Of a stretch of DNA of 64,000 nucleotides, positions 1 through 64,000 are shown piece after piece. The position numbers were made by a program, and so were the translations under genes. Each line of letters opens with the position of its first letter. The stretch's first letter is position 1. The notes beneath the pieces were generated by a model. It had not been told where the DNA came from. It was given only the letters and a program-made list of their open reading frames with translations, and made no database searches. This stretch comes from Polyporus tsugae (Eukaryota > Basidiomycota > Agaricomycetes > Polyporales > Polyporaceae). Location: the NCBI GenBank assembly GCA_024305745.1, contig JAHRBS010000004.1:4588001-4652000 (forward strand), read 5' to 3'.

Positions 1-3000
1 CTGCATCGGGTACTTGACCGACGCGATCTTCTTCGAGAGCAGTGCCTCGAGGTTGGAGCGCTTGTTCCGCTTCGCCTCGCCCTCCTCGATGCGGGCCTTG
101 ATGCGCGCGTGCTCGGAGAGCTCCTTCCACTTCTTCTTGAAGACCGGGTAGTACTGCGCGACGTCATCCGCGGTCTTGTCCTGGATCTCCGACGCGAGCA
201 GCTCGTAGTCATCCGTCCTGCGGCGCAACGTCAGCGGTTCATGTTCAAAGCGGAACGGAAACCCACTCACCAGCCGTATGTCTCGAGCGCACGCACGAAC
301 TGCTGGAAGTCACGCCGACTCCAGAACTCGAAACCCTGCGCAGTCAGCTCCTCCTTCTCCCGCAACTGCTCCTCGGTGAGCGGCTCAGCTGTAAACGTAC
401 ACGCGCCGTCAGTCCCATCCAACTTGCGAAAGGAGCAGAGCACGGACCGTTGTCGATGAACTCCTGCGCCGCCTTCCGCTCCCCTTCGAGTTTCTCTGGG
501 GTATCATCCTCGGTCACCGGCTCCCTCGTAACCGCGGGAATCTCGTTTATCCGCTTATGCGCCGCCATCTCCTGCTCCTGGAGCTCCGCCAGCCTCGGCG
601 GGAAGAACTGGAAGTCCTGCATCTGGATCTGCTTTGGGGCGCGCGGGATCTTAGCCGGCTTCTCCGTCTTGGAAGGGCCGGCACGCATCGTCTCCTTGAA
701 GTACGAGTCGACCGAGTAGTTAAGTTTGCGCTCGCGCTTCGAGAGCGCGAGGGGGTTGAATTGGAGCGTCTTGCGGTTCCCGCGGAAGTCCTCGCCCTCC
801 CATTGCTGAACGGATGCCTCGGACTTGAAGTTGGAGAGGTCCTCGAACGAAAGACCTTCGTACTTGCTGTTCAGCTCCAGTGTGCGCTCCTCGCCGCGCA
901 CGATGATAGCGTCGATGTCGTCGTTGATCATCAGACTAGCGGCGTTGTCAGCATGTCGTGCTCTTCCAGCAAAAAAAAAAAGAAGCAACTCACTCGTCGT
1001 TCGAATTGACGATGTTCTCAGCGCCGTGCGCGATCATCTCGAGCAGCTCCTCCTTGTTCGCAGCTGCATATCGCTCCCGTCAGCTTTCGCATCCCACTCA
1101 ATAGAAGACGGGCTCACCCTTCGTAGCCTGCGTCCGGCCCTGCTGGATGACCAACTGGTCCAGCCTCAACTTCTGCGCCGCCCGCTCCAGCATCCGCTCC
1201 TCCACGCTGCCCTCCGTGATGAACCTGAACACATACACCTGCTTCGTCTGCCCGATACGGTGCGCGCGGTCCATCGCCTGCAAGTCTGCCTGCGGGTTCC
1301 AGTCCGAGTCGTAGAGGACGACGATATCAGCACTGGTGAGGTTGATGCCGAGGCCACCGGCACGGGTCGTAAGGAGGAAGACGAACTTCTCCGAGTCGGG
1401 CTTGTTGTACTCGTCGATGGCGGCGATGCGGTCTTCGTGCGCGGTGCCTCCGTCGATTCGGCAGTACTCTGTGAGCGACGTCAGTTCATCCCTCTCTTCC
1501 TGCGTACGGAGACAGGAAGACGCACTGTAGGCCCGGAACAAGCAATAGTCCTCCAATATGTCCAGGACCCGACTCATCTGGCTGAAGATCAGCACGCGCG
1601 ATCCCTTCTCCTTCATGTTCTTCAGCAGTTTGTCCAAGATCACCATCTTGCCCGAGTTCTCGATCAGGTGTTCGTCCGTTGTGTAAGGCGGCCCTGGTTC
1701 CGCGCCGTCAAACAGGTACGGGTGACACGTCACCTTACGGAGCTGCATGACGATGTTCATGAGCCGCGTCTTGCCCTCCTTCTTGCCCGTGAGGCCATTG
1801 ACGGCATCGATGTCCTTCTCGAGCACGGATCGGTACCATTTACGCTGCATCTCCGTCAGGCCGACATAAATGTTGATCTCCTTCTCTGCGATAGGAGCAA
1901 AAAATTGTCAGCTACGATTGTAGGCGCAAAGCTAAACATTGCGTACTCGGCAGCAGATTCTTCTCCACGTCGCTCTTGACACGACGCAGTAGGAACGGCC
2001 GGAGGATCTTGTGCAACGCCTCGACGACTTTCTTGCTCTTCTCCTCATCTCCTTCAGCCGACTCGTCGTCCTTGTGCAGGAAGCTCTCCAGGTCCGCGTA
2101 GTCGGAGAAGATCTCAGGACAAATGAAGTTGAGCAGCGCGAACAGCTCCTTCATGTTGTTCTGCAGCGGCGTCCCCGTGATGAGCAGCCGGCCACGCGAC
2201 ATGAACGAGCGCACGATCTGGGAGAGGATCGAGTCGACGTTCTTGATGCGGTGTGCCTCGTCGATGGCGATGTACTCGAACGAGAACTTCTTGAGGGCGC
2301 TCTTCTCGATGAGGCAGATCTCGTACGAAGTGATCAGGACGTCGAAATTCTGGGGAAGGAGCCGCGTCGTGATGATCTCCGCGCGCTCCTCCTTGGTGCC
2401 CGTCAACACGACAGTGCTGACGTCCGGCGTCCATCTAGCGAACTCGCGTGCCCAGTTCTGGAGGGTGGACTTCGGGACAACGACGAGGTGGGGCCCTTTA
2501 GTTCCGCGGTAATGACGGAGGTAGGAGAGGAATGAGATAGTTTGCAGTGTCTTGCCAAGACCCTGGGAAATGATCATGTTGGAGAAAACGCATCGCAGAT
2601 GATGGCTGCACATACCATCTCATCGGCAAGGATGCCGTTCAGGCCATTGTGATGGAGCGAAACCATCCAGTTCAGGCCCTGCAACTGGTACGGGCGCATC
2701 AGTCCCTTGATATCTGTAAGCGCAGAGTGAGCGTCGAATAGAACACGCGAGCAAAATACATACAGCTTGGTGACTCCTCAAACACGAATGGCTGGTCATT
2801 ACCGTCCGCGGCCAACTCCCCATCCTTTAAAAGCTCCTCGTCTTCTTCCTTCTCTGACTTCCGGTGACGAGCGACCTTGTCCCTGTAAGCCCACTGTGAG
2901 ACCACAGCTTCCCTAGAATGTTCGAACGTGACTTACGTGGCCTTTTTCCGGCCACGGCCCTTGGGCTTCGGCTGTGCGTCAAGCAAAGCTGCGTATTCGG

Positions 3001-4563
3001 GATCACGCGCTTTCTGTGAAAGGATATGTGAATGAGCGCGGACTCCCACTGAGGCAATAATAGTAACACACCTTGATGTCTACGAAATGCTTGAAGAGTT
3101 CGGTTTGACCAAGAAGGTAGGAGTACCGCTTGACGGCATCTGAAATCTTTCCACGCGTGGTGAGCACCATATCCATAACAAATTAGAACTGATGACGAAA
3201 TCCTCTCGAGAAGTAGATCACGACGCCTTGGGAAGCATTACGAAAGGAACATAGTGCCGTATTGAGACCACAACCTACGAAAGAAAAGTAACAAGAAACG
3301 GGAAGGTCTAGGTTTCCCCTCCCTTCACATTTGGTGACGAAACTAAATTTTTAAAAAGGCAACCGAAAGTGGCTGTTGGCACATGACTCGACGCCTTGAC
3401 GGCGACAAACAACACGGTACCCCGAAGCGTGAACAGAAACGGCCACGGAATTTGCCCGAAATACAGCAGTGCCTCTTGTGCCATATCTCGCTCGCATGTG
3501 AATGGATAACCAAAGCCTTGCGCATGGCACCACATGCTCGCTGCTGCAACACATAGCACAGTTTATTCCTCCCGTCGCGTTAACAACCTCAACGTCTATG
3601 AGAGACCATGGCCAACAGACAGCAAAATGGACCTGGTCGTCTATCCGTAGCCAGAATATTTGACCATGATGAAGCTCGGACAAACGGACTGGGAGTGTGA
3701 TGGAAACGGCGACATGCAGGATGGTGGACCAGGCAGCACCCTGCCGCAACGGGATTGCCCGCAGCCCGGAAGCCACACGGCTCGACGCAGGAGTACGACG
3801 GATCGTAAAGTGCACCGTTCGATCCCACCAAGGGAACTCTGAATGAATAGCAGCAAAAGATTCATCTGCGAGCCCCACACGCACCTACTCCAGGACTGCG
3901 ACTGCGACACCCCTGAGAACGTGACGACGCGCGAAGCTAGCACTCGCCACAACCAAGAGAATCGCAATAGTCTTGGCATGGAGTTCCCGTGGGAGCAGCG
4001 CGTGTGCATGGTGGGGGTGCAAGGGTACAATCATCGGCAACTCTACTCACCTTCGCCTTATCCATCTCCTGCCGCCTCGCTGCCAGCTGTCCCTCGTCGG
4101 CCTTTCGTTTTTGCTTCTTCCGCTGCCTCTCCTCGGACGCGTACATCTTCGCCAATTTTGATGGGGAAGGAGGGCCGTCCTGCAGACGAGAAGTCGTGGT
4201 TAGAACGAGCACCACAATATCGCCATCGCCGCCTGCCGATTTTACGCGTCCCGCCGTGGTGTTGCAAATAAAACGGGGAGATGGGTCAAGGCAACACCAG
4301 AAAACGCGACAACGACGGATGGAACGACGAACGACGGGGTCAGAAAGGGGATCAGGGATGTGAGGGCGCACCTTCTCTCCTTCGCTCTGCAGCTCGTCCA
4401 CCTCCATACCGTCCACAGCCTCGTCGTACTCGCTCTCCACGCCTTCGCTCTCCTTCATGATGGTCATGAGACTCGCCATGATCACTGGAAAACTTGACGA
4501 GAACCATACCTGACGCGAAACGATGTTGCTTGGCACAACGTCGCTGAGGACATCGTCCTCCAT
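1..4563 (-). CDS. ISWI-family chromatin remodelling ATPase (3' end off window)
   Basis: Nucleosome-sliding SNF2/ISWI ATPase, nuclear. The chosen start (4563) opens with MEDDVLSD, followed by an acidic leader and a KRKADE basic stretch. Then come the [19 protein letters not shown] motif (about 3075-3146), the SNF2 N-lobe with ILADEM/GLGKT split by an intron (about 2574-2632), DEAH near 2250-2270, the C-lobe with [11 protein letters not shown] (about 1240-1270), the HAND region (about 440-950) and SANT/SLIDE (1 to about 400). The frame is still open at base 1, so the C-terminus is missing. There are at least ten introns; one 60-70 nt intron near 1463-1530 is in frame and splits ..FRAY/KYCRIDGG. 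All visible catalytic motifs are intact. I am confident of the family; whether it is the Isw1- or Isw2-type paralogue cannot be decided here. Confidence 0.93.
3147..4050 (-). other. Unusually long intron of the ISWI gene
   Basis: The coding sequence ends in ..EMDKAK at 4051 with a GTGAGT donor and resumes at 3146 with [12 protein letters not shown]. This leaves about 904 nt of non-coding DNA, while the other introns of this gene are mostly 50-75 nt. The best in-frame acceptor ends AAAG rather than YAG. I see no conserved coding segment, terminal repeats or target duplication inside. It may hold an alternative exon or a decayed insertion. Confidence 0.55.
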
Positions 4564-5194
4564 AGGAACGTCCAAATTCTGCGATGCCCCATCGTGAGCA
4601 CACTAGTAATCTGAAGAGGAGAGACGACGGACGCTCATGGCTTGAAACCGGGGATGGAAGGGGAGGAGGTGATGGTGAGGAGGAGAAGAGCGCGGAAGCC
4701 GTATCCGAGACGCGCCACCGCCAAACCAGGCGCTTCTGCAATTCCAGTCACAGTCACGTGGCATTTGTCACACTTTACGGAACTTCTCAGCCACACGACC
4801 CAGGCACAGTCAACTTCCTCTCCAGCCAGCCATTGGGAACGGTCAGAAAGGCCTTCAAGACGTGTCATTCAGTGCGAGTAGAAAATATAGGGCCATCGGA
4901 CGTCCACGTCGTCGCCGTCAACTAGCGCATAGTATCTGAGTGGAGGTGGCATATAAGCCCGTCGTCTTCAACCGAGGGCGATGCAATGGACTTTTATAGC
5001 ATGAGTATCCTGGGTTCCTGTTACTGGCAACACATACGGTCAGTTCTCGCTAGTGATACAGTACATTGTGATAGATACAGCATACGACGAACGAAGTGAT
5101 TACAGTCCACAGAAACTAGATATGTAGCGACATAGCATGTGAAGTGGCATCGATAACCACGAGCTCTCCAATCTTTTCTCTTCATCCAACACAT
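4564..5194. other. Intergenic region, ISWI 5' side
   Basis: This region lies between the ISWI start and the 3' end of the next minus-strand gene. It should contain the ISWI promoter and the downstream gene's 3' UTR. I found no conserved peptide, RNA gene or repeat. Confidence 0.6.
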
Positions 5195-6822
5195 TCAACG
5201 AGAAGCACAGGCCCGCCGTGACTTCTTCCGTGCACCAGACCCCGGGTCGCTCCTCCTCCCCTTCTTCTTGGCGAAGCTAGCGGCGCCACTGGCAGTGGTA
5301 TCATCAGGAGCGACAGCCCAGTCGGGACTATCACCACTATGTCGCCTTTGCGTTCGTTCCCGCCGAGCCTCGTCTTCCTGCTCCTCCGGAGGTGCAACGG
5401 CCCAATCCGGCCGATCTAACGTGTGCGCGCGCGAACGCGCGCTCCCAGAAGATGTCAAAGAGGTCGGAGACGGAAGGTCGCCGTCGTTGGCGGCGATTGG
5501 AGGGAGGATGGCGGATGCATAGTACTGACTTTGAGTGAGGAGGACGGCCGAGTCAGTCAGAGTCAGATCGCTCTCCCCAATAGCTCCCGGCACTTCCATC
5601 GTCGCGGACAGCGGATCGGTGGGCGAAGGCGGACGCGGCGTCACGCAGGACTCGTCTCGGTCAACGGCGGTCCAGTCATCCTCTTGCTCAAGTTCAGTCT
5701 CGGTCTCAGCGGAAGCCTGGTATCCGTCGTCGGCACGGGCGGCTGGTACGAGCAGAGCAGAGCGCATGATGTACGAGGACGCATCGTCGTTGGTGAAGTC
5801 CGGTTTGGAGCTGGGCGACCGCCGTAACACCGGCTCGTGGAGAACGCCACCCGCGGTAGGTGGAACAGCGATGCTATCGTCTTCGATCAATAGCCCTGCA
5901 GCCAGGGTTGCTTGGCCGTGGATAGAGCTGTGAGTTTCAGCGTTGAGAAGGAACGGCGTCTCCAAGTAGGTCGAATCCTTTGCGTCCGCGGGAGAAAGGG
6001 TCTGCGCCGTTGAAGTTCCGTCGACAGCCGACCCCGAAATGGGCTCGTCACTGGGCTGAGAGTCGTAAGGGCCACCAGACATACGTTCTGAGGTAGGATA
6101 CACCATCTCCTGGATTTCGACGAGGCGCGGCTCTTGTACACTATCCGGCGGACTCAAATCAAGGTCGATTTCAAGGTGTACAGCGAGTGGGGGATCGAGG
6201 ACGACGCCGTCAACATGTGGAAGCTCCACGCCTGTAGCGTCTTCGGCGTCGTATCGCGCTGGCTCGGAAACGTTCGTTTCGGAATCGAGATGAGCCTCCG
6301 GCCGTACAGGCGTCGAGCCAGGTTCAACCGGAGCAAGACCGTCAGGAACGCGGCATTCGCTCTCTACGAGGGAGGCTTGAGACTCGACGATTGGATCGGT
6401 CAGATCGTGGAAGGTCATCCGACCATTGCCTTTGCCAGCGAGCGCAATATTGTCGTCACAAGTGGGGGTCTTTGTGCCCTATGAGAACACGTCGCGGGGT
6501 GCGCATAAACTCATAAGAGGTACTCACGAGGAGGTCCATAGAGAAGCCACTCTCCGGGCATGGATCGCATGTCTTGCCGGCAACTTGTGAGGGTTTTCGA
6601 GCCCAGAAAAAGCTCGACCATGGAGGTATAAGGCGATAGCGCTGGAAAGTCGTGAAGAAGGCATACTGCGGGGTGCTACGGGTTCATGAGGGAGATATGA
6701 AGCGCAAGGTGGGGCAAACGTACACAGGTCATCACGGTGGTGGCGAGCACTACTAAAATTGTCCCATATCTCGTCTCGAAATCCGGTGGTCCTAGCATGA
6801 CCTGGCACGCAGGTCCATTCAT
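5195..6822 (-). CDS. Uncharacterised single-pass membrane protein with acidic tail
   Basis: Three exons can be joined in frame: start at 6822 (MNGPACQVMLGPPDF), introns near 6665-6720 and 6484-6530, and a long last exon ending at 5195. The N-terminus holds one hydrophobic helix (about residues 20-42, YGTILVVLATTVMTCYAFF), followed by a short basic segment. A roughly 420-residue acidic, Ser/Pro/Thr-rich tail follows. Near the C-terminus the motif PDWAVAP occurs twice, about 30 residues apart (DRPDWAVAPPEE and DSPDWAVAPDDT), and the protein ends in lysine/arginine clusters (KKKGRR, RKKSRR). I do not recognise a family. It is probably a fungal membrane-anchored protein with a disordered cytosolic tail. 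The 5' end overlaps a short repeat that is also found near 7250 and 11560. Confidence 0.6.
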
Positions 6823-6910
6823 CGTGAATTCGTCCGGGGTGGGCTGAGTGCGGGTATGGCGGTCGGTACGAGTGGCAGCGACCTAGTAGTGACAAGAGAC
6901 GAACAAGGGG
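6810..6910 (+). repeat. Copy 1 of a three-copy divergent repeat
   Basis: It shares the order GTCCGGGG ... GTCGGT ... GTGGCAGCGACCTAG ... AAGAGACGAA with segments near 7260-7385 and 11565-11685. Similarity is patchy but in the same order and orientation. This copy covers the first codons of the membrane-protein gene on the opposite strand. Confidence 0.45.
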
Positions 6911-7249
6911 TATCGATATCGAGCAGATGCCTGCTTGCCAGCGAGCAACCGCGTCGCAGACAAAGCAGCGACCAAAAGGTCGTGCGGGTCCAAGCAGAAA
7001 GGCTGCCGCGGACAACAGCCGAGAGGCATAACGTAGACGCCGGGGCGCTACCCGGGTTTGCGACACTACCGACTCGCACCGTTCGTTCGATGACACAAGC
7101 CCCCTACATCCGCAAATCGAATCGTTCTCGCTCTCTCACCCGCACCCCCTAGCACCCCCCGGCCTTCAAACCTGTACGCGCCCTCGGACCGTGTACTGTC
7201 TGCTTCCCGCCTCCGTCGGCCGAGACGACTCAGCCACCTGCACAACCAC

Positions 7250-7400
7250 TGGTATGTAAGTCCGTGCGGAATCTGAGTCGTGAACCACGTCCGGGGCTTG
7301 AGGCGACTGGTTGGGACCAGGTGTGGGAGCCTGAGTCGGTCTGAGTGGTAGTGACCTAGCAGGAGTAAGAGATGAAGAGAGGGTGTATTGGGTAGACGCG
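7250..7400 (+). repeat. Copy 2 of the three-copy divergent repeat
   Basis: It contains GTCCGGGGCTTGAGG, GAGTCGGTCTGAGTGGTAG and TGACCTAGCAGGAGTAAGAG. It lies 3' of the first HNH-like gene, at the same relative position as copy 3 has to the second HNH-like gene. Confidence 0.55.
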
Positions 7401-7810
7401 ATCTTGCTGGTTGGGTGGGAAATCGCACAAACGCGCAAAGCTCGCGGTTGAATTGAGGGTAGACAACTCCGAAAGGCTTGCATTTCTAGGGCACCAACCG
7501 TGTCCGATCTATGCATGTACAGAGGACCTATTCTGGAATATTGTACAGTACTGGGGTATCAGTGTCGCTGTCACATTTGCATCTATGTTGCAGACAAACG
7601 TAGCGATACAGTCTAGAGGACCCGGACAAGACAAGGACAGCTGATATGGCACGACAACAAAAATAGGGACGACGCGTAGCGGGAACTTGGACGGTCTCAA
7701 ATGCAGAGAGCGCCCAAGTCCGAGTCGACGAAGTGGGACACAGGCAGGAGCCGTCCTGTAGGCGGGCCTGGAGTATGGTTGGCCCCTGCTGCCACACGGA
7801 TCTGGCACCG
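7401..7810. other. 3' flank of HNH-like gene A
   Basis: Non-coding DNA between repeat copy 2 and the stop codon of the HNH-like gene. I see no conserved peptide or RNA gene. Confidence 0.5.
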
Positions 7811-9436
7811 CTAGGTGGGCCGCGTGAGCAAATCCGCGTAGAAGCCCTCCACGTCCTCCCGCGTCGCATCGGCAGACGTCGTCGACGTCCGCCACACCTG
7901 CGGGTTCTGCTTCATGTACTCGGACCTCAGCCGCAGCATGTGCGGCGTCTCGACGTGGGAGCCGGTGAACGTCTCGGGCGGGTGCTCGACCTCCGGAAGG
8001 TCGGCTGGACAAGTGCGAACGCCGTGTCAGCAAAACGAAAACGGCCTAACTTTGGGATGGAGGGTACCGAGTTCTGGAAGACGCTCAAACAGCAGTTCCT
8101 TCCACCGCCTATCACCCTCGGCGTCGTCTTCTTCCAGAGGGGACTGGATCCGGGACTTGTTCGAAGTCGTTGAAGATGAATCTGTGTTGTGAGGAATGGG
8201 CGAGGATCAGCACACTAATATACAGCAAAAGCAGTCATACGCACTCATCTCTGGCTCCTCGTCGCTCCCGGATACATGCGAATCATCACCTGGACCCCGC
8301 ATGGCCGGGAATCGAAGAGGATGTCAGCCAGTAACTACGCTGCAAGACAACTACGCACCAATGTCGTTGTCTCCGCCGCGCTCAGAACTGGTGCCAGATG
8401 ACCTCTGGTCCCCTTCAGCTGTGCTCGTCGTCCCCTTGCTCGCCTGCTTCTCCAACGACATCCTCTCCTTCACCACCTTAAAGGCCTCACTTTCTGGAAC
8501 AGCGTCGAAAGGGTCATTTGGGCGGGGGAGGTTGATGATCGCAAGAGCAAAACGAGCATACAGAAACTCAGCGGGGACGTCTGAGTGAATCGTCACCACT
8601 CGCCGATGGAGCAGCTCTGGCAAGTAGACGCATAAGTTGCGCACAAAGTACGCAACAAACGTGCCGTCGCCGGAAGGGTAGAAGACAAAGTTGTAGGAGT
8701 CAAGACACTTATACACATCCGCGCGCAAGAGAATACCATTTGAAGGGCAGTTGACACCCATCGACCAATTGTTGCCGGCGTAGAGGCCCATAAGATTCGC
8801 ATCAAACCAAGCCGCCTCGGCTTTTGGGATTAGGTAGACACATTGTGCGGCTGTGAATGCGATCCACAGGATGAGGCTTAGTTGTATCATGACCAAATGG
8901 AACAACGCACCGTCAGGATACCGCGTCGCAACACATTGCAAGTCCCTCCACCGCACGGCGGCGACCATGAACCTTGAAGGGGCGTCGTGAGGCTGGCGTT
9001 GGGGGGTCTGCACCGCCGAGTCCCGCGTTGCATTCGCGACTCCGGCCCAGTCAGGGGGAAGAGTACGGGGAAACGTGAACGCGGAAAAGGTCTTCACGAT
9101 TGGATAGTTCTTGTGGGCTGCGACCTCAGGGGGACCGAGGAAGTAGTAGCAGTCAAAGTCCAGAGGCGTGTCGTCAATCGGTACGCGATTCCGACCTTCG
9201 ATGTCCGTCGCGAGATAGTCGGCGTCATAGTGGACTGCATGGTTGGTGAGGACGCGGCACGCGTTCAGGACGATCGACCGGAACACGCCATAGGGGGTTG
9301 CAGTAGAGCCGGTAGAGAGCGCCGCCAAACAAAGCAGGGGTACGTCGAGACCAGGGTGCCAGATGAGTAGATCCTTTGTCTGTCGATAGAAAATCTCTGT
9401 TTGCGTTGGTGCCGAAAAGGCGCTTCGAAGGTTCAT
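7811..9436 (-). CDS. HNH_2-like fungal protein, copy A (degenerate active site)
   Basis: Member of the large basidiomycete family related to the HNH_2 endonuclease fold. The start at 9436 (MNLRSAFSAP) is set by alignment with copy B. Exon 1 runs to about 8362, followed by small C-terminal exons ending GFYADLLTRPT at 7811. The family core is visible: LSTGSTATPYGVFR, DCYYFLGPP, LIPKAEAAWFDAN and NGILLRADV. The residues expected to form HNH are Tyr (CVYLIPK), Asn, and Tyr (RADVYKCLD), so nuclease activity is unlikely. A 51-nt stretch (about 8843-8893) matches an intron of copy B, but both splice sites are changed (GTAATG to GTCATG, and CAG to CAA). It stays open in frame, so it would be retained as 17 codons. 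It may be expressed, or an early pseudogene. Confidence 0.72.
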
Positions 9437-9778
9437 GGCTGAAGGGGGCGGGGAGACTATCGGCTGCGAGTTGAGCTGTAGAAAGAGTTGGAGAGGAGAA
9501 AGATCATCGAACCTCGGCAACGTAGGCAAACAGAACCAAACAGAGAGCGGTATGAGTCATGACGTCATTATGGTCGCCCAGGATGGTCCACTCTCGGAAA
9601 CTCAACTGCACACACTGAGTCACTCGTCGACAATCTTCCACCTCTTTTCCAATCGAGTGCGTACGTTGAATGCGTTACTCATCCCACGACGACGAGCAAC
9701 CGTGGCTCCCTCGATTTTCGGCAAGCTAGCGTAGTACGTACCACCAAGGACCACAGCAAGTGCTAAGTTACTCCCAAA
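9437..9778. other. Intergenic region between HNH copy A and epsin pseudogene
   Basis: Bases 9437-9480 belong to the duplicated 5' flank of HNH copy A. The rest shows no recognisable coding sequence. The missing N-terminal exon of the epsin pseudogene would be expected here, but I could not find it. Confidence 0.45.
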
Positions 9779-11438
9779 CCCAGATCAGTACCCCCAATGC
9801 GACATGCAACGATCCATGACCGCCCTCGTGCAAGGGGATGTTCGAGCTCTCTCAGTTATCCTATCTCCAGTATGTCATGGTCTACACTGCCTCCCCATTA
9901 TATATACTATCGGGGTCTAGTTTTCCCTACAGGGACGACTTTATTGACATCATCATGGAGGTCGTTAACAAGCCACTGATTGACAAGGGGAAGAGCTGAA
10001 GGCATGTCTTCAAGGTGAGTAGCCTTGCTCGCAGATGGGAGGGAGATTGGCAGTGGGTCGGGGAAGCCGCCCATCCACCGATACGAATTTCACTTTCACC
10101 ACACAATGACATTTTGGACATGTCCGGGTCTGCCTTCTCGTTTTCCTCCCGTTTAACTTTCCTGGGCCAAAATGTCTGCCTGTGGTTTCGGTACTAGTCT
10201 AAAACCCAACGCGTTCTGAAGCCCACCTTTCTCCCTCCGTCTCTCTCCCTGTGTGCTCACTGCGGAAGCACGCAGGCTTTCGGTCATTCGAGCACCCAGT
10301 ATAGGGTTTAACAATGCAGCGCATACATTAGTACGTGAAGTCGAGCTACTGTGAAATGCGTGCTGGATGCCTTTCCCTTTGCTCATTTTCCCCGCATTTC
10401 CCTTCGTCACGAGTAAATGCGCATATACTGACCCGGACACGGTGTTATCACAGTCCCTCATCGTGCTCGACTACCCTCCTCCACTCGGGCTCCGAAAACG
10501 TCATACTCTACTGCGAGGACAAATAACAACACTGCACGAGTTTCAGTACATCGACAACTATGGCTGTGATCAGGGCACCACCGTCCGGAAGAAGGCCAAG
10601 GACATCACGAACCTCCTCGACAGGCGCCGTCTCGCCCAGGAGTGCCACACCGCTCGCACACGCATACACCGGACGGCCGTCGACCGACACAGAAGATGAC
10701 GACGACGACCTTGCGCCGTACCGCCGTCCTGTGGCGCGCCCGCGCGCGCAGAACGGAAACGAACGGTGGCGGGCGAGGCAGAACGATGAAGCGGAGAACT
10801 TGCGGAAGGCCATCGAGGAGAGCTCTTGCGACTGCGGAAAAGCGGGACGTGCAGCGTGCGATAGAACTGGCTTGTCGCGCTTCGCTGAGCGTGGGGTCTT
10901 CGATGACACCGACTTCGTGTAAGTGCATGTGCATGTGCTCACCTCGGCTTATTGATGCTGATCTCCTCGATGTAGGGGACTGACCGCACCGCTGATCGAC
11001 CTCGACAGTGATGCCCAGACGAATATACAGCCGCAGCTCACGTCCGTGCTGCCTCAATACACAGCCGTCCTGCCCCTCACCTCCACTGGCATCCAGTCGT
11101 ACAACCCCATTCCAGCAAGCCCAACAGGAGGCGCTACAGTAGGAGTATGCACGGCAGCGAGCAGCGCACGGCAACGAGCAGCGCTCGCCCGCCAGCAAGT
11201 GGAGACCCAGCCCGCGGCCGCGGCCGCGCAACAAGCTCAACTCCTCCTCCGACGGCAGCAGCAACAGCGGCCGCTCGTGCCGCAGCCAACCGCGTTCGGG
11301 TCATTCGTCGCGAGCCCTCCCGCAGGGCTTTGGTACGGCGATCTCGCCGACTCACTGGGTAGGTGCCAGGTGGTGGCCCCAGACGATGTGCGCGCGGGCG
11401 TCGCTGATGTGATTACAGGCGCCATGCGCGCGATCTAG
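9779..11438 (+). pseudogene. Epsin (ENTH-domain endocytic adaptor) pseudogene
   Basis: Fragments of a whole epsin gene lie in order on the plus strand, but in shifting frames. First is an ENTH piece ATCNDP (stop) PPSCKG (about 9799-9866). Next is DDFIDIIMEVVNK..GKS (stop) RHVFK (about 9930-10014), then LIVLDY followed after one extra C by LLHSGSENVILYCED (10452 to about 10525). After another frame change comes EFQYIDNYGCDQGTTVRKKAK (about 10535-10595). A UIM-like ENLRKAIEES and a typical Gln-rich tail with LPQYTAVLPL and PLVPQPTAFG end the series. Two stops (9817, 9997) are explained by TGG to TGA at conserved tryptophans. A further frameshift plus a TAG lies near 11105-11140. Introns are still present (for example about 10921-10978), so this is a decayed duplicate, not a retrocopy. 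Confidence 0.85.
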
Positions 11439-11559
11439 AGCATGGGAGGGGGAGGGAGTTGCGCGTAAGATATCCATGCACAGTACTCGAGCAGAAAATA
11501 TATTTGTTGCGTCCGAAAGCCTGTTGCGCGTGCAGTTGCAACCAAGCACTGGTCTGATA

Positions 11560-13470
11560 CGCGAGTCCATGCGGCATCGTGAACGTCCGGGGCGTGGCAC
11601 GACTGGTCGGATCCATGTGTGGCAGTCGGTCTGCAACTACTACATAAGTAGCAGCGACCTAACAGGAATAAGCGATGAAGAGACGGTGTATCTAGCCTTG
11701 ACGCAGTTGTGAGAACGTCTTCGGAGACTGATCAATCTCGTCAAGTAAAACGGCAAGCCTTGGAGGTTCGCGTTGAGCGCGCATGCTCAGGCTTGAGGAC
11801 ACCGGGGTTCGCGCACTACCGCACGGCGTGGGTGACGTCGTTCCCCGCCTCGCCTCCCGGGTGCCCACCCAGGGCAGCCTATCTGATATCCTGTCACGCA
11901 CCACCACCACTACTACAGGGACCTGCCACCGCTAGGTGGGCCGCGTGACGTAGAAGCCTTCCACGTCCTCCCGCGCTGCATCGGCGGACGACGTCGACGT
12001 TTGCCACACCTGCGGGTTCTGCTTGATGTACTCGGACCTCAGCCGCAGCATGTGCGGCGTCACTACGTGACAGCCGGTGAAGGTCGCGGGCGGGTCGTCA
12101 ACCTCCGGAAGCTCAGCTGGACAAGTGCGCAACGTGTCAGCAACTTGAAGACGAACACGGGCTGACTTGCAAGAGGATGGATGGGGCGTACAAATGTCGG
12201 GAATGCGCCCGAAGAGTCGTTCCCTCCACCGCTCGCCGTCGTCTTCTTCCAGAGGGGGCTGGATGGACCGGTTTGAAGTCGTTGAAGCCGATCCTGTATT
12301 ATAGGCAACGGGCGAGGATCAGCACACGAATATGCGGCAAGAGCAGACATACGCACGCATGTCAGGCTCGTCGTCGTTCCCGGATTCCTGCGAATCTTCA
12401 CTTGAACCGGTCTCCGACGACATCCTGTCCTTCAGCTGCTTGACGACCTCCGGTTCTGGAATGGATTTGAAAGGGGGGTTCGCGCGCGGGAGGTTGATGA
12501 TAGCGTAAGCAAAACGAGCGTACAGAAACTGGACCGGGATGTCCGGGTGAATCGTCACCGGTCGCCGGTGGAGCAGGTCGGGCAGGTTGGAATATCCCCC
12601 CCTCACAAAGTACGCGACAAACCTCTGGCTGTTAGCCAGGTCGAAGTTATCCGGGTAAAAGACAAACCCGTGCGAGTCGAAACATAAACGCACGTCCGCG
12701 CGCAGCAAGACACCATTCGCAGGGTGGTCGATACCTCCCGACAGATCCCCGCGGATGTGGAAGCCCATGTCGTGCGCATCAAACCAACTCTCTTCAGCTT
12801 TGGGTATCAGGTGGGCGCACTGGGGGGCTGTGAATGCAACCCACAGGCCCATAAGGCTCGGTCGTGTCATTACCAAACGGAATAACGCACAGTCTCTCCA
12901 CCTCGTAATGGCGCAATTCTCGTCCCTCTGTCCAACGGAGTTGGCCATCTGACTTGGTGCTGGGGGAAGCCGGCCCCGGGAAGGGGGAGGCTGCCGCTGC
13001 CGCAATGCATCCGTGATTTTGGCCCAGCGGTCGGGGAGGACAGAGGGAAACGTGAACGCAGAGAGCGTCTTGACGATGGGGTAGTTCCGGTTGGCTTCGA
13101 CATCAGGGGGACCGAGGAAGTAGTAGCAGTCGACATCGAGAGGCTCGTCGTTGATCTCTACGCGATTCCGACCTTCTATGTCTGTTGCTAGGAAGTCTTC
13201 CGAGTCTTGGTTGTTCGCTGCGCGGTTGGTGAGAACGCGGCACGCGTCCAGAACGAGAGGACGGAAGACGCCATAGGGCGTTGCAGTAGAGCCGGTAGAG
13301 AGAGCAGGCAAATAGAGCAGCTGTGCGTTATAACCTGGGCGCCTGATGACGACCCATCCCTTGCACGGTCGAGACACAATATCTCGTGGTGTTGGCACCG
13401 GAAGGTCCTGTCTGCGGTTCATGGTTGAAGGGAGCGGGGAGACTACCAGCTGCGTCGGAAAGGGCTATGT
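11560..13470 (-). repeat. Duplicated block, copy B (HNH-like gene plus flanks)
   Basis: Partner of 7250-9480. It includes repeat copy 3 (about 11560-11700), the 3' flank, the gene, and the first bases upstream of the start codon. Homology fades about 50 bases upstream of the ATG. Confidence 0.75.
11932..13422 (-). CDS. HNH_2-like fungal protein, copy B
   Basis: Paralogue of the gene at 7811-9436. The start at 13422 (MNRRQDLPVPTP) is followed by LSTGSTATPYGVFR, DCYYFLGPPDV and CAHLIPKAEESWFDAHD, a spliced 54-nt intron (12820-12873), and ANGVLLRADVRLCFDS. Three more small exons join in frame and end in GFYVTRPT at 11932. Of the HNH triad, the first His (CAHLIPK) and the Asn remain, but the last His is Arg (RADVR). 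The C-terminal part carries PPLEEDDGERW and LPEVDDPPATFTG. All reading frames and splice sites look usable, so this is the better candidate for an expressed gene. Probable role: nuclease-fold protein of unknown function, perhaps non-catalytic. Confidence 0.75.
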
Positions 13471-13956
13471 AACCCCTCGGAGGCTGGCGACTCCAGTGGG
13501 GCCGACGGCTAACGGATAGACGCTTTCGGGCGCTTCCAGTTGAGATGGAGGACAAATATTTGGGCCTATTTGGGCATGCCAATTGGGCGTCTCGTGCCGT
13601 GTTTGACCACTAGTACTGGCACCACTGTGGACTCCATCATGTCATTGTCATTGGCCCTTAGTCGTGCCTACGCTCTGATATGACCACATCGGCCTACGAG
13701 CAAGGTAGAGTGTTGAACGGGTAAGTAAGTATACATATTTCCGTGTCCCACTGCAAATCACGATACAGGCACGAGTGTTAGATCATAACTACTAGCCCAG
13801 CGTGGCAAACTTTGGAAACCAGCAGGTTCTCAAGAAGACCGCTACCGTTGGGTTACCACCAGACTATTGATTCTACAAGTTACGGAGGAGGACTGTCACA
13901 GTAGGTCTGAACCAATCAAACTCAGAGCGACTGGCTTGTTGATGGGCTGACAACCC
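13423..13956. other. Divergent promoter region between HNH copy B and F-box gene
   Basis: Shared intergenic space of two genes transcribed away from each other. I see no repeat or RNA gene apart from about 50 bases of duplicated 5' flank at the left. Confidence 0.5.
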
Positions 13957-15725
13957 ATGCACGATTCCAGAATGCATCCAGACGAACCAGGATATCCTCG
14001 CGGACAGCCCCAGTTGAATTTCGACGTCCTGCGTCGGGTCTGCCACCACCTCATCGATGTCTCCGACGTCCTTTCCTTTGCACTCACCTGCTCTACGTTG
14101 ACGGAGGATGCGTTACGGCGACGTCTTAGGATGGCACCAGTCAATCTGTTGAATGGCGAATCGATCGACAACTTTTACGGCTTCATCTTTGCAAACGAAC
14201 CCGCACGCGCACCATACATATATGGGCTCAAGCTTCCTACTCCATACAACTACAATATTCAAGTTATGGACAACTCCCGTTTCCAAACTATCGACGACCG
14301 TCTCGTCGCCCTTTTGGAGGCGGCGATTCACATCCAGTATCTCTACTTCCCCACCTCCATTAGCGACCCCATATTCGATGCTGCGATGAAGCTCACTACT
14401 CTACGCGAACTCCGTGCGGTCTCCGACGTATATCAGGGACCTTTGCGCTTCCGTCTCACCACTTTGCGGTCCCCACTCCGATCCCTCCGCATCGACGAAA
14501 ACGACCCTGCCGGAGATAACACTTCCACGAGCCACTTACACAACGGCCTAAGCCACTTCGCACCAACCCTCGAGGTCCTCGAACTGGACTTCTTCCAGAT
14601 CGAGATCCCCTCCTCTTCCGTCACGATACCATTCACCGCCGTTCGATCTCTCAAGGTCAAGAATGCTGACTTCATCTTCGACCTCGACCAGGTGGCCATC
14701 CTTCTGCGACTGTTCCCGAACCTCGACAACACGCTCTCTCTGGGCACAAGTTTGGGCACGAACGTCGCAGAAGATGAATATCTAAGGATGCGACAACGGA
14801 ACCAGGAGGCACAGAAGGCTCACGCTTGGTCAGGGCTCGACCGGCTCGTCTGTGACGCCGAAACGGCTTTCCTGATGGCTCTCCAATGCCCCATCCGTCG
14901 CATGGACATTGGAGTGCCGCGGTCTCGTGGAAAGCGCTATCTGACCGACACCCTTCGTCACAACTCCCCTCGACAACTGCATCTCTCTCTGTCGTTCCGC
15001 AATGGCTTAGCCATCCTAGATGGGCTGCTCCCTTTCGAGACGGCGGACAAGCTGACGCATCTCGTCGTGTTCGCCGACTTCGATGTGCCCTACCAACGGA
15101 GGGCCCGCGGCAAGGGAAAGCATATCCGAGTCCCTTGGGATCAGTTCATAGTGCGTAAACGGCCGCGTCCTATCAACCCCCGGCAACTCACAGCGCATCC
15201 GTTCCATCCCAGGACAGAGCGGTCGACTCGATAAAGCATCTCCGCCTCACGCACCTCCGCATCGTCTTCTACTACACCGTCCACCAGGCGCTGCCGGATC
15301 CCTTGCCCGAAGGAGGCCCCGTGAGTACCGAGTGCGAAATCGACCTTCATTCCGCCGCGACCCGGTTGAGGGATACGATGCCGACCCTCCGGTACCTCTT
15401 CCTCACCGCCTGCGGCGGGACGTACGCCATCCCGCCCAGGAATGAATGGGAGCCCTGTCGGAAGCAGACACTCGACAGGTGGCTCTCGTCGAAGGCGTGG
15501 CGGCTCGTCCATGATAATGGGGACCTCCGTCTGTCGAACGCGGATCGGGGGTCGTGCATGGAGCTTAGCAGGGAAGATGCGGAGAGGGTCATGCACCAAG
15601 AGGAGTTGCGCTTGTCTTGTGATGAGGAGGTAGGCGGTCGTTGTGTGTGCACATTATTGAAGCTGACCGTGATGGCGATGGTGCAGGACATGGTACGACA
15701 GTGGAACGATTCCACGGGGGATTGA
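13957..15725 (+). CDS. F-box protein
   Basis: Basidiomycete F-box protein, a putative substrate adaptor of an SCF ubiquitin ligase. The F-box-like segment is at residues 15-50 (LNFDVLRRVCHHLIDVSDVL, then SFALTCSTLTEDALRRRL). A leucine-rich, repeat-like region of several hundred residues follows, as usual for the family. The gene has three exons: 13957-15150, 15213-15629 and 15686-15725. Both introns have GTGCGT/GTAGGC donors and CAG acceptors and rejoin in phase (..QFI/DRAVDSIKHLRLTHLRI and ..DEE/DMVRQWN). A second in-frame Met lies at 13972. The substrate is not predictable. Confidence 0.82.
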
Positions 15726-16239
15726 TCCCTCCGTGGATGACGATGCCTGCGGGCGGGCTCCGGGCATATTCGCTTTCTTCGCTAAAGACGTCGTCCCCTT
15801 GTGTGGCATCAAGTTTTCCCTCCCTATCCTTAGATGGTGTGAAACCTTGTCCTAAATTGTGTCGGTCCCGATGCCGCTCATGTGTTCAATAGTTAGTAAG
15901 CATTCCGAGTGACCTACAGAGTTGCCAATCAGCGCAATCCACTGCGTAGTCTCAGACCATCGGATGCATATCGCACGTCACCCTGTTACGGCGAAGATGC
16001 ATCAACTGGATATTGCTTAGTGTTCCCCTCACAGTTGTCGGACAGTGTCGGACAGCCTGTGTCACTCGTCCCAGCCATGTTGTATCCTATCCTGCTGAAG
16101 TTGCGCACACGTCCCTTGTCCACACCAATTATCAAACACAGACGTCCGTATGCACCCGAATCACGTTATCTCGTTCGTATTTTACATTGACACGCCGTCG
16201 AGCCCTTGACAGGCTATCCTACCACTTCACCCCCAGCAC
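15726..16239. other. Intergenic region between convergent genes
   Basis: Lies between the 3' ends of the F-box gene and the FunK1 gene. It should hold both terminators. I see no other feature. Confidence 0.5.
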
Positions 16240-18801
16240 CTACTTACCAGAACGTCGTCTCTGCAGGCCCCCAGTGCCAGCGTTCCCAGAGCGTGGCTTC
16301 GCACTCGAACCCTTCCTCGCCCGCTTACAGTTCGCCCCAACCTCTTCGCGGAAATCCGACTCGCTCCAGGTCCGCTTCGTGCCAAGTCGAGACCCTCTTC
16401 GCGCCAGCGGGCGTGCCCGGCGGGTTTGATACTCCCGTCTGTCGACCGTCGGCCAGACCTTCCGGATCGCCTTCATGCACGCGCCGACCATGCGGTCGTG
16501 AGTCTGGAGCGGCGACAGCGCGGTGTTTGGAGACGGCAGCGCGCGTGGCGCGTTTCCATCGAGCTCGTCTGGACTCGGCGAACCGTCGCCGAGGATATCT
16601 CCGTCGTAGTCGGGGAGGGTCGCCTGAGCACCGCAGTACGAGCCTTGGGCAAAGATGTTTTCGAGAGAAGAGGCACGAGGGGTAGACTCGGGGAGGACGA
16701 CGTGCTGGTAGTGCTGCTTACAGAGCTGGGACAGCTCTGCGAGCAGACCGGCGAGAGGATGGTCTGCGGGAAGACCGTTGACGAACGGACTGCCGTTCTG
16801 CACCTTCTCGAGTTTGAAAGGGCTGCCCTTCGGGTAGTCGGACGTGTCGGTAGGAACGACCGCATCGTAAAGACATTGGGTGAGGTATGCTAGCTCAGCT
16901 TCCGTGGATGCGGCGTTCGGGAGGTGTTTGAGCGCGCAGTAGTTCAGGACGTGCATGAACGACTCGAGGTCGTCCGCCAGCTCGTGCTGCCTTTCGGGAT
17001 ACTCCTGCAAGCGAGCAGACATGAACGGCCAGGAACCCTGCACTCGCTCCATGTAAGCATCCCAAGACCGCTGAACTATGATGTGGTTCACTCACAATGC
17101 GATCAGTTCGAGCATCGTTTCGACCGATTCGCTCCCTAGCCCATCCTATGTCCCAATCGGCAAGTTCATCGAGTGTCCCCTTGGGGGTAGGAATGCCCAG
17201 GTCGTCAGAATCGTAGATCATGATGCTCTCGACGCTGATGCCTTGGTGAAGGATGCTACACTGTCTCCATGCTTTGGAGTGGGCTGGTGGTTGCAATAAG
17301 GTAAGAAGATGAACGGACAGTTCATCAATGAGTTTTACGCACCTACGAGCGCCCAAGTGACAGCTTTCACGAGCTCGAACGAGTTCGTGAAGTCTTCGAG
17401 AGGTCTGCAGATCTCCTTGAAGACCAATCGACAATGGACGAGGGGATGGACGTCTTCATCTGACTCGACGCAGCACTGCGCACGCTGACGTTGACCGTCG
17501 AAGGACACATCGCCTCCCCCGAGCAGCGTGGGGACGTACAGCTCCCCGATGACCTTCTCCCTGAGCTGCAGATAGGTCTCGTACTCGGACTGCACGTCGC
17601 GCGAGTCCAGTCGCCAGCAGTCCTTGATAAAAACTACCGTGTCGGTCGTCAGGTCGTACGCGACGAAGCGCTTCGCACCCTTCCCCACAAGAGAGGGACT
17701 CTGAGATGCAGGCTTCCCGACGAGGAACTGTCGCTGCGTAGGGGTAGCGCCGCGGCGAACGCGAGCACCGTCCGAGGAGAACGGGGCGTCCACCGTGATC
17801 TTGACGACGGGCCATCCTTCAGCAACGGCGCTCCTCAGGCCACGAGCAGTAGCGGAGTCCACATGGAAACGGGTATGCAACTCCCTGAACGTTTCAGCCT
17901 CACTCTCTGCCGCAAGCGTCGCTGTCGGGTCGTGTCCCCGCTCTGCGCGACTCATGCCTGAGAGGCGGGAGAGAAACGTCCCAATGACCTCGGGGTGCGC
18001 TACGTAGTCGAACTCCTCGGAGACCACCGCCCCCGACCTGTCGCAGCGGAGAAAGCGGGCGCAGTCGCACATGAAGTGGATCACGAAGAGGGACTGGCGG
18101 TGCTGGCGGTTGAACATTTCGATGGCGTACTCGGCGAGCTGGCCCCTGCTCAGGCAGCGCTCTCGGCCAGTTGGGAGGAAGGGACTTCGGGGAGTGTAGC
18201 GGGAGGAGAAGGGGGCGGCTTTCGGATCCCACTTGACTTCGATGAGGAGCTCCAGCCACGCCCAAATGACTCGAGCGTCAACCAAATTATCGCTCGGAGT
18301 TGTACGTGCAGGGTCAGTGGGGTAGATGCCCATGTCAGGACGAAGCGCGTCGCCGGAGGAGCCTGAGATCGAGGAGTCTGGGAAGCGGTCCGTGGTTAGG
18401 GCTTCGTATCCCTCCCAACCGACAGCCGCCAGGCAGCTGTTCAGACCATCGCGCTGGAGGGAATGTAAGTGTTCGTCCACAACCTGAAGAGCTCAGAGAC
18501 ATACCAGGCCTGAATACATCCCTTGCTCCTGATGCTCGATGTCCACCTTGAACGGAGCGAAGGTTATCCCTGTCGAATCCGTACCAGGCAAGCAGCTCTG
18601 GAACCAGTGTTCTAGCGGTCGCTCTCGCCACGCCATCTCGCGGTCGAGATCAAGGCGACGCTGATCATGCTTGTTCGTCCCCGAGACATCCGAGAAGGTC
18701 CTGGCACGTTGCACGCGAGGGGGAGAAGCAGCCTCGCCTGCAGGGTTGCCTTCGAAGGGGAGTGTAGGTCCGCGCGATAGCGGACCTGAGCAAGAAGTCA
18801 T
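16240..18801 (-). CDS. FunK1-type fungal protein kinase, probable pseudokinase
   Basis: Fungal-specific FunK1 kinase-like protein. Start at 18801 (MTSCSGPLSRGP). In-frame exons join as YSGL/RDGLNSCLAAV, then ALV/AHSKAWRQCS, then TDRI/GSWPFMSARLQ. The N-terminal half has WAWLELLIEVKWD, the usual FunK1 N-domain. The kinase part has KRFVAYDLTTDTVVFIKDCWR, with a Lys in the VAIK position. The catalytic loop, expected HRDIS..NN, reads ILHQGISVESIM (about 17234-17251): Arg, the catalytic Asp and the Mg-binding Asn are all changed. The DFG-like segment is LADWDIG. GSWPFMSARL and DDLESFMHVL, typical of the family, follow. The tail is basic and Ser-rich. With an open, well-spliced frame this looks like an expressed pseudokinase rather than a relic. 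Confidence 0.85.
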
Positions 18802-19365
18802 ACGGGGTTTGCTAGGTTGGGATATGGGGGATCGAGTCAGTCAGACTGATGCGGTGTGAAGAGTTCCCAATCGAGAAATTGGAGCATCTTATATACGTTC
18901 GTGCTGTACAAACTTGGGAGTGAGGATATGTGGGTCCTATCGGATCCCAGAGGCGCTTCTGGCTGCGATGCATCCACGATAATACCACGGCAGTGTACAC
19001 AAACGCCCACTGCGAGTCCACGATTCAATGTGAACGCAAGGCCTGGGACGATGGTCATCGCCACATAACGCTCGTATAGAGGAGGCTTTGAATGAGCATC
19101 CTCCGACGTCGGAGAGGTGAGAAGCAGGACACGCACCTGCCGAAACTGCTCGAAGGTGGTGGAAGAGGCGTGTGGGCAACACAGAGCGCCAGCTTCGCGC
19201 AGATTGCTCCAGAAGCATGTAGCATTGCATTCAACGTTACGTTTGAGGCGGGATACCTGTGAGGGCACGAATTATGGGAGCAATACAACAATACAACCAA
19301 AGCAAATATTGTCCGGGACGATCCAACAGCATTGCACCGCAACACAGTTACAACCCACGTTCACA
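18802..19365. other. Intergenic region; no supported gene
   Basis: Holds the FunK1 promoter and the 3' flank of the next gene. A 143-codon minus-strand open frame (18837-19268) has no recognisable motif or splice context, so I do not call it. Confidence 0.45.
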
Positions 19366-22300
19366 TCACATAGCCTCACCAGGCTGTAAAACACACGGGA
19401 GCCATCAGCATCACCCAATCATTGGCGTCGTCGTAATCATTGGAAACTCACCTGGACATCGGCTGTGGCAGCACTCAACACCGACAACCTCTCGCGCTCC
19501 TGCGCGAGACCCAACTGCTTCGGCGGATCCGTAAAAGGATCCAGCGATACCGGCCGCGTCACCGCACTTCCTCCAGCGGGGCCAACAGCAACCGGCAGCG
19601 GGTCCGCGAACGGATCGAGCAGAGCCTCGACACTCACGCTCGACCGCGACTGGCCAGGAGCAGGAACGACGATGCTGTCGCGCGTCGTGCTCACCATCGT
19701 CTCGCGCATGTGCGGCTTCGGCTCCGGCATTATAGACGCGTTGCTCGGGGTGGGGCTCACCCGCATACCATCGGTGCTCCTCGAGGACGTCGAGATCGCG
19801 CTCGGGAACAACGCGCTCAGGCGCGTGCCCGCTACATAGCCCATAGGCGGCACCGGCACCCTTCGGGGACCACCCGTGGTAGGAGCAGTCGTGGTGATGG
19901 ATGGCGGGTTCTCGGCATCTCTGCCGCGGCCGTTCATGAATGCGGACGGCACTTGGGCCGCGCGTCTGCGTGCCCGAACGCGGAAGAAGAAAAAGACGAG
20001 GAGACCAAGGACGGCGAGGCCGCCGAGCACTCCGCCAATGATCCCGCCCATCATCGCCGAGTTGCTGTTCGAGCTGAAACGCGTGTCAGAGGACAAATTG
20101 AGGAGGGAACGGATAAACATACGCCGACACGGAGGACACACTTGTGGGAACGGGCGTGGTGAACGTGGTGGTGAACACGCCAGTACTGGTGGAGGCAGAA
20201 AATTGTGTAGAAATTGGTTTGCCATCGCTTGAGATTGTTGCGACGGCACTGGTCGAGGCCTGAGTGCCCGTGAAAGTGGAGGTCACAGTGGCAGAAGATT
20301 GCGGAGGACCCGGATTCCTGTCAGCAGCAGCGCTACGTACCTAGTGTCAGGATTGGATCTCACGAAATTCGAATAACCAATGTTAGACCGACCTGGCGCT
20401 CGAAGTGGTAGTAGACGTGCCGGCATTGCCGCTATCACTTGAAGAGGCCGTGCTGGCCGTTGGACTAGTACCGGCGACGCCGGTGTTTGGAGCACCATTG
20501 TCGCCAGCCTCAGTGCTCCCTTGCGTACTGCTCGTCCCGTCGCCCTTCCCGCCGTCACTTGAGTTACCGGTAGACCCGGTGCTATTGGAACTGTTGTTAG
20601 CTCCATTGCCAGATCCACCACTGCCGCTGTTGTCCCCCGGTGTCGCAGACGGCGTTGCAGCACCATCAGTTGAAGGTGACGTCGCTGTACCTGGCGCCGA
20701 CGCTGAAGGCGGCGCAGGAGATGGAGGCGGTGCGCTGGGGTTGCTGACAGATCCGGTCGATGGAGGCCCATCCGACTTTGTGCTGCTGCCCTGCGTTGCA
20801 GAAACTGACGCCACAGACTTAGTGCTGCTGCCTAGGGTCGGGGAAGCAGATGCAGTAGTAGGGCCTGTGGAATCACTGGGGGTCAAGCCGCCACCAGTCG
20901 TAGACGACGCAATAGTCGGAGACGACACAATAGTCGGAGACGACGCAAGAGCTGTAGTCGACGCAATAGTCGCACTCGATGCGCGAGGCGTAGTCGACGC
21001 ACGGATCGTAGGCGATGCATCAGTGGTAGTCGACGTGGACGTGGTAGGGTCGGCAGAACCGCTGGTACAGCGGCGTAAGCTATGTACAACGGCACGAAAA
21101 CAGAGAAGGAAACTCACATTGGAGCAGGTGCGAGCACAATACTGGTCGTCGTGGACACATCAGAACTGGTCGCAGAAGAAGCGGTGGAAGACGCGATGGT
21201 CCTCGATGGAGATCCATCCGACTTTGTGCTGCTGTTCTGTGTGGCAGAAACTGACGCCACAGACTGAGTGCTGCCCAGGGTCGGGGAAGCAGATGCAGTT
21301 GTAGGGCCTTTGGAATCACTGGGGGTCAAGCTGCCACCAGTCGTAGACGACGGAATAACTGTAGTCGACACAATAGTCGCAGTCGATGCACCAGTCGTAG
21401 GTGATACATCAGTCGTAGGCGATGCATCAGTCGTAGTTGACGTAGATGTGTTAGGGTCGGCAGAACCGCTGATACAGCGGCGTAAACTATGTGTGACGGC
21501 ACGAAGGCAGAGAAGGAAACTCACACTGGAGCAGGTGCAAGCACAAGACCGGTCGTCGTGGACACATCAGAACTGGTCGCAGAAGGCCCGTTGGAAGACG
21601 TGATGGTCTTGGAAGCACCGGACGTCGAAGATGCCTGCGTCGATGCTGGCAACGGGATTGAATATCACATCATGAAGATAGACATGATGACCACACGCAC
21701 TGCTGTCGGCATTCTCGGAGCTAGTCACGGAAGGGGCGGCGAGCACGTTACTACTCGTGGTGGCTGCTGGCGTGGTCGTGGACGGGTCCCCCGAGGTTGT
21801 CGAGGTTTCCGTTTGTGAGGTCGACGGAGTCGAGGTCGTGGGATCCTCGGTGCCAGTAGCGGTAGAAATTGCAACTGAGGTCGATGGATCCTCAGAGCCT
21901 ATTGCCGTGGGAATAGCAACTGTCGTTGGGGGCAGAGTAGAGGAGGAGTCCGTGGATGATGCTGGAGTGTTGGTTGTCGAAGCAGAGACAGATATCGAAG
22001 CAGAGACCGGCGTCGAAGGGGAGACCGCGGTGGATGAAACAGAGGTCGAAACGGAGAGAGAGGTCGAAATAGAGATAGAGGTCGAAGCATCGCTCGTACT
22101 CACTGCAGAAGTGGACAGAGTCGCAGAGGAGGGGGTGGATGAAGCCGAAGTCGACTGTACCGTAGAGGTCGCCTCAGATGGTGTAGGACTCGCCACACCA
22201 GTGGCGGAAGTCAATGCAGCAGGGGTACTCGTTGGGTCGCTAGTGGCAGACGGAGACGAAGATGGAGAGGAAGCTGCACTTGAAGAAGACGCATCCGAAG

Positions 22301-22417
22301 TCGTAACAGAGGGAGTTGCAGGGCTAGCCTGCGCTGTCGGCGGGAGGAGGGATGAGGATATGCACAGAGTAGATGACCTGCTGGATGCTCACGTACCATC
22401 CGACGAAGAGTGAACAC
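19366..22417 (-). CDS. Mucin-like type I membrane protein (Ser/Thr-rich ectodomain)
   Basis: Long Ser/Thr/Pro-rich extracellular region, probably heavily O-glycosylated, followed by a Gly-rich transmembrane helix (MMGGIIGGVLGGLAVLGLLVF, about 20000-20060), a stop-transfer RVRARRR, and a cytosolic tail with two related motifs DPFADP and DPFTDP. Exons join in phase, for example SVSA/SNSNSAMMGG and DVQ/PGEAM, the latter ending at 19366. This is the layout of fungal wall sensors and of many basidiomycete surface proteins, but no cysteine-rich WSC domain is visible. The 5' end is unresolved: the Ser/Thr frame begins downstream of an acceptor near 22330, and I could not identify the signal-peptide exon. 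The ectodomain contains a duplicated exon-intron unit. Confidence 0.68.
20790..21605 (-). repeat. Tandem exon-intron duplication in mucin-like gene
   Basis: Two units of about 400 bp repeat the same intron (GTGAGTTTCCTTCTCTG donor side, then SLRRC..SGSADP at the acceptor) and the same exon text (TTTDASPT, LTPSDS.GPTTASASPTLG, SVASVSATQ.SSTKSDG). A shorter copy of the TSSDVSTTT..VLAPAP end lies at 21521-21605. The intron is duplicated with the exon, so the event was at DNA level and keeps the reading frame. Confidence 0.75.
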
Positions 22418-23428
22418 CCTCGCGCTTCAACGCTAGAGACCTCAGAAAAGGAGCCATGACGAAAGAAAGAAAAAGAGGGAAGGGAGAAACAGCACTCTAC
22501 CTGTGGGCAGGAAGCAAGGTGCATGCTGAGCGACGAGCGGGCCGCCAGTTGATATTGAGGGGGACGGGTTCCAACTTCCGACGACGGAGAGTTGCCGGAG
22601 AGAATCCAGGAGTGATGGTCGCCGAGACTCGGACTGCTCGATTTGATGTAGTCGATGATGGAGAGGCAGGGAATCTCAGGGAATGCACACCGCTGTTGGC
22701 GACACTGCAACTCAGTGATATCGTCCTTCGCCACAATCCAATCGTCGTAGGTTCACGTGAGCATCGCAAGCTTCAGACAGTAGGTGGGTAAATATCTAGA
22801 GTAGACTGTGAGCGTGGCATTCATCGTCGTGGAGACAAGAAGCAAGAGACATTTCCTGCCAGACAACGAACTCCCCACGGTCATAGATTAGATAGACGCT
22901 GTTGGTGTTGCTGTGCTGTGTTGTTCTCCTGTGGCAGAATGAATTCTGGAGTCTGCGCCACAGAGAGACAGAGAGAGACAGAGACAGAGAGAAAAGTTTC
23001 AGCTAAGCGCGCATGCGCAGATGGAGATCGAAGAGGCTGGCCGCTGTTCACAAGACTTACAGTAAGTTCTCTACAATCGCACATCTCACCCGGCTGAGTG
23101 TCCGACACCTCGCGGCACACCGGCAGCACACAGTCAGCAAGCCTGGAGCAAAAGCCTTGTACACATCACCCTAAGCTTATGATGATGGTTCGCTAACCGA
23201 GACATGCATAATGTCACAACATAAGTATGCATGACCATGACACGCACTGCTCTGAGCACACCTAGGGTTACAATTCCAAAGGATTCAACGTTGATCAACG
23301 CCCAGCAGTGTGGACGAATACAAGATGCTTGACTCTACAATGCTAGTGGTAAAACAGTACCATGCCAGTGTGGCTCTCTGAGAACGCGCTCAGACTACGA
23401 CTCAACTTCATTCCCCGGCCGACGAGCT
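22418..23428. other. 5' region of mucin-like gene and intergenic space
   Basis: Probably contains the missing first exon(s) and promoter of the mucin-like gene. A GAGACA-type purine microsatellite lies at about 22962-22993. Nothing else is supported. Confidence 0.4.
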
Positions 23429-24521
23429 CTAGGACGACGAGGACTCCAATGCCGCCTTGAGTCGCATCCTAGGCGACACGGCCTTGATCTTCATCTTCTT
23501 CTGGCGGTGCTCAAACCTGTTCGTCGTGAGTGAAGCCCGACGGGTGTTCAGATGGTGCACAACGTACCAGATCTTTACGAGAGTGCCATCCTGCCCGAGC
23601 AGAGTCGCCAGCCTCGTACACTGCTCATACGAAGGGTACGGGAACCGCTCGAGGTATGGTTTCAAGAGCTCCGCTACCTGAGGGCTCACCTTCGACGGCG
23701 TTTGGAAGACGGCTTCGTTTCGGACGGACTCCGGGGTGCTTCGGGGGTAGGACCCGTCAGGGATAGGTGCCGCCACAATTGGCACCAGAACGTTGTCCTG
23801 GTATTCTACGTCAGCATAGAACACGTCGCCGCCAACATGCCTAATCTCGACGAGTCCGAGGTTTTCGACCATGTAGTGAAGGTTGGTTTGAATGTTCCAT
23901 TCGGGGAGGGATGGGCATTCCTTGTAGACCCGAGTTGGACCACTACATCCCTGGCGGCGAGGTGGTTAAATGGAAGATGTAGAAGGTGATGTCAGCGTTG
24001 TGGCAGGGACGAAAGTAGCGCGAGAACACATACTTGGAAGAATGCATCGTAGCAGCGCGCGATCTCTAGAACGAGGTCGGCGTAGTCCCTGACGCCATCC
24101 TCCGAACCATCTCGACGCCACAACTTGATTGGGAATGTGATGCCTTTCGGGTCATACCCAGGCCACTAGATTTGAGGTCGCGTCAGTCATCATTGTACTT
24201 CGGAGCTACCATGATTAGCAGGGAGGGAGGACGTACGAATATCTTGAACTTGATGGTCTTGCCCGGTAAAGTCTGCAAGCCAAAGTCTAAGGCGTATGGC
24301 ATTTCCGCTTTGAGGGTCGCCCATGTCTTGTACGGGTCGAAGAGTTTCTGGAACGACCAGCCAACGCCGTCGCTCGGGCTCAAGTACGAACGCGGACGCA
24401 TCCTTCCGCCTGCAGGCTCGTTGGCACTAATCTTCTCCAGTCCTCGGATGGAGTGTGGGTCCAGCGGTATCGACCGGTTCTTGCGAGGGATAGTCCACTG
24501 TGCTCTAGATTGCAGAGACAT
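23429..24521 (-). CDS. Uncharacterised protein with a basic C-terminus
   Basis: Three exons join in frame: start at 24521 (MSLQSRAQWTIPRKNR), then KFKIF/WPGYDPKGITFPIKLWRR, then CYDAFFQ/GCSGPTRVYKECP, ending ALESSSS at 23429. Introns are about 60-80 nt with GTACGT and GTATGT donors. No membrane segment or signal peptide is visible. The last 80 residues contain FPYPSYEQCTRLATLLGQDG then VKIWYVVHHLNTRR, followed by Lys/Arg-rich sequence. That is faintly like helices 2-3 of a homeodomain, but with extra residues and no conserved WF.N, so I do not assign it. It is probably a lineage-specific basidiomycete protein. Confidence 0.55.
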
Positions 24522-24822
24522 GGCAGGTTTGCGATTGTAAAGAGAGTGGAGGGCGTGAGGGAGAGTGATGAGTAGCTTGCCAGTTACGCTCCAATGTGCG
24601 GGTTATATATTGGTTTCGAGACGGCGCATTGCTTGCATGTGCCACTGCACATTTGTGCTGGATATGTCTGGGCACAATCAAAAACGATATGTCAAGTAGA
24701 CTTTCAAAAGCGGCGAGTCTACGATGCAAATACCGTGCCAAATAAGGTTGTAGATGCCATGCACAACCGATGCGATATGGCCCCGTCGTCGGGCATGCGA
24801 GAAAAGACACAGTGGAGTCAAG

Positions 24823-25680
24823 TCAACCAAGACATACGATGCGGAAAAGCGACAAGAATGCAGGGCCAATGCCATAGTCTGGCTTGTCCCGCCGCGCCAA
24901 TAACAAGGTGTCAAGCACGCTTGGATCTTTGGTCAATGCCTTGGACGCGTGACATCCTCGACATATTTGAGCTTGGACATACACGAACAAGCCTGTTGTC
25001 ATCGTGTCAACACGTCGGACATGTGATTTATCTGAGCCACTGACGGTTTCGGGTCTCGAGACCAAACTACTGTACGCTGAGCCTGGCGGAACAGGCCGCT
25101 CTAGTCGATTTTCCTCGCGTAAAGTCCTGGAAGAGCTTGGGGCCGGCTGAATGAACATGGCCCGACAGTTTTGTGCCATGAAAGCAACGAACAAAGTCAG
25201 CTGCAGCCGCACAAAGATCCCTTGGCGTTCGATCGGCGCGTGGGATTACTTACCACTGTAACCTTGAATTCCGACCATTTTCCAAGGCGAAGGCATGAAG
25301 GAAAAACTCTGAGATGAATTGCGCGACGCAAGACCGGACGGTTCAAAGCGCCATCGAGTAATGGCTTCGTAAGCGAAATCATTGATCGGGAAAGGACGCT
25401 GAAAAATCGCGGGGGATGGAGACAGCGAAATCTACATACTCACAAGGATGGTCCGCTTCCCTCATACGGCACTAGCGTGCTAGATGCGTTTTTATGGCGC
25501 ACTTGACAAGCCCAGGTCAGCTCGCGCCAAGCCAAAACAGTATTGACACGTACCGACATCACAAAGGCTCGTCCCCATAGTATCTCCGGGAAACAGAGGC
25601 GACGCGTCGACGTGAGGTAACTGAAAGCGCTCAAGGAGCATGGCCACACAGGGAGTATCGGTGATCGCAACTTGAATCAA
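24823..25680 (-). CDS. Possible multi-exon hypothetical gene
   Basis: Low-confidence model. A start at 25680 (MIQVAITDTPCVAMLLERF) can be spliced through GTACGT, GTGAGT and GTAAGT donors into VRHKNASSTLVPYEGSGPS and SMISLTKPLLDGALNRPVLRR, reaching GKWSEFKVTV near 25250. The 3' exons are unclear. The spliced frame reads as plausible protein, but I recognise no domain. Confidence 0.3.
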
Positions 25681-28600
25681 TTTCGAGAACCGGTAGCCGG
25701 GGAGAACACCACAGTGAATATATGCGCTAGTCTCTACGTTAGTAGGGATAAAGGATCAAGGAATGGAGAAAGACAGCACCCTACAGCTGTATCGCAGGGA
25801 GCATTTCCCCTCTAGCTACACTGTAAACGGTGGTGAGGGGTAAAGAATTGAACGCTGCAATCGAGCCCTTACCGGTGTGCAATGGAAACGGTACAAGTCA
25901 CGTCTCACCAGGCCAAAAATGATGGGTACGACTATGATATGTAGTCAAACAAGACTTAAGATCATACCTTCAGCCTACTCAAGTGTGGGTTCGCATTGGC
26001 AGCGTTACTAACGTCGTCCTCGTACCATCGTCATGCCGCGTGCACCGTTTCTCGCGTTGTTTCTCGATGCTACAGTCACGGTAGGGCCGAGCCGATAGCT
26101 GTATTGTATCAAGCATAGAACGGAGAAGAGAAAAGTGAAAGAAAGACATATGAGATTGTAGGCAGAACACTAGGACACTGCGTCGCCGGAAGAAAAACTC
26201 AGTACTCAGGTACTGCGAGTCAACCACGCAGTGATGACGTCATCGTAGTACAACCATCACAATCTTTGACGCCCATAACGTCCGTTATTTTCGACCACGA
26301 CGTACTATAGTATGGCGGCGGTGTCCTCCTCGACAGATCTGGTTCACTTCCTTGCTTGCGTCTCCACCTATATGCGACGATTCGAGCACATCATCAGCTC
26401 ACAGGGACTTCTAATTCACCGACTCAACAACGACTCTTCAAGGCGCTGGGAACTCTGAAGTTTACATGTGGGGCTCATTCGCGAACGCCGGTTAAGTTCT
26501 GAAACGTCTCAACCTCCGCATAACTTTCTCCATGGAGTTCTAGAGTATAGGCCTACATGGTGAGTGTGACCCGACTACTACGTGTTGAGCGGCGGTATGG
26601 TCTCACCTCGCGAAAATTTGCCCTATCCAGATATGTCTGGACCCCCATGAGAGACAGCACATCACTGGCATGTCCTTAAGTCACGCCGCTCACCTTTTCC
26701 ACACCAATTCCGACTTCAATGTGCCTTACTGGGCTTCCTTTTGGAACCTCACTTTACGTGGATGCCTCGACTGCGGGAGGATTGCTGACCGAGGGGCGGG
26801 GACTTTAACCTCCCGGCGCCCGAGCTAGGGTCTCCCAATACGTCTCTGGGCCAAGTGTGAGCATGTGAGCCATGCATTTTTTGACTGAGGATCGAGCTAG
26901 CACGCACTGTTCGAGTCTCGAGGCGATCCGACTTGAGAAACATGGCCGGTGCGACATGATTCCATGTACCTAAGCAGACATCGCTGACCTCCATTTCTCT
27001 AAGATGTTGCAGAGGAGACTACGTCGAAATGGAACGGGGCAAGGTTGGAGCAAGTATGGCGCAAACCCCCAAGTCGCACGACCGACTTCAGGCTATCGCG
27101 ATGCCAGGAAAAGTGGAACTCGGCCGACCGCAAGTGCTACTACCCCAGTTTCCTTCGCACGGTTTCCTCCCGCCGTTTCGAGTATACCTTATCACAAGTC
27201 TGGTGAAGCTGGCAGCCGCATGACAATTCAGCCGTGACGAACTAGAACGCGCACCCGTGGTTCGCACCGCGCCAGTACGTAACTCGACTTGCATTGACTA
27301 AATAGCAATACACTTGCGGTTTGTAGACGTGGAGGCAGGCAGGCTATGTCGAGATTTTCGTATCGATGCTACACTTCCGTCCGTCGTCGGGAGCGCGCAT
27401 CGTCCATTAATCCATAGTCCAACTTAACGGGTTCTTTGCGGCGGGTGAGTTGAGTCTAGACTTGCGACCACGCTATCTCCGAACTCCAGCTGAACTTACG
27501 TCTGACACAGGTCAAGCTCGTATAACCCTTTCGGTCTAAACAAGCGATGCCACCTAATAGGTCGCCACCCAGCCCGTGCAGCAGCAGCCCAAGACTTGAT
27601 CGTCGCAGCCGTATGCAGAAGCCGACCGTATGCACACGCACCCGCCACGTATTCCCATCCAACCACCCCTGCTACCAGTCGTGAAAGCGAACAGCGAATA
27701 GAACACCGTACGTCCGCGACGGAGCCGGCCTCCCAGTATATATATTTCGGACCCTGAGCCGTTCTATTCCCCCGGTGCTTCCGGCGCGCTCATCTGCCAA
27801 CCCCTTTCCTTGACAAATGAAAACGGGCTTCCCTATCCACTGTGCCTGGCTATGTCACCAACGGACCCTTCGTGCAACGAGTCCTCACCAGGATGGGCTC
27901 CAAGGCTGCGAACACCTGAAGACTGTTTGACAGTCTAGACCGATTGTGCTCACGATAACGCCGCAGGCGCCCTCCCGTACGACCCCCCAGAGCCGCGGTC
28001 CACAGCGTTCACGGGGCAATCGGTGATGAGCCGTCTCAGTTTCAGGAAGAACAACGCACCCGCGATGCCATCGTGTTCTCCATGCGTCTCCCCCTCTTCC
28101 ACCTTCCATCCTCCAATACTGCGGTCACTCGCCGCTGCAGTTCTTGAGCGGACGCCGGGGAAGCGACTCAGATGCCCCGACAGACGCAGGCTGCTTCCTA
28201 CCACGTCACCCTCTAGTTTGCGCACACTGCCATACGCGGCGAGAAGGACATCGCGGACCAGCATTAGTGTTGCCCGTCAGCACCGCACGGGGTCGCCCGG
28301 GCGCACGCCCCCGCGTGTCCATCTGCCCCTTCTGATTCTCACCGCACCCGTCCATCTTCGCGTTCTCTGCCGCCCTTCCGGTCAACTCCAGTTCCAAGAA
28401 TACTCCCATGCGCATGCGCAATGCACATCCTCCCCCACGCTCTGACAGCTCGCTGCCAATTGGCGATTCGCCGCCCGGCGTCGCGCAACCGCCCGAGACT
28501 CGAGACTCGAGACTCTCAATCGCGGCGCGCGCGGCGTCCCCACAGACTACACATACACATGCACCTCGGGCCGCAGTTACCTCTTCCGGGCGACAAGGTT

Positions 28601-31600
28601 AATAGGATCCTTCCAAGTTCCAGGGAGATGACGTGCAGGGTTGCCCGCGCGCACACGGCCGCGTACGTACTTGTCGCGTTAACACCGACCGACCGCTGGC
28701 CCGGGACGCGCGCGCGCGCGCGTCCGAATGCACGGGCTGGGAAGGACTTGCCTGCTCCAGAGTCCAGACGGCGAAACACGGGCATTGGTCGTCGGACGCT
28801 GGACAGACAGTACAGTAGTACGCGCATCTCAGGGTCCTGGAGCTATATGCGGCTTCCTCTCGCGAGCTGCCTGCCCACGGGCCACAGTCCGAGTCCTCAA
28901 TGCGTTTCGCCGGGCGGCTGCCTATACTGAGACTCGCTGTCGGTCGCGATACCGACACCGATAGGGTGCGTATCAGACGTTTCGCCGGCGCGGGCGCGGG
29001 GGTGCACGTCGTCGGCGCACTGAATCACGCTGGCGTCGCATGCGGCTGCGGTTCCCCGTTCGCACTTCGCCGTTCGATGTCTGTGCGGGTAAGTGTACAT
29101 CCTATCCTACCCTATCTTACGGTTCTGAATTGAATGAATGAACTGAATCTCACTTCGCGAGGTTCGAGCTTCCAGGAACCCCGCCGCCCGTCGGCGAGTC
29201 ATGCTCACATCGAGCTCACGCTCTCGCGCGGGGTGGCGGGGCTCGCTTCTGGTGTCATTCGGAGCGTTCGTCGACGTCACTCTTGGCTGCTGTCCAAGTT
29301 CGGTTTCCTCGTCTCCCCGCGCGGGCTCGCGAAGGTTCTCTCCCATTGGCAGCAGAAGCGGGGGAGGCATTATGGCATCCCGCCGCCGTGCGAATTCGAA
29401 GGCCCGCGCATTTGAGTTTTCGAGGACGATGGCGATGGCGATGGCGATGGCGGGCCGCTTCCTCCAGTTTCGAGCTTCGGTCTCTATCGATCTATCCATT
29501 CATTCAGCCTGCAGATTCGGGCTCGCTGAGCAATGTAACTCAGTTGCCTTGCTGGGAACTGAGGTACCTCAGAACGCTGTGCAAGGACCGCAGCAGGGGG
29601 GGTCAATGAATGCGAGCTTGAATGTGATAGAGGAGGCGGAGAACGCTCCCTCGCGCGCGTCGACTTTCCTATGGGAGCAATAACGCGACTCACGAGACCT
29701 TGGGCGGCGGGCGACCGTGGCTTCCTTCACGGCCGGCCCGCGAGGTGCCGGCTTCCCCCGCCTGTGGAGGGTTACTTACGATTACGAGGAGACAGCAAAG
29801 GCGACGGTGGGAAGGAGAAGGAGAAGTCCCGTCTATCGCTGTCATGACGGGGTACCGAGACAGGGAGAGGGCCGCACTCACGGCGGGGGCGGGGAAACTC
29901 TCTTGCTCTCCGAGCATCTGGGGCCGGGCTCGGCCCGCTGCTGCGTTATGCGAAGTCGTCTGGGAGGATGTTGCGCCGAACGTGCTGGAAATGGACACGC
30001 CGGCGGGCCATTGGAGGTGGAGGTGCGGATATTCAGGACCTTCTAGACAGCCACCCATGCGTATCTCTAATCCCATCTCTTACATATAGACCACGCATCA
30101 TGATCACGAGATCAGGAATTAGAGAAGCCAATTAATTGCCGTCCACAGTACTCCCTCCTCCATAAGTATCTGATGCGTGGCAGCACTCGGCGTACGCGTA
30201 TGCATACGGAGGGCGCGAGATGATCATGACGCACGTGACGCTAGTCTCCAGTAACGTTAACGTAGGTACTTCCTGGCCTATGACATGTTTCCAGAGCTGA
30301 TTCAAAGGAAGCCCCGCTATCGCAGATAGGGCCCAGCCGGCGCGAGATCTCGCGTCGGCGGTAGCAACAAGCTCAAGCTCGTGTCCCGCCCGCGCTTCGC
30401 GGGCGGGCCATGTTTACTGGAGCAGCACGCACGCACTCCACGACCGGCGCAGCGCAGCTGCCGCGAGCCGTCTACATTCGCATTCGCGTTCGCGTTCGCT
30501 CGAACCTTCGTCACGGTTTGCATGGGCTGACGAATGCTCCAACGCACCTGGGTGCCAAGGCTTCGGCACCGGAGCGTTACGACGCGTCCGCGGTTCTTGG
30601 CCGGTCCCCAGTGCCTAGTACTTCGACGTTAGAAGGAAGTGAAGCCGCCGCTTGCAATTGCTCGCTGCAGCCTGCTGGGATCGGGGCGGGGGGGGAGGGG
30701 GGGACCTGGGATGGAGCCGCGAATTCCGGAGGATCGCATCAGCGCTAGCGCGCTCGATCGAGGCACGCGGCCCGCGGCGACCCCATGGGCGTTGAACGTT
30801 GAACATTGAAACAGCGCAGGCTCGCATGCTACATAGCGAGCTTTGGCAAGCACAGTTAACGTTCTGCACGGACTAATCGTGCGGCCTGAGCGGGGGCCAC
30901 GTGAATATTAATGCATGCATACTACCTTCCGTTTAAGAACGGAACGCCAGACTCGCGCCCAGCTCGGCGCGGCGTGGCCCTGGCAGCGGCAGGCACAGCG
31001 AGTCGCGACCAGTCTGTATCTGCATGTAGGGCGTGGTAAGTGCGTACCGTACCTCGGTGTGGCATTCTATTGCAGAACGCGCGGGGTCACGGGCGGCGGC
31101 AATAACGTCAATGACGCGCTGACGCGCCTGAGAGCGCGATGCGACCAACGCGTCCATTATACGTCCGAGTCCGATGGCGGATCGGACGCAGGCGGGGCTC
31201 GCGATTGGCCACGGCGCGCGAGATGTTCGCCGGGGGTCCGGTTCTCGGAGCGTGCCAGGGCAGTCCTAGTGGACATTGGGTGGAGTCTGCAGAAGGGGGG
31301 AGGGGGGGAAATTGTGATTCGTGATGATCGTCCGCTAAGCTGCTTGCAGCGTTCTGTCGAACCGCGCGTTCAGGTGGATAGGCGTTGGTCGGCGGTCGCA
31401 GAGCATGGTATGTACTTAGTGGTACTAAGTACATGCACACACCAGTCCTGTTGTGCGGATACGTACTCGGACGGGTCTAAAAAATTTAAACCGTTGGTTT
31501 AGATTTCCATGCTTCCTGAATATTGAATATTGAATCCTGGATGGTGGTCGGTTCATATTCGGTTCAGCGGCGTTCTGTACAGAATGTACACAGTGCAGCG

Positions 31601-34010
31601 GTGCCCCTGGGCCCTGACCTGAGGAATCTGTTCCTGCCTGTGAGAGTGAACCGTAAGATTCCGTAACGACCTAAGTACCGTGCACCTAACGACAGTGGAA
31701 CGTACTGCACACTAAACCCGCCTAACGGTCCACAACGACCGTTCCAGCGCGTGGACCGATCGCGTTGCCGTCGCGGCGTAGGCCTTGAGGCTTACTAGTG
31801 CAAAATAGACCAGAACGTAAGTATGCTACTTACGAGTAGGGAGGCGAACAGGACGAATGCTGCGTCCCGGAGAAGTACATCCGTCTGAGCTAGTGCTATT
31901 CGGGACGGATGTGTGTGCGTTTGCGCCACCGGCGTCTTGATAGAAAGGCGCGTCGGCTTCAACGCTGCTCGCGTAGAGACGGCGCATACTTACGCCGACA
32001 GGCTAGAGAGGATGCGGCGCGGGTGTGCTAGCTCGGCTGGGGGGGCATTGGCGGGGCTAGGAGCAGGGCTGAGGGTGATATGACCGCATATTGGTGCGTG
32101 CTGCGGAGGAAGGGGACACGGTACGGTAAGGATGCTAAGGGCCAAGGATGAGCTGGAGCATGTGGGAGCGAGCAGCCGGTAGAGTTACGTTACCGTATAC
32201 TGGACGTTCGCGTAGCAAGGATTATTGCCAATCCCGCGGCGGTCGCAGGCTCCTTAGGTCATCCTATGGGAAGGCAGTAAGTAGCTACAGACGGGAGCTT
32301 TGGAGGTGGGGCCGCGCGCATGCTGTGGGTGGAGCAACTCTCGGCACGGATTTCCAATGGCGCACTGTGCAGGGCACGGCCAGGGTCGCTAGGACACTGA
32401 GACGCGGTTGTCGAGAAGCGTTCGGCGTGGGACGGCACGGCTTCGACGTCGAACGTACTTGCCTGCTATGGGCATCGGGCTACGCCGGGCCCGGGGTTAT
32501 TTGCCATTGCGCGGTGGGCGGCCGCGTGCAAGCTCTGGATATTGAATTCTGAGACCAGCTCGGCGCAGGGGCACCGAGCGTTGGCGTGCGTGCGTTACCA
32601 TGGAAATTCGTATGTGCTCAGGCTCGCTCGTCAGACGCGACGACATGAAGGCCAACAGTTGAGCTCCGCGAAGTCTGATATCGATGGGGCTGCTTCGCGC
32701 ACAGGGTACAGTAAGGAGAAGCCGCGCGAACGCTGTACATACATGGACTCCATGGGGGAGCGAGCCTCGAGGATGACGTGAAGATGGAGATGACGATGCG
32801 TGCCTGGGGGATGGTTTGTTCCGCGAGATGGAAGGTCGGTATAGCGTTAGGAACAAGACGCAGGCGCGGACGCGGACACGAAGAGTTAGAGGCCCGCTAG
32901 AAGCTGGCTGGCGGAAGGGGTTGGAGAAGGGGCGACCACGCGTACCTGGCAGACAAGCATATGCACGCACATAGTGGGTAAGCCATACGCGTGCGGGGGT
33001 GAGATGCGACCGGGTCTCGCTCTCGCAGCTCGACGGGGAGCATGGCCCCGGGCGGTGGTTGCAGGGCGCGGGATTAGAAGGGAGGAGGGCTGAGGCCGGC
33101 GAATACATACAATATGACCGAATTAGAGGGAGTCGGACTAGAGCCGGACGCTTACTGCCCGGGGCGCGAGAGAAGGGCTCGGTGGAAATATTTTCATAGT
33201 GACTTTTGAGGACCGGTGCGAGTGGAGGGACGTGCTGAATTTAAAGCGAGCGGTCGCGAGTGTAAGCCGGGCCCATAGCGGGCAGGCGTGTTCTATGTGG
33301 AAGGTTCTATCGGTGGGAGGGTGTTCGATGGATGGTCGAGGACAGGGGCTGTTCGGGCACAGCAGACTGGGAACAAGGGGCAGGGGGCGGGGAGACGAGA
33401 AGACAAGGGCAGGCGATGCCATGCAGATGGCGAGGATCGCATTGGTCGTGGGCGTTGGGATGTTTGTGGATCCGCCGCGTCTCTGTCCTGGCCAGTGCCG
33501 TATTGCGGACTGACTGGCCATGGACGGACGGGAGAGCTGTGAGTTGTGGAGGCTGGACGCATCTGAGTGCGAACGGTGGGCGGTGGGCGGCGGACGATGG
33601 ACGGATGGACTTCTTTTCTGACGGTACGCGGCGGGGGCAATTGCAGGGTCTCCGGGCTGCCAAGGTGGTCGCGCGCCGGATCAGAGACCGGTCCGTGGGG
33701 GTGGGCGCGCTGGCGGCGCTGTGCCGGGCGACAAGGAGGGCTGGGTTGACGTCCTTGACACTCGCACTCAGTCTGAATCGCAGTGGCCGCGGAGAGCACC
33801 AGGACGAGCGGCGAGTGCCACACGGTCATCCTTCCTTGTCTTCTTCTAGAACGCGTACCCGGCCCTTCTCATCCTTACTTTTTCTGGGTGGCGCCCGACT
33901 GCCACATACTGCAGCTCTCCTCCGTCCCCGTTCCTTCCTCTGTCCCTTCCTTCTCTCCCCCTCCTTCCCCCCGACTCACACCGCCCCTCCGCGCACGCCC
34001 CGCCACCCCC
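25681..34010. other. Gene-poor, GC-rich region upstream of the G-alpha gene
   Basis: More than 8 kb with many overlapping short frames but no conserved peptide or consistent splice model. From about 28 kb rightwards it is GC- and CpG-rich. Simple repeats include (GC)n near 28708, four GATGGC units near 29429, a G-run near 30685 and TTCGCG-type units near 30478. A palindrome lies at 31410-31435. It could be a long promoter or 5' leader region of the G-alpha gene, non-coding RNA, or decayed transposon DNA; I cannot tell which. Confidence 0.5.
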
Positions 34011-37000
34011 ATGCGCGCCGGTTCCAGCCGCGGCACCGGCCCCTCTAAGCCGGGTCCTCGTCCTCCTCGCGGGATCCCTGATCACGACCCCTTCGCCGCC
34101 CTCCTCCTGCCCCCGCCCGACGAGACTGAAGCGCAACGCCAAGAGCGCCTCCGCCAGGAGGAGGAGGCCCGCAGGCGCAGCGAAAACATTGACCGCATGC
34201 TCCGCCATGACGAGAAGAGCCGCCGCAGGAAAAAGACAGTCAAGGTCCTCCTCCTCGGTCAGAGCGAGAGCGGCAAGAGCACCACCCTCAAACGTGAGTA
34301 CTTCCTTCCTGCCCCGCCATTCTTATGTCTCCGGCTTGAGCCCACATCCCCGCATCCCACGCCCCGCGCACCCTTCGGGATTCTTGCATACGTCCGTTGT
34401 GTTCTCCAAGGCACCGTCCGTCCGCATACAAGGACAGGTGGGGCACCCGTACAAGGTTCACGCGGACGGCCTCACTGCACTCGCCAGGTGAGCGCGTCTG
34501 TGTGCGGTATGATGCGTTGCCCACCTGCTCCTCTCCTAGCTCTCTGGTCTTCGTACATATCGCATACACCGCCGGCCGCTGTGATCGTTCCGGCTTTCTG
34601 ACATGAGATCGGTAACTCCATCCATTAAGCGCCCATTGCCGATCGACCTCTGCGTACACGGGCCACTCGCCCGCCTTCTGCTCGATTTTTGGTTTCCTGG
34701 CTCCGTCTGCGGTCGTTGTTGTTGTCAGCCATTTCCCAAGGTTCCGAGGAGCGTCTCTCACCTCCCGACGTTTTTTCGAGAATTATTTATCCGCCGCGAT
34801 TTTCTCTTCACTGCCCTCTTGACCAATTGTTACCGGCCTATTTTCCGGCCAAAACTGCGTGGATACCACCCCAAGCCGTGTTTTCTTCCGAGTGTACATC
34901 GCTCACCGTTCATTTCCTGCACAGAGTTTCAGCTGCTGCACACGCCCGCCGCGTTCCACAAGGAGCGAATAGCATGGCGCTTCGTTATCTACCTCAACCT
35001 CGTCCGCTCCATCCGCCGGTGCGTCCTCTTTCGTTCTCTGTGCCCACGATTCTCCAATGGCCCTCACACTGACGGTTGTTAACCTATGATTTTTTTCTTT
35101 TCCCAGTATCATGGAGGCGATCGCGCCAGAAGACAACGTCGGCCTTGACGAGGACGACTTTGGGGACAGCACCGAAACGGCGTCGATCATCATCGCGGCG
35201 CCAGGCAACCGGCCGCCGTCGTCGCTCGCAAGCCAGCAGCTCAACTACGAGTCGTACCGCCGCCGGCTCGCGCCGCTCCTCGACCTCGAGCAGCGCCTCA
35301 TCAACGTCCTCTCCGACCCCGAGGACAACGAGGAGGCGACCCGCCTCCCGTTCTCCATGGCCGCGCTCGGGTCTGCCCTCATGTCGCCTGCGTCGTCGAC
35401 GTCGTCGTCGTCCGGGTCGAGGTCCGGATCGGGGTCTGCGTCGGGGTTGCCCTCGGCGGCGTGGCCTGCTGCGTCGCCGTCGTCTGCCGCCGGGACCCCG
35501 ACGTACACGTACCCGCCCTCGCGCCCGCCGCCGATCACTATCCCGCCGGTGCCCCCATCCCCGCTCGGGCACTCCCACTCCCACTCGTACTCGTACTCGT
35601 ACCCGGGGACGAGCGCGGCGACGTCGCCGCGGTCGCCGACATCGGCGGCGCCCTCTGTGGGGAGCAGCGCGGCGGGGCACGAGCACGAGCCGGCGATCCG
35701 GACGGGGTCGAACTGGAAGAAGCACTTCGCGCTCGGGAAGATGCAGAGCCCGAAGAGCGCGCACTCGGGCAGCGGGGAGCTCGAGGGGTGGTGGGAGGAC
35801 CCGAGCGATCCGGTGCACATGCTCAATCGGTGCGCGCCGGTCATGACGGAGCTGTGGCGGGACGGGAAGGTGCGGGCGCGGCTGGCGGAGAGGCAGATTA
35901 GGCTGGAGGAGAGCAGCGGGTTGTGAGTCGTCGTTTGTTCTTTTGGGGTTTTTTTCCCCCCTGGGTATGACGGCGCTGACGGGGCGGTCTGTGGGCAGTT
36001 ACCTGGACGAGATAGAGCGAATAACGGCGAAGATGTACTTCCCCACCGATGGTGAGTGTCTTTGGGTCGACACGGTCGTGGTCGTTTTCCCGCATATAGC
36101 GAGGTGCTGAGGCTTGTGTTCGATGGACAGACGACGTCTTGAAGGCGCGGCTGAAGACCACGGGCGTCGTGGAGCACAAGTTCACGCTGGCGAAGAACAG
36201 CGAGTTCCGCGGTGTCGAGTGGGTGATTTACGACGTCGGCGGCGCGCGAAATCAGCGGCCGGCTTGGGAGCCTTATTTTGACGATGGTGAGCAGCGTGCC
36301 GGCGGACGTGACGTGTATTTGTCTCACTCTTATGTTGATTATTGACGACGGTGCGACAGTCAACGCCATCATTTTCCTCGCACCGATCAGCGCATTCGAC
36401 CAGCAGCTTGCGGAGGTGCGTGCGCGCGTGACTGTATCTATTCGCGAGAAGTGATTGTTGGTCTGGATTTGTGGGGATCAGGATCCGAAGGTCAACCGGC
36501 TGGAAGACTCGTTTATGCTGTGGAAATCCGTGATCGAGAGCAAGCTGCTCGCACACGTCAACGTCGTCCTGTTCTTGAACAAGTGCGACTTGCTCAAGAA
36601 GAAGCTCGAGAGCGGCGTGCGGTTGAAGCACTACATGCCATCGTACAACCGCCCGAACGATTACGAGACGGTCTCCCAATGTGCGTAGTTGCTTGCTTGG
36701 CTTATCCGCTTTTTGCGTGAGGCACTGACTGGCATGTCAATGAAATGCAGACTTCCGCAACCGATTTGGCGCAATGCACCAGCAATTGACACCGAATAAA
36801 TCAAGAGAGCTAATCAGTACGGGGGGTGCTTTTTTGTCGAGGACACTGCAGAGGCTGACAATGTTAATTGCGACAGTTCACTTGACGTCTGTCACCGATA
36901 CCCCCAAGACGCATACGATTATAAACAACGGTGCGTTTCCTCCCCCGGCTCTTCCACCCTTGTGGTTGCCGTTGCCACCCCTCGACCGCCGTCGGACGCA

Positions 37001-37078
37001 CTGACCTCATGCGCGCTCTGATGAACAGTGCGCGACATCATCCTCACCGCAAACCTAAAGTCATCTGCATTGATGTGA
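34011..37078 (+). CDS. Heterotrimeric G-protein alpha subunit, divergent
   Basis: Ten exons: 34011-34293, 34925-35018, 35107-35922, 35999-36051, 36131-36286, 36360-36415, 36482-36680, 36751-36816, 36878-36930 and 37029-37078. All join in phase. Motifs in order: P-loop LLLGQSESGKSTTLK; switch I DVLKARLKTTGV (conserved Arg kept); switch II DVGGARNQRPAW; FLNKCDLL (NKxD); LTSVTDT (usual TCAT); C-terminus NLKSSALM. Three things are odd. The catalytic Gln after DVGG is Ala (36244-36246), which predicts slow GTP hydrolysis. Exon 3 adds some 200 low-complexity residues to the helical domain. The N-terminus lacks the MGxxxS lipidation motif and has no nearby Cys. The C-terminus lacks the pertussis-toxin Cys. 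It belongs with the divergent extra G-alphas that mushrooms carry beside the conserved classes. Confidence 0.9.
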
Positions 37079-38916
37079 GGAGAAAGCCGGTGCTTCCTCT
37101 ACCTTGGGTCGGATTTGGAGCCCTACAGGATGTATAATTATCTCACGTACGTGGCACCATCTATCTTCTATCTCGCCCACTATCACCTCCCAAGCCCCAC
37201 CCCACCCGGCTCCCTTCTTGGTTTCCTCCGTGCGTCTCGGGCCTTCGCTTACCCGAGCTACTTTGCTTCTTCTTGTGGCCTTCAGGACCGCAGCCAAGAC
37301 GTCACGAACGCACATACGCCGCCGAATTGTACTCTATACCCTGCCATAGTCTTTGCTCCACCCCCCTCCTCCGACGTCACGGCTGGCCGACTACCTTATC
37401 CCCGTATTTCCTTCCCCGACCCCGCCCCCTGTCCCCGACCCTGCTCCGAGTCCTGCCGCTTTGGACCATCGTGTCGAATCGTTCGTGCGCTCTCAATGCT
37501 TCCCCCCGATCTCTTTCTGTCTCTATCTCTGCGTCATATGAATCCTGCATAGTATATAGTTTGCGCTGCTTTCAACGTGCTACAATCGTTTTTAGTGCCA
37601 TCCAACCCATCACTCCTACCTTCGTTATCCCAATGTTATTGCACTCTCCCCATCTTTCTCTGTCCTTCTCTCTCTTTCTCTCTCTCTTTTCCCCCTCCTT
37701 CCGTTCGTCCGTCCGTCCGTCCGTACCCACAATGGAATCTCGATTCTTAGTCTTCGTCTTCTTTGTAATCTGCCGTTCCCTGGCCGTGGCCCGTGGTGTC
37801 GGTATCATCTCTCGTACGCGTCTCGTCTGCCCCGCATCTATCATATCTCGTGATTCTATCCCTTCCCCCCCTCGATGTTGTTCTTCTTCCGCGGCCGCTC
37901 TTCGACCGTATACGTACGCGTCTGTATCGGCTGGCTGTCACGGTGTATACTCTAAGTCTACTTACTACGTACTCGCAACGCTCCGAGACTCGAGTCTTTC
38001 GTTCCCATTCACAATTTGTCTGCTGTAATGCCAATAGTACTCCCTGCAGTCCACATCCACATCGGTTCTTGAACTCGCGCGCTGGGTTAATTGGGGGCGC
38101 GGGCGTGCTGCGCAATGGCGAGCTCGATGTTGACGGGGGAGGGGGGAGGCGCGTCCCACTAGTACTTTCGCCCGACCCTCACGTCGGGGTGTCAGTGCTT
38201 GTCACTTGTTTCGTAAGTAGTGGCACTGGGCAGCTTACCGTCGACGTGGGCTAAGGCGATATCACCGCAGCAAGCACAACACAAAAACGAGTGGGAATTC
38301 CGTGCTCGACACTAGTACTCCGACCCTGCACCGTGACCTTCTGTACGCGTACGTGTTCTTCCCTTCTTGACATACATTATCATATGTACGTATGATATCA
38401 TATGCATGATCGTCCGCGCATGCGCATTGCTCGCTCGCTCCGCGAGCGGCGCGCCGTGTTCCTCTTCCCGCCGTCTGACTCTCAAAATTGGATCCCGACC
38501 GGCCGCATGCGCCACGAGGCGAGCTTGGAAGCTTGAAGCTTGAAGCTGAAGGATGCGTGCGCCGTGCATCAAGTACTACAGTCTACATATGTACGTTTGT
38601 TGTCTGTCTCAGGTCGCGGACTTGTGCGGCAAGGCAGGCACGCGCGTGTAACAGACGTGGTCGCACCAGGTCTCTAGGCACGCGGATGGACACAGCTACT
38701 ACTACTACTTCCGTTCCGATCGCGAGCGCCGCGAGACGGCTCTGAGCTGACAGGAGCTGGGATGTTCGTTCGTACATATATGATATGCACATGCGCGTTG
38801 GAGCGCATGTCGCGCGGGATCCAGAAGCCAGAAACGACTGCCAGCCGGGGGTGCCGTTGCGCCTGTTGCTTCCAGTGGTGGCGGTCCTGGACTAGAGCTT
38901 CTCTGTCGCGCCTCGC
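37079..38916. other. Intergenic region with simple repeats
   Basis: Contains a (TC)n pyrimidine tract near 37663-37690, GTCC units near 37706-37722 and GAAGCTT units near 38527-38548. A self-complementary ATATGTACGTATGATATCATATGC-like segment lies near 38390. I see no supported gene. Confidence 0.5.
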
Positions 38917-40019
38917 TCACGGAGCCAGGCCTGGGGACCTCGGGAAAAGCGGACGCCGGAAGGTCTCCGCGGAAGACGCGGGGATGGCGCGCGATCTGCA
39001 TGGTGCACGGAACGCGTTCCAGGTCAGGTCAGTGTTGGCCACAGCCCTGGCGGGGTTCGAGACAGGACGCACAAAGGACCGCACGCGCTTCCCGTACACG
39101 TACATCGGGACGGACGCGAGCCAGCAGACGGCCTGGCACGCGCCGAGGATGAGCAGCGAGACTTTGACGCCGCGGGAGACGACGACGCCGTTGGCGAAGA
39201 AGGTCGAGCCGTAGAGGACCATGTTCTTTGCGAAGTTGGTGATGGAGAGGACGTGCAGGGCGTTGGCGCCGTGCGTGTCGAGCAGGTACGTGACTACGGC
39301 CCCGCCGGAGACGACCATGCTGAAGTTGAGCATCCTGCCATGCCAGTGCGCCGAGCGGAGCGGAGGTCAGATGCGGTCCATGCGGGATTCGAGATTAGGT
39401 TGGGACGGATGTGCAGTGGTGGCGGAGAGAATGAAAGGGAGTGAAGGCCCGGCGTTTAGGAGTGCCGATGATAAGTGATCGAGTAGACAAGGGAAGGATG
39501 CCATGGGACGTACGTGATGCATGCGACGGCTCCAATCCAGGGCATGTGGTGGTCGTTGCCGACTGCCCAGCCTATGTAGCCAAACACGCCGAAGAGCATG
39601 CCGAGCATGAAGATGAGTCGGTACTCGGGCTCATAGATTCCTCGGTTGCGCTGGGACATCTAGACGATGCCCCAGTCGTTGAGAGGCCCGGTGAGGAGCA
39701 TCGCAAGGGCAATACCGACAATGCCGCCCAAGGTCGTTAAACCCTGATAAGTACACGCAAAGGGAGATGAGCGGGTTTGATGAGGTGATGCAAGGATAAA
39801 CGTACAAAAAGAGGTGCCGGGAATCTCGGGACGTACTCAACCACACTGTCTGCATTGCGTAGGCGAGGAACACGAACCATGTCTGCGAGTTAGTACCAAA
39901 ATCAAATTAATGTAATATGTCACCAGCCATTGGTGATATGCCGTACGCACCACAGCATCAGGAATCCATCCGGTACTTTTCCGGACTTAGTTCTACTGAA
40001 CACCTTGATGGGACTTGGA
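38917..40019 (-). pseudogene. MFS transporter, C-terminal half, split by the large transposon
   Basis: Membrane transporter of the major facilitator superfamily; substrate unknown. Reading on the minus strand: PSPIKVFSRTKSGKVPDGFL (up to 40019), then TWFVFLAYAMQTVWL, then GLTTLGGIVGIALAMLLTGP, then YRLIFMLGMLFGVFGYIGWA, and last MLNFSMVVSGGAVV to VCWLASVPMYVYGKRVR. These cover about five or six helices. A TAG at 39660-39662 replaces a likely Trp in NDWGIV-MSQRN, and the exon near 39840 needs a frame change, so the gene is also broken on its own. The 5' part was displaced by the transposon; its reading frame resumes on the right flank at 63710. The exact 3' end is uncertain. Confidence 0.75.
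40011..40019. repeat. Target-site duplication, left copy (9 bp)
   Basis: GGACTTGGA immediately outside the left terminus; identical to 63710-63718. Confidence 0.85.
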
Positions 40020-40086
40020 TAGGTTCGGAGCAAGCCCCTTGCTCCGGCGCTCGCGCACCTTCGTAGAAGGGGCTTGCTTCAAAGTC
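40020..40086 (+). repeat. Left terminal inverted repeat with internal hairpin
   Basis: Begins TAGGTTCGGAGCAAGCCCC and ends GGCTTGCTTCAAAGTCC. Its reverse complement matches 63627-63709 over both ends. The repeat folds on itself: GCAAGCCCCTT near 40030 pairs with AAGGGGCTTGC near 40068. Confidence 0.8.
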
Positions 40087-40313
40087 CGAGCGCTCACGCC
40101 AACTTCGACTCTGTGTGAGTCCTTTTGCTTCAACACAATTCCCTTACAGTTGGCTTGATAATATGTTGCTTACATGTCAAGGAACTCATGGCACTTTTTT
40201 TGGATTATTTGCTTCAATTTTTCCGCATATATCTCCCTCCCGTCTGCCGTCACAGATTTTGAGACTAGCATGCAACTCATGCCCTTATAGTCATCCATGG
40301 CAGTTCAAATTTT
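40087..40313. other. Left arm of the large transposon
   Basis: Non-coding, AT-richer than the flank. With 46714-46863 and 55046-55100 it originally formed the promoter side of the DUF6589 gene. Confidence 0.5.
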
Positions 40314-40318
40314 GTATA

Positions 40319-40851
40319 TGATGAACTCGAGGCTGTGAGGGCAAGGGTTCCGACTGTAAGTCAAACATAGAGAGATCTTCAGTCAGTGAGTGAACAACTA
40401 TATTGTAAGTTACCAAGTACCTGTAAGTCAAACACAGAGAGACTAAGGTAAAGTCAGTAACTACAAGTAAGAGAGAGGCATGTATAGTACTTACTCTTCA
40501 GTCAGTGAGTGAACGACTAAAGAGCAGGAGCAGAGAATGTAGTCCTTATATACTACAGTAGGGAGTGCATGAGTAAGCAATAAAGAAGTCACATGTATGC
40601 ATGAGTAAGACAATGAGTAAAGGATTGTGCAATATTGCACCATAGAGTGAGTAAGCATAGAACTACCTAGACTATTCTAGAGCAGTATGGATTGTCCAAG
40701 AAGATTCCAGACGTCTCCGGACCTCTACAACAATAGTATGAGAGAGAAACCTAAATACGGTAAGTAAGATGCATAGCATTGACTAAGCGCCATGTGGTCG
40801 CATAGCCTCATGTCCGGATAAGTCCGTACCCTAATAGCTCAAAGTCCAACA
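40319..40851 (-). repeat. Copia 3' LTR
   Basis: In plus orientation it starts TGATGAACTCGAGG and ends CAAAGTCCAACA. The TATA-like segment reads TATATAAGGAC on the minus strand (about 40543-40553). The adjoining internal sequence, read on the minus strand, ends in GAGTGGGAG, a short polypurine tract. Confidence 0.93.
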
Positions 40852-40878
40852 CTCCCACTCAATCCATGCAGCAATGAA

Positions 40879-43800
40879 TCAAGCACCAAGGCCAACACCA
40901 TCACAGAACTTCTCGATGATCGAAAACGGGACGTTCTTTGTGAGGGCATCAGCAAGTTCGTCTGCCGAAGCGACGTAAAAGATGTCAACTTGACCCGCTG
41001 CGTAGAACTCGCGGATGAAGTGATACCAAACTTCCACATGCTTGGTTCGACATTCCACAACTGGATTGACAGCGAGGAAGATCATGCCTCGATTGTTGAC
41101 AAAGAGAGGAGTGGGGAAGTCCATCTCATATCCAAGTTCAGTGGAGAAAGTCCTGAGCCATGCCATCTGACGACAAGTGTCGGAGGCCGCTTTGTACCCC
41201 GCTTTAGTCGAGGAAAGCGAAATAGCAGGCTGACACCTTGAGACCCAAGAAATGGCAGCACTGGCCATCAAGAAGAGCATGCCCGAAGTGGAATGCCGAT
41301 TGTCCTTGTCTTCAGCCCAGTCTGAGTCTGAGTAAGCAACCAGACCATCATTGGAAGCGCCTTTGTAACAGATCTTGAAAGACTTGGTCCCTTGCAAGTA
41401 GCGCAGGATGTAACAGGCGTAGTTCCAGTGGTCAGGTGATGGATTGGAAAGGTAGCGTGAAAGATGAGTCACGGCGAAGGAAATGTCCGGTCGTGTTCCA
41501 AGCATGGCGTACATGAGACTGCCAATGAGGCTCTGATAACGCTTCCGGTTGGCATCGGATGCAACTCCATCATAGCTGATGAGAACTGCTCCAGCAGGAA
41601 GGGGAGTATGCGACGGATTACAGTCAGCCATATGGAACCGCTCGAGAACAGACTAGATGTACTCTTCCTGGTCAATGTCAATGATGCGAAGAGTGCGATC
41701 ACGATGAATGCGAAGACCAAGGAAGCGCTGTACTGGACCTAAGTCCGTCATCTTGTACTGTCTGCTGAGGGTCCGTTTGACGGTCTTGATGTGATTCCTG
41801 TCGTCGCCGAATATAAGTAGATCGTCGACATAAAGAACCACAATGGTGACTGAGTTCCCCCTCTGTCGCTGATATACATATACACCAGCATCGGAGTACG
41901 TCTGTGTAAAGCCCAGGTCGAGAAGGGATTGGTGGATCTTCATGTTCCATTGACGTGACGCCTGCTTAAGATCATAGATAGCCTTCTTAAGTAGACAGAC
42001 ATAATCCTCCTTTCCAGGAACAGCCCAACCTTCAGGTTGTTCCATGTAGATCTCTTCCTCAAGATCACCATTCAGAAACACGGTTTTGATGTCCATGGCT
42101 TCCATCTCCCAGTCCTCAAGCGAAGCGTGTGCTGTAAGGTACCGGATAGATTCATACCGCGCGACAGGAGAGAATGTTTTGTTATAGTTCTCCCCCCATA
42201 TCTGGGTGAAACCGCGTGCAACCAAACGAGCCTTAAGACGACCGTCGTGCTTTTTGTCGTAGACCCAACAACAAGAGACAACAGGTTTGTCTTTAGGGCG
42301 AGGAACCAGAATCCAGGTCTTGTTCTCCATAAGGGAGTCGTACTCTGCCTTCTCTGCAGCACGCCACTGATCTGACTTGGGCAAGCGCAAGGCATCGTAA
42401 TGATTACGAGGAACACCTGGTTTGTACTGTGCAGCATTCAAAAAGAGGTTAATGAATGCCACTTCCGCTTCATCTGGATCAGCAGGTAGAGGATCGTCAA
42501 GGGGAAGGGAAGGCTCGACATTTCCATCAGGACGAGTACATGCATTGACCTGAGAGGGACGGTCAAAGCCTTCAGCCTCAGCGTTATCCTTCTTCCAATG
42601 ATCATTCCGACCAGCCCCCTCTCACTGCGAATGTCGGGGAGGTACTCCCACTGGAGGGTGACGAGAGTGTGAGTGACAAGGAGCTTGAGGAACGACAGGT
42701 GGTGGATCCTGCTGTTCAGCGGGTTCTGGTTCTGGTTGCTTGTTTGGTGCGACCTCAGGTTCAGGTTGAACGGGAGGTTGTGCGGGACCAACATCAGGAT
42801 GGATGTCGGCTGGCAGTGGTATCTCGAGTTCAGGGACTCGATCATCACCATCTGAGGAAGAGTCTGAATCAGACGAACTGGAGTCATCCGAATGATGACC
42901 TGGGAACGGACTATCCCCTGGGGTAACAGGGCAATTGCCGGGTTCCTTACGTGCAGGAAAGACACTCTCATTGAAGATCACATCGCGAGATACAACGAAG
43001 GAGTGCTGCGCTGGGTTCCAGAAAACATACCCCTTGGTACCAGCAGCGTAACCAACAAATGTCATCTCGAGTGCCTTCTTCTCAAGTTTATGACGATGGG
43101 CCTTTTGCACATGAACAAAGGCTTTACAGCCAAACACCCTAAAGTACGAGATGTCTGGGGCTTTGCCACTCCAGAGCTCAATGGGTGTACACCACTTGTG
43201 GCAACACATTGGTTGACGATTGTACAGATGGACAGCACAGGCAACAGCGAGTTCCCAGAAACCGTGACTAAGGCCAGCTTGGTGAAGCATTGCCATTGCC
43301 TTGTCTGTGATGGTACAGTTCCAGCGTTCAGCACGTCCATTCTGTTGTGGCGAGTCAGGTGTCGACTTATGATGCTCGATCCTGTGTGTCTTCAGAAGCT
43401 CAGTGTATTCCTTCGACGTGTATTCCGTTCCTCGATCAGAGTGAACCCTCTTGATCTTGTGACCAGTCTGATTCTCAGCCCAAGCCTTGAACTCCAAGAA
43501 CAATTTGTGGGCTTCGTTCTTGTGCTTAAGGTAGTATGTGACACCAAGACCAGAGTAGTCATCAATGAAAAAGACAAAGTAGAGGTTCTTGCCATTGACT
43601 GATTGAGTGCGCATTGGTCCATCCTCATTGGTGTGGACGAGTTCAAGAGGACGAGTAGCGCGCTTCTGAGATGGAGGAAACGGAAGACAATGGGATTTGC
43701 CCCACGCACAACCTACACAGGCTTCAGCGTTGATGGGCTTGGGATCGATAGTTGGAGCACCTTTGGTTTTAGTTGGCAACTTCTTCATTGCTTCCTCACT

Positions 43801-45654
43801 CGGATGTCCAAGTCGACGGTGCCAAGTCTGGTAGTCCGTGACTGCAGGATGGACAGAGGAGTCTAGCACAAGTTCCGCCTTGATCTCGAGGACCATGTTA
43901 TAGACATTCAAGCAAGTGACGTACTCAGCTTCAAGTATATTGGTTCCAAGAGTAATCGTCGAGTCCGATTGTGGCGGGCTCACTAACCGCCATGTATAAA
44001 TACACATTCGCTTGGCACTCTGGACAAGAGTATGGCCTTTTCGCTCAACAGAACCTGTGGCGAATAGCCTGCACCCGACCTGAGGAACGTAGATGACGTT
44101 GTTCAACTCAGTCTCAATCCACCGATCATCAACATAAACACGACCTCGAACCGTCCCAGCACCTAAGCCATGGATTTGAGTGCCATTGGCCGTGGTTGAG
44201 AAGAGCATGGGAGTATCGAAAGGTTTGTAGATCAAGAAGTCGTTCATGTTGAATGTAATGTGCTCCGATGCACCTGAATTCATCAGCCAAGTTGTCGAGT
44301 TGTATCCCTCAAGGGCCGAAGCCGCAACATAGTGGGACACAATGATCGATTGCGAAGACTCAGCAGCGGATGTAGTTACAAGTACAGAAGCGACATTGTC
44401 CGTGGTATTAGCGTTATGAGCGTGCGAGGTGCCTTTGCCTTTGTCCTTTTTGCCATTGTTATTCCCCCCATTCTTCGGTTTCTTGTCGGGATACTTCTTC
44501 CAACAAGAAGACTCATCGTGCGTCTTACCGCCACAGTGACCACAAGGGCCTTTCTTCTTGGGCTTGGTAGTAGACACGTGAGAGGCTGAAGAACCAATGG
44601 AGCCAGTCTTCCGCACACTTTCCTCAGAGACAGTCTTGTTGATGACCGTTTCAACCTTCAAGTCTTTCAACTTGATGGACGAGAGGAGGCCAGAGATGAG
44701 GGTGCGGTAAGACTCAGGGATCTTGGAGAGAACAAGGAGGGCCTTCATGTTCTCCTCCAACTTGAGTCCGCCGTCAGCAATGTCCTTCAGGCGAGCCTCA
44801 AGGCGACTGAGCTGATCCTTGAGTGGCTTCTGATCCGAGAGACGTTCCATTCCAATGACTGCCTCAAACTTGCTCCAGGTGTCTGCAGCATCAGTCTTGC
44901 CGAGCTGGGACTTGAGGGTGGCCCACATCTCATGAGGCTTCTTGGGGTTGTCTGCATCATTGAAGAGATGATGATGGAGGTCCTTGTCAGTGCGCATGAC
45001 GATCGCACCGGTAGCCTTGTTCACGAGGTCAGCACACCTTTGAGCAGCTGTTGCATCTGCGGGTGTGGTTCCTGGATCAAACTTGACAACGTCCCAGGCA
45101 CCAACCATGATGAGGAAACCCTTTATCTGGGCAGACCAGTTAGGATACTGAGCGGAGGTTGCAAGGAGGGGAATGGAGTCGGCTTTGACGTTATCTCCCA
45201 TGGTGATAGTAAGGAGGAAGAAGTCATTGTCGTCAGAGGTAAAGGATGGAGTTTCGAGAGGAGGGAGTTCTACGCTAAGTTGCGCAGGCGAGGACAAAGG
45301 AGAGTATGCAAGGAAAGTGGTTTCTTCACCAGTTGGAGCGGGAAGAGGAGGAAGATCCGACAGAGACCTTGGAGAGGATTCTTGGAGAGCTGAAACGGGT
45401 TCCCAAGCAGTTTCAAAATCTATGCTAGGTAGCTCTCCACGGAAGTCGTAATGCGAGGGGCAGGGTGTAGTAGCACAGGGATACCAACCAGGATCATTTG
45501 ATTCCTCGTCGTAGTGGTAGTCCTGCCGCTCATCGAGGTCAAAGACGTGAGGAAAGTTGACACAATCAGGACCTGATGACGTTGAATTGGAGTCTTTATC
45601 AACAAGGTTCTCGACCTCTGATCCCGAAGAGTGGTCTGTCGGAGTCGGATCCAA
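40879..45654 (-). pseudogene. Copia gag-pol polyprotein with two stops and altered protease site
   Basis: One frame from 45654 to 40879. Order: gag (WSAQIKGFLIMVGAWDVV); zinc knuckle CGHCGGKTHDESSCW (about 44500-44555); protease WLMNSGASEH; GAG_pre-integrase WHRRLGHPS; integrase HSDRGTEYTSKEYTELL and TPDSPQQNGRAER; reverse transcriptase with ARLVARGFTQ and YVDDLLIFGDD; RNase H ending SLSSTKAGYKA and the VADALTK-like ELADALTKNV. The breaks are a TGA at 42622-42624 (between integrase and RT) and a TAG at 41653-41655 (between RT and RNase H). The protease active-site DSGA is NSGA (codon 44278-44280), which should abolish processing. It is therefore non-autonomous despite its young LTRs. Confidence 0.93.
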
Positions 45655-46163
45655 AACAGCCTAGAGATTTGAAGTGCGATGTAGGAAGGGAGAGCTCTGT
45701 GCACAAGAGCGACATAGATGGGAACACCTATTGAGGAGTGCCAAACTACAAGGAAGTTGGAGTTCCCTGCAGCCCAGATAGAAGTCGCCAACTATGCCCG
45801 TGAAGTCTAGATAGTGTATGTAAAAAGGCTATAGTAAGGAGGGTCTGAACGGTTGTCCTCCGGTCCTAACAACACTAATTGTCGCTAGTACAAGAGCTGG
45901 CGGGCGCAAGTGCGTGGCCTGGCTCAGGGATGCCTAAAACCCGTGTGCCTCAAAAGCACAATAGGTGGTACAGAGGGATATACAACTACTAGATAAAAGC
46001 GCTCAGGGGCACGGTGTGTGCAAAGTCACCCTGGCAGCAGTGTCGGTGGGCACAGTCAAGAGCTAGAGGAAAGTGGGGGATGAGTGCACAGAGTGAGAGC
46101 AGTGGAAGTCGACAAAAGAGTTGCGCATGCGAGGAGAGAGTCGACGAGTGACAAGGTCAGAGT
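45655..46163. other. Copia 5' leader
   Basis: Untranslated region between primer-binding site and gag start, internal to the element. No other feature seen. Confidence 0.6.
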
Positions 46164-46178
46164 GCAGGGCTCATAACC
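46164..46178 (-). promoter_or_regulatory. Copia primer-binding site, half-tRNA type
   Basis: The plus strand reads GCAGGGCTCATAACC directly next to the 5' LTR. This matches the anticodon arm of initiator tRNA-Met (anticodon CAT), so the element RNA can pair with an internal tRNA site. Drosophila copia is known to use such a half-tRNA primer. Confidence 0.7.
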
Positions 46179-46708
46179 TGATGAACTCGAGGCTGTGAGG
46201 GCAAGGGTTCCGACTGTAAGCCAAACACAGAGAGATCTTCAGTCAGTGAGTGAACAACTATATTGTAAGTTACCAAGTACCTGTAAGTCAAACACAGAGA
46301 GACTAAGGTAAAGTCAGTAACTACAAGTAAGAGAGAGGCATGTATAGTACTTACTCTTCAGTCAGTGAGTGAACGACTAAAGAGCAGGAGCAGAGAATGT
46401 AGTCCTTATATACTACAGTAGGGAGTGCATGAGTAAGCAATAAAGAAGTCACATGTATGCATGAGTAAGACAATGAGTAAAGGATTGTGCAATATTGCAC
46501 CATAGAGTGAGTAAGCATAGAACTACCTAGACTATTCTAGAGCAGTATGGATTGTTCAAGAAGATTCCAGACGTCTCCGGACCTCTACAACAATAGTATG
46601 AGAGAGAAACCTAAATGTAAGTAAGATGCATAGCATTGACTAAGCGCCATGTGGTTGCATAGCCTCATGTCCGGATAAGTCCGTACCCTAATAGCTCAAA
46701 GTCCAACA
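46179..46708 (-). repeat. Copia 5' LTR
   Basis: 530 bp, near-identical to 40319-40851. It is the 5' LTR because gag-pol reads leftwards from it. Confidence 0.93.
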
Positions 46709-46866
46709 GTATACATAGTCTGTATGATGTTAAAACTGTGCGTATAACTTCCGGGTCCGGAATATGAACTGTATAGATTTATACTGAGAGTGTCCTTGCC
46801 CTTGGTGTCCGTGTGACTTGGAGTGACACACCGTGACCTACGCGTCACATCGCGTGTCATACACCC

Positions 46867-46889
46867 CACTGCGTGAAGCACCAGATTAC
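46867..46889 (+). repeat. CACTG element left TIR
   Basis: CACTGCGTGAAGC(A)CCAG..., inverted match to 55020-55042. Confidence 0.75.
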
Positions 46890-47666
46890 GGTGAAAGGGA
46901 ATCCAACAGGAATTTCTGGATTCCGGGCAGATTCCCTACAGATCCCGTCCCAGATTCCCCCGAGACAGGAATCTGTGAGGTACCTTCACATTACCGGCAG
47001 GTTCCTGTGAAATTCCCTATAGCTTGGGCAACATGTTTGGCTGGGGCAAAACTAAGTAACACTTATCTGAAAAATTACTTGTCCGGAATGCAATAACCGC
47101 GGGCGTCTCGACCCAATATATGTCGTGGCAGCTCCCATTTTGTGTGCGTTGCAACTTGACTTCCTTCTTTTATCACCTTCTGCACGCAGATCGCCTCGGC
47201 CTCATCTACCCTGCAGGTATGCCTTCGCGGTAATTCCTATAATGGGTACTTGATATGCTATCAGGCAGCTTGTTCTACCAGCTCGGCCATGCGGATGCCA
47301 ATGGCTTGACGCCTCGAATCATTGCGGTACGTTTGTGCCACCCATCCGAGTTAACATTCACCAGCTGACATACTGTCGCACCTACTATATCCTGGAGGCG
47401 CATACATTGCTGTAGGTGAGTTGCACAAGCATTCAGCACATCTGTATTAGTCAAGAGACCAATGACTCGGATTAGGTTCAAGTCAATGCCAGATGTATGT
47501 GCATATAGGTATGTGCAATTAGTATTTGACCTCTCCGCTGTGCCTGACAATAACATAGGAACACGACGTGCTATTTATATATGCACATGTGCGATAACCA
47601 TGCATCATGCCTCGAGGGGGTTCGGGACAGGTAAGTAAGACAATTATTTTGCCGGTTCTGGTGTCC
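46890..47666. other. CACTG element, left internal part with subterminal repeats
   Basis: About 46895-47030 carries repeated GGAATC/GATTCC motifs able to form hairpins. The rest is non-coding; two short spliceable-looking pieces (near 47188-47216 and 47265-47330) might be captured gene fragments, but they are too short to identify. Confidence 0.5.
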
Positions 47667-48083
47667 TGTCACAGCCGAACGACTGTGCCACAAAACAAAC
47701 AAAAAGGGGGGGCTCACTGATGGAGACACAGAGGGTGGCAACAGAAGTAGAGGATAGATTGGCCTAGACTAGAAGGCAGAGGATGACAGGGGCTGTTAAG
47801 CTGCCTACAGATGATGGGGGAATGAACAAGAGACAGAATCTAAGGTCTCTGAGCCCACATCACAGCCCTTATATACTATACATGACAGGTGCACAGACCA
47901 CCTGGCTTCAGGGCAGGCTTGGATACTGATGGCAGGTGAGCCAGTCCAAATGGAGAACAAAGAGGTAAGTACTATTACATAATGATGACCAGTGTCCAGG
48001 CTAGAGTCTGGAAATGGGTAAACCTGGGGTTAGGGTTGGTGGCTGTGACTATGGTACCAAACGTGGCGCGAAAAAACGTGACA
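47667..48083 (-). repeat. Gypsy 3' LTR
   Basis: 417 bp, TGTCAC...GTGACA; followed rightwards by CTACCCCCTCCTC, the complement of the polypurine tract. Confidence 0.92.
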
Positions 48084-51000
48084 CTACCCCCTCCTCAAGG
48101 CTGAGCTCCAGCGAAGCGATCGTACCAAACTTGACGATTAAACTGAGCTTGTACCGGCCGTGGATTGGTGAGGGATATTGGTTGGACAGCGTCAGGGTGC
48201 GAGGTGTGGAATTCATCAAGTAGTTCTTTGCAGTGCTTGACATTCTGTACTGGTTCCCAGTGGCTTCGCTGATATCGTATCCAACCCATTTCACAAGGTA
48301 TCGGACATATCCGTAGTAGGTCTTAGAGTCGAGGATCTTTTCAACCTCAAACTTGTCATGTCCTTCCACCTCTATGGCTGGTGGTTTCGACGGGTTACGG
48401 TTGTCAATCTCATCCTTGTGGTAGGGGATGAGTTTGGAAGCATGGAAGACAGGGTGGACCTTGTTTGTGGCTGGAAGTTGTAGACGGAAGTCGACCGGCC
48501 CAACTTGGTTGACGATTTCGTAGGGCCCATAGTTCTTTGCGGATAACTTTGCTGATGACTGTTTGATCCTAAGGTCCCTTCCCTTGAGGAGGACTTTGTC
48601 CCCAACCTTGAATGGCACTTCACTCTTGTACTTGTCATAGTACCACTTCATCCGTTCTGTAGCAAGGGTTAGGGATGCTTGGGCCTGTTCCTGGGCCTCC
48701 GTTCAGTACTGGAAGATGTCTTCGAGGGTCGGGAAACCTAGTTCTCCCTGTACATCTGGGGCCATCTTGGGGTGGTATCTGTATTCCACAAAGAAGGGTG
48801 ATAAGCCGGTAGACTCGTGTGCAGCATTGTTGTAGGAAAACTCCGCAGTGGATAGAAGGGAGGCCCAATTGTCTGGGTGGTGTTCAGTGAAGATCCGTAG
48901 GTACTGTTCCAATAACTGGTTGACTCGTTCCATCTGACCATCAGTTTGGGGGTGATAGGCTATTGACATAGAGGCTCGGATGCCCAGCTTCCCACAAAAC
49001 TCCTTGAAGAGCGCACTGGCAAACTGTGTTCCTCAATCTGAAATGATCTGTTGGGGTAGGCCATGATGTTTGAGTATGTGTTCGTAGACAAGCTCTGCCG
49101 CATCTGAGGCTGAGAAGTGGTCATCACATGCAAAGAAGTGGGCTCGCTTGGTCAACCGGTCTACCACCACTGCAATGGCCGTGTAAACATTGCCGTGTCT
49201 GTCACAGGACTCAGGAAGTTGAGTGATGAGGTTGATGCTCCAGATCTCCCATGGCCCAGCTGGGACTTCATTTGGCTGCAGTAGTCCGAAGGGAGGGTTG
49301 CGTGAGGCTTTGTTACATTGGCATGTATCGCACCCCTTGACATACTTCTTGACATCGACTGATATTCCAGGCCACCAGTAGTTGCAGCTGATAAGTTCCT
49401 GGGTCTTCCATCGGCCAGGGTGCCCAGCGAGTGTGGTGTCATGGTGGAGTTTGAGCAGCTCCAGTCGTAGTTCCTGGTCCTTTGGGACATAGACCTTTCC
49501 CCGATAGAGCAGGAGACCGTTCTCGAAGTTCCATTCTTGCAGTGGTTTTCCAAACTCCCAAGGGCCGCTATTGAGCAGTGCCTTGTAATCCTTGGTCATT
49601 GTGTCATCTTCGAGTGCCTTCTTGATCTTGTCCAGTAGTTGCTTGTCGTCAACTTCAGAGGTGTGGGTGGTTTGCATGGCTTTGATGGCAAAAAACTCCA
49701 GCTTCAGCAGTGTTCGACCATCATTGTCGCTGCTTACCCCCTCCTCATGATCTGGCCTCCTGGACAGAGGGTTGGCACAAAGCATTGTCTTGCCGGGTTG
49801 GTGTCGTAGGTTGAAGTTGAAACAGGAAAGGAATAAACTCCAGCGAGCTTGGCGACAAGTGAGCTTCTGGGCCTGCCGGAAGTAGGTGAGGTTAAGGTGA
49901 TCCGACCAGATCTCAACCGGCTCAGGGTGTCCCTCCAGGTAGTGGCAATATTCCTCCAAAGCGCGTATGATGGCCAGTAACTCCTTGTCATAGATCTCAT
50001 AGTTGCATTCATGCTCATTCAAGGACTTGGAGTAAAACACTACTGGGTGCCATAGTTTATCTTCACCCAACTGTTCCAGTACTGCCCCTGTGGTGAAGTC
50101 AGATGAGTCTGTTTCCAGGCGGAAAGGTGCAGTGTCATTGGGGATTTGCAGGATCGGAGCAGTGGTGAAGGCGGGCTTGAGGCTCTGGAAGGTGTTTTCT
50201 TGATCTTCTCCCCACTGCCAAGGTGCGTCCTTGCAGGTGAGAACTGTGAGTGGGCGAGCTATCTTTGAGAAGTCCTTGATAAAACGTCGGTAGAAGTTGG
50301 CAAGGCTGAGGAATGCCTGTACATGCTTGACTTTGGTAGGTGTTGGCCAGTTCTTTACACCTTCAACCTTGGCTGGGTCTATTGTGATGGAGTCCTTCGA
50401 GATGATCAGCCCAAGGAATTCAACCGACTGTTGTTCAAACTTGCACTTCTCAGGCTTAATGAAGAGATCATTTGCCCGTAGTTTCTGGAGCACTCATTCT
50501 GTGAGTTGCCGGTGGAGTATGAGGTCATCTGTGAAGATAAGGATATCGTCGATGTAAACTACCACATGTCCCGTAGCAATCTCCTCCTTGAGGATCTCAT
50601 TCATCATAGCCTGGAAGGTGCTTGGGGCATTGCAAAGACCAAAAGTCATCACCGTTGGCTCGTACAGACCATGGTGAGTGATAAACGCTGCCTTCTCTTC
50701 ATCTCCTTCCCGTATACGAACATTATTGTACCCCCACCTCAGGTCCAGCGAGGTGAAGATTGATGACTGAGATAAACGGTCGATAAGGTCTGGGATCCGT
50801 GGTATAGGGAACTTGTCCTTCTTGGTGACAGCATTGAGGGCATGGTAGTCCTGTACCAGTCGCAGGCTGCCATCCTTTTTCTTGACAAAGAATACAGGAG
50901 CGGCAGCCGGGCTCTTTGACCTTCGGATATATCCCTTAGCTTCCTGTTCATCGATCCATCCATCGAGGGAGTTCCGTTCTTGGGGGTTGAGTGGGTAAAG

Positions 51001-51594
51001 CTTTGCTGGCTTTGGCAGTGTTGCTCCTTCCACAAACTCGATGGGGTGGTCATAGGGCTTGCGAGTTGGCATCCGCTCTGAAGCTGTCTTGGAAAACACA
51101 TCACCGTACTAATGATAGTGGGTGGGCACATGATTAGACCAGTAGTCCTTGTCTTAGCTTCCTGGCACTGGTGTTCCTTCCTTCTTCTCCTCAATCCGTG
51201 TTTGCAGAGCACGGGCATCAGGGTCATCAGAAAACTGCATCCAATGTACAAACTGTTCGGCACTGTCCCAGGGCTCGCGGTCTAGCTGACCGTAGGTGTC
51301 TCATGCAAACTCCTCTAGTCGGGGCTCCTCCACCATCCGGATTTCTTCGTCCTGTACCGAAACCAGGCTGGATAGACAGGTGTGCAGGCAGCATGTAAAC
51401 TTTACTTGACCTGTCTTCCAATCGACTTCTGGGTTGTGTTCCCGGAGGAAAGTCATGCCAATAATGATATCCCAGTTTCCTATATCTGTGACCAGAAAGG
51501 ACTGCCAACTAGTGTGGTTGTCGATTGTGACAAGACACTGGACATAGTGCATGATCAGACCCTTCTTGTTCTCTGTTGCATCAGCATTGAACAC
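48049..51594 (-). pseudogene. Gypsy pol with several stops
   Basis: Minus-strand order: aspartic protease-like region (FLVTDIGNWDIIIGMTFLRE, 51301-51594); RT (SPAAAPVFFVKKKDGSLRLV, FTSLDLRWGYNN, VVYIDDILIF); RNase H (FRLETDSSDFTTGAVLEQ); integrase zinc finger (H..H..C..C, GCDTCQCNK) and core; chromodomain (FEVEKILDSKTYYG to VKWVGYD, about 48260-48370). In-frame stops lie at about 51301 (TGA), 51160 (TAA), 51110 (TAG) and 50494 (TGA). Further breaks lie at about 49030 and 48700, and a frame change splits the end of the chromodomain (continuing HWEPVQNVKHCKELLDEF in another frame). It is clearly dead. Confidence 0.9.
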
Positions 51595-51860
51595 TCATAT
51601 CTCTCATGAGAGGCGTCGTAATTCCAGGCCATGTTCCTGAACAAAACGATAGTGTGCAAAACTCAAATGGGCTCCACAATCTAGGAGCCCTTCTGACTGG
51701 ATTTCACATATTCCTTGCCTGAGGGTGAGTTTTAAATCAAGTGACTGTCGCTGTCTGCGTGATGAAGCGAGATATACATAGTTTGATTTAGGTACAAATG
51801 ATTCCTCTAGGTGGTTTACGTTACTAGTACATATGGATCAGATGTTACAGCCAGTCCCTG

Positions 51861-53108
51861 TTACATCCGCTGGAGAAAATCCTGTTTGTTGGTCTCAATG
51901 ATCCGTGCAGTGGTTTCCTGATGCTCTTGCTTGCTCCTGAGTTCAAACTCCTTGAGTGCATTGACAACAAACTCCATTCGGTCCTGGTCTTTGGTCTTGG
52001 CTTCTTCCTCGACGGCCCATATCTTGGTTGGTGCAACACCCTTGCCTTTGAAGTTGGGAAGCTCATAGTACCCCTTGTATACCAGGTTGCGACACTTGGT
52101 GCCAGACTTGTAAGGGTGTTTGCTGCACCGGAAGCACATCTTCTTGGCTAGCCAGTCCTCTTGTTCCTTGGAGAGCTTCTCTGGCTTGCGCATTGCATTG
52201 ATGTTCATGGTGTCGGGGTCTCTGGCAGCTCTTGAAGAGGAGGCAGCCTTGTGGTACTTGTTTTCCCGGTAGTTCATCTCAATCTCGAGCACCCAGTCAA
52301 GGAAGCTCTCCCACTTTGTCGGGATAGTAAATGGTGACAAGGAGTGGTGGGTGATCATAGTGGTACGGAGATCACCCTTGCACTGGGCATCAATGCAGTG
52401 AATGAGCTCCACATCAGAGTAACCAGACTTGATGGCAAAACAGCGGAAGTTCTCTGCAAACGAGGCAAGGGACGAGTGGGACTTGACACACAGTTCCTCC
52501 AGAGATTGCTGAGCAGACTTTTCTGGTGCCAGTTCTCGGTATCCGCTCTTGAGCCAGTCGACGAAACTGGTCCAGGTGCCAAGGTAGGTGTTGTCGGTGG
52601 CCTTTTGGGCATAGTCATCCATGTACGACTGGGCTCCTCCTTCTAAGAACAACAAAGCGGTGGTGATTTTGTTGTCGTCTGCTGTGATGTTCTGGTACTG
52701 GAACCAAATGCCGAGTTTCTGGAACCACTGCTCCACCGTAAGATCCGGGGTCTTGCCTTTAAACTTGGGAGGGTCCGCGATTCTAGGCCGGTGGGTGTTG
52801 TGCAATGGGGCCGTTACCGGGGCCGTGCGGGTAGGTGCTATGGTCAGGTGAGAAATGAGTGAAGCAACTTGCGTTTACAGTTCCTTGATCGCCTCAACGA
52901 GCATCATAGTGTTGGTGTTGAGAACATCCACCTGTATTTTGAGGACTTCCCTTTCAGCCTTGAGTGTGTCATTCTCTGTCTCCAAGTTGTAACAGCAGGT
53001 TTCCAGGTCATCCAGGTTCCTACAAAGTGTTGCATGGGTGACAAACTTTTCTTGTTGGGTTCGGAGATCATGGATGTCGACAACAGTTGGGTTTCGGTGT
53101 TCGTACAT
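51861..53108 (-). pseudogene. Gypsy gag (capsid and zinc knuckle)
   Basis: One frame from 53108 with a coiled-coil-like start (LETENDTLKAEREVLKIQ), a TAA at 52875-52877, then the retrotransposon gag core (PKFKGKTPDLTVEQWFQKLG, and GGAQSYMDDYAQKATD). A zinc-knuckle-like CFRCSKHPYKSGTKC (about 52085-52135) follows. It ends at 51861. The TAA could derive from CAA in KEL(Q)TQVASL. Confidence 0.8.
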
Positions 53109-53116
53109 TTTGTTTC

Positions 53117-54194
53117 CTAGCTGGTTGTAGAATCCTTCCTAACCATGTCGTTGGTTACTGCTAGCAACCAATTGATGTATGAGGCGTGGATTTCGAAGTG
53201 TGTACCAGATACTCGGATTGCCTCTTCGAGTGTGTTGTACTCTATGCCTTGAAAGGACCAGGTCGTGGGTTCCCGCATTGGTTCAAGGGTCGGTGTTAGT
53301 GATGGCGGGTGTGTGGGGTGTTGAGATGCTGGCCGGGGGGTCGTTTCTGTTTCTGGTGGGTTTCCTCCACCGGGTGGGGTGCGTGGTTCATTGGGCCCAA
53401 AGGCATCCGTTGGGAGAACTTCAAAGCGAGACATGATGTATTTCCAAACTCCAGGGGTTGTTGTACCAAAGGGGAGACTACAGGATGATCCAGTCTAAGT
53501 ACCCAAACTTGTCTAGCTCAACAATTGTGTTCGCTATTCTAGGGAAACATTGTCCTAAACCCAAAAACTTTATCTTTCCAAACTCCTTGCAGAACTAGTT
53601 GATGCTCTGTTGTTGACTGTGGGTCCAGTTGGGTCCGCTGTGGTTGATATTGTTGCTGATCCACTCCAGTTGGTCGCCGACACGTTGGATGGCTAGACGA
53701 TGGTCGTGCGGAAGGTCATCGAGTAGCACCTTGCGGTCAAAGACAGCTTGAAGGTGCTTGAGGACGGCGTGGGCCTTGGTCTCAATGATAGCGAGGTTGT
53801 TGTTGACGTTGGTGTGGGTGAAAGCTGGGAGTGGTGCAGCAGAGATGCGGCACGCAAGGGGGATAGGTAGTGGTAGGACAGGGGTTGGTAGCGTGGGTGT
53901 GGGTGTCTGGATGCGGGGTGTATTGGGCAAAGGTCGGGCGTAGGGGACAGATTGAGGCAGAGCATTGCGACAAGGGACCAAAGGTGCATGCTCCCGAAGG
54001 CGGTAGTGAAGGCGATCCTCAGCAGAGTCCACAAGTACACAGGATATCTGGTCCTGGACTGGGAGATGACCGTGCCTCTTGAAGTGGCGACAGGTAAACT
54101 CCTGGAGGTCTTGCTCCTTAGAGGGAATGGGGGATGATAAACATGCATAAAACTCCTGGGGGGAAGAGAGATGGCTGGCTAGTGACTTGGGCAC
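53117..54194 (-). other. Gypsy 5' open frames of unknown role
   Basis: Two minus-strand frames, 53595-54194 (199 codons) and 53117-53434 (105 codons, Pro/Thr-rich), sit between the self-priming site and gag. They lie in different frames from gag and from each other. They may be the N-terminal gag extension broken by frameshifts, or leader ORFs. Confidence 0.4.
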
Positions 54195-54215
54195 TGAACC
54201 AGGGGCCTAGGTGTG

Positions 54216-54226
54216 AGATTCTGTCT
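54216..54226 (-). promoter_or_regulatory. Gypsy putative self-priming site
   Basis: On the minus strand AGACAGAATCT lies two bases inside the 5' LTR, where a primer-binding site belongs. It is perfectly complementary over 11 nt to AGATTCTGTCT at the predicted RNA 5' end. No TGG start of a tRNA-type site is present. Tf1-like elements prime in this way. Confidence 0.65.
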
Positions 54227-54228
54227 AA

Positions 54229-54647
54229 TGTCACAGCCAAATGACTGTGCCACAAAACAAACAAAAAGGGGGGGCTCACTGATGGAGACACACAGAGGGT
54301 GGCAACAGAAGTAGAGGATAGATTGGCCTAGACTAGAAGGCAGAGGATGACAGGGGCTGTTAAGCTGCCTACAGATGATGGGGGAATGAACAAGAGACAG
54401 AATCTAAGGTCTCTGAGCCCACATCACAGCCCTTATATACTATACATGACAGGTGCACAGACCACCTGGCTTCAGGGCAGGCTTGGATACTGATGGCAGG
54501 TGAGCCAGTCCAAATGGAGAACAAAGAGGTAAGTACTATTACATAATAATGACCAGTGTTCAGGCTAGAGTCCGGAAATGGGTGAACCTGGGGTTAGGGT
54601 TGGTGGCTGTGACTGTGGTACCAAACGTGGCGCGACAAACTGTGACA
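54229..54647 (-). repeat. Gypsy 5' LTR
   Basis: 419 bp partner of 47667-48083; gag-pol reads leftwards from it. Confidence 0.92.
54395..54439 (-). promoter_or_regulatory. Gypsy LTR promoter: TATA box and probable RNA 5' end
   Basis: On the minus strand TATATAAGG (54431-54439) is followed about 30 nt downstream by AGATTCTGTCT (54395-54405), where transcription would be expected to start. Confidence 0.55.
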
Positions 54648-55019
54648 CGTCTCGTGAGCTCGCAGTGTAGCATGTAATCTTGTACCACGCAATATATTTC
54701 TATATACGCCTGTTCACATTACTCGAGAGTGTTGCCCAGAGAGACGAGCTGAACGTGTGCCAAATTTATGGGGAGGATAATCGAGCAGGGGGTAGGCAGC
54801 TATGGCGATATATTGACATTTCGAATAACCAATATGACATATCTGGGGCCCACAGATTACAAGGCACGCAGAACCTCTTGGGTATCTCGGTGGGAATCTG
54901 CCCGGAATGTACAGGGAATGTAGTCATTAACTTTAGATTCCCTGAATGCAGGGAATCTGGCTGGGATTTGCAAGGAACTCATTGGGAATCTCTGGATCCC
55001 GCACTGATTCCCAAAACTT
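54648..55019. other. CACTG element, right internal part with subterminal repeats
   Basis: About 54890-55015 repeats GGGAATCTG-like motifs in both directions, mirroring the left subterminal region. Confidence 0.6.
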
Positions 55020-55042
55020 GTAATCTGGCGCTTCACGCAGTG
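55020..55042 (-). repeat. CACTG element right TIR
   Basis: Reverse complement of 46867-46889 with one substitution. Confidence 0.75.
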
Positions 55043-55100
55043 CCCCTTTCGTACTCCCACCACCGCGCATGGTTCCACAAGAGCTACTCATTTGTCCATC

Positions 55101-58100
55101 ATGTATCCAGTGACCCCTAATATCACTGTTATCTTTGCTTCCATGTCTGAGTCCCCTCAGGAGCTAGAAACCCTCTAGTACAGCTCGGACTTCTGGGAGG
55201 AAGTCTTTGCTGGTCAAGAGACTTCCAAAGACACCACAGGCAAACTCCACCTCGTGTTCTCCTTACTGGTCTATCTAGCTTTGCCTTTGCACCATTTGCT
55301 TGTGTTCGCTTTCTCTAGCCACATCAAGGCAGTCCAGACCCAGGCGAACAGGTTCTTTGACTATTGCACGCATGCCGGCGACTTGAGCACCGAGCCTCCC
55401 GGGTGCATCTTCTGGCCAGAGAAGGTCTATCGTCTGTGGCACGAGAACTAGGTGAATGCACAAGGCCATCTCCACGAGCTCATTGTACAGCCTTGCACTG
55501 AGGAGGTTGCTGTAGAGGAGAGCGACGAGCTGATCAAGGAGCCCAGTTTCCGAATCAAGAGAAGTAGTCTTACAATGGCAAGTATCCGTTGCCTCATGAG
55601 TCCCGCCACAATCCTTTCGGTCATCAAGGAGAAGGCATCATTTATATACTGCTTGCTTCACGCGTTTACAACGGCACCCAACGAGTATCGGAAGAAGAAG
55701 AGCAGGCGCACAGGCGAGAGCATGGTGCAGGCTGCAGGGGAGAGAGCCGAGGAAGATATCAGCTCAGAGGCAGGCGGCATGGATGAGGAGGGAGATGATG
55801 GTGATCCAGAGGCTGCCAATGAAGCACTGGGGAACAACAAATGGGAAGACTTGTACCCTGGCTTTGCACGGAACCCCACATCTGTGAGTCAAGACTAGAT
55901 GAGATGTATTCATGTGTGAACTTCTAATGCGACACAACGTGACAGGTGATTATGGTTGCAATATGTATGTGCTTGTTCGTTCGGAACCGTGCCACCAACG
56001 TCCTCGCTCTCCCTCTCGGCTTGTTCCTCAAGATCTCTGGAATGAGCAAACGTGTTCTCATGCTGCTCAGCAACATCAGGCTCTCAGTTTTGAGTACAAC
56101 AGTCGAGCGAGTGAAGGAACACATCTCCAAGGACGCGGTCCGACTCGCGGTCTCTCTGATCACCGGTGCGACACTGTTCTCCATCATTTTCGACAACATC
56201 AATCTCTATCTGCGCAAGTTTCAGGAGCGCATTTCTAACCATCACTCGATGATTCATATAATGAATGCTGCTGTCATCGCCATCTCGGAGGGGGACACGG
56301 CGAAGGTCGAGGACATCTCATCGAAGCTCGAGCGGTGGGGTAAGCGAGTACAGGTGGAGTGGGATGACATTCGCCCCACTCAAGAGGACACCGAGTGTAT
56401 GGGTCGCTCCTTTGAGTGTCTCATCGCCGAGATGCTGGTGAGGTACACCCCTGGTAACGGGACATGGACAGGTCGCGCCAAGGTGCTGGAGAAAATACGG
56501 GCAGATATGCCAAAGGATCGACCGCTTCCTTCTGAGAAGACTGATGCACGGCTGCTAGGAGTACTCAACGTGAATGAAGGGTTGAAGAAGGGGCTCATTC
56601 TCGAAGGGCTGCAGCAGAAGTCGACTTTTGACCAGACAGCGTGGGCTTCGAAGATGCGGATCATGCAAGGCGACTGGCTTACATCAAACAATTTCTGTGC
56701 TGCTCGTCGTGAGTGCAAGGATGACATCACCGCTTTCCACTGGCTTGAATATGTCGAGGAGCTTAGTGCTCTGTGGCACTTCGGGCTAAACGCTATGCAC
56801 ATGATTGTCTGGACTCACTTTGGAGTCGCAGTCACCAATCCAACATCATTGGCCGCACACAAGGGTCTCCTTCATCACACGTGGGATGCAAAGAAGCTGA
56901 ACTATGCTGCTGCAAAGTTGCTTGTCTGCCACTCGTTGATTGCTCGGCTTCTGCGCTGTGTGATGTATGTGGTGATCAGTTTGCGATGCTCTTCGGTGTT
57001 GCGTCTGAGTATTGATAGAACTTTGCTGCGTGCAGGGTGTTCAAGAAGTTTGCCTCTTGGGGCGACCTGTCGAAGTGGAGGCCTACCTACAATGAGATCC
57101 ATGAGCTCGCAAAGCGGATTGAAAAGGAGTTTACCCAGAGCACTAGTGCCCGGACTGCGAGTCATGCGGGGGACGACTGGCAGGCACACGAAGTATACTT
57201 CATTCGAGATGTCCTGTTGTTCTTGGTCTTTGAGCATGGGGTCAGTACTGCTGATGCAGGCATTGTTCTGCGTATCCTCAAGTATTGGGCCCTCAGCTTT
57301 CAAGGTGCAAGCCAGCATAACTATGCCCGGGAGTGCGTGGAGATCCTGGTCTGTTGGAAGTACGAACTCAGCAATGAGCTTCATGCAGCACTTGAACGAG
57401 CGTGGTTTGTCAATCGCTGGGGCGAGCCGGGCCGCTGGATTGTGGCCGACCTATATCTAGAACAGTGCAACTTCTGGGTGAAGGTGAGTGAACTCACGGA
57501 GCAGTGATTAGTATGCCCGGCCCGGCCAATGGTTGATATTGGTCTTGTAGTGTGTGTTCATTGCTTCCGGCAATGGAGTCACTATCAAGTACATCATGAA
57601 AAAGGGGTCAGCCTGTGTTGAGGCATTCCAGGACATGTCTCACCTGATGGCGAACCTTTTTGGTGACTCAGACCATCACCGACGCTCAAAAGAAGTGGTG
57701 TTCTATGAAGACATGAGTGTTCTTGTCGAGGATATGACTAAGCGAAAGTCACACATCCTTGCATCAAAGCAACACTTCGTACCGCAGATGAAGAAGACAA
57801 CAGGCGGAGGAGAGTGTTCCCCATCGTTGACTCAATGGTCCTCGGCGCAGAGATCTGGTGGAGCGGAAAATTCGATGAGTACATTCGTACTACCGCATGG
57901 GATTCAGAAGTTGGATATCGGATAAACCAGGAGAAGGATGGTCAACATGAGGTGCGATATGACACTGACACCACATTCGATGACTGCTATGCAAATGTCC
58001 TTGAGGCTGATAAATTTGTGGACTTGCACGGGGATGAAAATGCGGCGACAAGTGAGGAGGGGCTTACGAGTACCGGTGCACTTGGAGGAGGTGATGAGTT

Positions 58101-58125
58101 TGCAACAGGTATGGAAGCATTCTAG
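55101..58125 (+). pseudogene. DUF6589-family protein, putative transposase, disrupted
   Basis: Agaricomycete DUF6589 family. Exons 55101-55883, 55946-56964, 57036-57483 and 57551-58125 join in phase. The core reads VSLITGATLFSIIFDNINLY, GDWLTSNNFCAARRECKDD, and WGEPGRWIVADLYLEQCNFW, then MSVLVEDMTKRKSH. The spacing D (FDNIN), D (GDWLT) and E (DLYLEQCN) suggests a DDE-type RNase H-fold transposase; this is inference, not a known assignment. Damage: TAG at 55176-55178 and at 55449-55451 (both in the frame that starts at 55101), and a frameshift near 57800-57815. Downstream VDSMVLGAEIWWSGKFDEYI continues in another frame to 58125. It is convergent with the helicase gene. Confidence 0.85.
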
Positions 58126-61100
58126 CATACTTGTAACATATATAATCATACGGAGACATCAGAAGTATCATATGTACACCTATTGTTGGAATTGAGTCGC
58201 TGGTGGTGTGTGGAACTGTGCGACATATGTACTAGGCGCTAGATGGCCTCGATGCAAGCGCAACCTCGATGGCGTGGGTGCCTGAAGTGGCTGCATGGGT
58301 GGAGATACGGGGAGGCTCTGTAACGACTGACTATGGGATGGGGGATAGTAGCCTGGTGGATAGGATGGCGGCGACAATGCATGCAATGGATGGCTGTGTG
58401 ATACATGGGAAAATGAAGGCGGCCGTGCTGTTGGGGACAGAGCATACGCAGCCGCCAACTGGTAACCTTGCATAACAGGAGTAGCATATTCACGTGCTCC
58501 GGCCGGAGCGCGTGCTTGGGAAATGGGTGCATACGATGGTCCATGCGTGTAGGATGACCAATATTCTATGGCAGGGATGTATAATGATTGCGCATGTGCC
58601 GGAGACATGGTGTATGTTGACTGGGCCTCCGGTGGCGAGGTTTTGTGTGCTAGCTGGTTTGGGGGAATGGCAATGTACATTGACGATGGCTGGGTCGAGG
58701 ATGAAAATGTCGGGTATGCACGTTGGGAGACCATATTTGAAGACTGGGGGTTGGGAGGGGATACATACACAGGTTGCTGCTGGTACAAAGATGGCTGGCC
58801 TTGTGACGATGCTGTATATGATAACTGTGAAGTTTGCGGCATGGCTGCATACTATTTTTGGCCTTGCAACAATGCTACATATGATGGCTGGTGGTGGAGC
58901 GTCATTGGGAATGCAGACTGGCCAGGGGAAGCAGAGATGTATGACAACTGATGGTGCACCGGTGAGGTGTGGTATGAGGCTTGTCCTTGCGTCAAATATA
59001 CTGGCAAATTAATTGACAAGTGAGTGGCTAGGGCACGACAGTGATATACAAGGTATTTACCTTCTCCGGAATAGTGAGGAGTGATTGGGGCTGAAGCAGT
59101 CGGTGTTGCCTGACGGAAGACATTCGGAGACCGAGCGTCTGCATGGCGTGTGGGGGTAGACGGTGTTGTGATCCGTGCCTGATTGAGAGGTGCTCTGGGT
59201 GTAACATTATGCTCTTCTATTGAAACCCGGACAAGTTAGTATCAGTCCCAGACCGGCGAGAACAGTAGACATAAAGCTAACCAGACACGGGGTTTATCAT
59301 CGGGAACATCTCTTGTGTACCCGCCATTGTTTGTCGGCCGGGTGTTGTCTCAGGGTGGCCAAAGAGTGGTGCTGCAGCAATTGTTGCTGTCGGCGAAGAG
59401 GCCGGAGATGAGTGCACGTCTTCCCATGCCTTCTTCTGAGAACGGCGCTGCAACTTTGGTGTCGCTGTAACTGCTGCCTCAACGCGCCAATCTGTGAGGA
59501 TTTTTGTGACCACTCCCATTTCTTCTTCAGTGGCCGAGTCCCAGTGAATGATATGCCGAACATCACGAACTGCGATGGTGGCCTTCGATAGAAACAAAGA
59601 TGCATGGGAAACTAGTTTCTTAACTAGCAAGTCGGGAAAGTCCACCATGGGGTCGATGTATGTGTAGTCGCGCCCAGGTACAACGTGCTCCTCTCTCCAG
59701 GTAGTGAGTAGGGAGCGCAGCTGGTTGGTCTCTTCCTTGGAGATCGAATGGCTGCCCACCAGCGGTTCAAAAGCTGCAGTTGTTGAAGAAGAGCTAACAG
59801 AGAGTGTGGAGAGGGCTGTAGGAGGACGTGAAGGGGAATCGTCCAGCTGAGAAACCAATGGGACAATGAACCCATGGGTATAAGCAGAGAGACGTGCATC
59901 TCCTCGCTGCAAAAGCTCCAGTCGATCCGGGTGCCCAGAGTTGCAAACCCAGCAACAACGCGTCAGCTCAGGCTCACGCTGAAGATTGAGTGCAGTCCAG
60001 ATGAGCGCAAACAATGAATTTATTGACCGAGTCCCCATTTCCTGACACTGCGTGTTCAAAAGGTCCGTATATGTTATAAGTTGAGTGTGAGGGCGAAATG
60101 TTTCATGCAGAAAGCGATGCAAGCAACCTGGTACTCCACATTAGTAGTCAGGTATTCCTGGAACCCAAAACTGCGCTTACCAGGTCTATCCAAATGGCTC
60201 GCGATCCACTTCAAGTTAATAAACTCCTCAAGCGTCGTCGGCAGTTTGGCGTGCTGTTCGGTGTGACACTTTGGTTCAAGTTGTACCTTTTTCTTGCCCT
60301 TGAGTTGTCGAAGGGCTTGTGATGGAGCGGGGGTGTCTGGCGTGGTCGGACGGAAGGCCCATCGAGGCACGAGAAGGATGCAAACCGCTAGGGTTATGCG
60401 ATCACGGCCTGCTCGTCCCCACTGTTGTGCAACCACAGAGAAGGAACGGTGGGATCCAATGATCACGATGTAGCGAATGTCAGGAATGTTGCAGCCCATG
60501 CTGGCCGCATCAGTAGCACAGAGAATCCGACACTCTCCACTACTGAACTGCCCCCAGGAGTCTGTCTTGGCTTCTGTCGATAAGATTGAAAAGAACGCAC
60601 AGACGCACGAGCGGAGATGAGCAGGAAGGCACCTGCAGAAGGTCTCTGTCCCCTGCCGGCATGCATCCTCGGAATCCATGTAGATGATCGTCTTTGGGAT
60701 GGCGTCGGGAAGGGTGGAGGGCGTCATGGTGCGAGGGAGAAGGTTGAGCAAGTCCAGAATGGGGTTCTTTGTATTCTCAATGGCAACAACGTCGAAAAAG
60801 AGATTTGGACGATCAGTGCTGATGTCAAGCCCCCAGAAGGGACGGAAACCATATGCGAGGCTCGTCCATAGCTTCTCAAAGGTAACCGTCTGACAGGTCA
60901 CTGTGCAGCTAAAGAAAGGGACATCTTGGCCGGTGTAGTGACGGAGATAGCTCAGCAACTGGTAAAGAGGGCGGAAGTCATCGGTCCCCCGCTCCTCGAT
61001 ACAGTGCGCTTCGTCGACCACGAGCGCGACCAGGCATTTGCGAAAGGACGAGTCATGCCAGAGTTTTGCAAAGCCATCCGATTGGGACATCTCGGGGGAA

Positions 61101-61384
61101 AGGTAGATTATGTGAGCATGTGTGCGAACCTTCTCCCATACACGAGCCTCATGCGAGTTATCCTTGTTCACTGCTATCTCCATGATCCCTTTCGCGTTCG
61201 CCTGCGCCATCTGTGAATAGTCCAATGAGACTACAATTGTCAGAACAGAAGAAGGAACAAACACTAACCTGATTGTGCTCCAAAGCCTTAAGCGGACATA
61301 TCACCACCATGGCCTTCTTCTTTCCCCCAAGAACGGCCAGTCCCTCGAAGATAAGGCTCTTCCCATAGCCTGTCCCCGCTGTGA

Positions 61385-62834
61385 CACTCACGGGGAACCT
61401 GCATGCGTATGGGTGTGATGCACGGGGGAAGGACAGGCCATAAACCAAAGGGTGCGAGTGGGTCCGAGCGCGCTGCAGGACAAGGGTGAACGGGAAAACA
61501 GACAAACCCAACTCAAAGAGCCGGGGCGACGAGCCACAATCAGACTTCACTGGAGCTTGGTGGACCGAGTGACCAGCTTGCAGGCGGGACCGTCCGACGG
61601 GCGAGGATATGAGGGCGCGCGGATATCGCACTTTGTGTGCGATTCAGCGAGCGGAGACTTCTTTCGCGCGAGCTTCCGCGAGAGACGAACTGAGACGACA
61701 CAAGACGAGCGATGAAATCTGGGGAGACGTAACCTGGGGTCTGGAATTCAGGATCTACCTACTAAGTACACTGGGGAATCCTACACTATGACAACTGTAC
61801 ATACTCGCTCGGATCAGATGGCTACCTGGACCTGGATGTTACAACTGAGCGTCGAGCAAGGATCAGGGATACGTACAAGACGAGCAGGAGTGCCGATGAG
61901 CACTTGTGCAGCAAGAGCGGAGCAAGGCTCAATGGTCAGGGCTGGAGATAAGATGTATTGAGTAAGTAGTTGTCTACGAGTGAAATACAGCGAGGCTTAC
62001 CTGGAGACAAGAGGTCGAAACTGAGGTCTCCAGGCAGCGAAGTACAGGTCCTTATATATGTATAGAGGACAATGGGAACCCAGGGACAATAGGTAACTAT
62101 GGACATGGGTGAACAATGGAAACAGAACAATAGCGACAACAGACAATAAGGAGCTACTGTGCTAGAGAACAAAGGACGAGATACAATGCAACGGAGAACA
62201 ATAAGTACGACGTGAGAAGTAGATCATCCGGAAAAGGAAACTAAGGTGCTGGTGGCAGGCGCCGAATAGAACATTCATGACACTGGACCTGCATAGCCTG
62301 ATCACTTGCCCTGAGCACGCGGGACGACGACTTGTGAGCCAACCCAATGCGCGCCATGCGGACGTGCGACTGGTCTCGTGCAAGGAGTCTGGGGACTACC
62401 AGGTGGCTCACCACACGCCGGACCTATGGTCCGCACAGTGTGTGCATAGCCTCTCCAATAGTAGCTGACTTGATGGGCTGTACACTTGCGTGGACCTGAG
62501 CCTTTGCTGGATGGGGTCTGCGACGAGTGTCGGTAACACTTGGAGGAGTGACGTGTGAGTTGACTGCACGCATCTCGTCGGGACCGGTCCGCTCGCGGAA
62601 GGCAAGAGCCACGCTTAGTGGTGCGCGCGCCTCTTCGCGTGATGGGGATGCTACCGCTGAAACCCTGTCTGTGTCAGACTCACTGAAACGGGGATGTGAG
62701 TGTGCATATCGCGTAAGCCTTGCGTGAATCTTGCGTATGGTAGAGTCGGTGATCGCGAGGAGGACCCCTGGTGGGATGCACTCAGAACGGGCGGGGGCGC
62801 AAAGATACGGGGTCAGAACCTGTTCGGACCCTTA
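61385..62834. other. Expanded intron of the helicase gene
   Basis: Besides the solo LTR it holds about 1 kb of unexplained DNA (61385-61831 and 62288-62834), a likely second, older insertion. No frame, TIR or further LTR is recognised. Confidence 0.5.
61837..62282 (-). mobile_element. Solo LTR in the helicase gene
   Basis: Starts TGTTACAACTGAG and ends TTCATGACA, flanked by a perfect 5-bp duplication CTGGA (61832-61836 and 62283-62287). It is 446 bp, with a TATATAAGG on the minus strand near 62050-62058 as in the other minus-oriented LTRs here. No internal retroelement sequence remains, so it arose by LTR-LTR recombination. Its sequence is unlike the Copia and Gypsy LTRs of this window. Confidence 0.8.
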
Positions 62835-63155
62835 CACCACGCACAAGATGCTATTGAAGCCACGCAGCAACTTGGACAGGAGTTCGAGCTGCCAGGCATC
62901 AGGTTTGAATGGAAGCTTGAGCTTTCCTTTGAGGGTTTTGGCAAGCATGGCGGGTTGAAACTGTTTGTTGAACGGCTTTGTGCCCTGAAGGCTCTGCTGG
63001 AACTTCTGGTGGTGCGGGGTAGTGGGAGCACGGCTCGGGGAGGTGAGGACGAGAGAAGTGGATTGTGGCGGAGGTGTACTCGGGATATGGTTTGGCAAAC
63101 TGGTAGGAAGAGAAGACGAGTGAGGCGGAGGTGTCCTGGGAGGCGAGGTCTCCAT

Positions 63156-63626
63156 TATAGTCCAGCGGGGCACGCGAGAAGCAGAGCGGTGAAAGAAGCA
63201 GAGCGGGACGTGCGCCTGTGACACGGCACGTCGCACGTTGAACACAAATGTGACGCCTCTCTGACGGGCGCTTCCACCACTATTCCTACTGACCCCCATC
63301 TTGCGGGGCATATTCCTCAGCGCACAGACAATAGAGGGGGCTCAAAATTTGCACGGGAGAGGGTAACATGTCCTATGACGACTTACCACAGTCATATCAA
63401 CAATTCCAGGCTTCTCAGATATCTAACTGGATTTCCTCCCGGGGCCTTTCAATTGCTGCTTTTGTGCCCTTTTGCACACACTCTCGTGTTCTCGTTTTGT
63501 GGCGTATTGACACGAATCTTTTGTTATTATACACAGAAGGGTATGAACTATCAATCTAGCAAAACAGATGGGCTACGCGGGAGGGAGGGACATGGGGATG
63601 GGGCCACCTAGGTTGGCCCCGATTTC
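63156..63626. other. Right arm of the large transposon (helicase promoter side)
   Basis: Non-coding sequence between the helicase start codon and the right terminal repeat, comparable in length to the reconstructed left arm (about 430 bp). Confidence 0.5.
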
Positions 63627-63709
63627 CAGACTTTGAAGCAAGCCCCTTCTCCAAAGGCTCGTGTGGAGCACGAAAATTCGTTCGGAGAAGGCGGCTTGAT
63701 CCAAACCTA
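63627..63709 (-). repeat. Right terminal inverted repeat with internal hairpin
   Basis: Read from the outside it begins TAGGTTTGGATCAAGCCGCC and ends GGCTTGCTTCAAAGTCTGG. It also has a foldback core (AAGCAAGCCCCTTCTCC against GGAGAAGGCGGCTTGAT). The loop between the stems is longer than in the left copy. Confidence 0.8.
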
Positions 63710-63718
63710 GGACTTGGA
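63710..63718. repeat. Target-site duplication, right copy (9 bp)
   Basis: GGACTTGGA immediately outside the right terminus; identical to 40011-40019. Confidence 0.85.
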
Positions 63719-63764
63719 GGCACTTGAGTGAACTTATTCACTGAATTCCTCTGGTCGTGACTGG
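63710..63764 (-). pseudogene. Displaced upstream piece of the MFS exon
   Basis: Minus-strand reading is HDQRNSVNKFTQVPPSP, up to the transposon junction. After removing the transposon and one copy of the 9-bp duplication, it continues in the same frame into PIKVFSRTK at 40010. A CAG acceptor near 63765 marks the exon start. This supports a single ancestral exon interrupted by the insertion. Confidence 0.65.
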
Positions 63765-64000
63765 AAACTCATCAATGTTTTGACGTGCCATCAATGCCAT
63801 CAAGTATCTGCCGTCGTTGTGATACCAGGTCATGTATGTTATGAGGCACACGAGCCTTCAATTTTCTCAGGCCATTACGCCCTGCCCTAAACACCTACGG
63901 CAGTTCCTGGGTTGCTTGACAATGAGTTTGTTGGCGCCGTCAAAGATATTCGACTTGTCCTCCATTTCATCTCTCGACACCATTGATGCTCCCTTTGATC
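63765..64000 (-). other. Right-edge sequence with weak coding signal
   Basis: The minus strand reads MVSRDEMEDKSNIFDGANKL then VKQPRNCRRCL, and after a frame change NGLRKLKARVPHNIHDLVSQ. It looks like decayed coding DNA, but it has no transporter helices and I recognise no family. Confidence 0.35.

What the first reader, a model, noticed from the sequence alone, without database searches (positions are those of the whole stretch)
40020..63709. A 23.7-kb nested DNA transposon with a DUF6589 plus RecQ-helicase cargo, TAGGTT termini and a 9-bp TSD
Seen directly: inverted repeats at both ends, a perfect GGACTTGGA duplication outside them, and host MFS coding frame on both sides. Exactly two element genes, convergent, fill the interior once later insertions are removed (about 8.7 kb). 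DUF6589 is a 'domain of unknown function' that is very abundant in mushrooms; its place here, with a helicase and transposon ends, argues that it is a transposase. The best fit I know is the helicase-encoding Academ lineage (AcademH), from memory only.
Basis: partly seen in the sequence, partly recalled or inferred. Interest (0 to 1): 0.95.

Follow-up and report, generated by a model that had tools for sequence, protein, structure and literature searches.

The report
Mushroom jumping gene with DUF6589 transposase
A stretch of mushroom DNA is a decayed jumping gene that carries its own cutting-and-pasting enzyme, filed in databases only as a 'domain of unknown function', plus a DNA-unwinding enzyme; it fits a recently described kind of mobile element and gives that unknown domain a likely job.

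Summary
Element 40020..63709 has TAGGTT ends and a perfect 9-bp duplication GGACTTGGA. In the same genome, 12 copies with both TAGGTT ends could be paired: 10 have an exact 9-bp duplication, one has 8 of 9 bases, one has none. DUF6589 occurs at 9 places, and 8 have a convergent RecQ-like helicase 1.5-2.6 kb away. Three of these are complete elements with other ends (CAGGCTCC) and exact 9-bp duplications; five others showed no ends. Two complete ones are 97.7% identical over 6346 bp, stopping exactly at the ends. AlphaFold models of two DUF6589 subfamilies (15-19% identical) match DDE transposases best, with a strongly conserved D..D..E. So DUF6589 is very probably the transposase. Separate helicase plus 9-bp duplication fits AcademH as described in a later paper, but no Academ transposase sequence was available, so membership by homology is untested. 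The window copy is decayed and carries four later insertions. Verdict: real, probably a member of a known kind; the DUF6589 assignment is the useful part.

The parts
40011..40019 (.). left 9-bp target site duplication GGACTTGGA
40020..40086 (.). left end, TAGGTTCGGAGCAAGCC..., with inverted subterminal block AAGGGGCTTGCTTCAAAGTC
   Evidence: 17 matches in the genome
40319..46708 (-). later insertion: copia-type LTR element, LTRs 98.7% identical, TSD GTATA; not part of the transposon
46867..55042 (.). later insertion: CACTG-ended element with TSD CCC, itself holding the gypsy-type element
47667..54648 (-). later insertion: gypsy-type LTR element, LTRs 97.1% identical, no TSD found
55164..58122 (+). 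DUF6589 transposase gene, pieces about 55164-55886, 55946-56971, 57037-57483, 57554-57805, 57823-58122; at least one in-frame stop in the first piece, so decayed
   Evidence: fold and triad from relatives
59277..63341 (-). RecQ-like superfamily 2 helicase gene, pieces within 62832-63341, about 61158-61390, 60074-61300 and 59277-60140; exon limits not worked out
61837..62282 (.). later insertion: solo LTR, TG..CA, TSD CTGGA, inside the helicase gene
63627..63709 (.). right end, inverted TAGGTTTGGATCAAGCC... with the same subterminal block
   Evidence: 12 matches in the genome
63710..63718 (.). right 9-bp target site duplication GGACTTGGA

Best explanation
It is a decayed copy of a cut-and-paste (TIR) DNA transposon of the AcademH type. 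Its DUF6589 gene encodes a DDE transposase with an RNase H-like core and a helical insertion, as in hAT and P elements. Shown: defined ends, 9-bp target duplications at many sites, mobility of a DUF6589+helicase unit (two sister copies at two sites), convergent pairing at 8 of 9 loci, and, by prediction, a transposase fold. Inferred: the transposase binds the TAGGTT ends and the subterminal AAGGGGCTTGCTTC blocks, cuts the element out and joins it to target strands 9 bases apart. Also inferred: the RecQ-like helicase, made from the opposite strand, helps by opening ends or resolving the joined intermediate, and copies of 69 to 3630 bp without the genes are moved in trans. The window copy itself is probably inactive.
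Against: Only 4 of 9 DUF6589 loci show TIRs with TSD; five (C3:2134k, C13, C2, C5, C14) gave none in 10-kb stretches, and no helicase was found at the C14 locus. All helicase matches to the RecQ models are under those models' cut-offs, and the C2 Helicase_C match is under Pfam's. Foldseek E-values were weak (best 0.0035 and 0.012, none under 0.001). The coding interior of the window family is single-copy, so the TAGGTT ends are tied to these two genes by one copy only. The 3630-bp copy shares only its ends with it. No Academ transposase was available for comparison. No empty allele was seen.
Confidence: 0.86

Rival explanations
1. It is a separate, unnamed superfamily: a hAT/P-like DDE transposase family (DUF6589) that acquired a RecQ-like helicase independently of Academ, sharing the 9-bp TSD by convergence.
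For: Structure is nearest hAT and P. [quoted passage not shown] No Academ transposase was compared.
Against: A helicase plus 9-10 bp TSDs in fungi is just what print gives for AcademH, so a second such lineage is not needed.
Confidence: 0.1
2. It is KolobokH, the fungal Kolobok lineage with a RecQ helicase.
For: RecQ helicase, reported only from fungi.
Against: Kolobok makes TTAA TSDs; here 10 of 12 copies have varied 9-bp TSDs. [quoted passage not shown] here it is on the other strand, converging. C/DxxH is absent.
Confidence: 0.01
3. It is a MULE/MuDR element, which can also make TSDs of about 9 bp, with a captured helicase.
Against: No MULE Pfam match in the DUF6589 pieces scanned at E up to 1; C/DxxH absent; the helicase is paired at 8 of 9 loci, not an occasional capture.
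Confidence: 0.03

Closest known systems
AcademH DNA transposons (Kojima 2020; title and citing text seen, paper not held)
   Same: helicase beside a transposase; TSD of 9 or 10 bp; reported from Basidiomycota at low copy number
   Different: no difference found; transposase homology could not be compared
KolobokH
   Same: RecQ-like helicase, fungal
hAT (Hermes) and P element transposases
   Same: predicted fold with RNase H-like core, insertion and D..D..E order
   Different: no C/DxxH; 9-bp rather than about 8-bp TSD (8 recalled); helicase gene present

Membership tests
AcademH | TSD of 9 or 10 bp | tested here: met
   10 of 12 paired TAGGTT copies and 3 of 3 complete CAGGCTCC elements exact at 9 bp; defining value from a passage of PMC10045372
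AcademH | helicase encoded in the element | tested here: met
   DEAD/Helicase_C or RecQ-like matches inside the ends of the window element and of three others
AcademH | DDD/E transposase encoded in the element | tested here: met
   DUF6589 predicted fold and conserved D, D, E; prediction only
AcademH | transposase homologous to known Academ transposases | not testable with these tools
   no Academ sequence or profile held; Kojima 2020 not held, nor the paper I looked up as Muszewska 2017
AcademH | found in Basidiomycota at low copy number | tested here: met
   9 DUF6589 loci in this genome; the named protein relatives listed are mushroom-forming fungi (taxonomy by recall); range from a passage of PMC10799480
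KolobokH | TTAA target duplication | tested here: not met
   varied 9-bp TSDs; defining value
[quoted passage not shown]
   helicase on the opposite strand, convergent, at 8 of 9 loci
hAT, P, MuDR, Kolobok, Dada | C/DxxH motif between second D and last E | tested here: not met
   at the invariant H (H477, 104 of 104) the residue three before is G or A in 98 of 105 rows; C and D are not among its four commonest letters
MULE/MuDR | MULE transposase domain | tested here: inconclusive
   no Pfam MULE match in the DUF6589 pieces scanned at E up to 1; absence of a match is not proof

The most novel reading that the evidence does not exclude
DUF6589 with its convergent RecQ-like helicase is a superfamily of its own, not Academ: a hAT/P-like transposase lineage of mushrooms in which an unwinding enzyme has become an obligatory partner and sets a 9-bp target stagger.
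Probability: 0.1. Interest if true: 0.65.

Novelty: new member of a known kind. Interest (0 to 1): 0.45.

Why it matters
DUF6589 is carried by many mushroom proteins as a domain of unknown function; this gives it a mechanism and allows such gene models to be re-labelled as transposon genes. No paper in the held library names DUF6589, and the passages read of a 2024 fungal screen tie AcademH to helicase domains. It also offers a system, with recent sister copies and very short mobile copies, for asking why some cut-and-paste transposons carry a helicase.

Tried and rejected
MFS host gene: no Pfam support. TIR+TSD search at five other DUF6589 loci (L062, L065, L066, L068, L069): nothing convincing; L066 has a 25-bp inverted repeat 6.4 kb apart around its pair but no TSD was found. 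Gypsy TSD: none. TIR-bounded insertion within 61300-62900: none; the repeat there proved to be a solo LTR. Captured genes in the short copies: only short open frames were seen and they were not searched. PDB sequence search with the DUF6589 profile: 0 matches. The VIA lists cover only Foldseek's top 1000 chains; superfamilies not listed there are not excluded. Papers: no full text was read; passages only of PMC10799480, PMC12210899, PMC10045372, PMC8290104, PMC12730594, PMC9587614, PMC10294476, PMC9004415 and PMC11075540; other papers were seen in search listings only. The numbers of the catalytic residues of Hermes and P that I held against the aligned ranges are recalled, and no residue-by-residue alignment was seen.

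Full report
WHAT WAS CHECKED. The element runs 40020..63709 of the window, which is C1:4588001-4652000 of a 43.2-Mb, 18-contig genome. The 9-bp duplication GGACTTGGA is exact on both sides. The ends agree at 15 of their first 17 bases by eye and share a 29-bp inverted subterminal block at 93%. DUF6589 lies on the + strand within 55164-58122, with at least one in-frame stop in its first piece, so this copy is decayed. The helicase lies on the - strand within 59277-63341; its best curated model is the RecQ family (TIGR00614 E 1.3e-29, under that model's cut-off) and its best solved relative is 1oyw, listed as an ATP-dependent DNA helicase and followed by RecQ (E 1.7e-17).

LATER INSERTIONS. A copia-type element (40319-46708), a CACTG-ended element (46867-55042) that holds a gypsy-type element (47667-54648), and a solo LTR (61837-62282) lie inside (solo-LTR TSD by eye). 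The LTR pairs are 98.7% and 97.1% identical. About 8.7 kb remain, by my sum of coordinates.

OTHER COPIES. The left end has 17 matches, the right end 12. A script asking for the near-exact termini at both ends within 26 kb, in loci L001-L029, paired 12 copies: 10 with an exact 9-bp TSD, C17 with 8 of 9, C13 with none; one C9 start had a second possible partner without TSD, not counted. Ends without a partner were not counted. The paired copies are 69, 70, 72, 92, 111, 111, 953, 1461, 1468, 2014, 3630 and 23690 bp long. Copies C17, C7 and C2 are 95-98% alike, and C1 87-91% to them, at different sites, which suggests recent movement. The coding part 55050-61300 was found once at the DNA level.

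THE PAIR OF GENES. PF20231 gives 17 exon matches that I group into 9 places. A helicase match lies 1457-2591 bp downstream in convergent orientation at 8 of 9; none was found at C14. The C2 and C5 neighbours came from the Helicase_C search only, C2 under Pfam's cut-off; reading frames at C2, C5 and C13 match the RecQ family best (TIGR00614 E 2.6e-17, 3.3e-18 and 1.3e-19, all under that model's cut-off). With 95 Helicase_C matches in the genome, chance gives about 0.02 per locus. Three of these loci are complete elements with different ends, CAGGCTCC, and exact 9-bp TSDs: L061 1484-7541, L063 1280-7625, L064 2559-8904. Random Markov sequences gave 2 hits at 13 of 16 or better in 90. L063 and L064 are 97.7% identical over 6346 bp without a gap; identity starts and stops exactly at the ends, and flanks and TSDs differ. 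That is direct evidence that DUF6589 plus helicase moves as one unit. Five loci gave no ends.

OTHER FUNGI. The protein search lists contig lengths. Of 119 named helicase relatives, 25 lie on a contig of the same species and same length as one of 76 named DUF6589 relatives; about 2 are expected from contig sizes, assuming 40-Mb genomes. On contigs up to 250 kb it is 11 against 0.18. One pair has consecutive gene numbers in Trametes cinnabarina (BN946_scf184970 g97 and g98). Most of the 119 helicases (94) had no such match, which may in part reflect that both lists were cut at 120 rows.

WHAT IT IS. Print gives 9 or 10 bp TSDs for AcademH and 3 or 4 for AcademX (PMC10045372, passage), and reports low-copy AcademH in Basidiomycota among others (PMC10799480, passage). 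[quoted passage not shown] The element therefore fits AcademH. The defining paper was not held, no Academ sequence was available, and homology to Academ transposases remains untested.

NOVELTY. The kind of element is probably known since 2020. A link of Pfam DUF6589 to a transposase was not found in the held library: 0 papers name DUF6589, and neither DUF6589 nor PF20231 appears in the 8 rows listed of 43. Kojima 2020 may describe these same proteins under other names, so the novelty claim is modest.

Noticed in passing
G000 C5:2120793, C7:4006907, C9:3280587, C11:2453628, C1:4996648: A RecQ-like helicase block with nearly equal scores recurs, four of the five times within about 55 kb of a contig end, each with a copy of the 446-bp repeat about 0.4 kb away; looks like a duplicated subtelomeric helicase.
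   Followed up: no
G000 C3:16289, C6:13258, C8:10035, C13:17126, C16:15334 and others: A second helicase reading frame of 233 aa recurs close to contig ends.
   Followed up: no
46867..55042: A CACTG-ended element with 3-bp TSD CCC, about 1.2 kb once the gypsy-type element inside it is set aside; CACTA-like by recall.
   Followed up: partly
L068 885..1320: An inverted repeat of about 436 bp whose arms meet (81% identical over 438 columns) lies upstream of a DUF6589 gene.
   Followed up: no
L067 (C9:480033-483662): A 3630-bp copy with TAGGTT ends and exact TSD whose interior shows no match to the window element beyond the end repeats.
   Followed up: partly
L066 1178..7575: A 25-bp inverted repeat at 92% brackets a DUF6589-helicase pair, without a TSD found; perhaps an older element.
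   Followed up: partly
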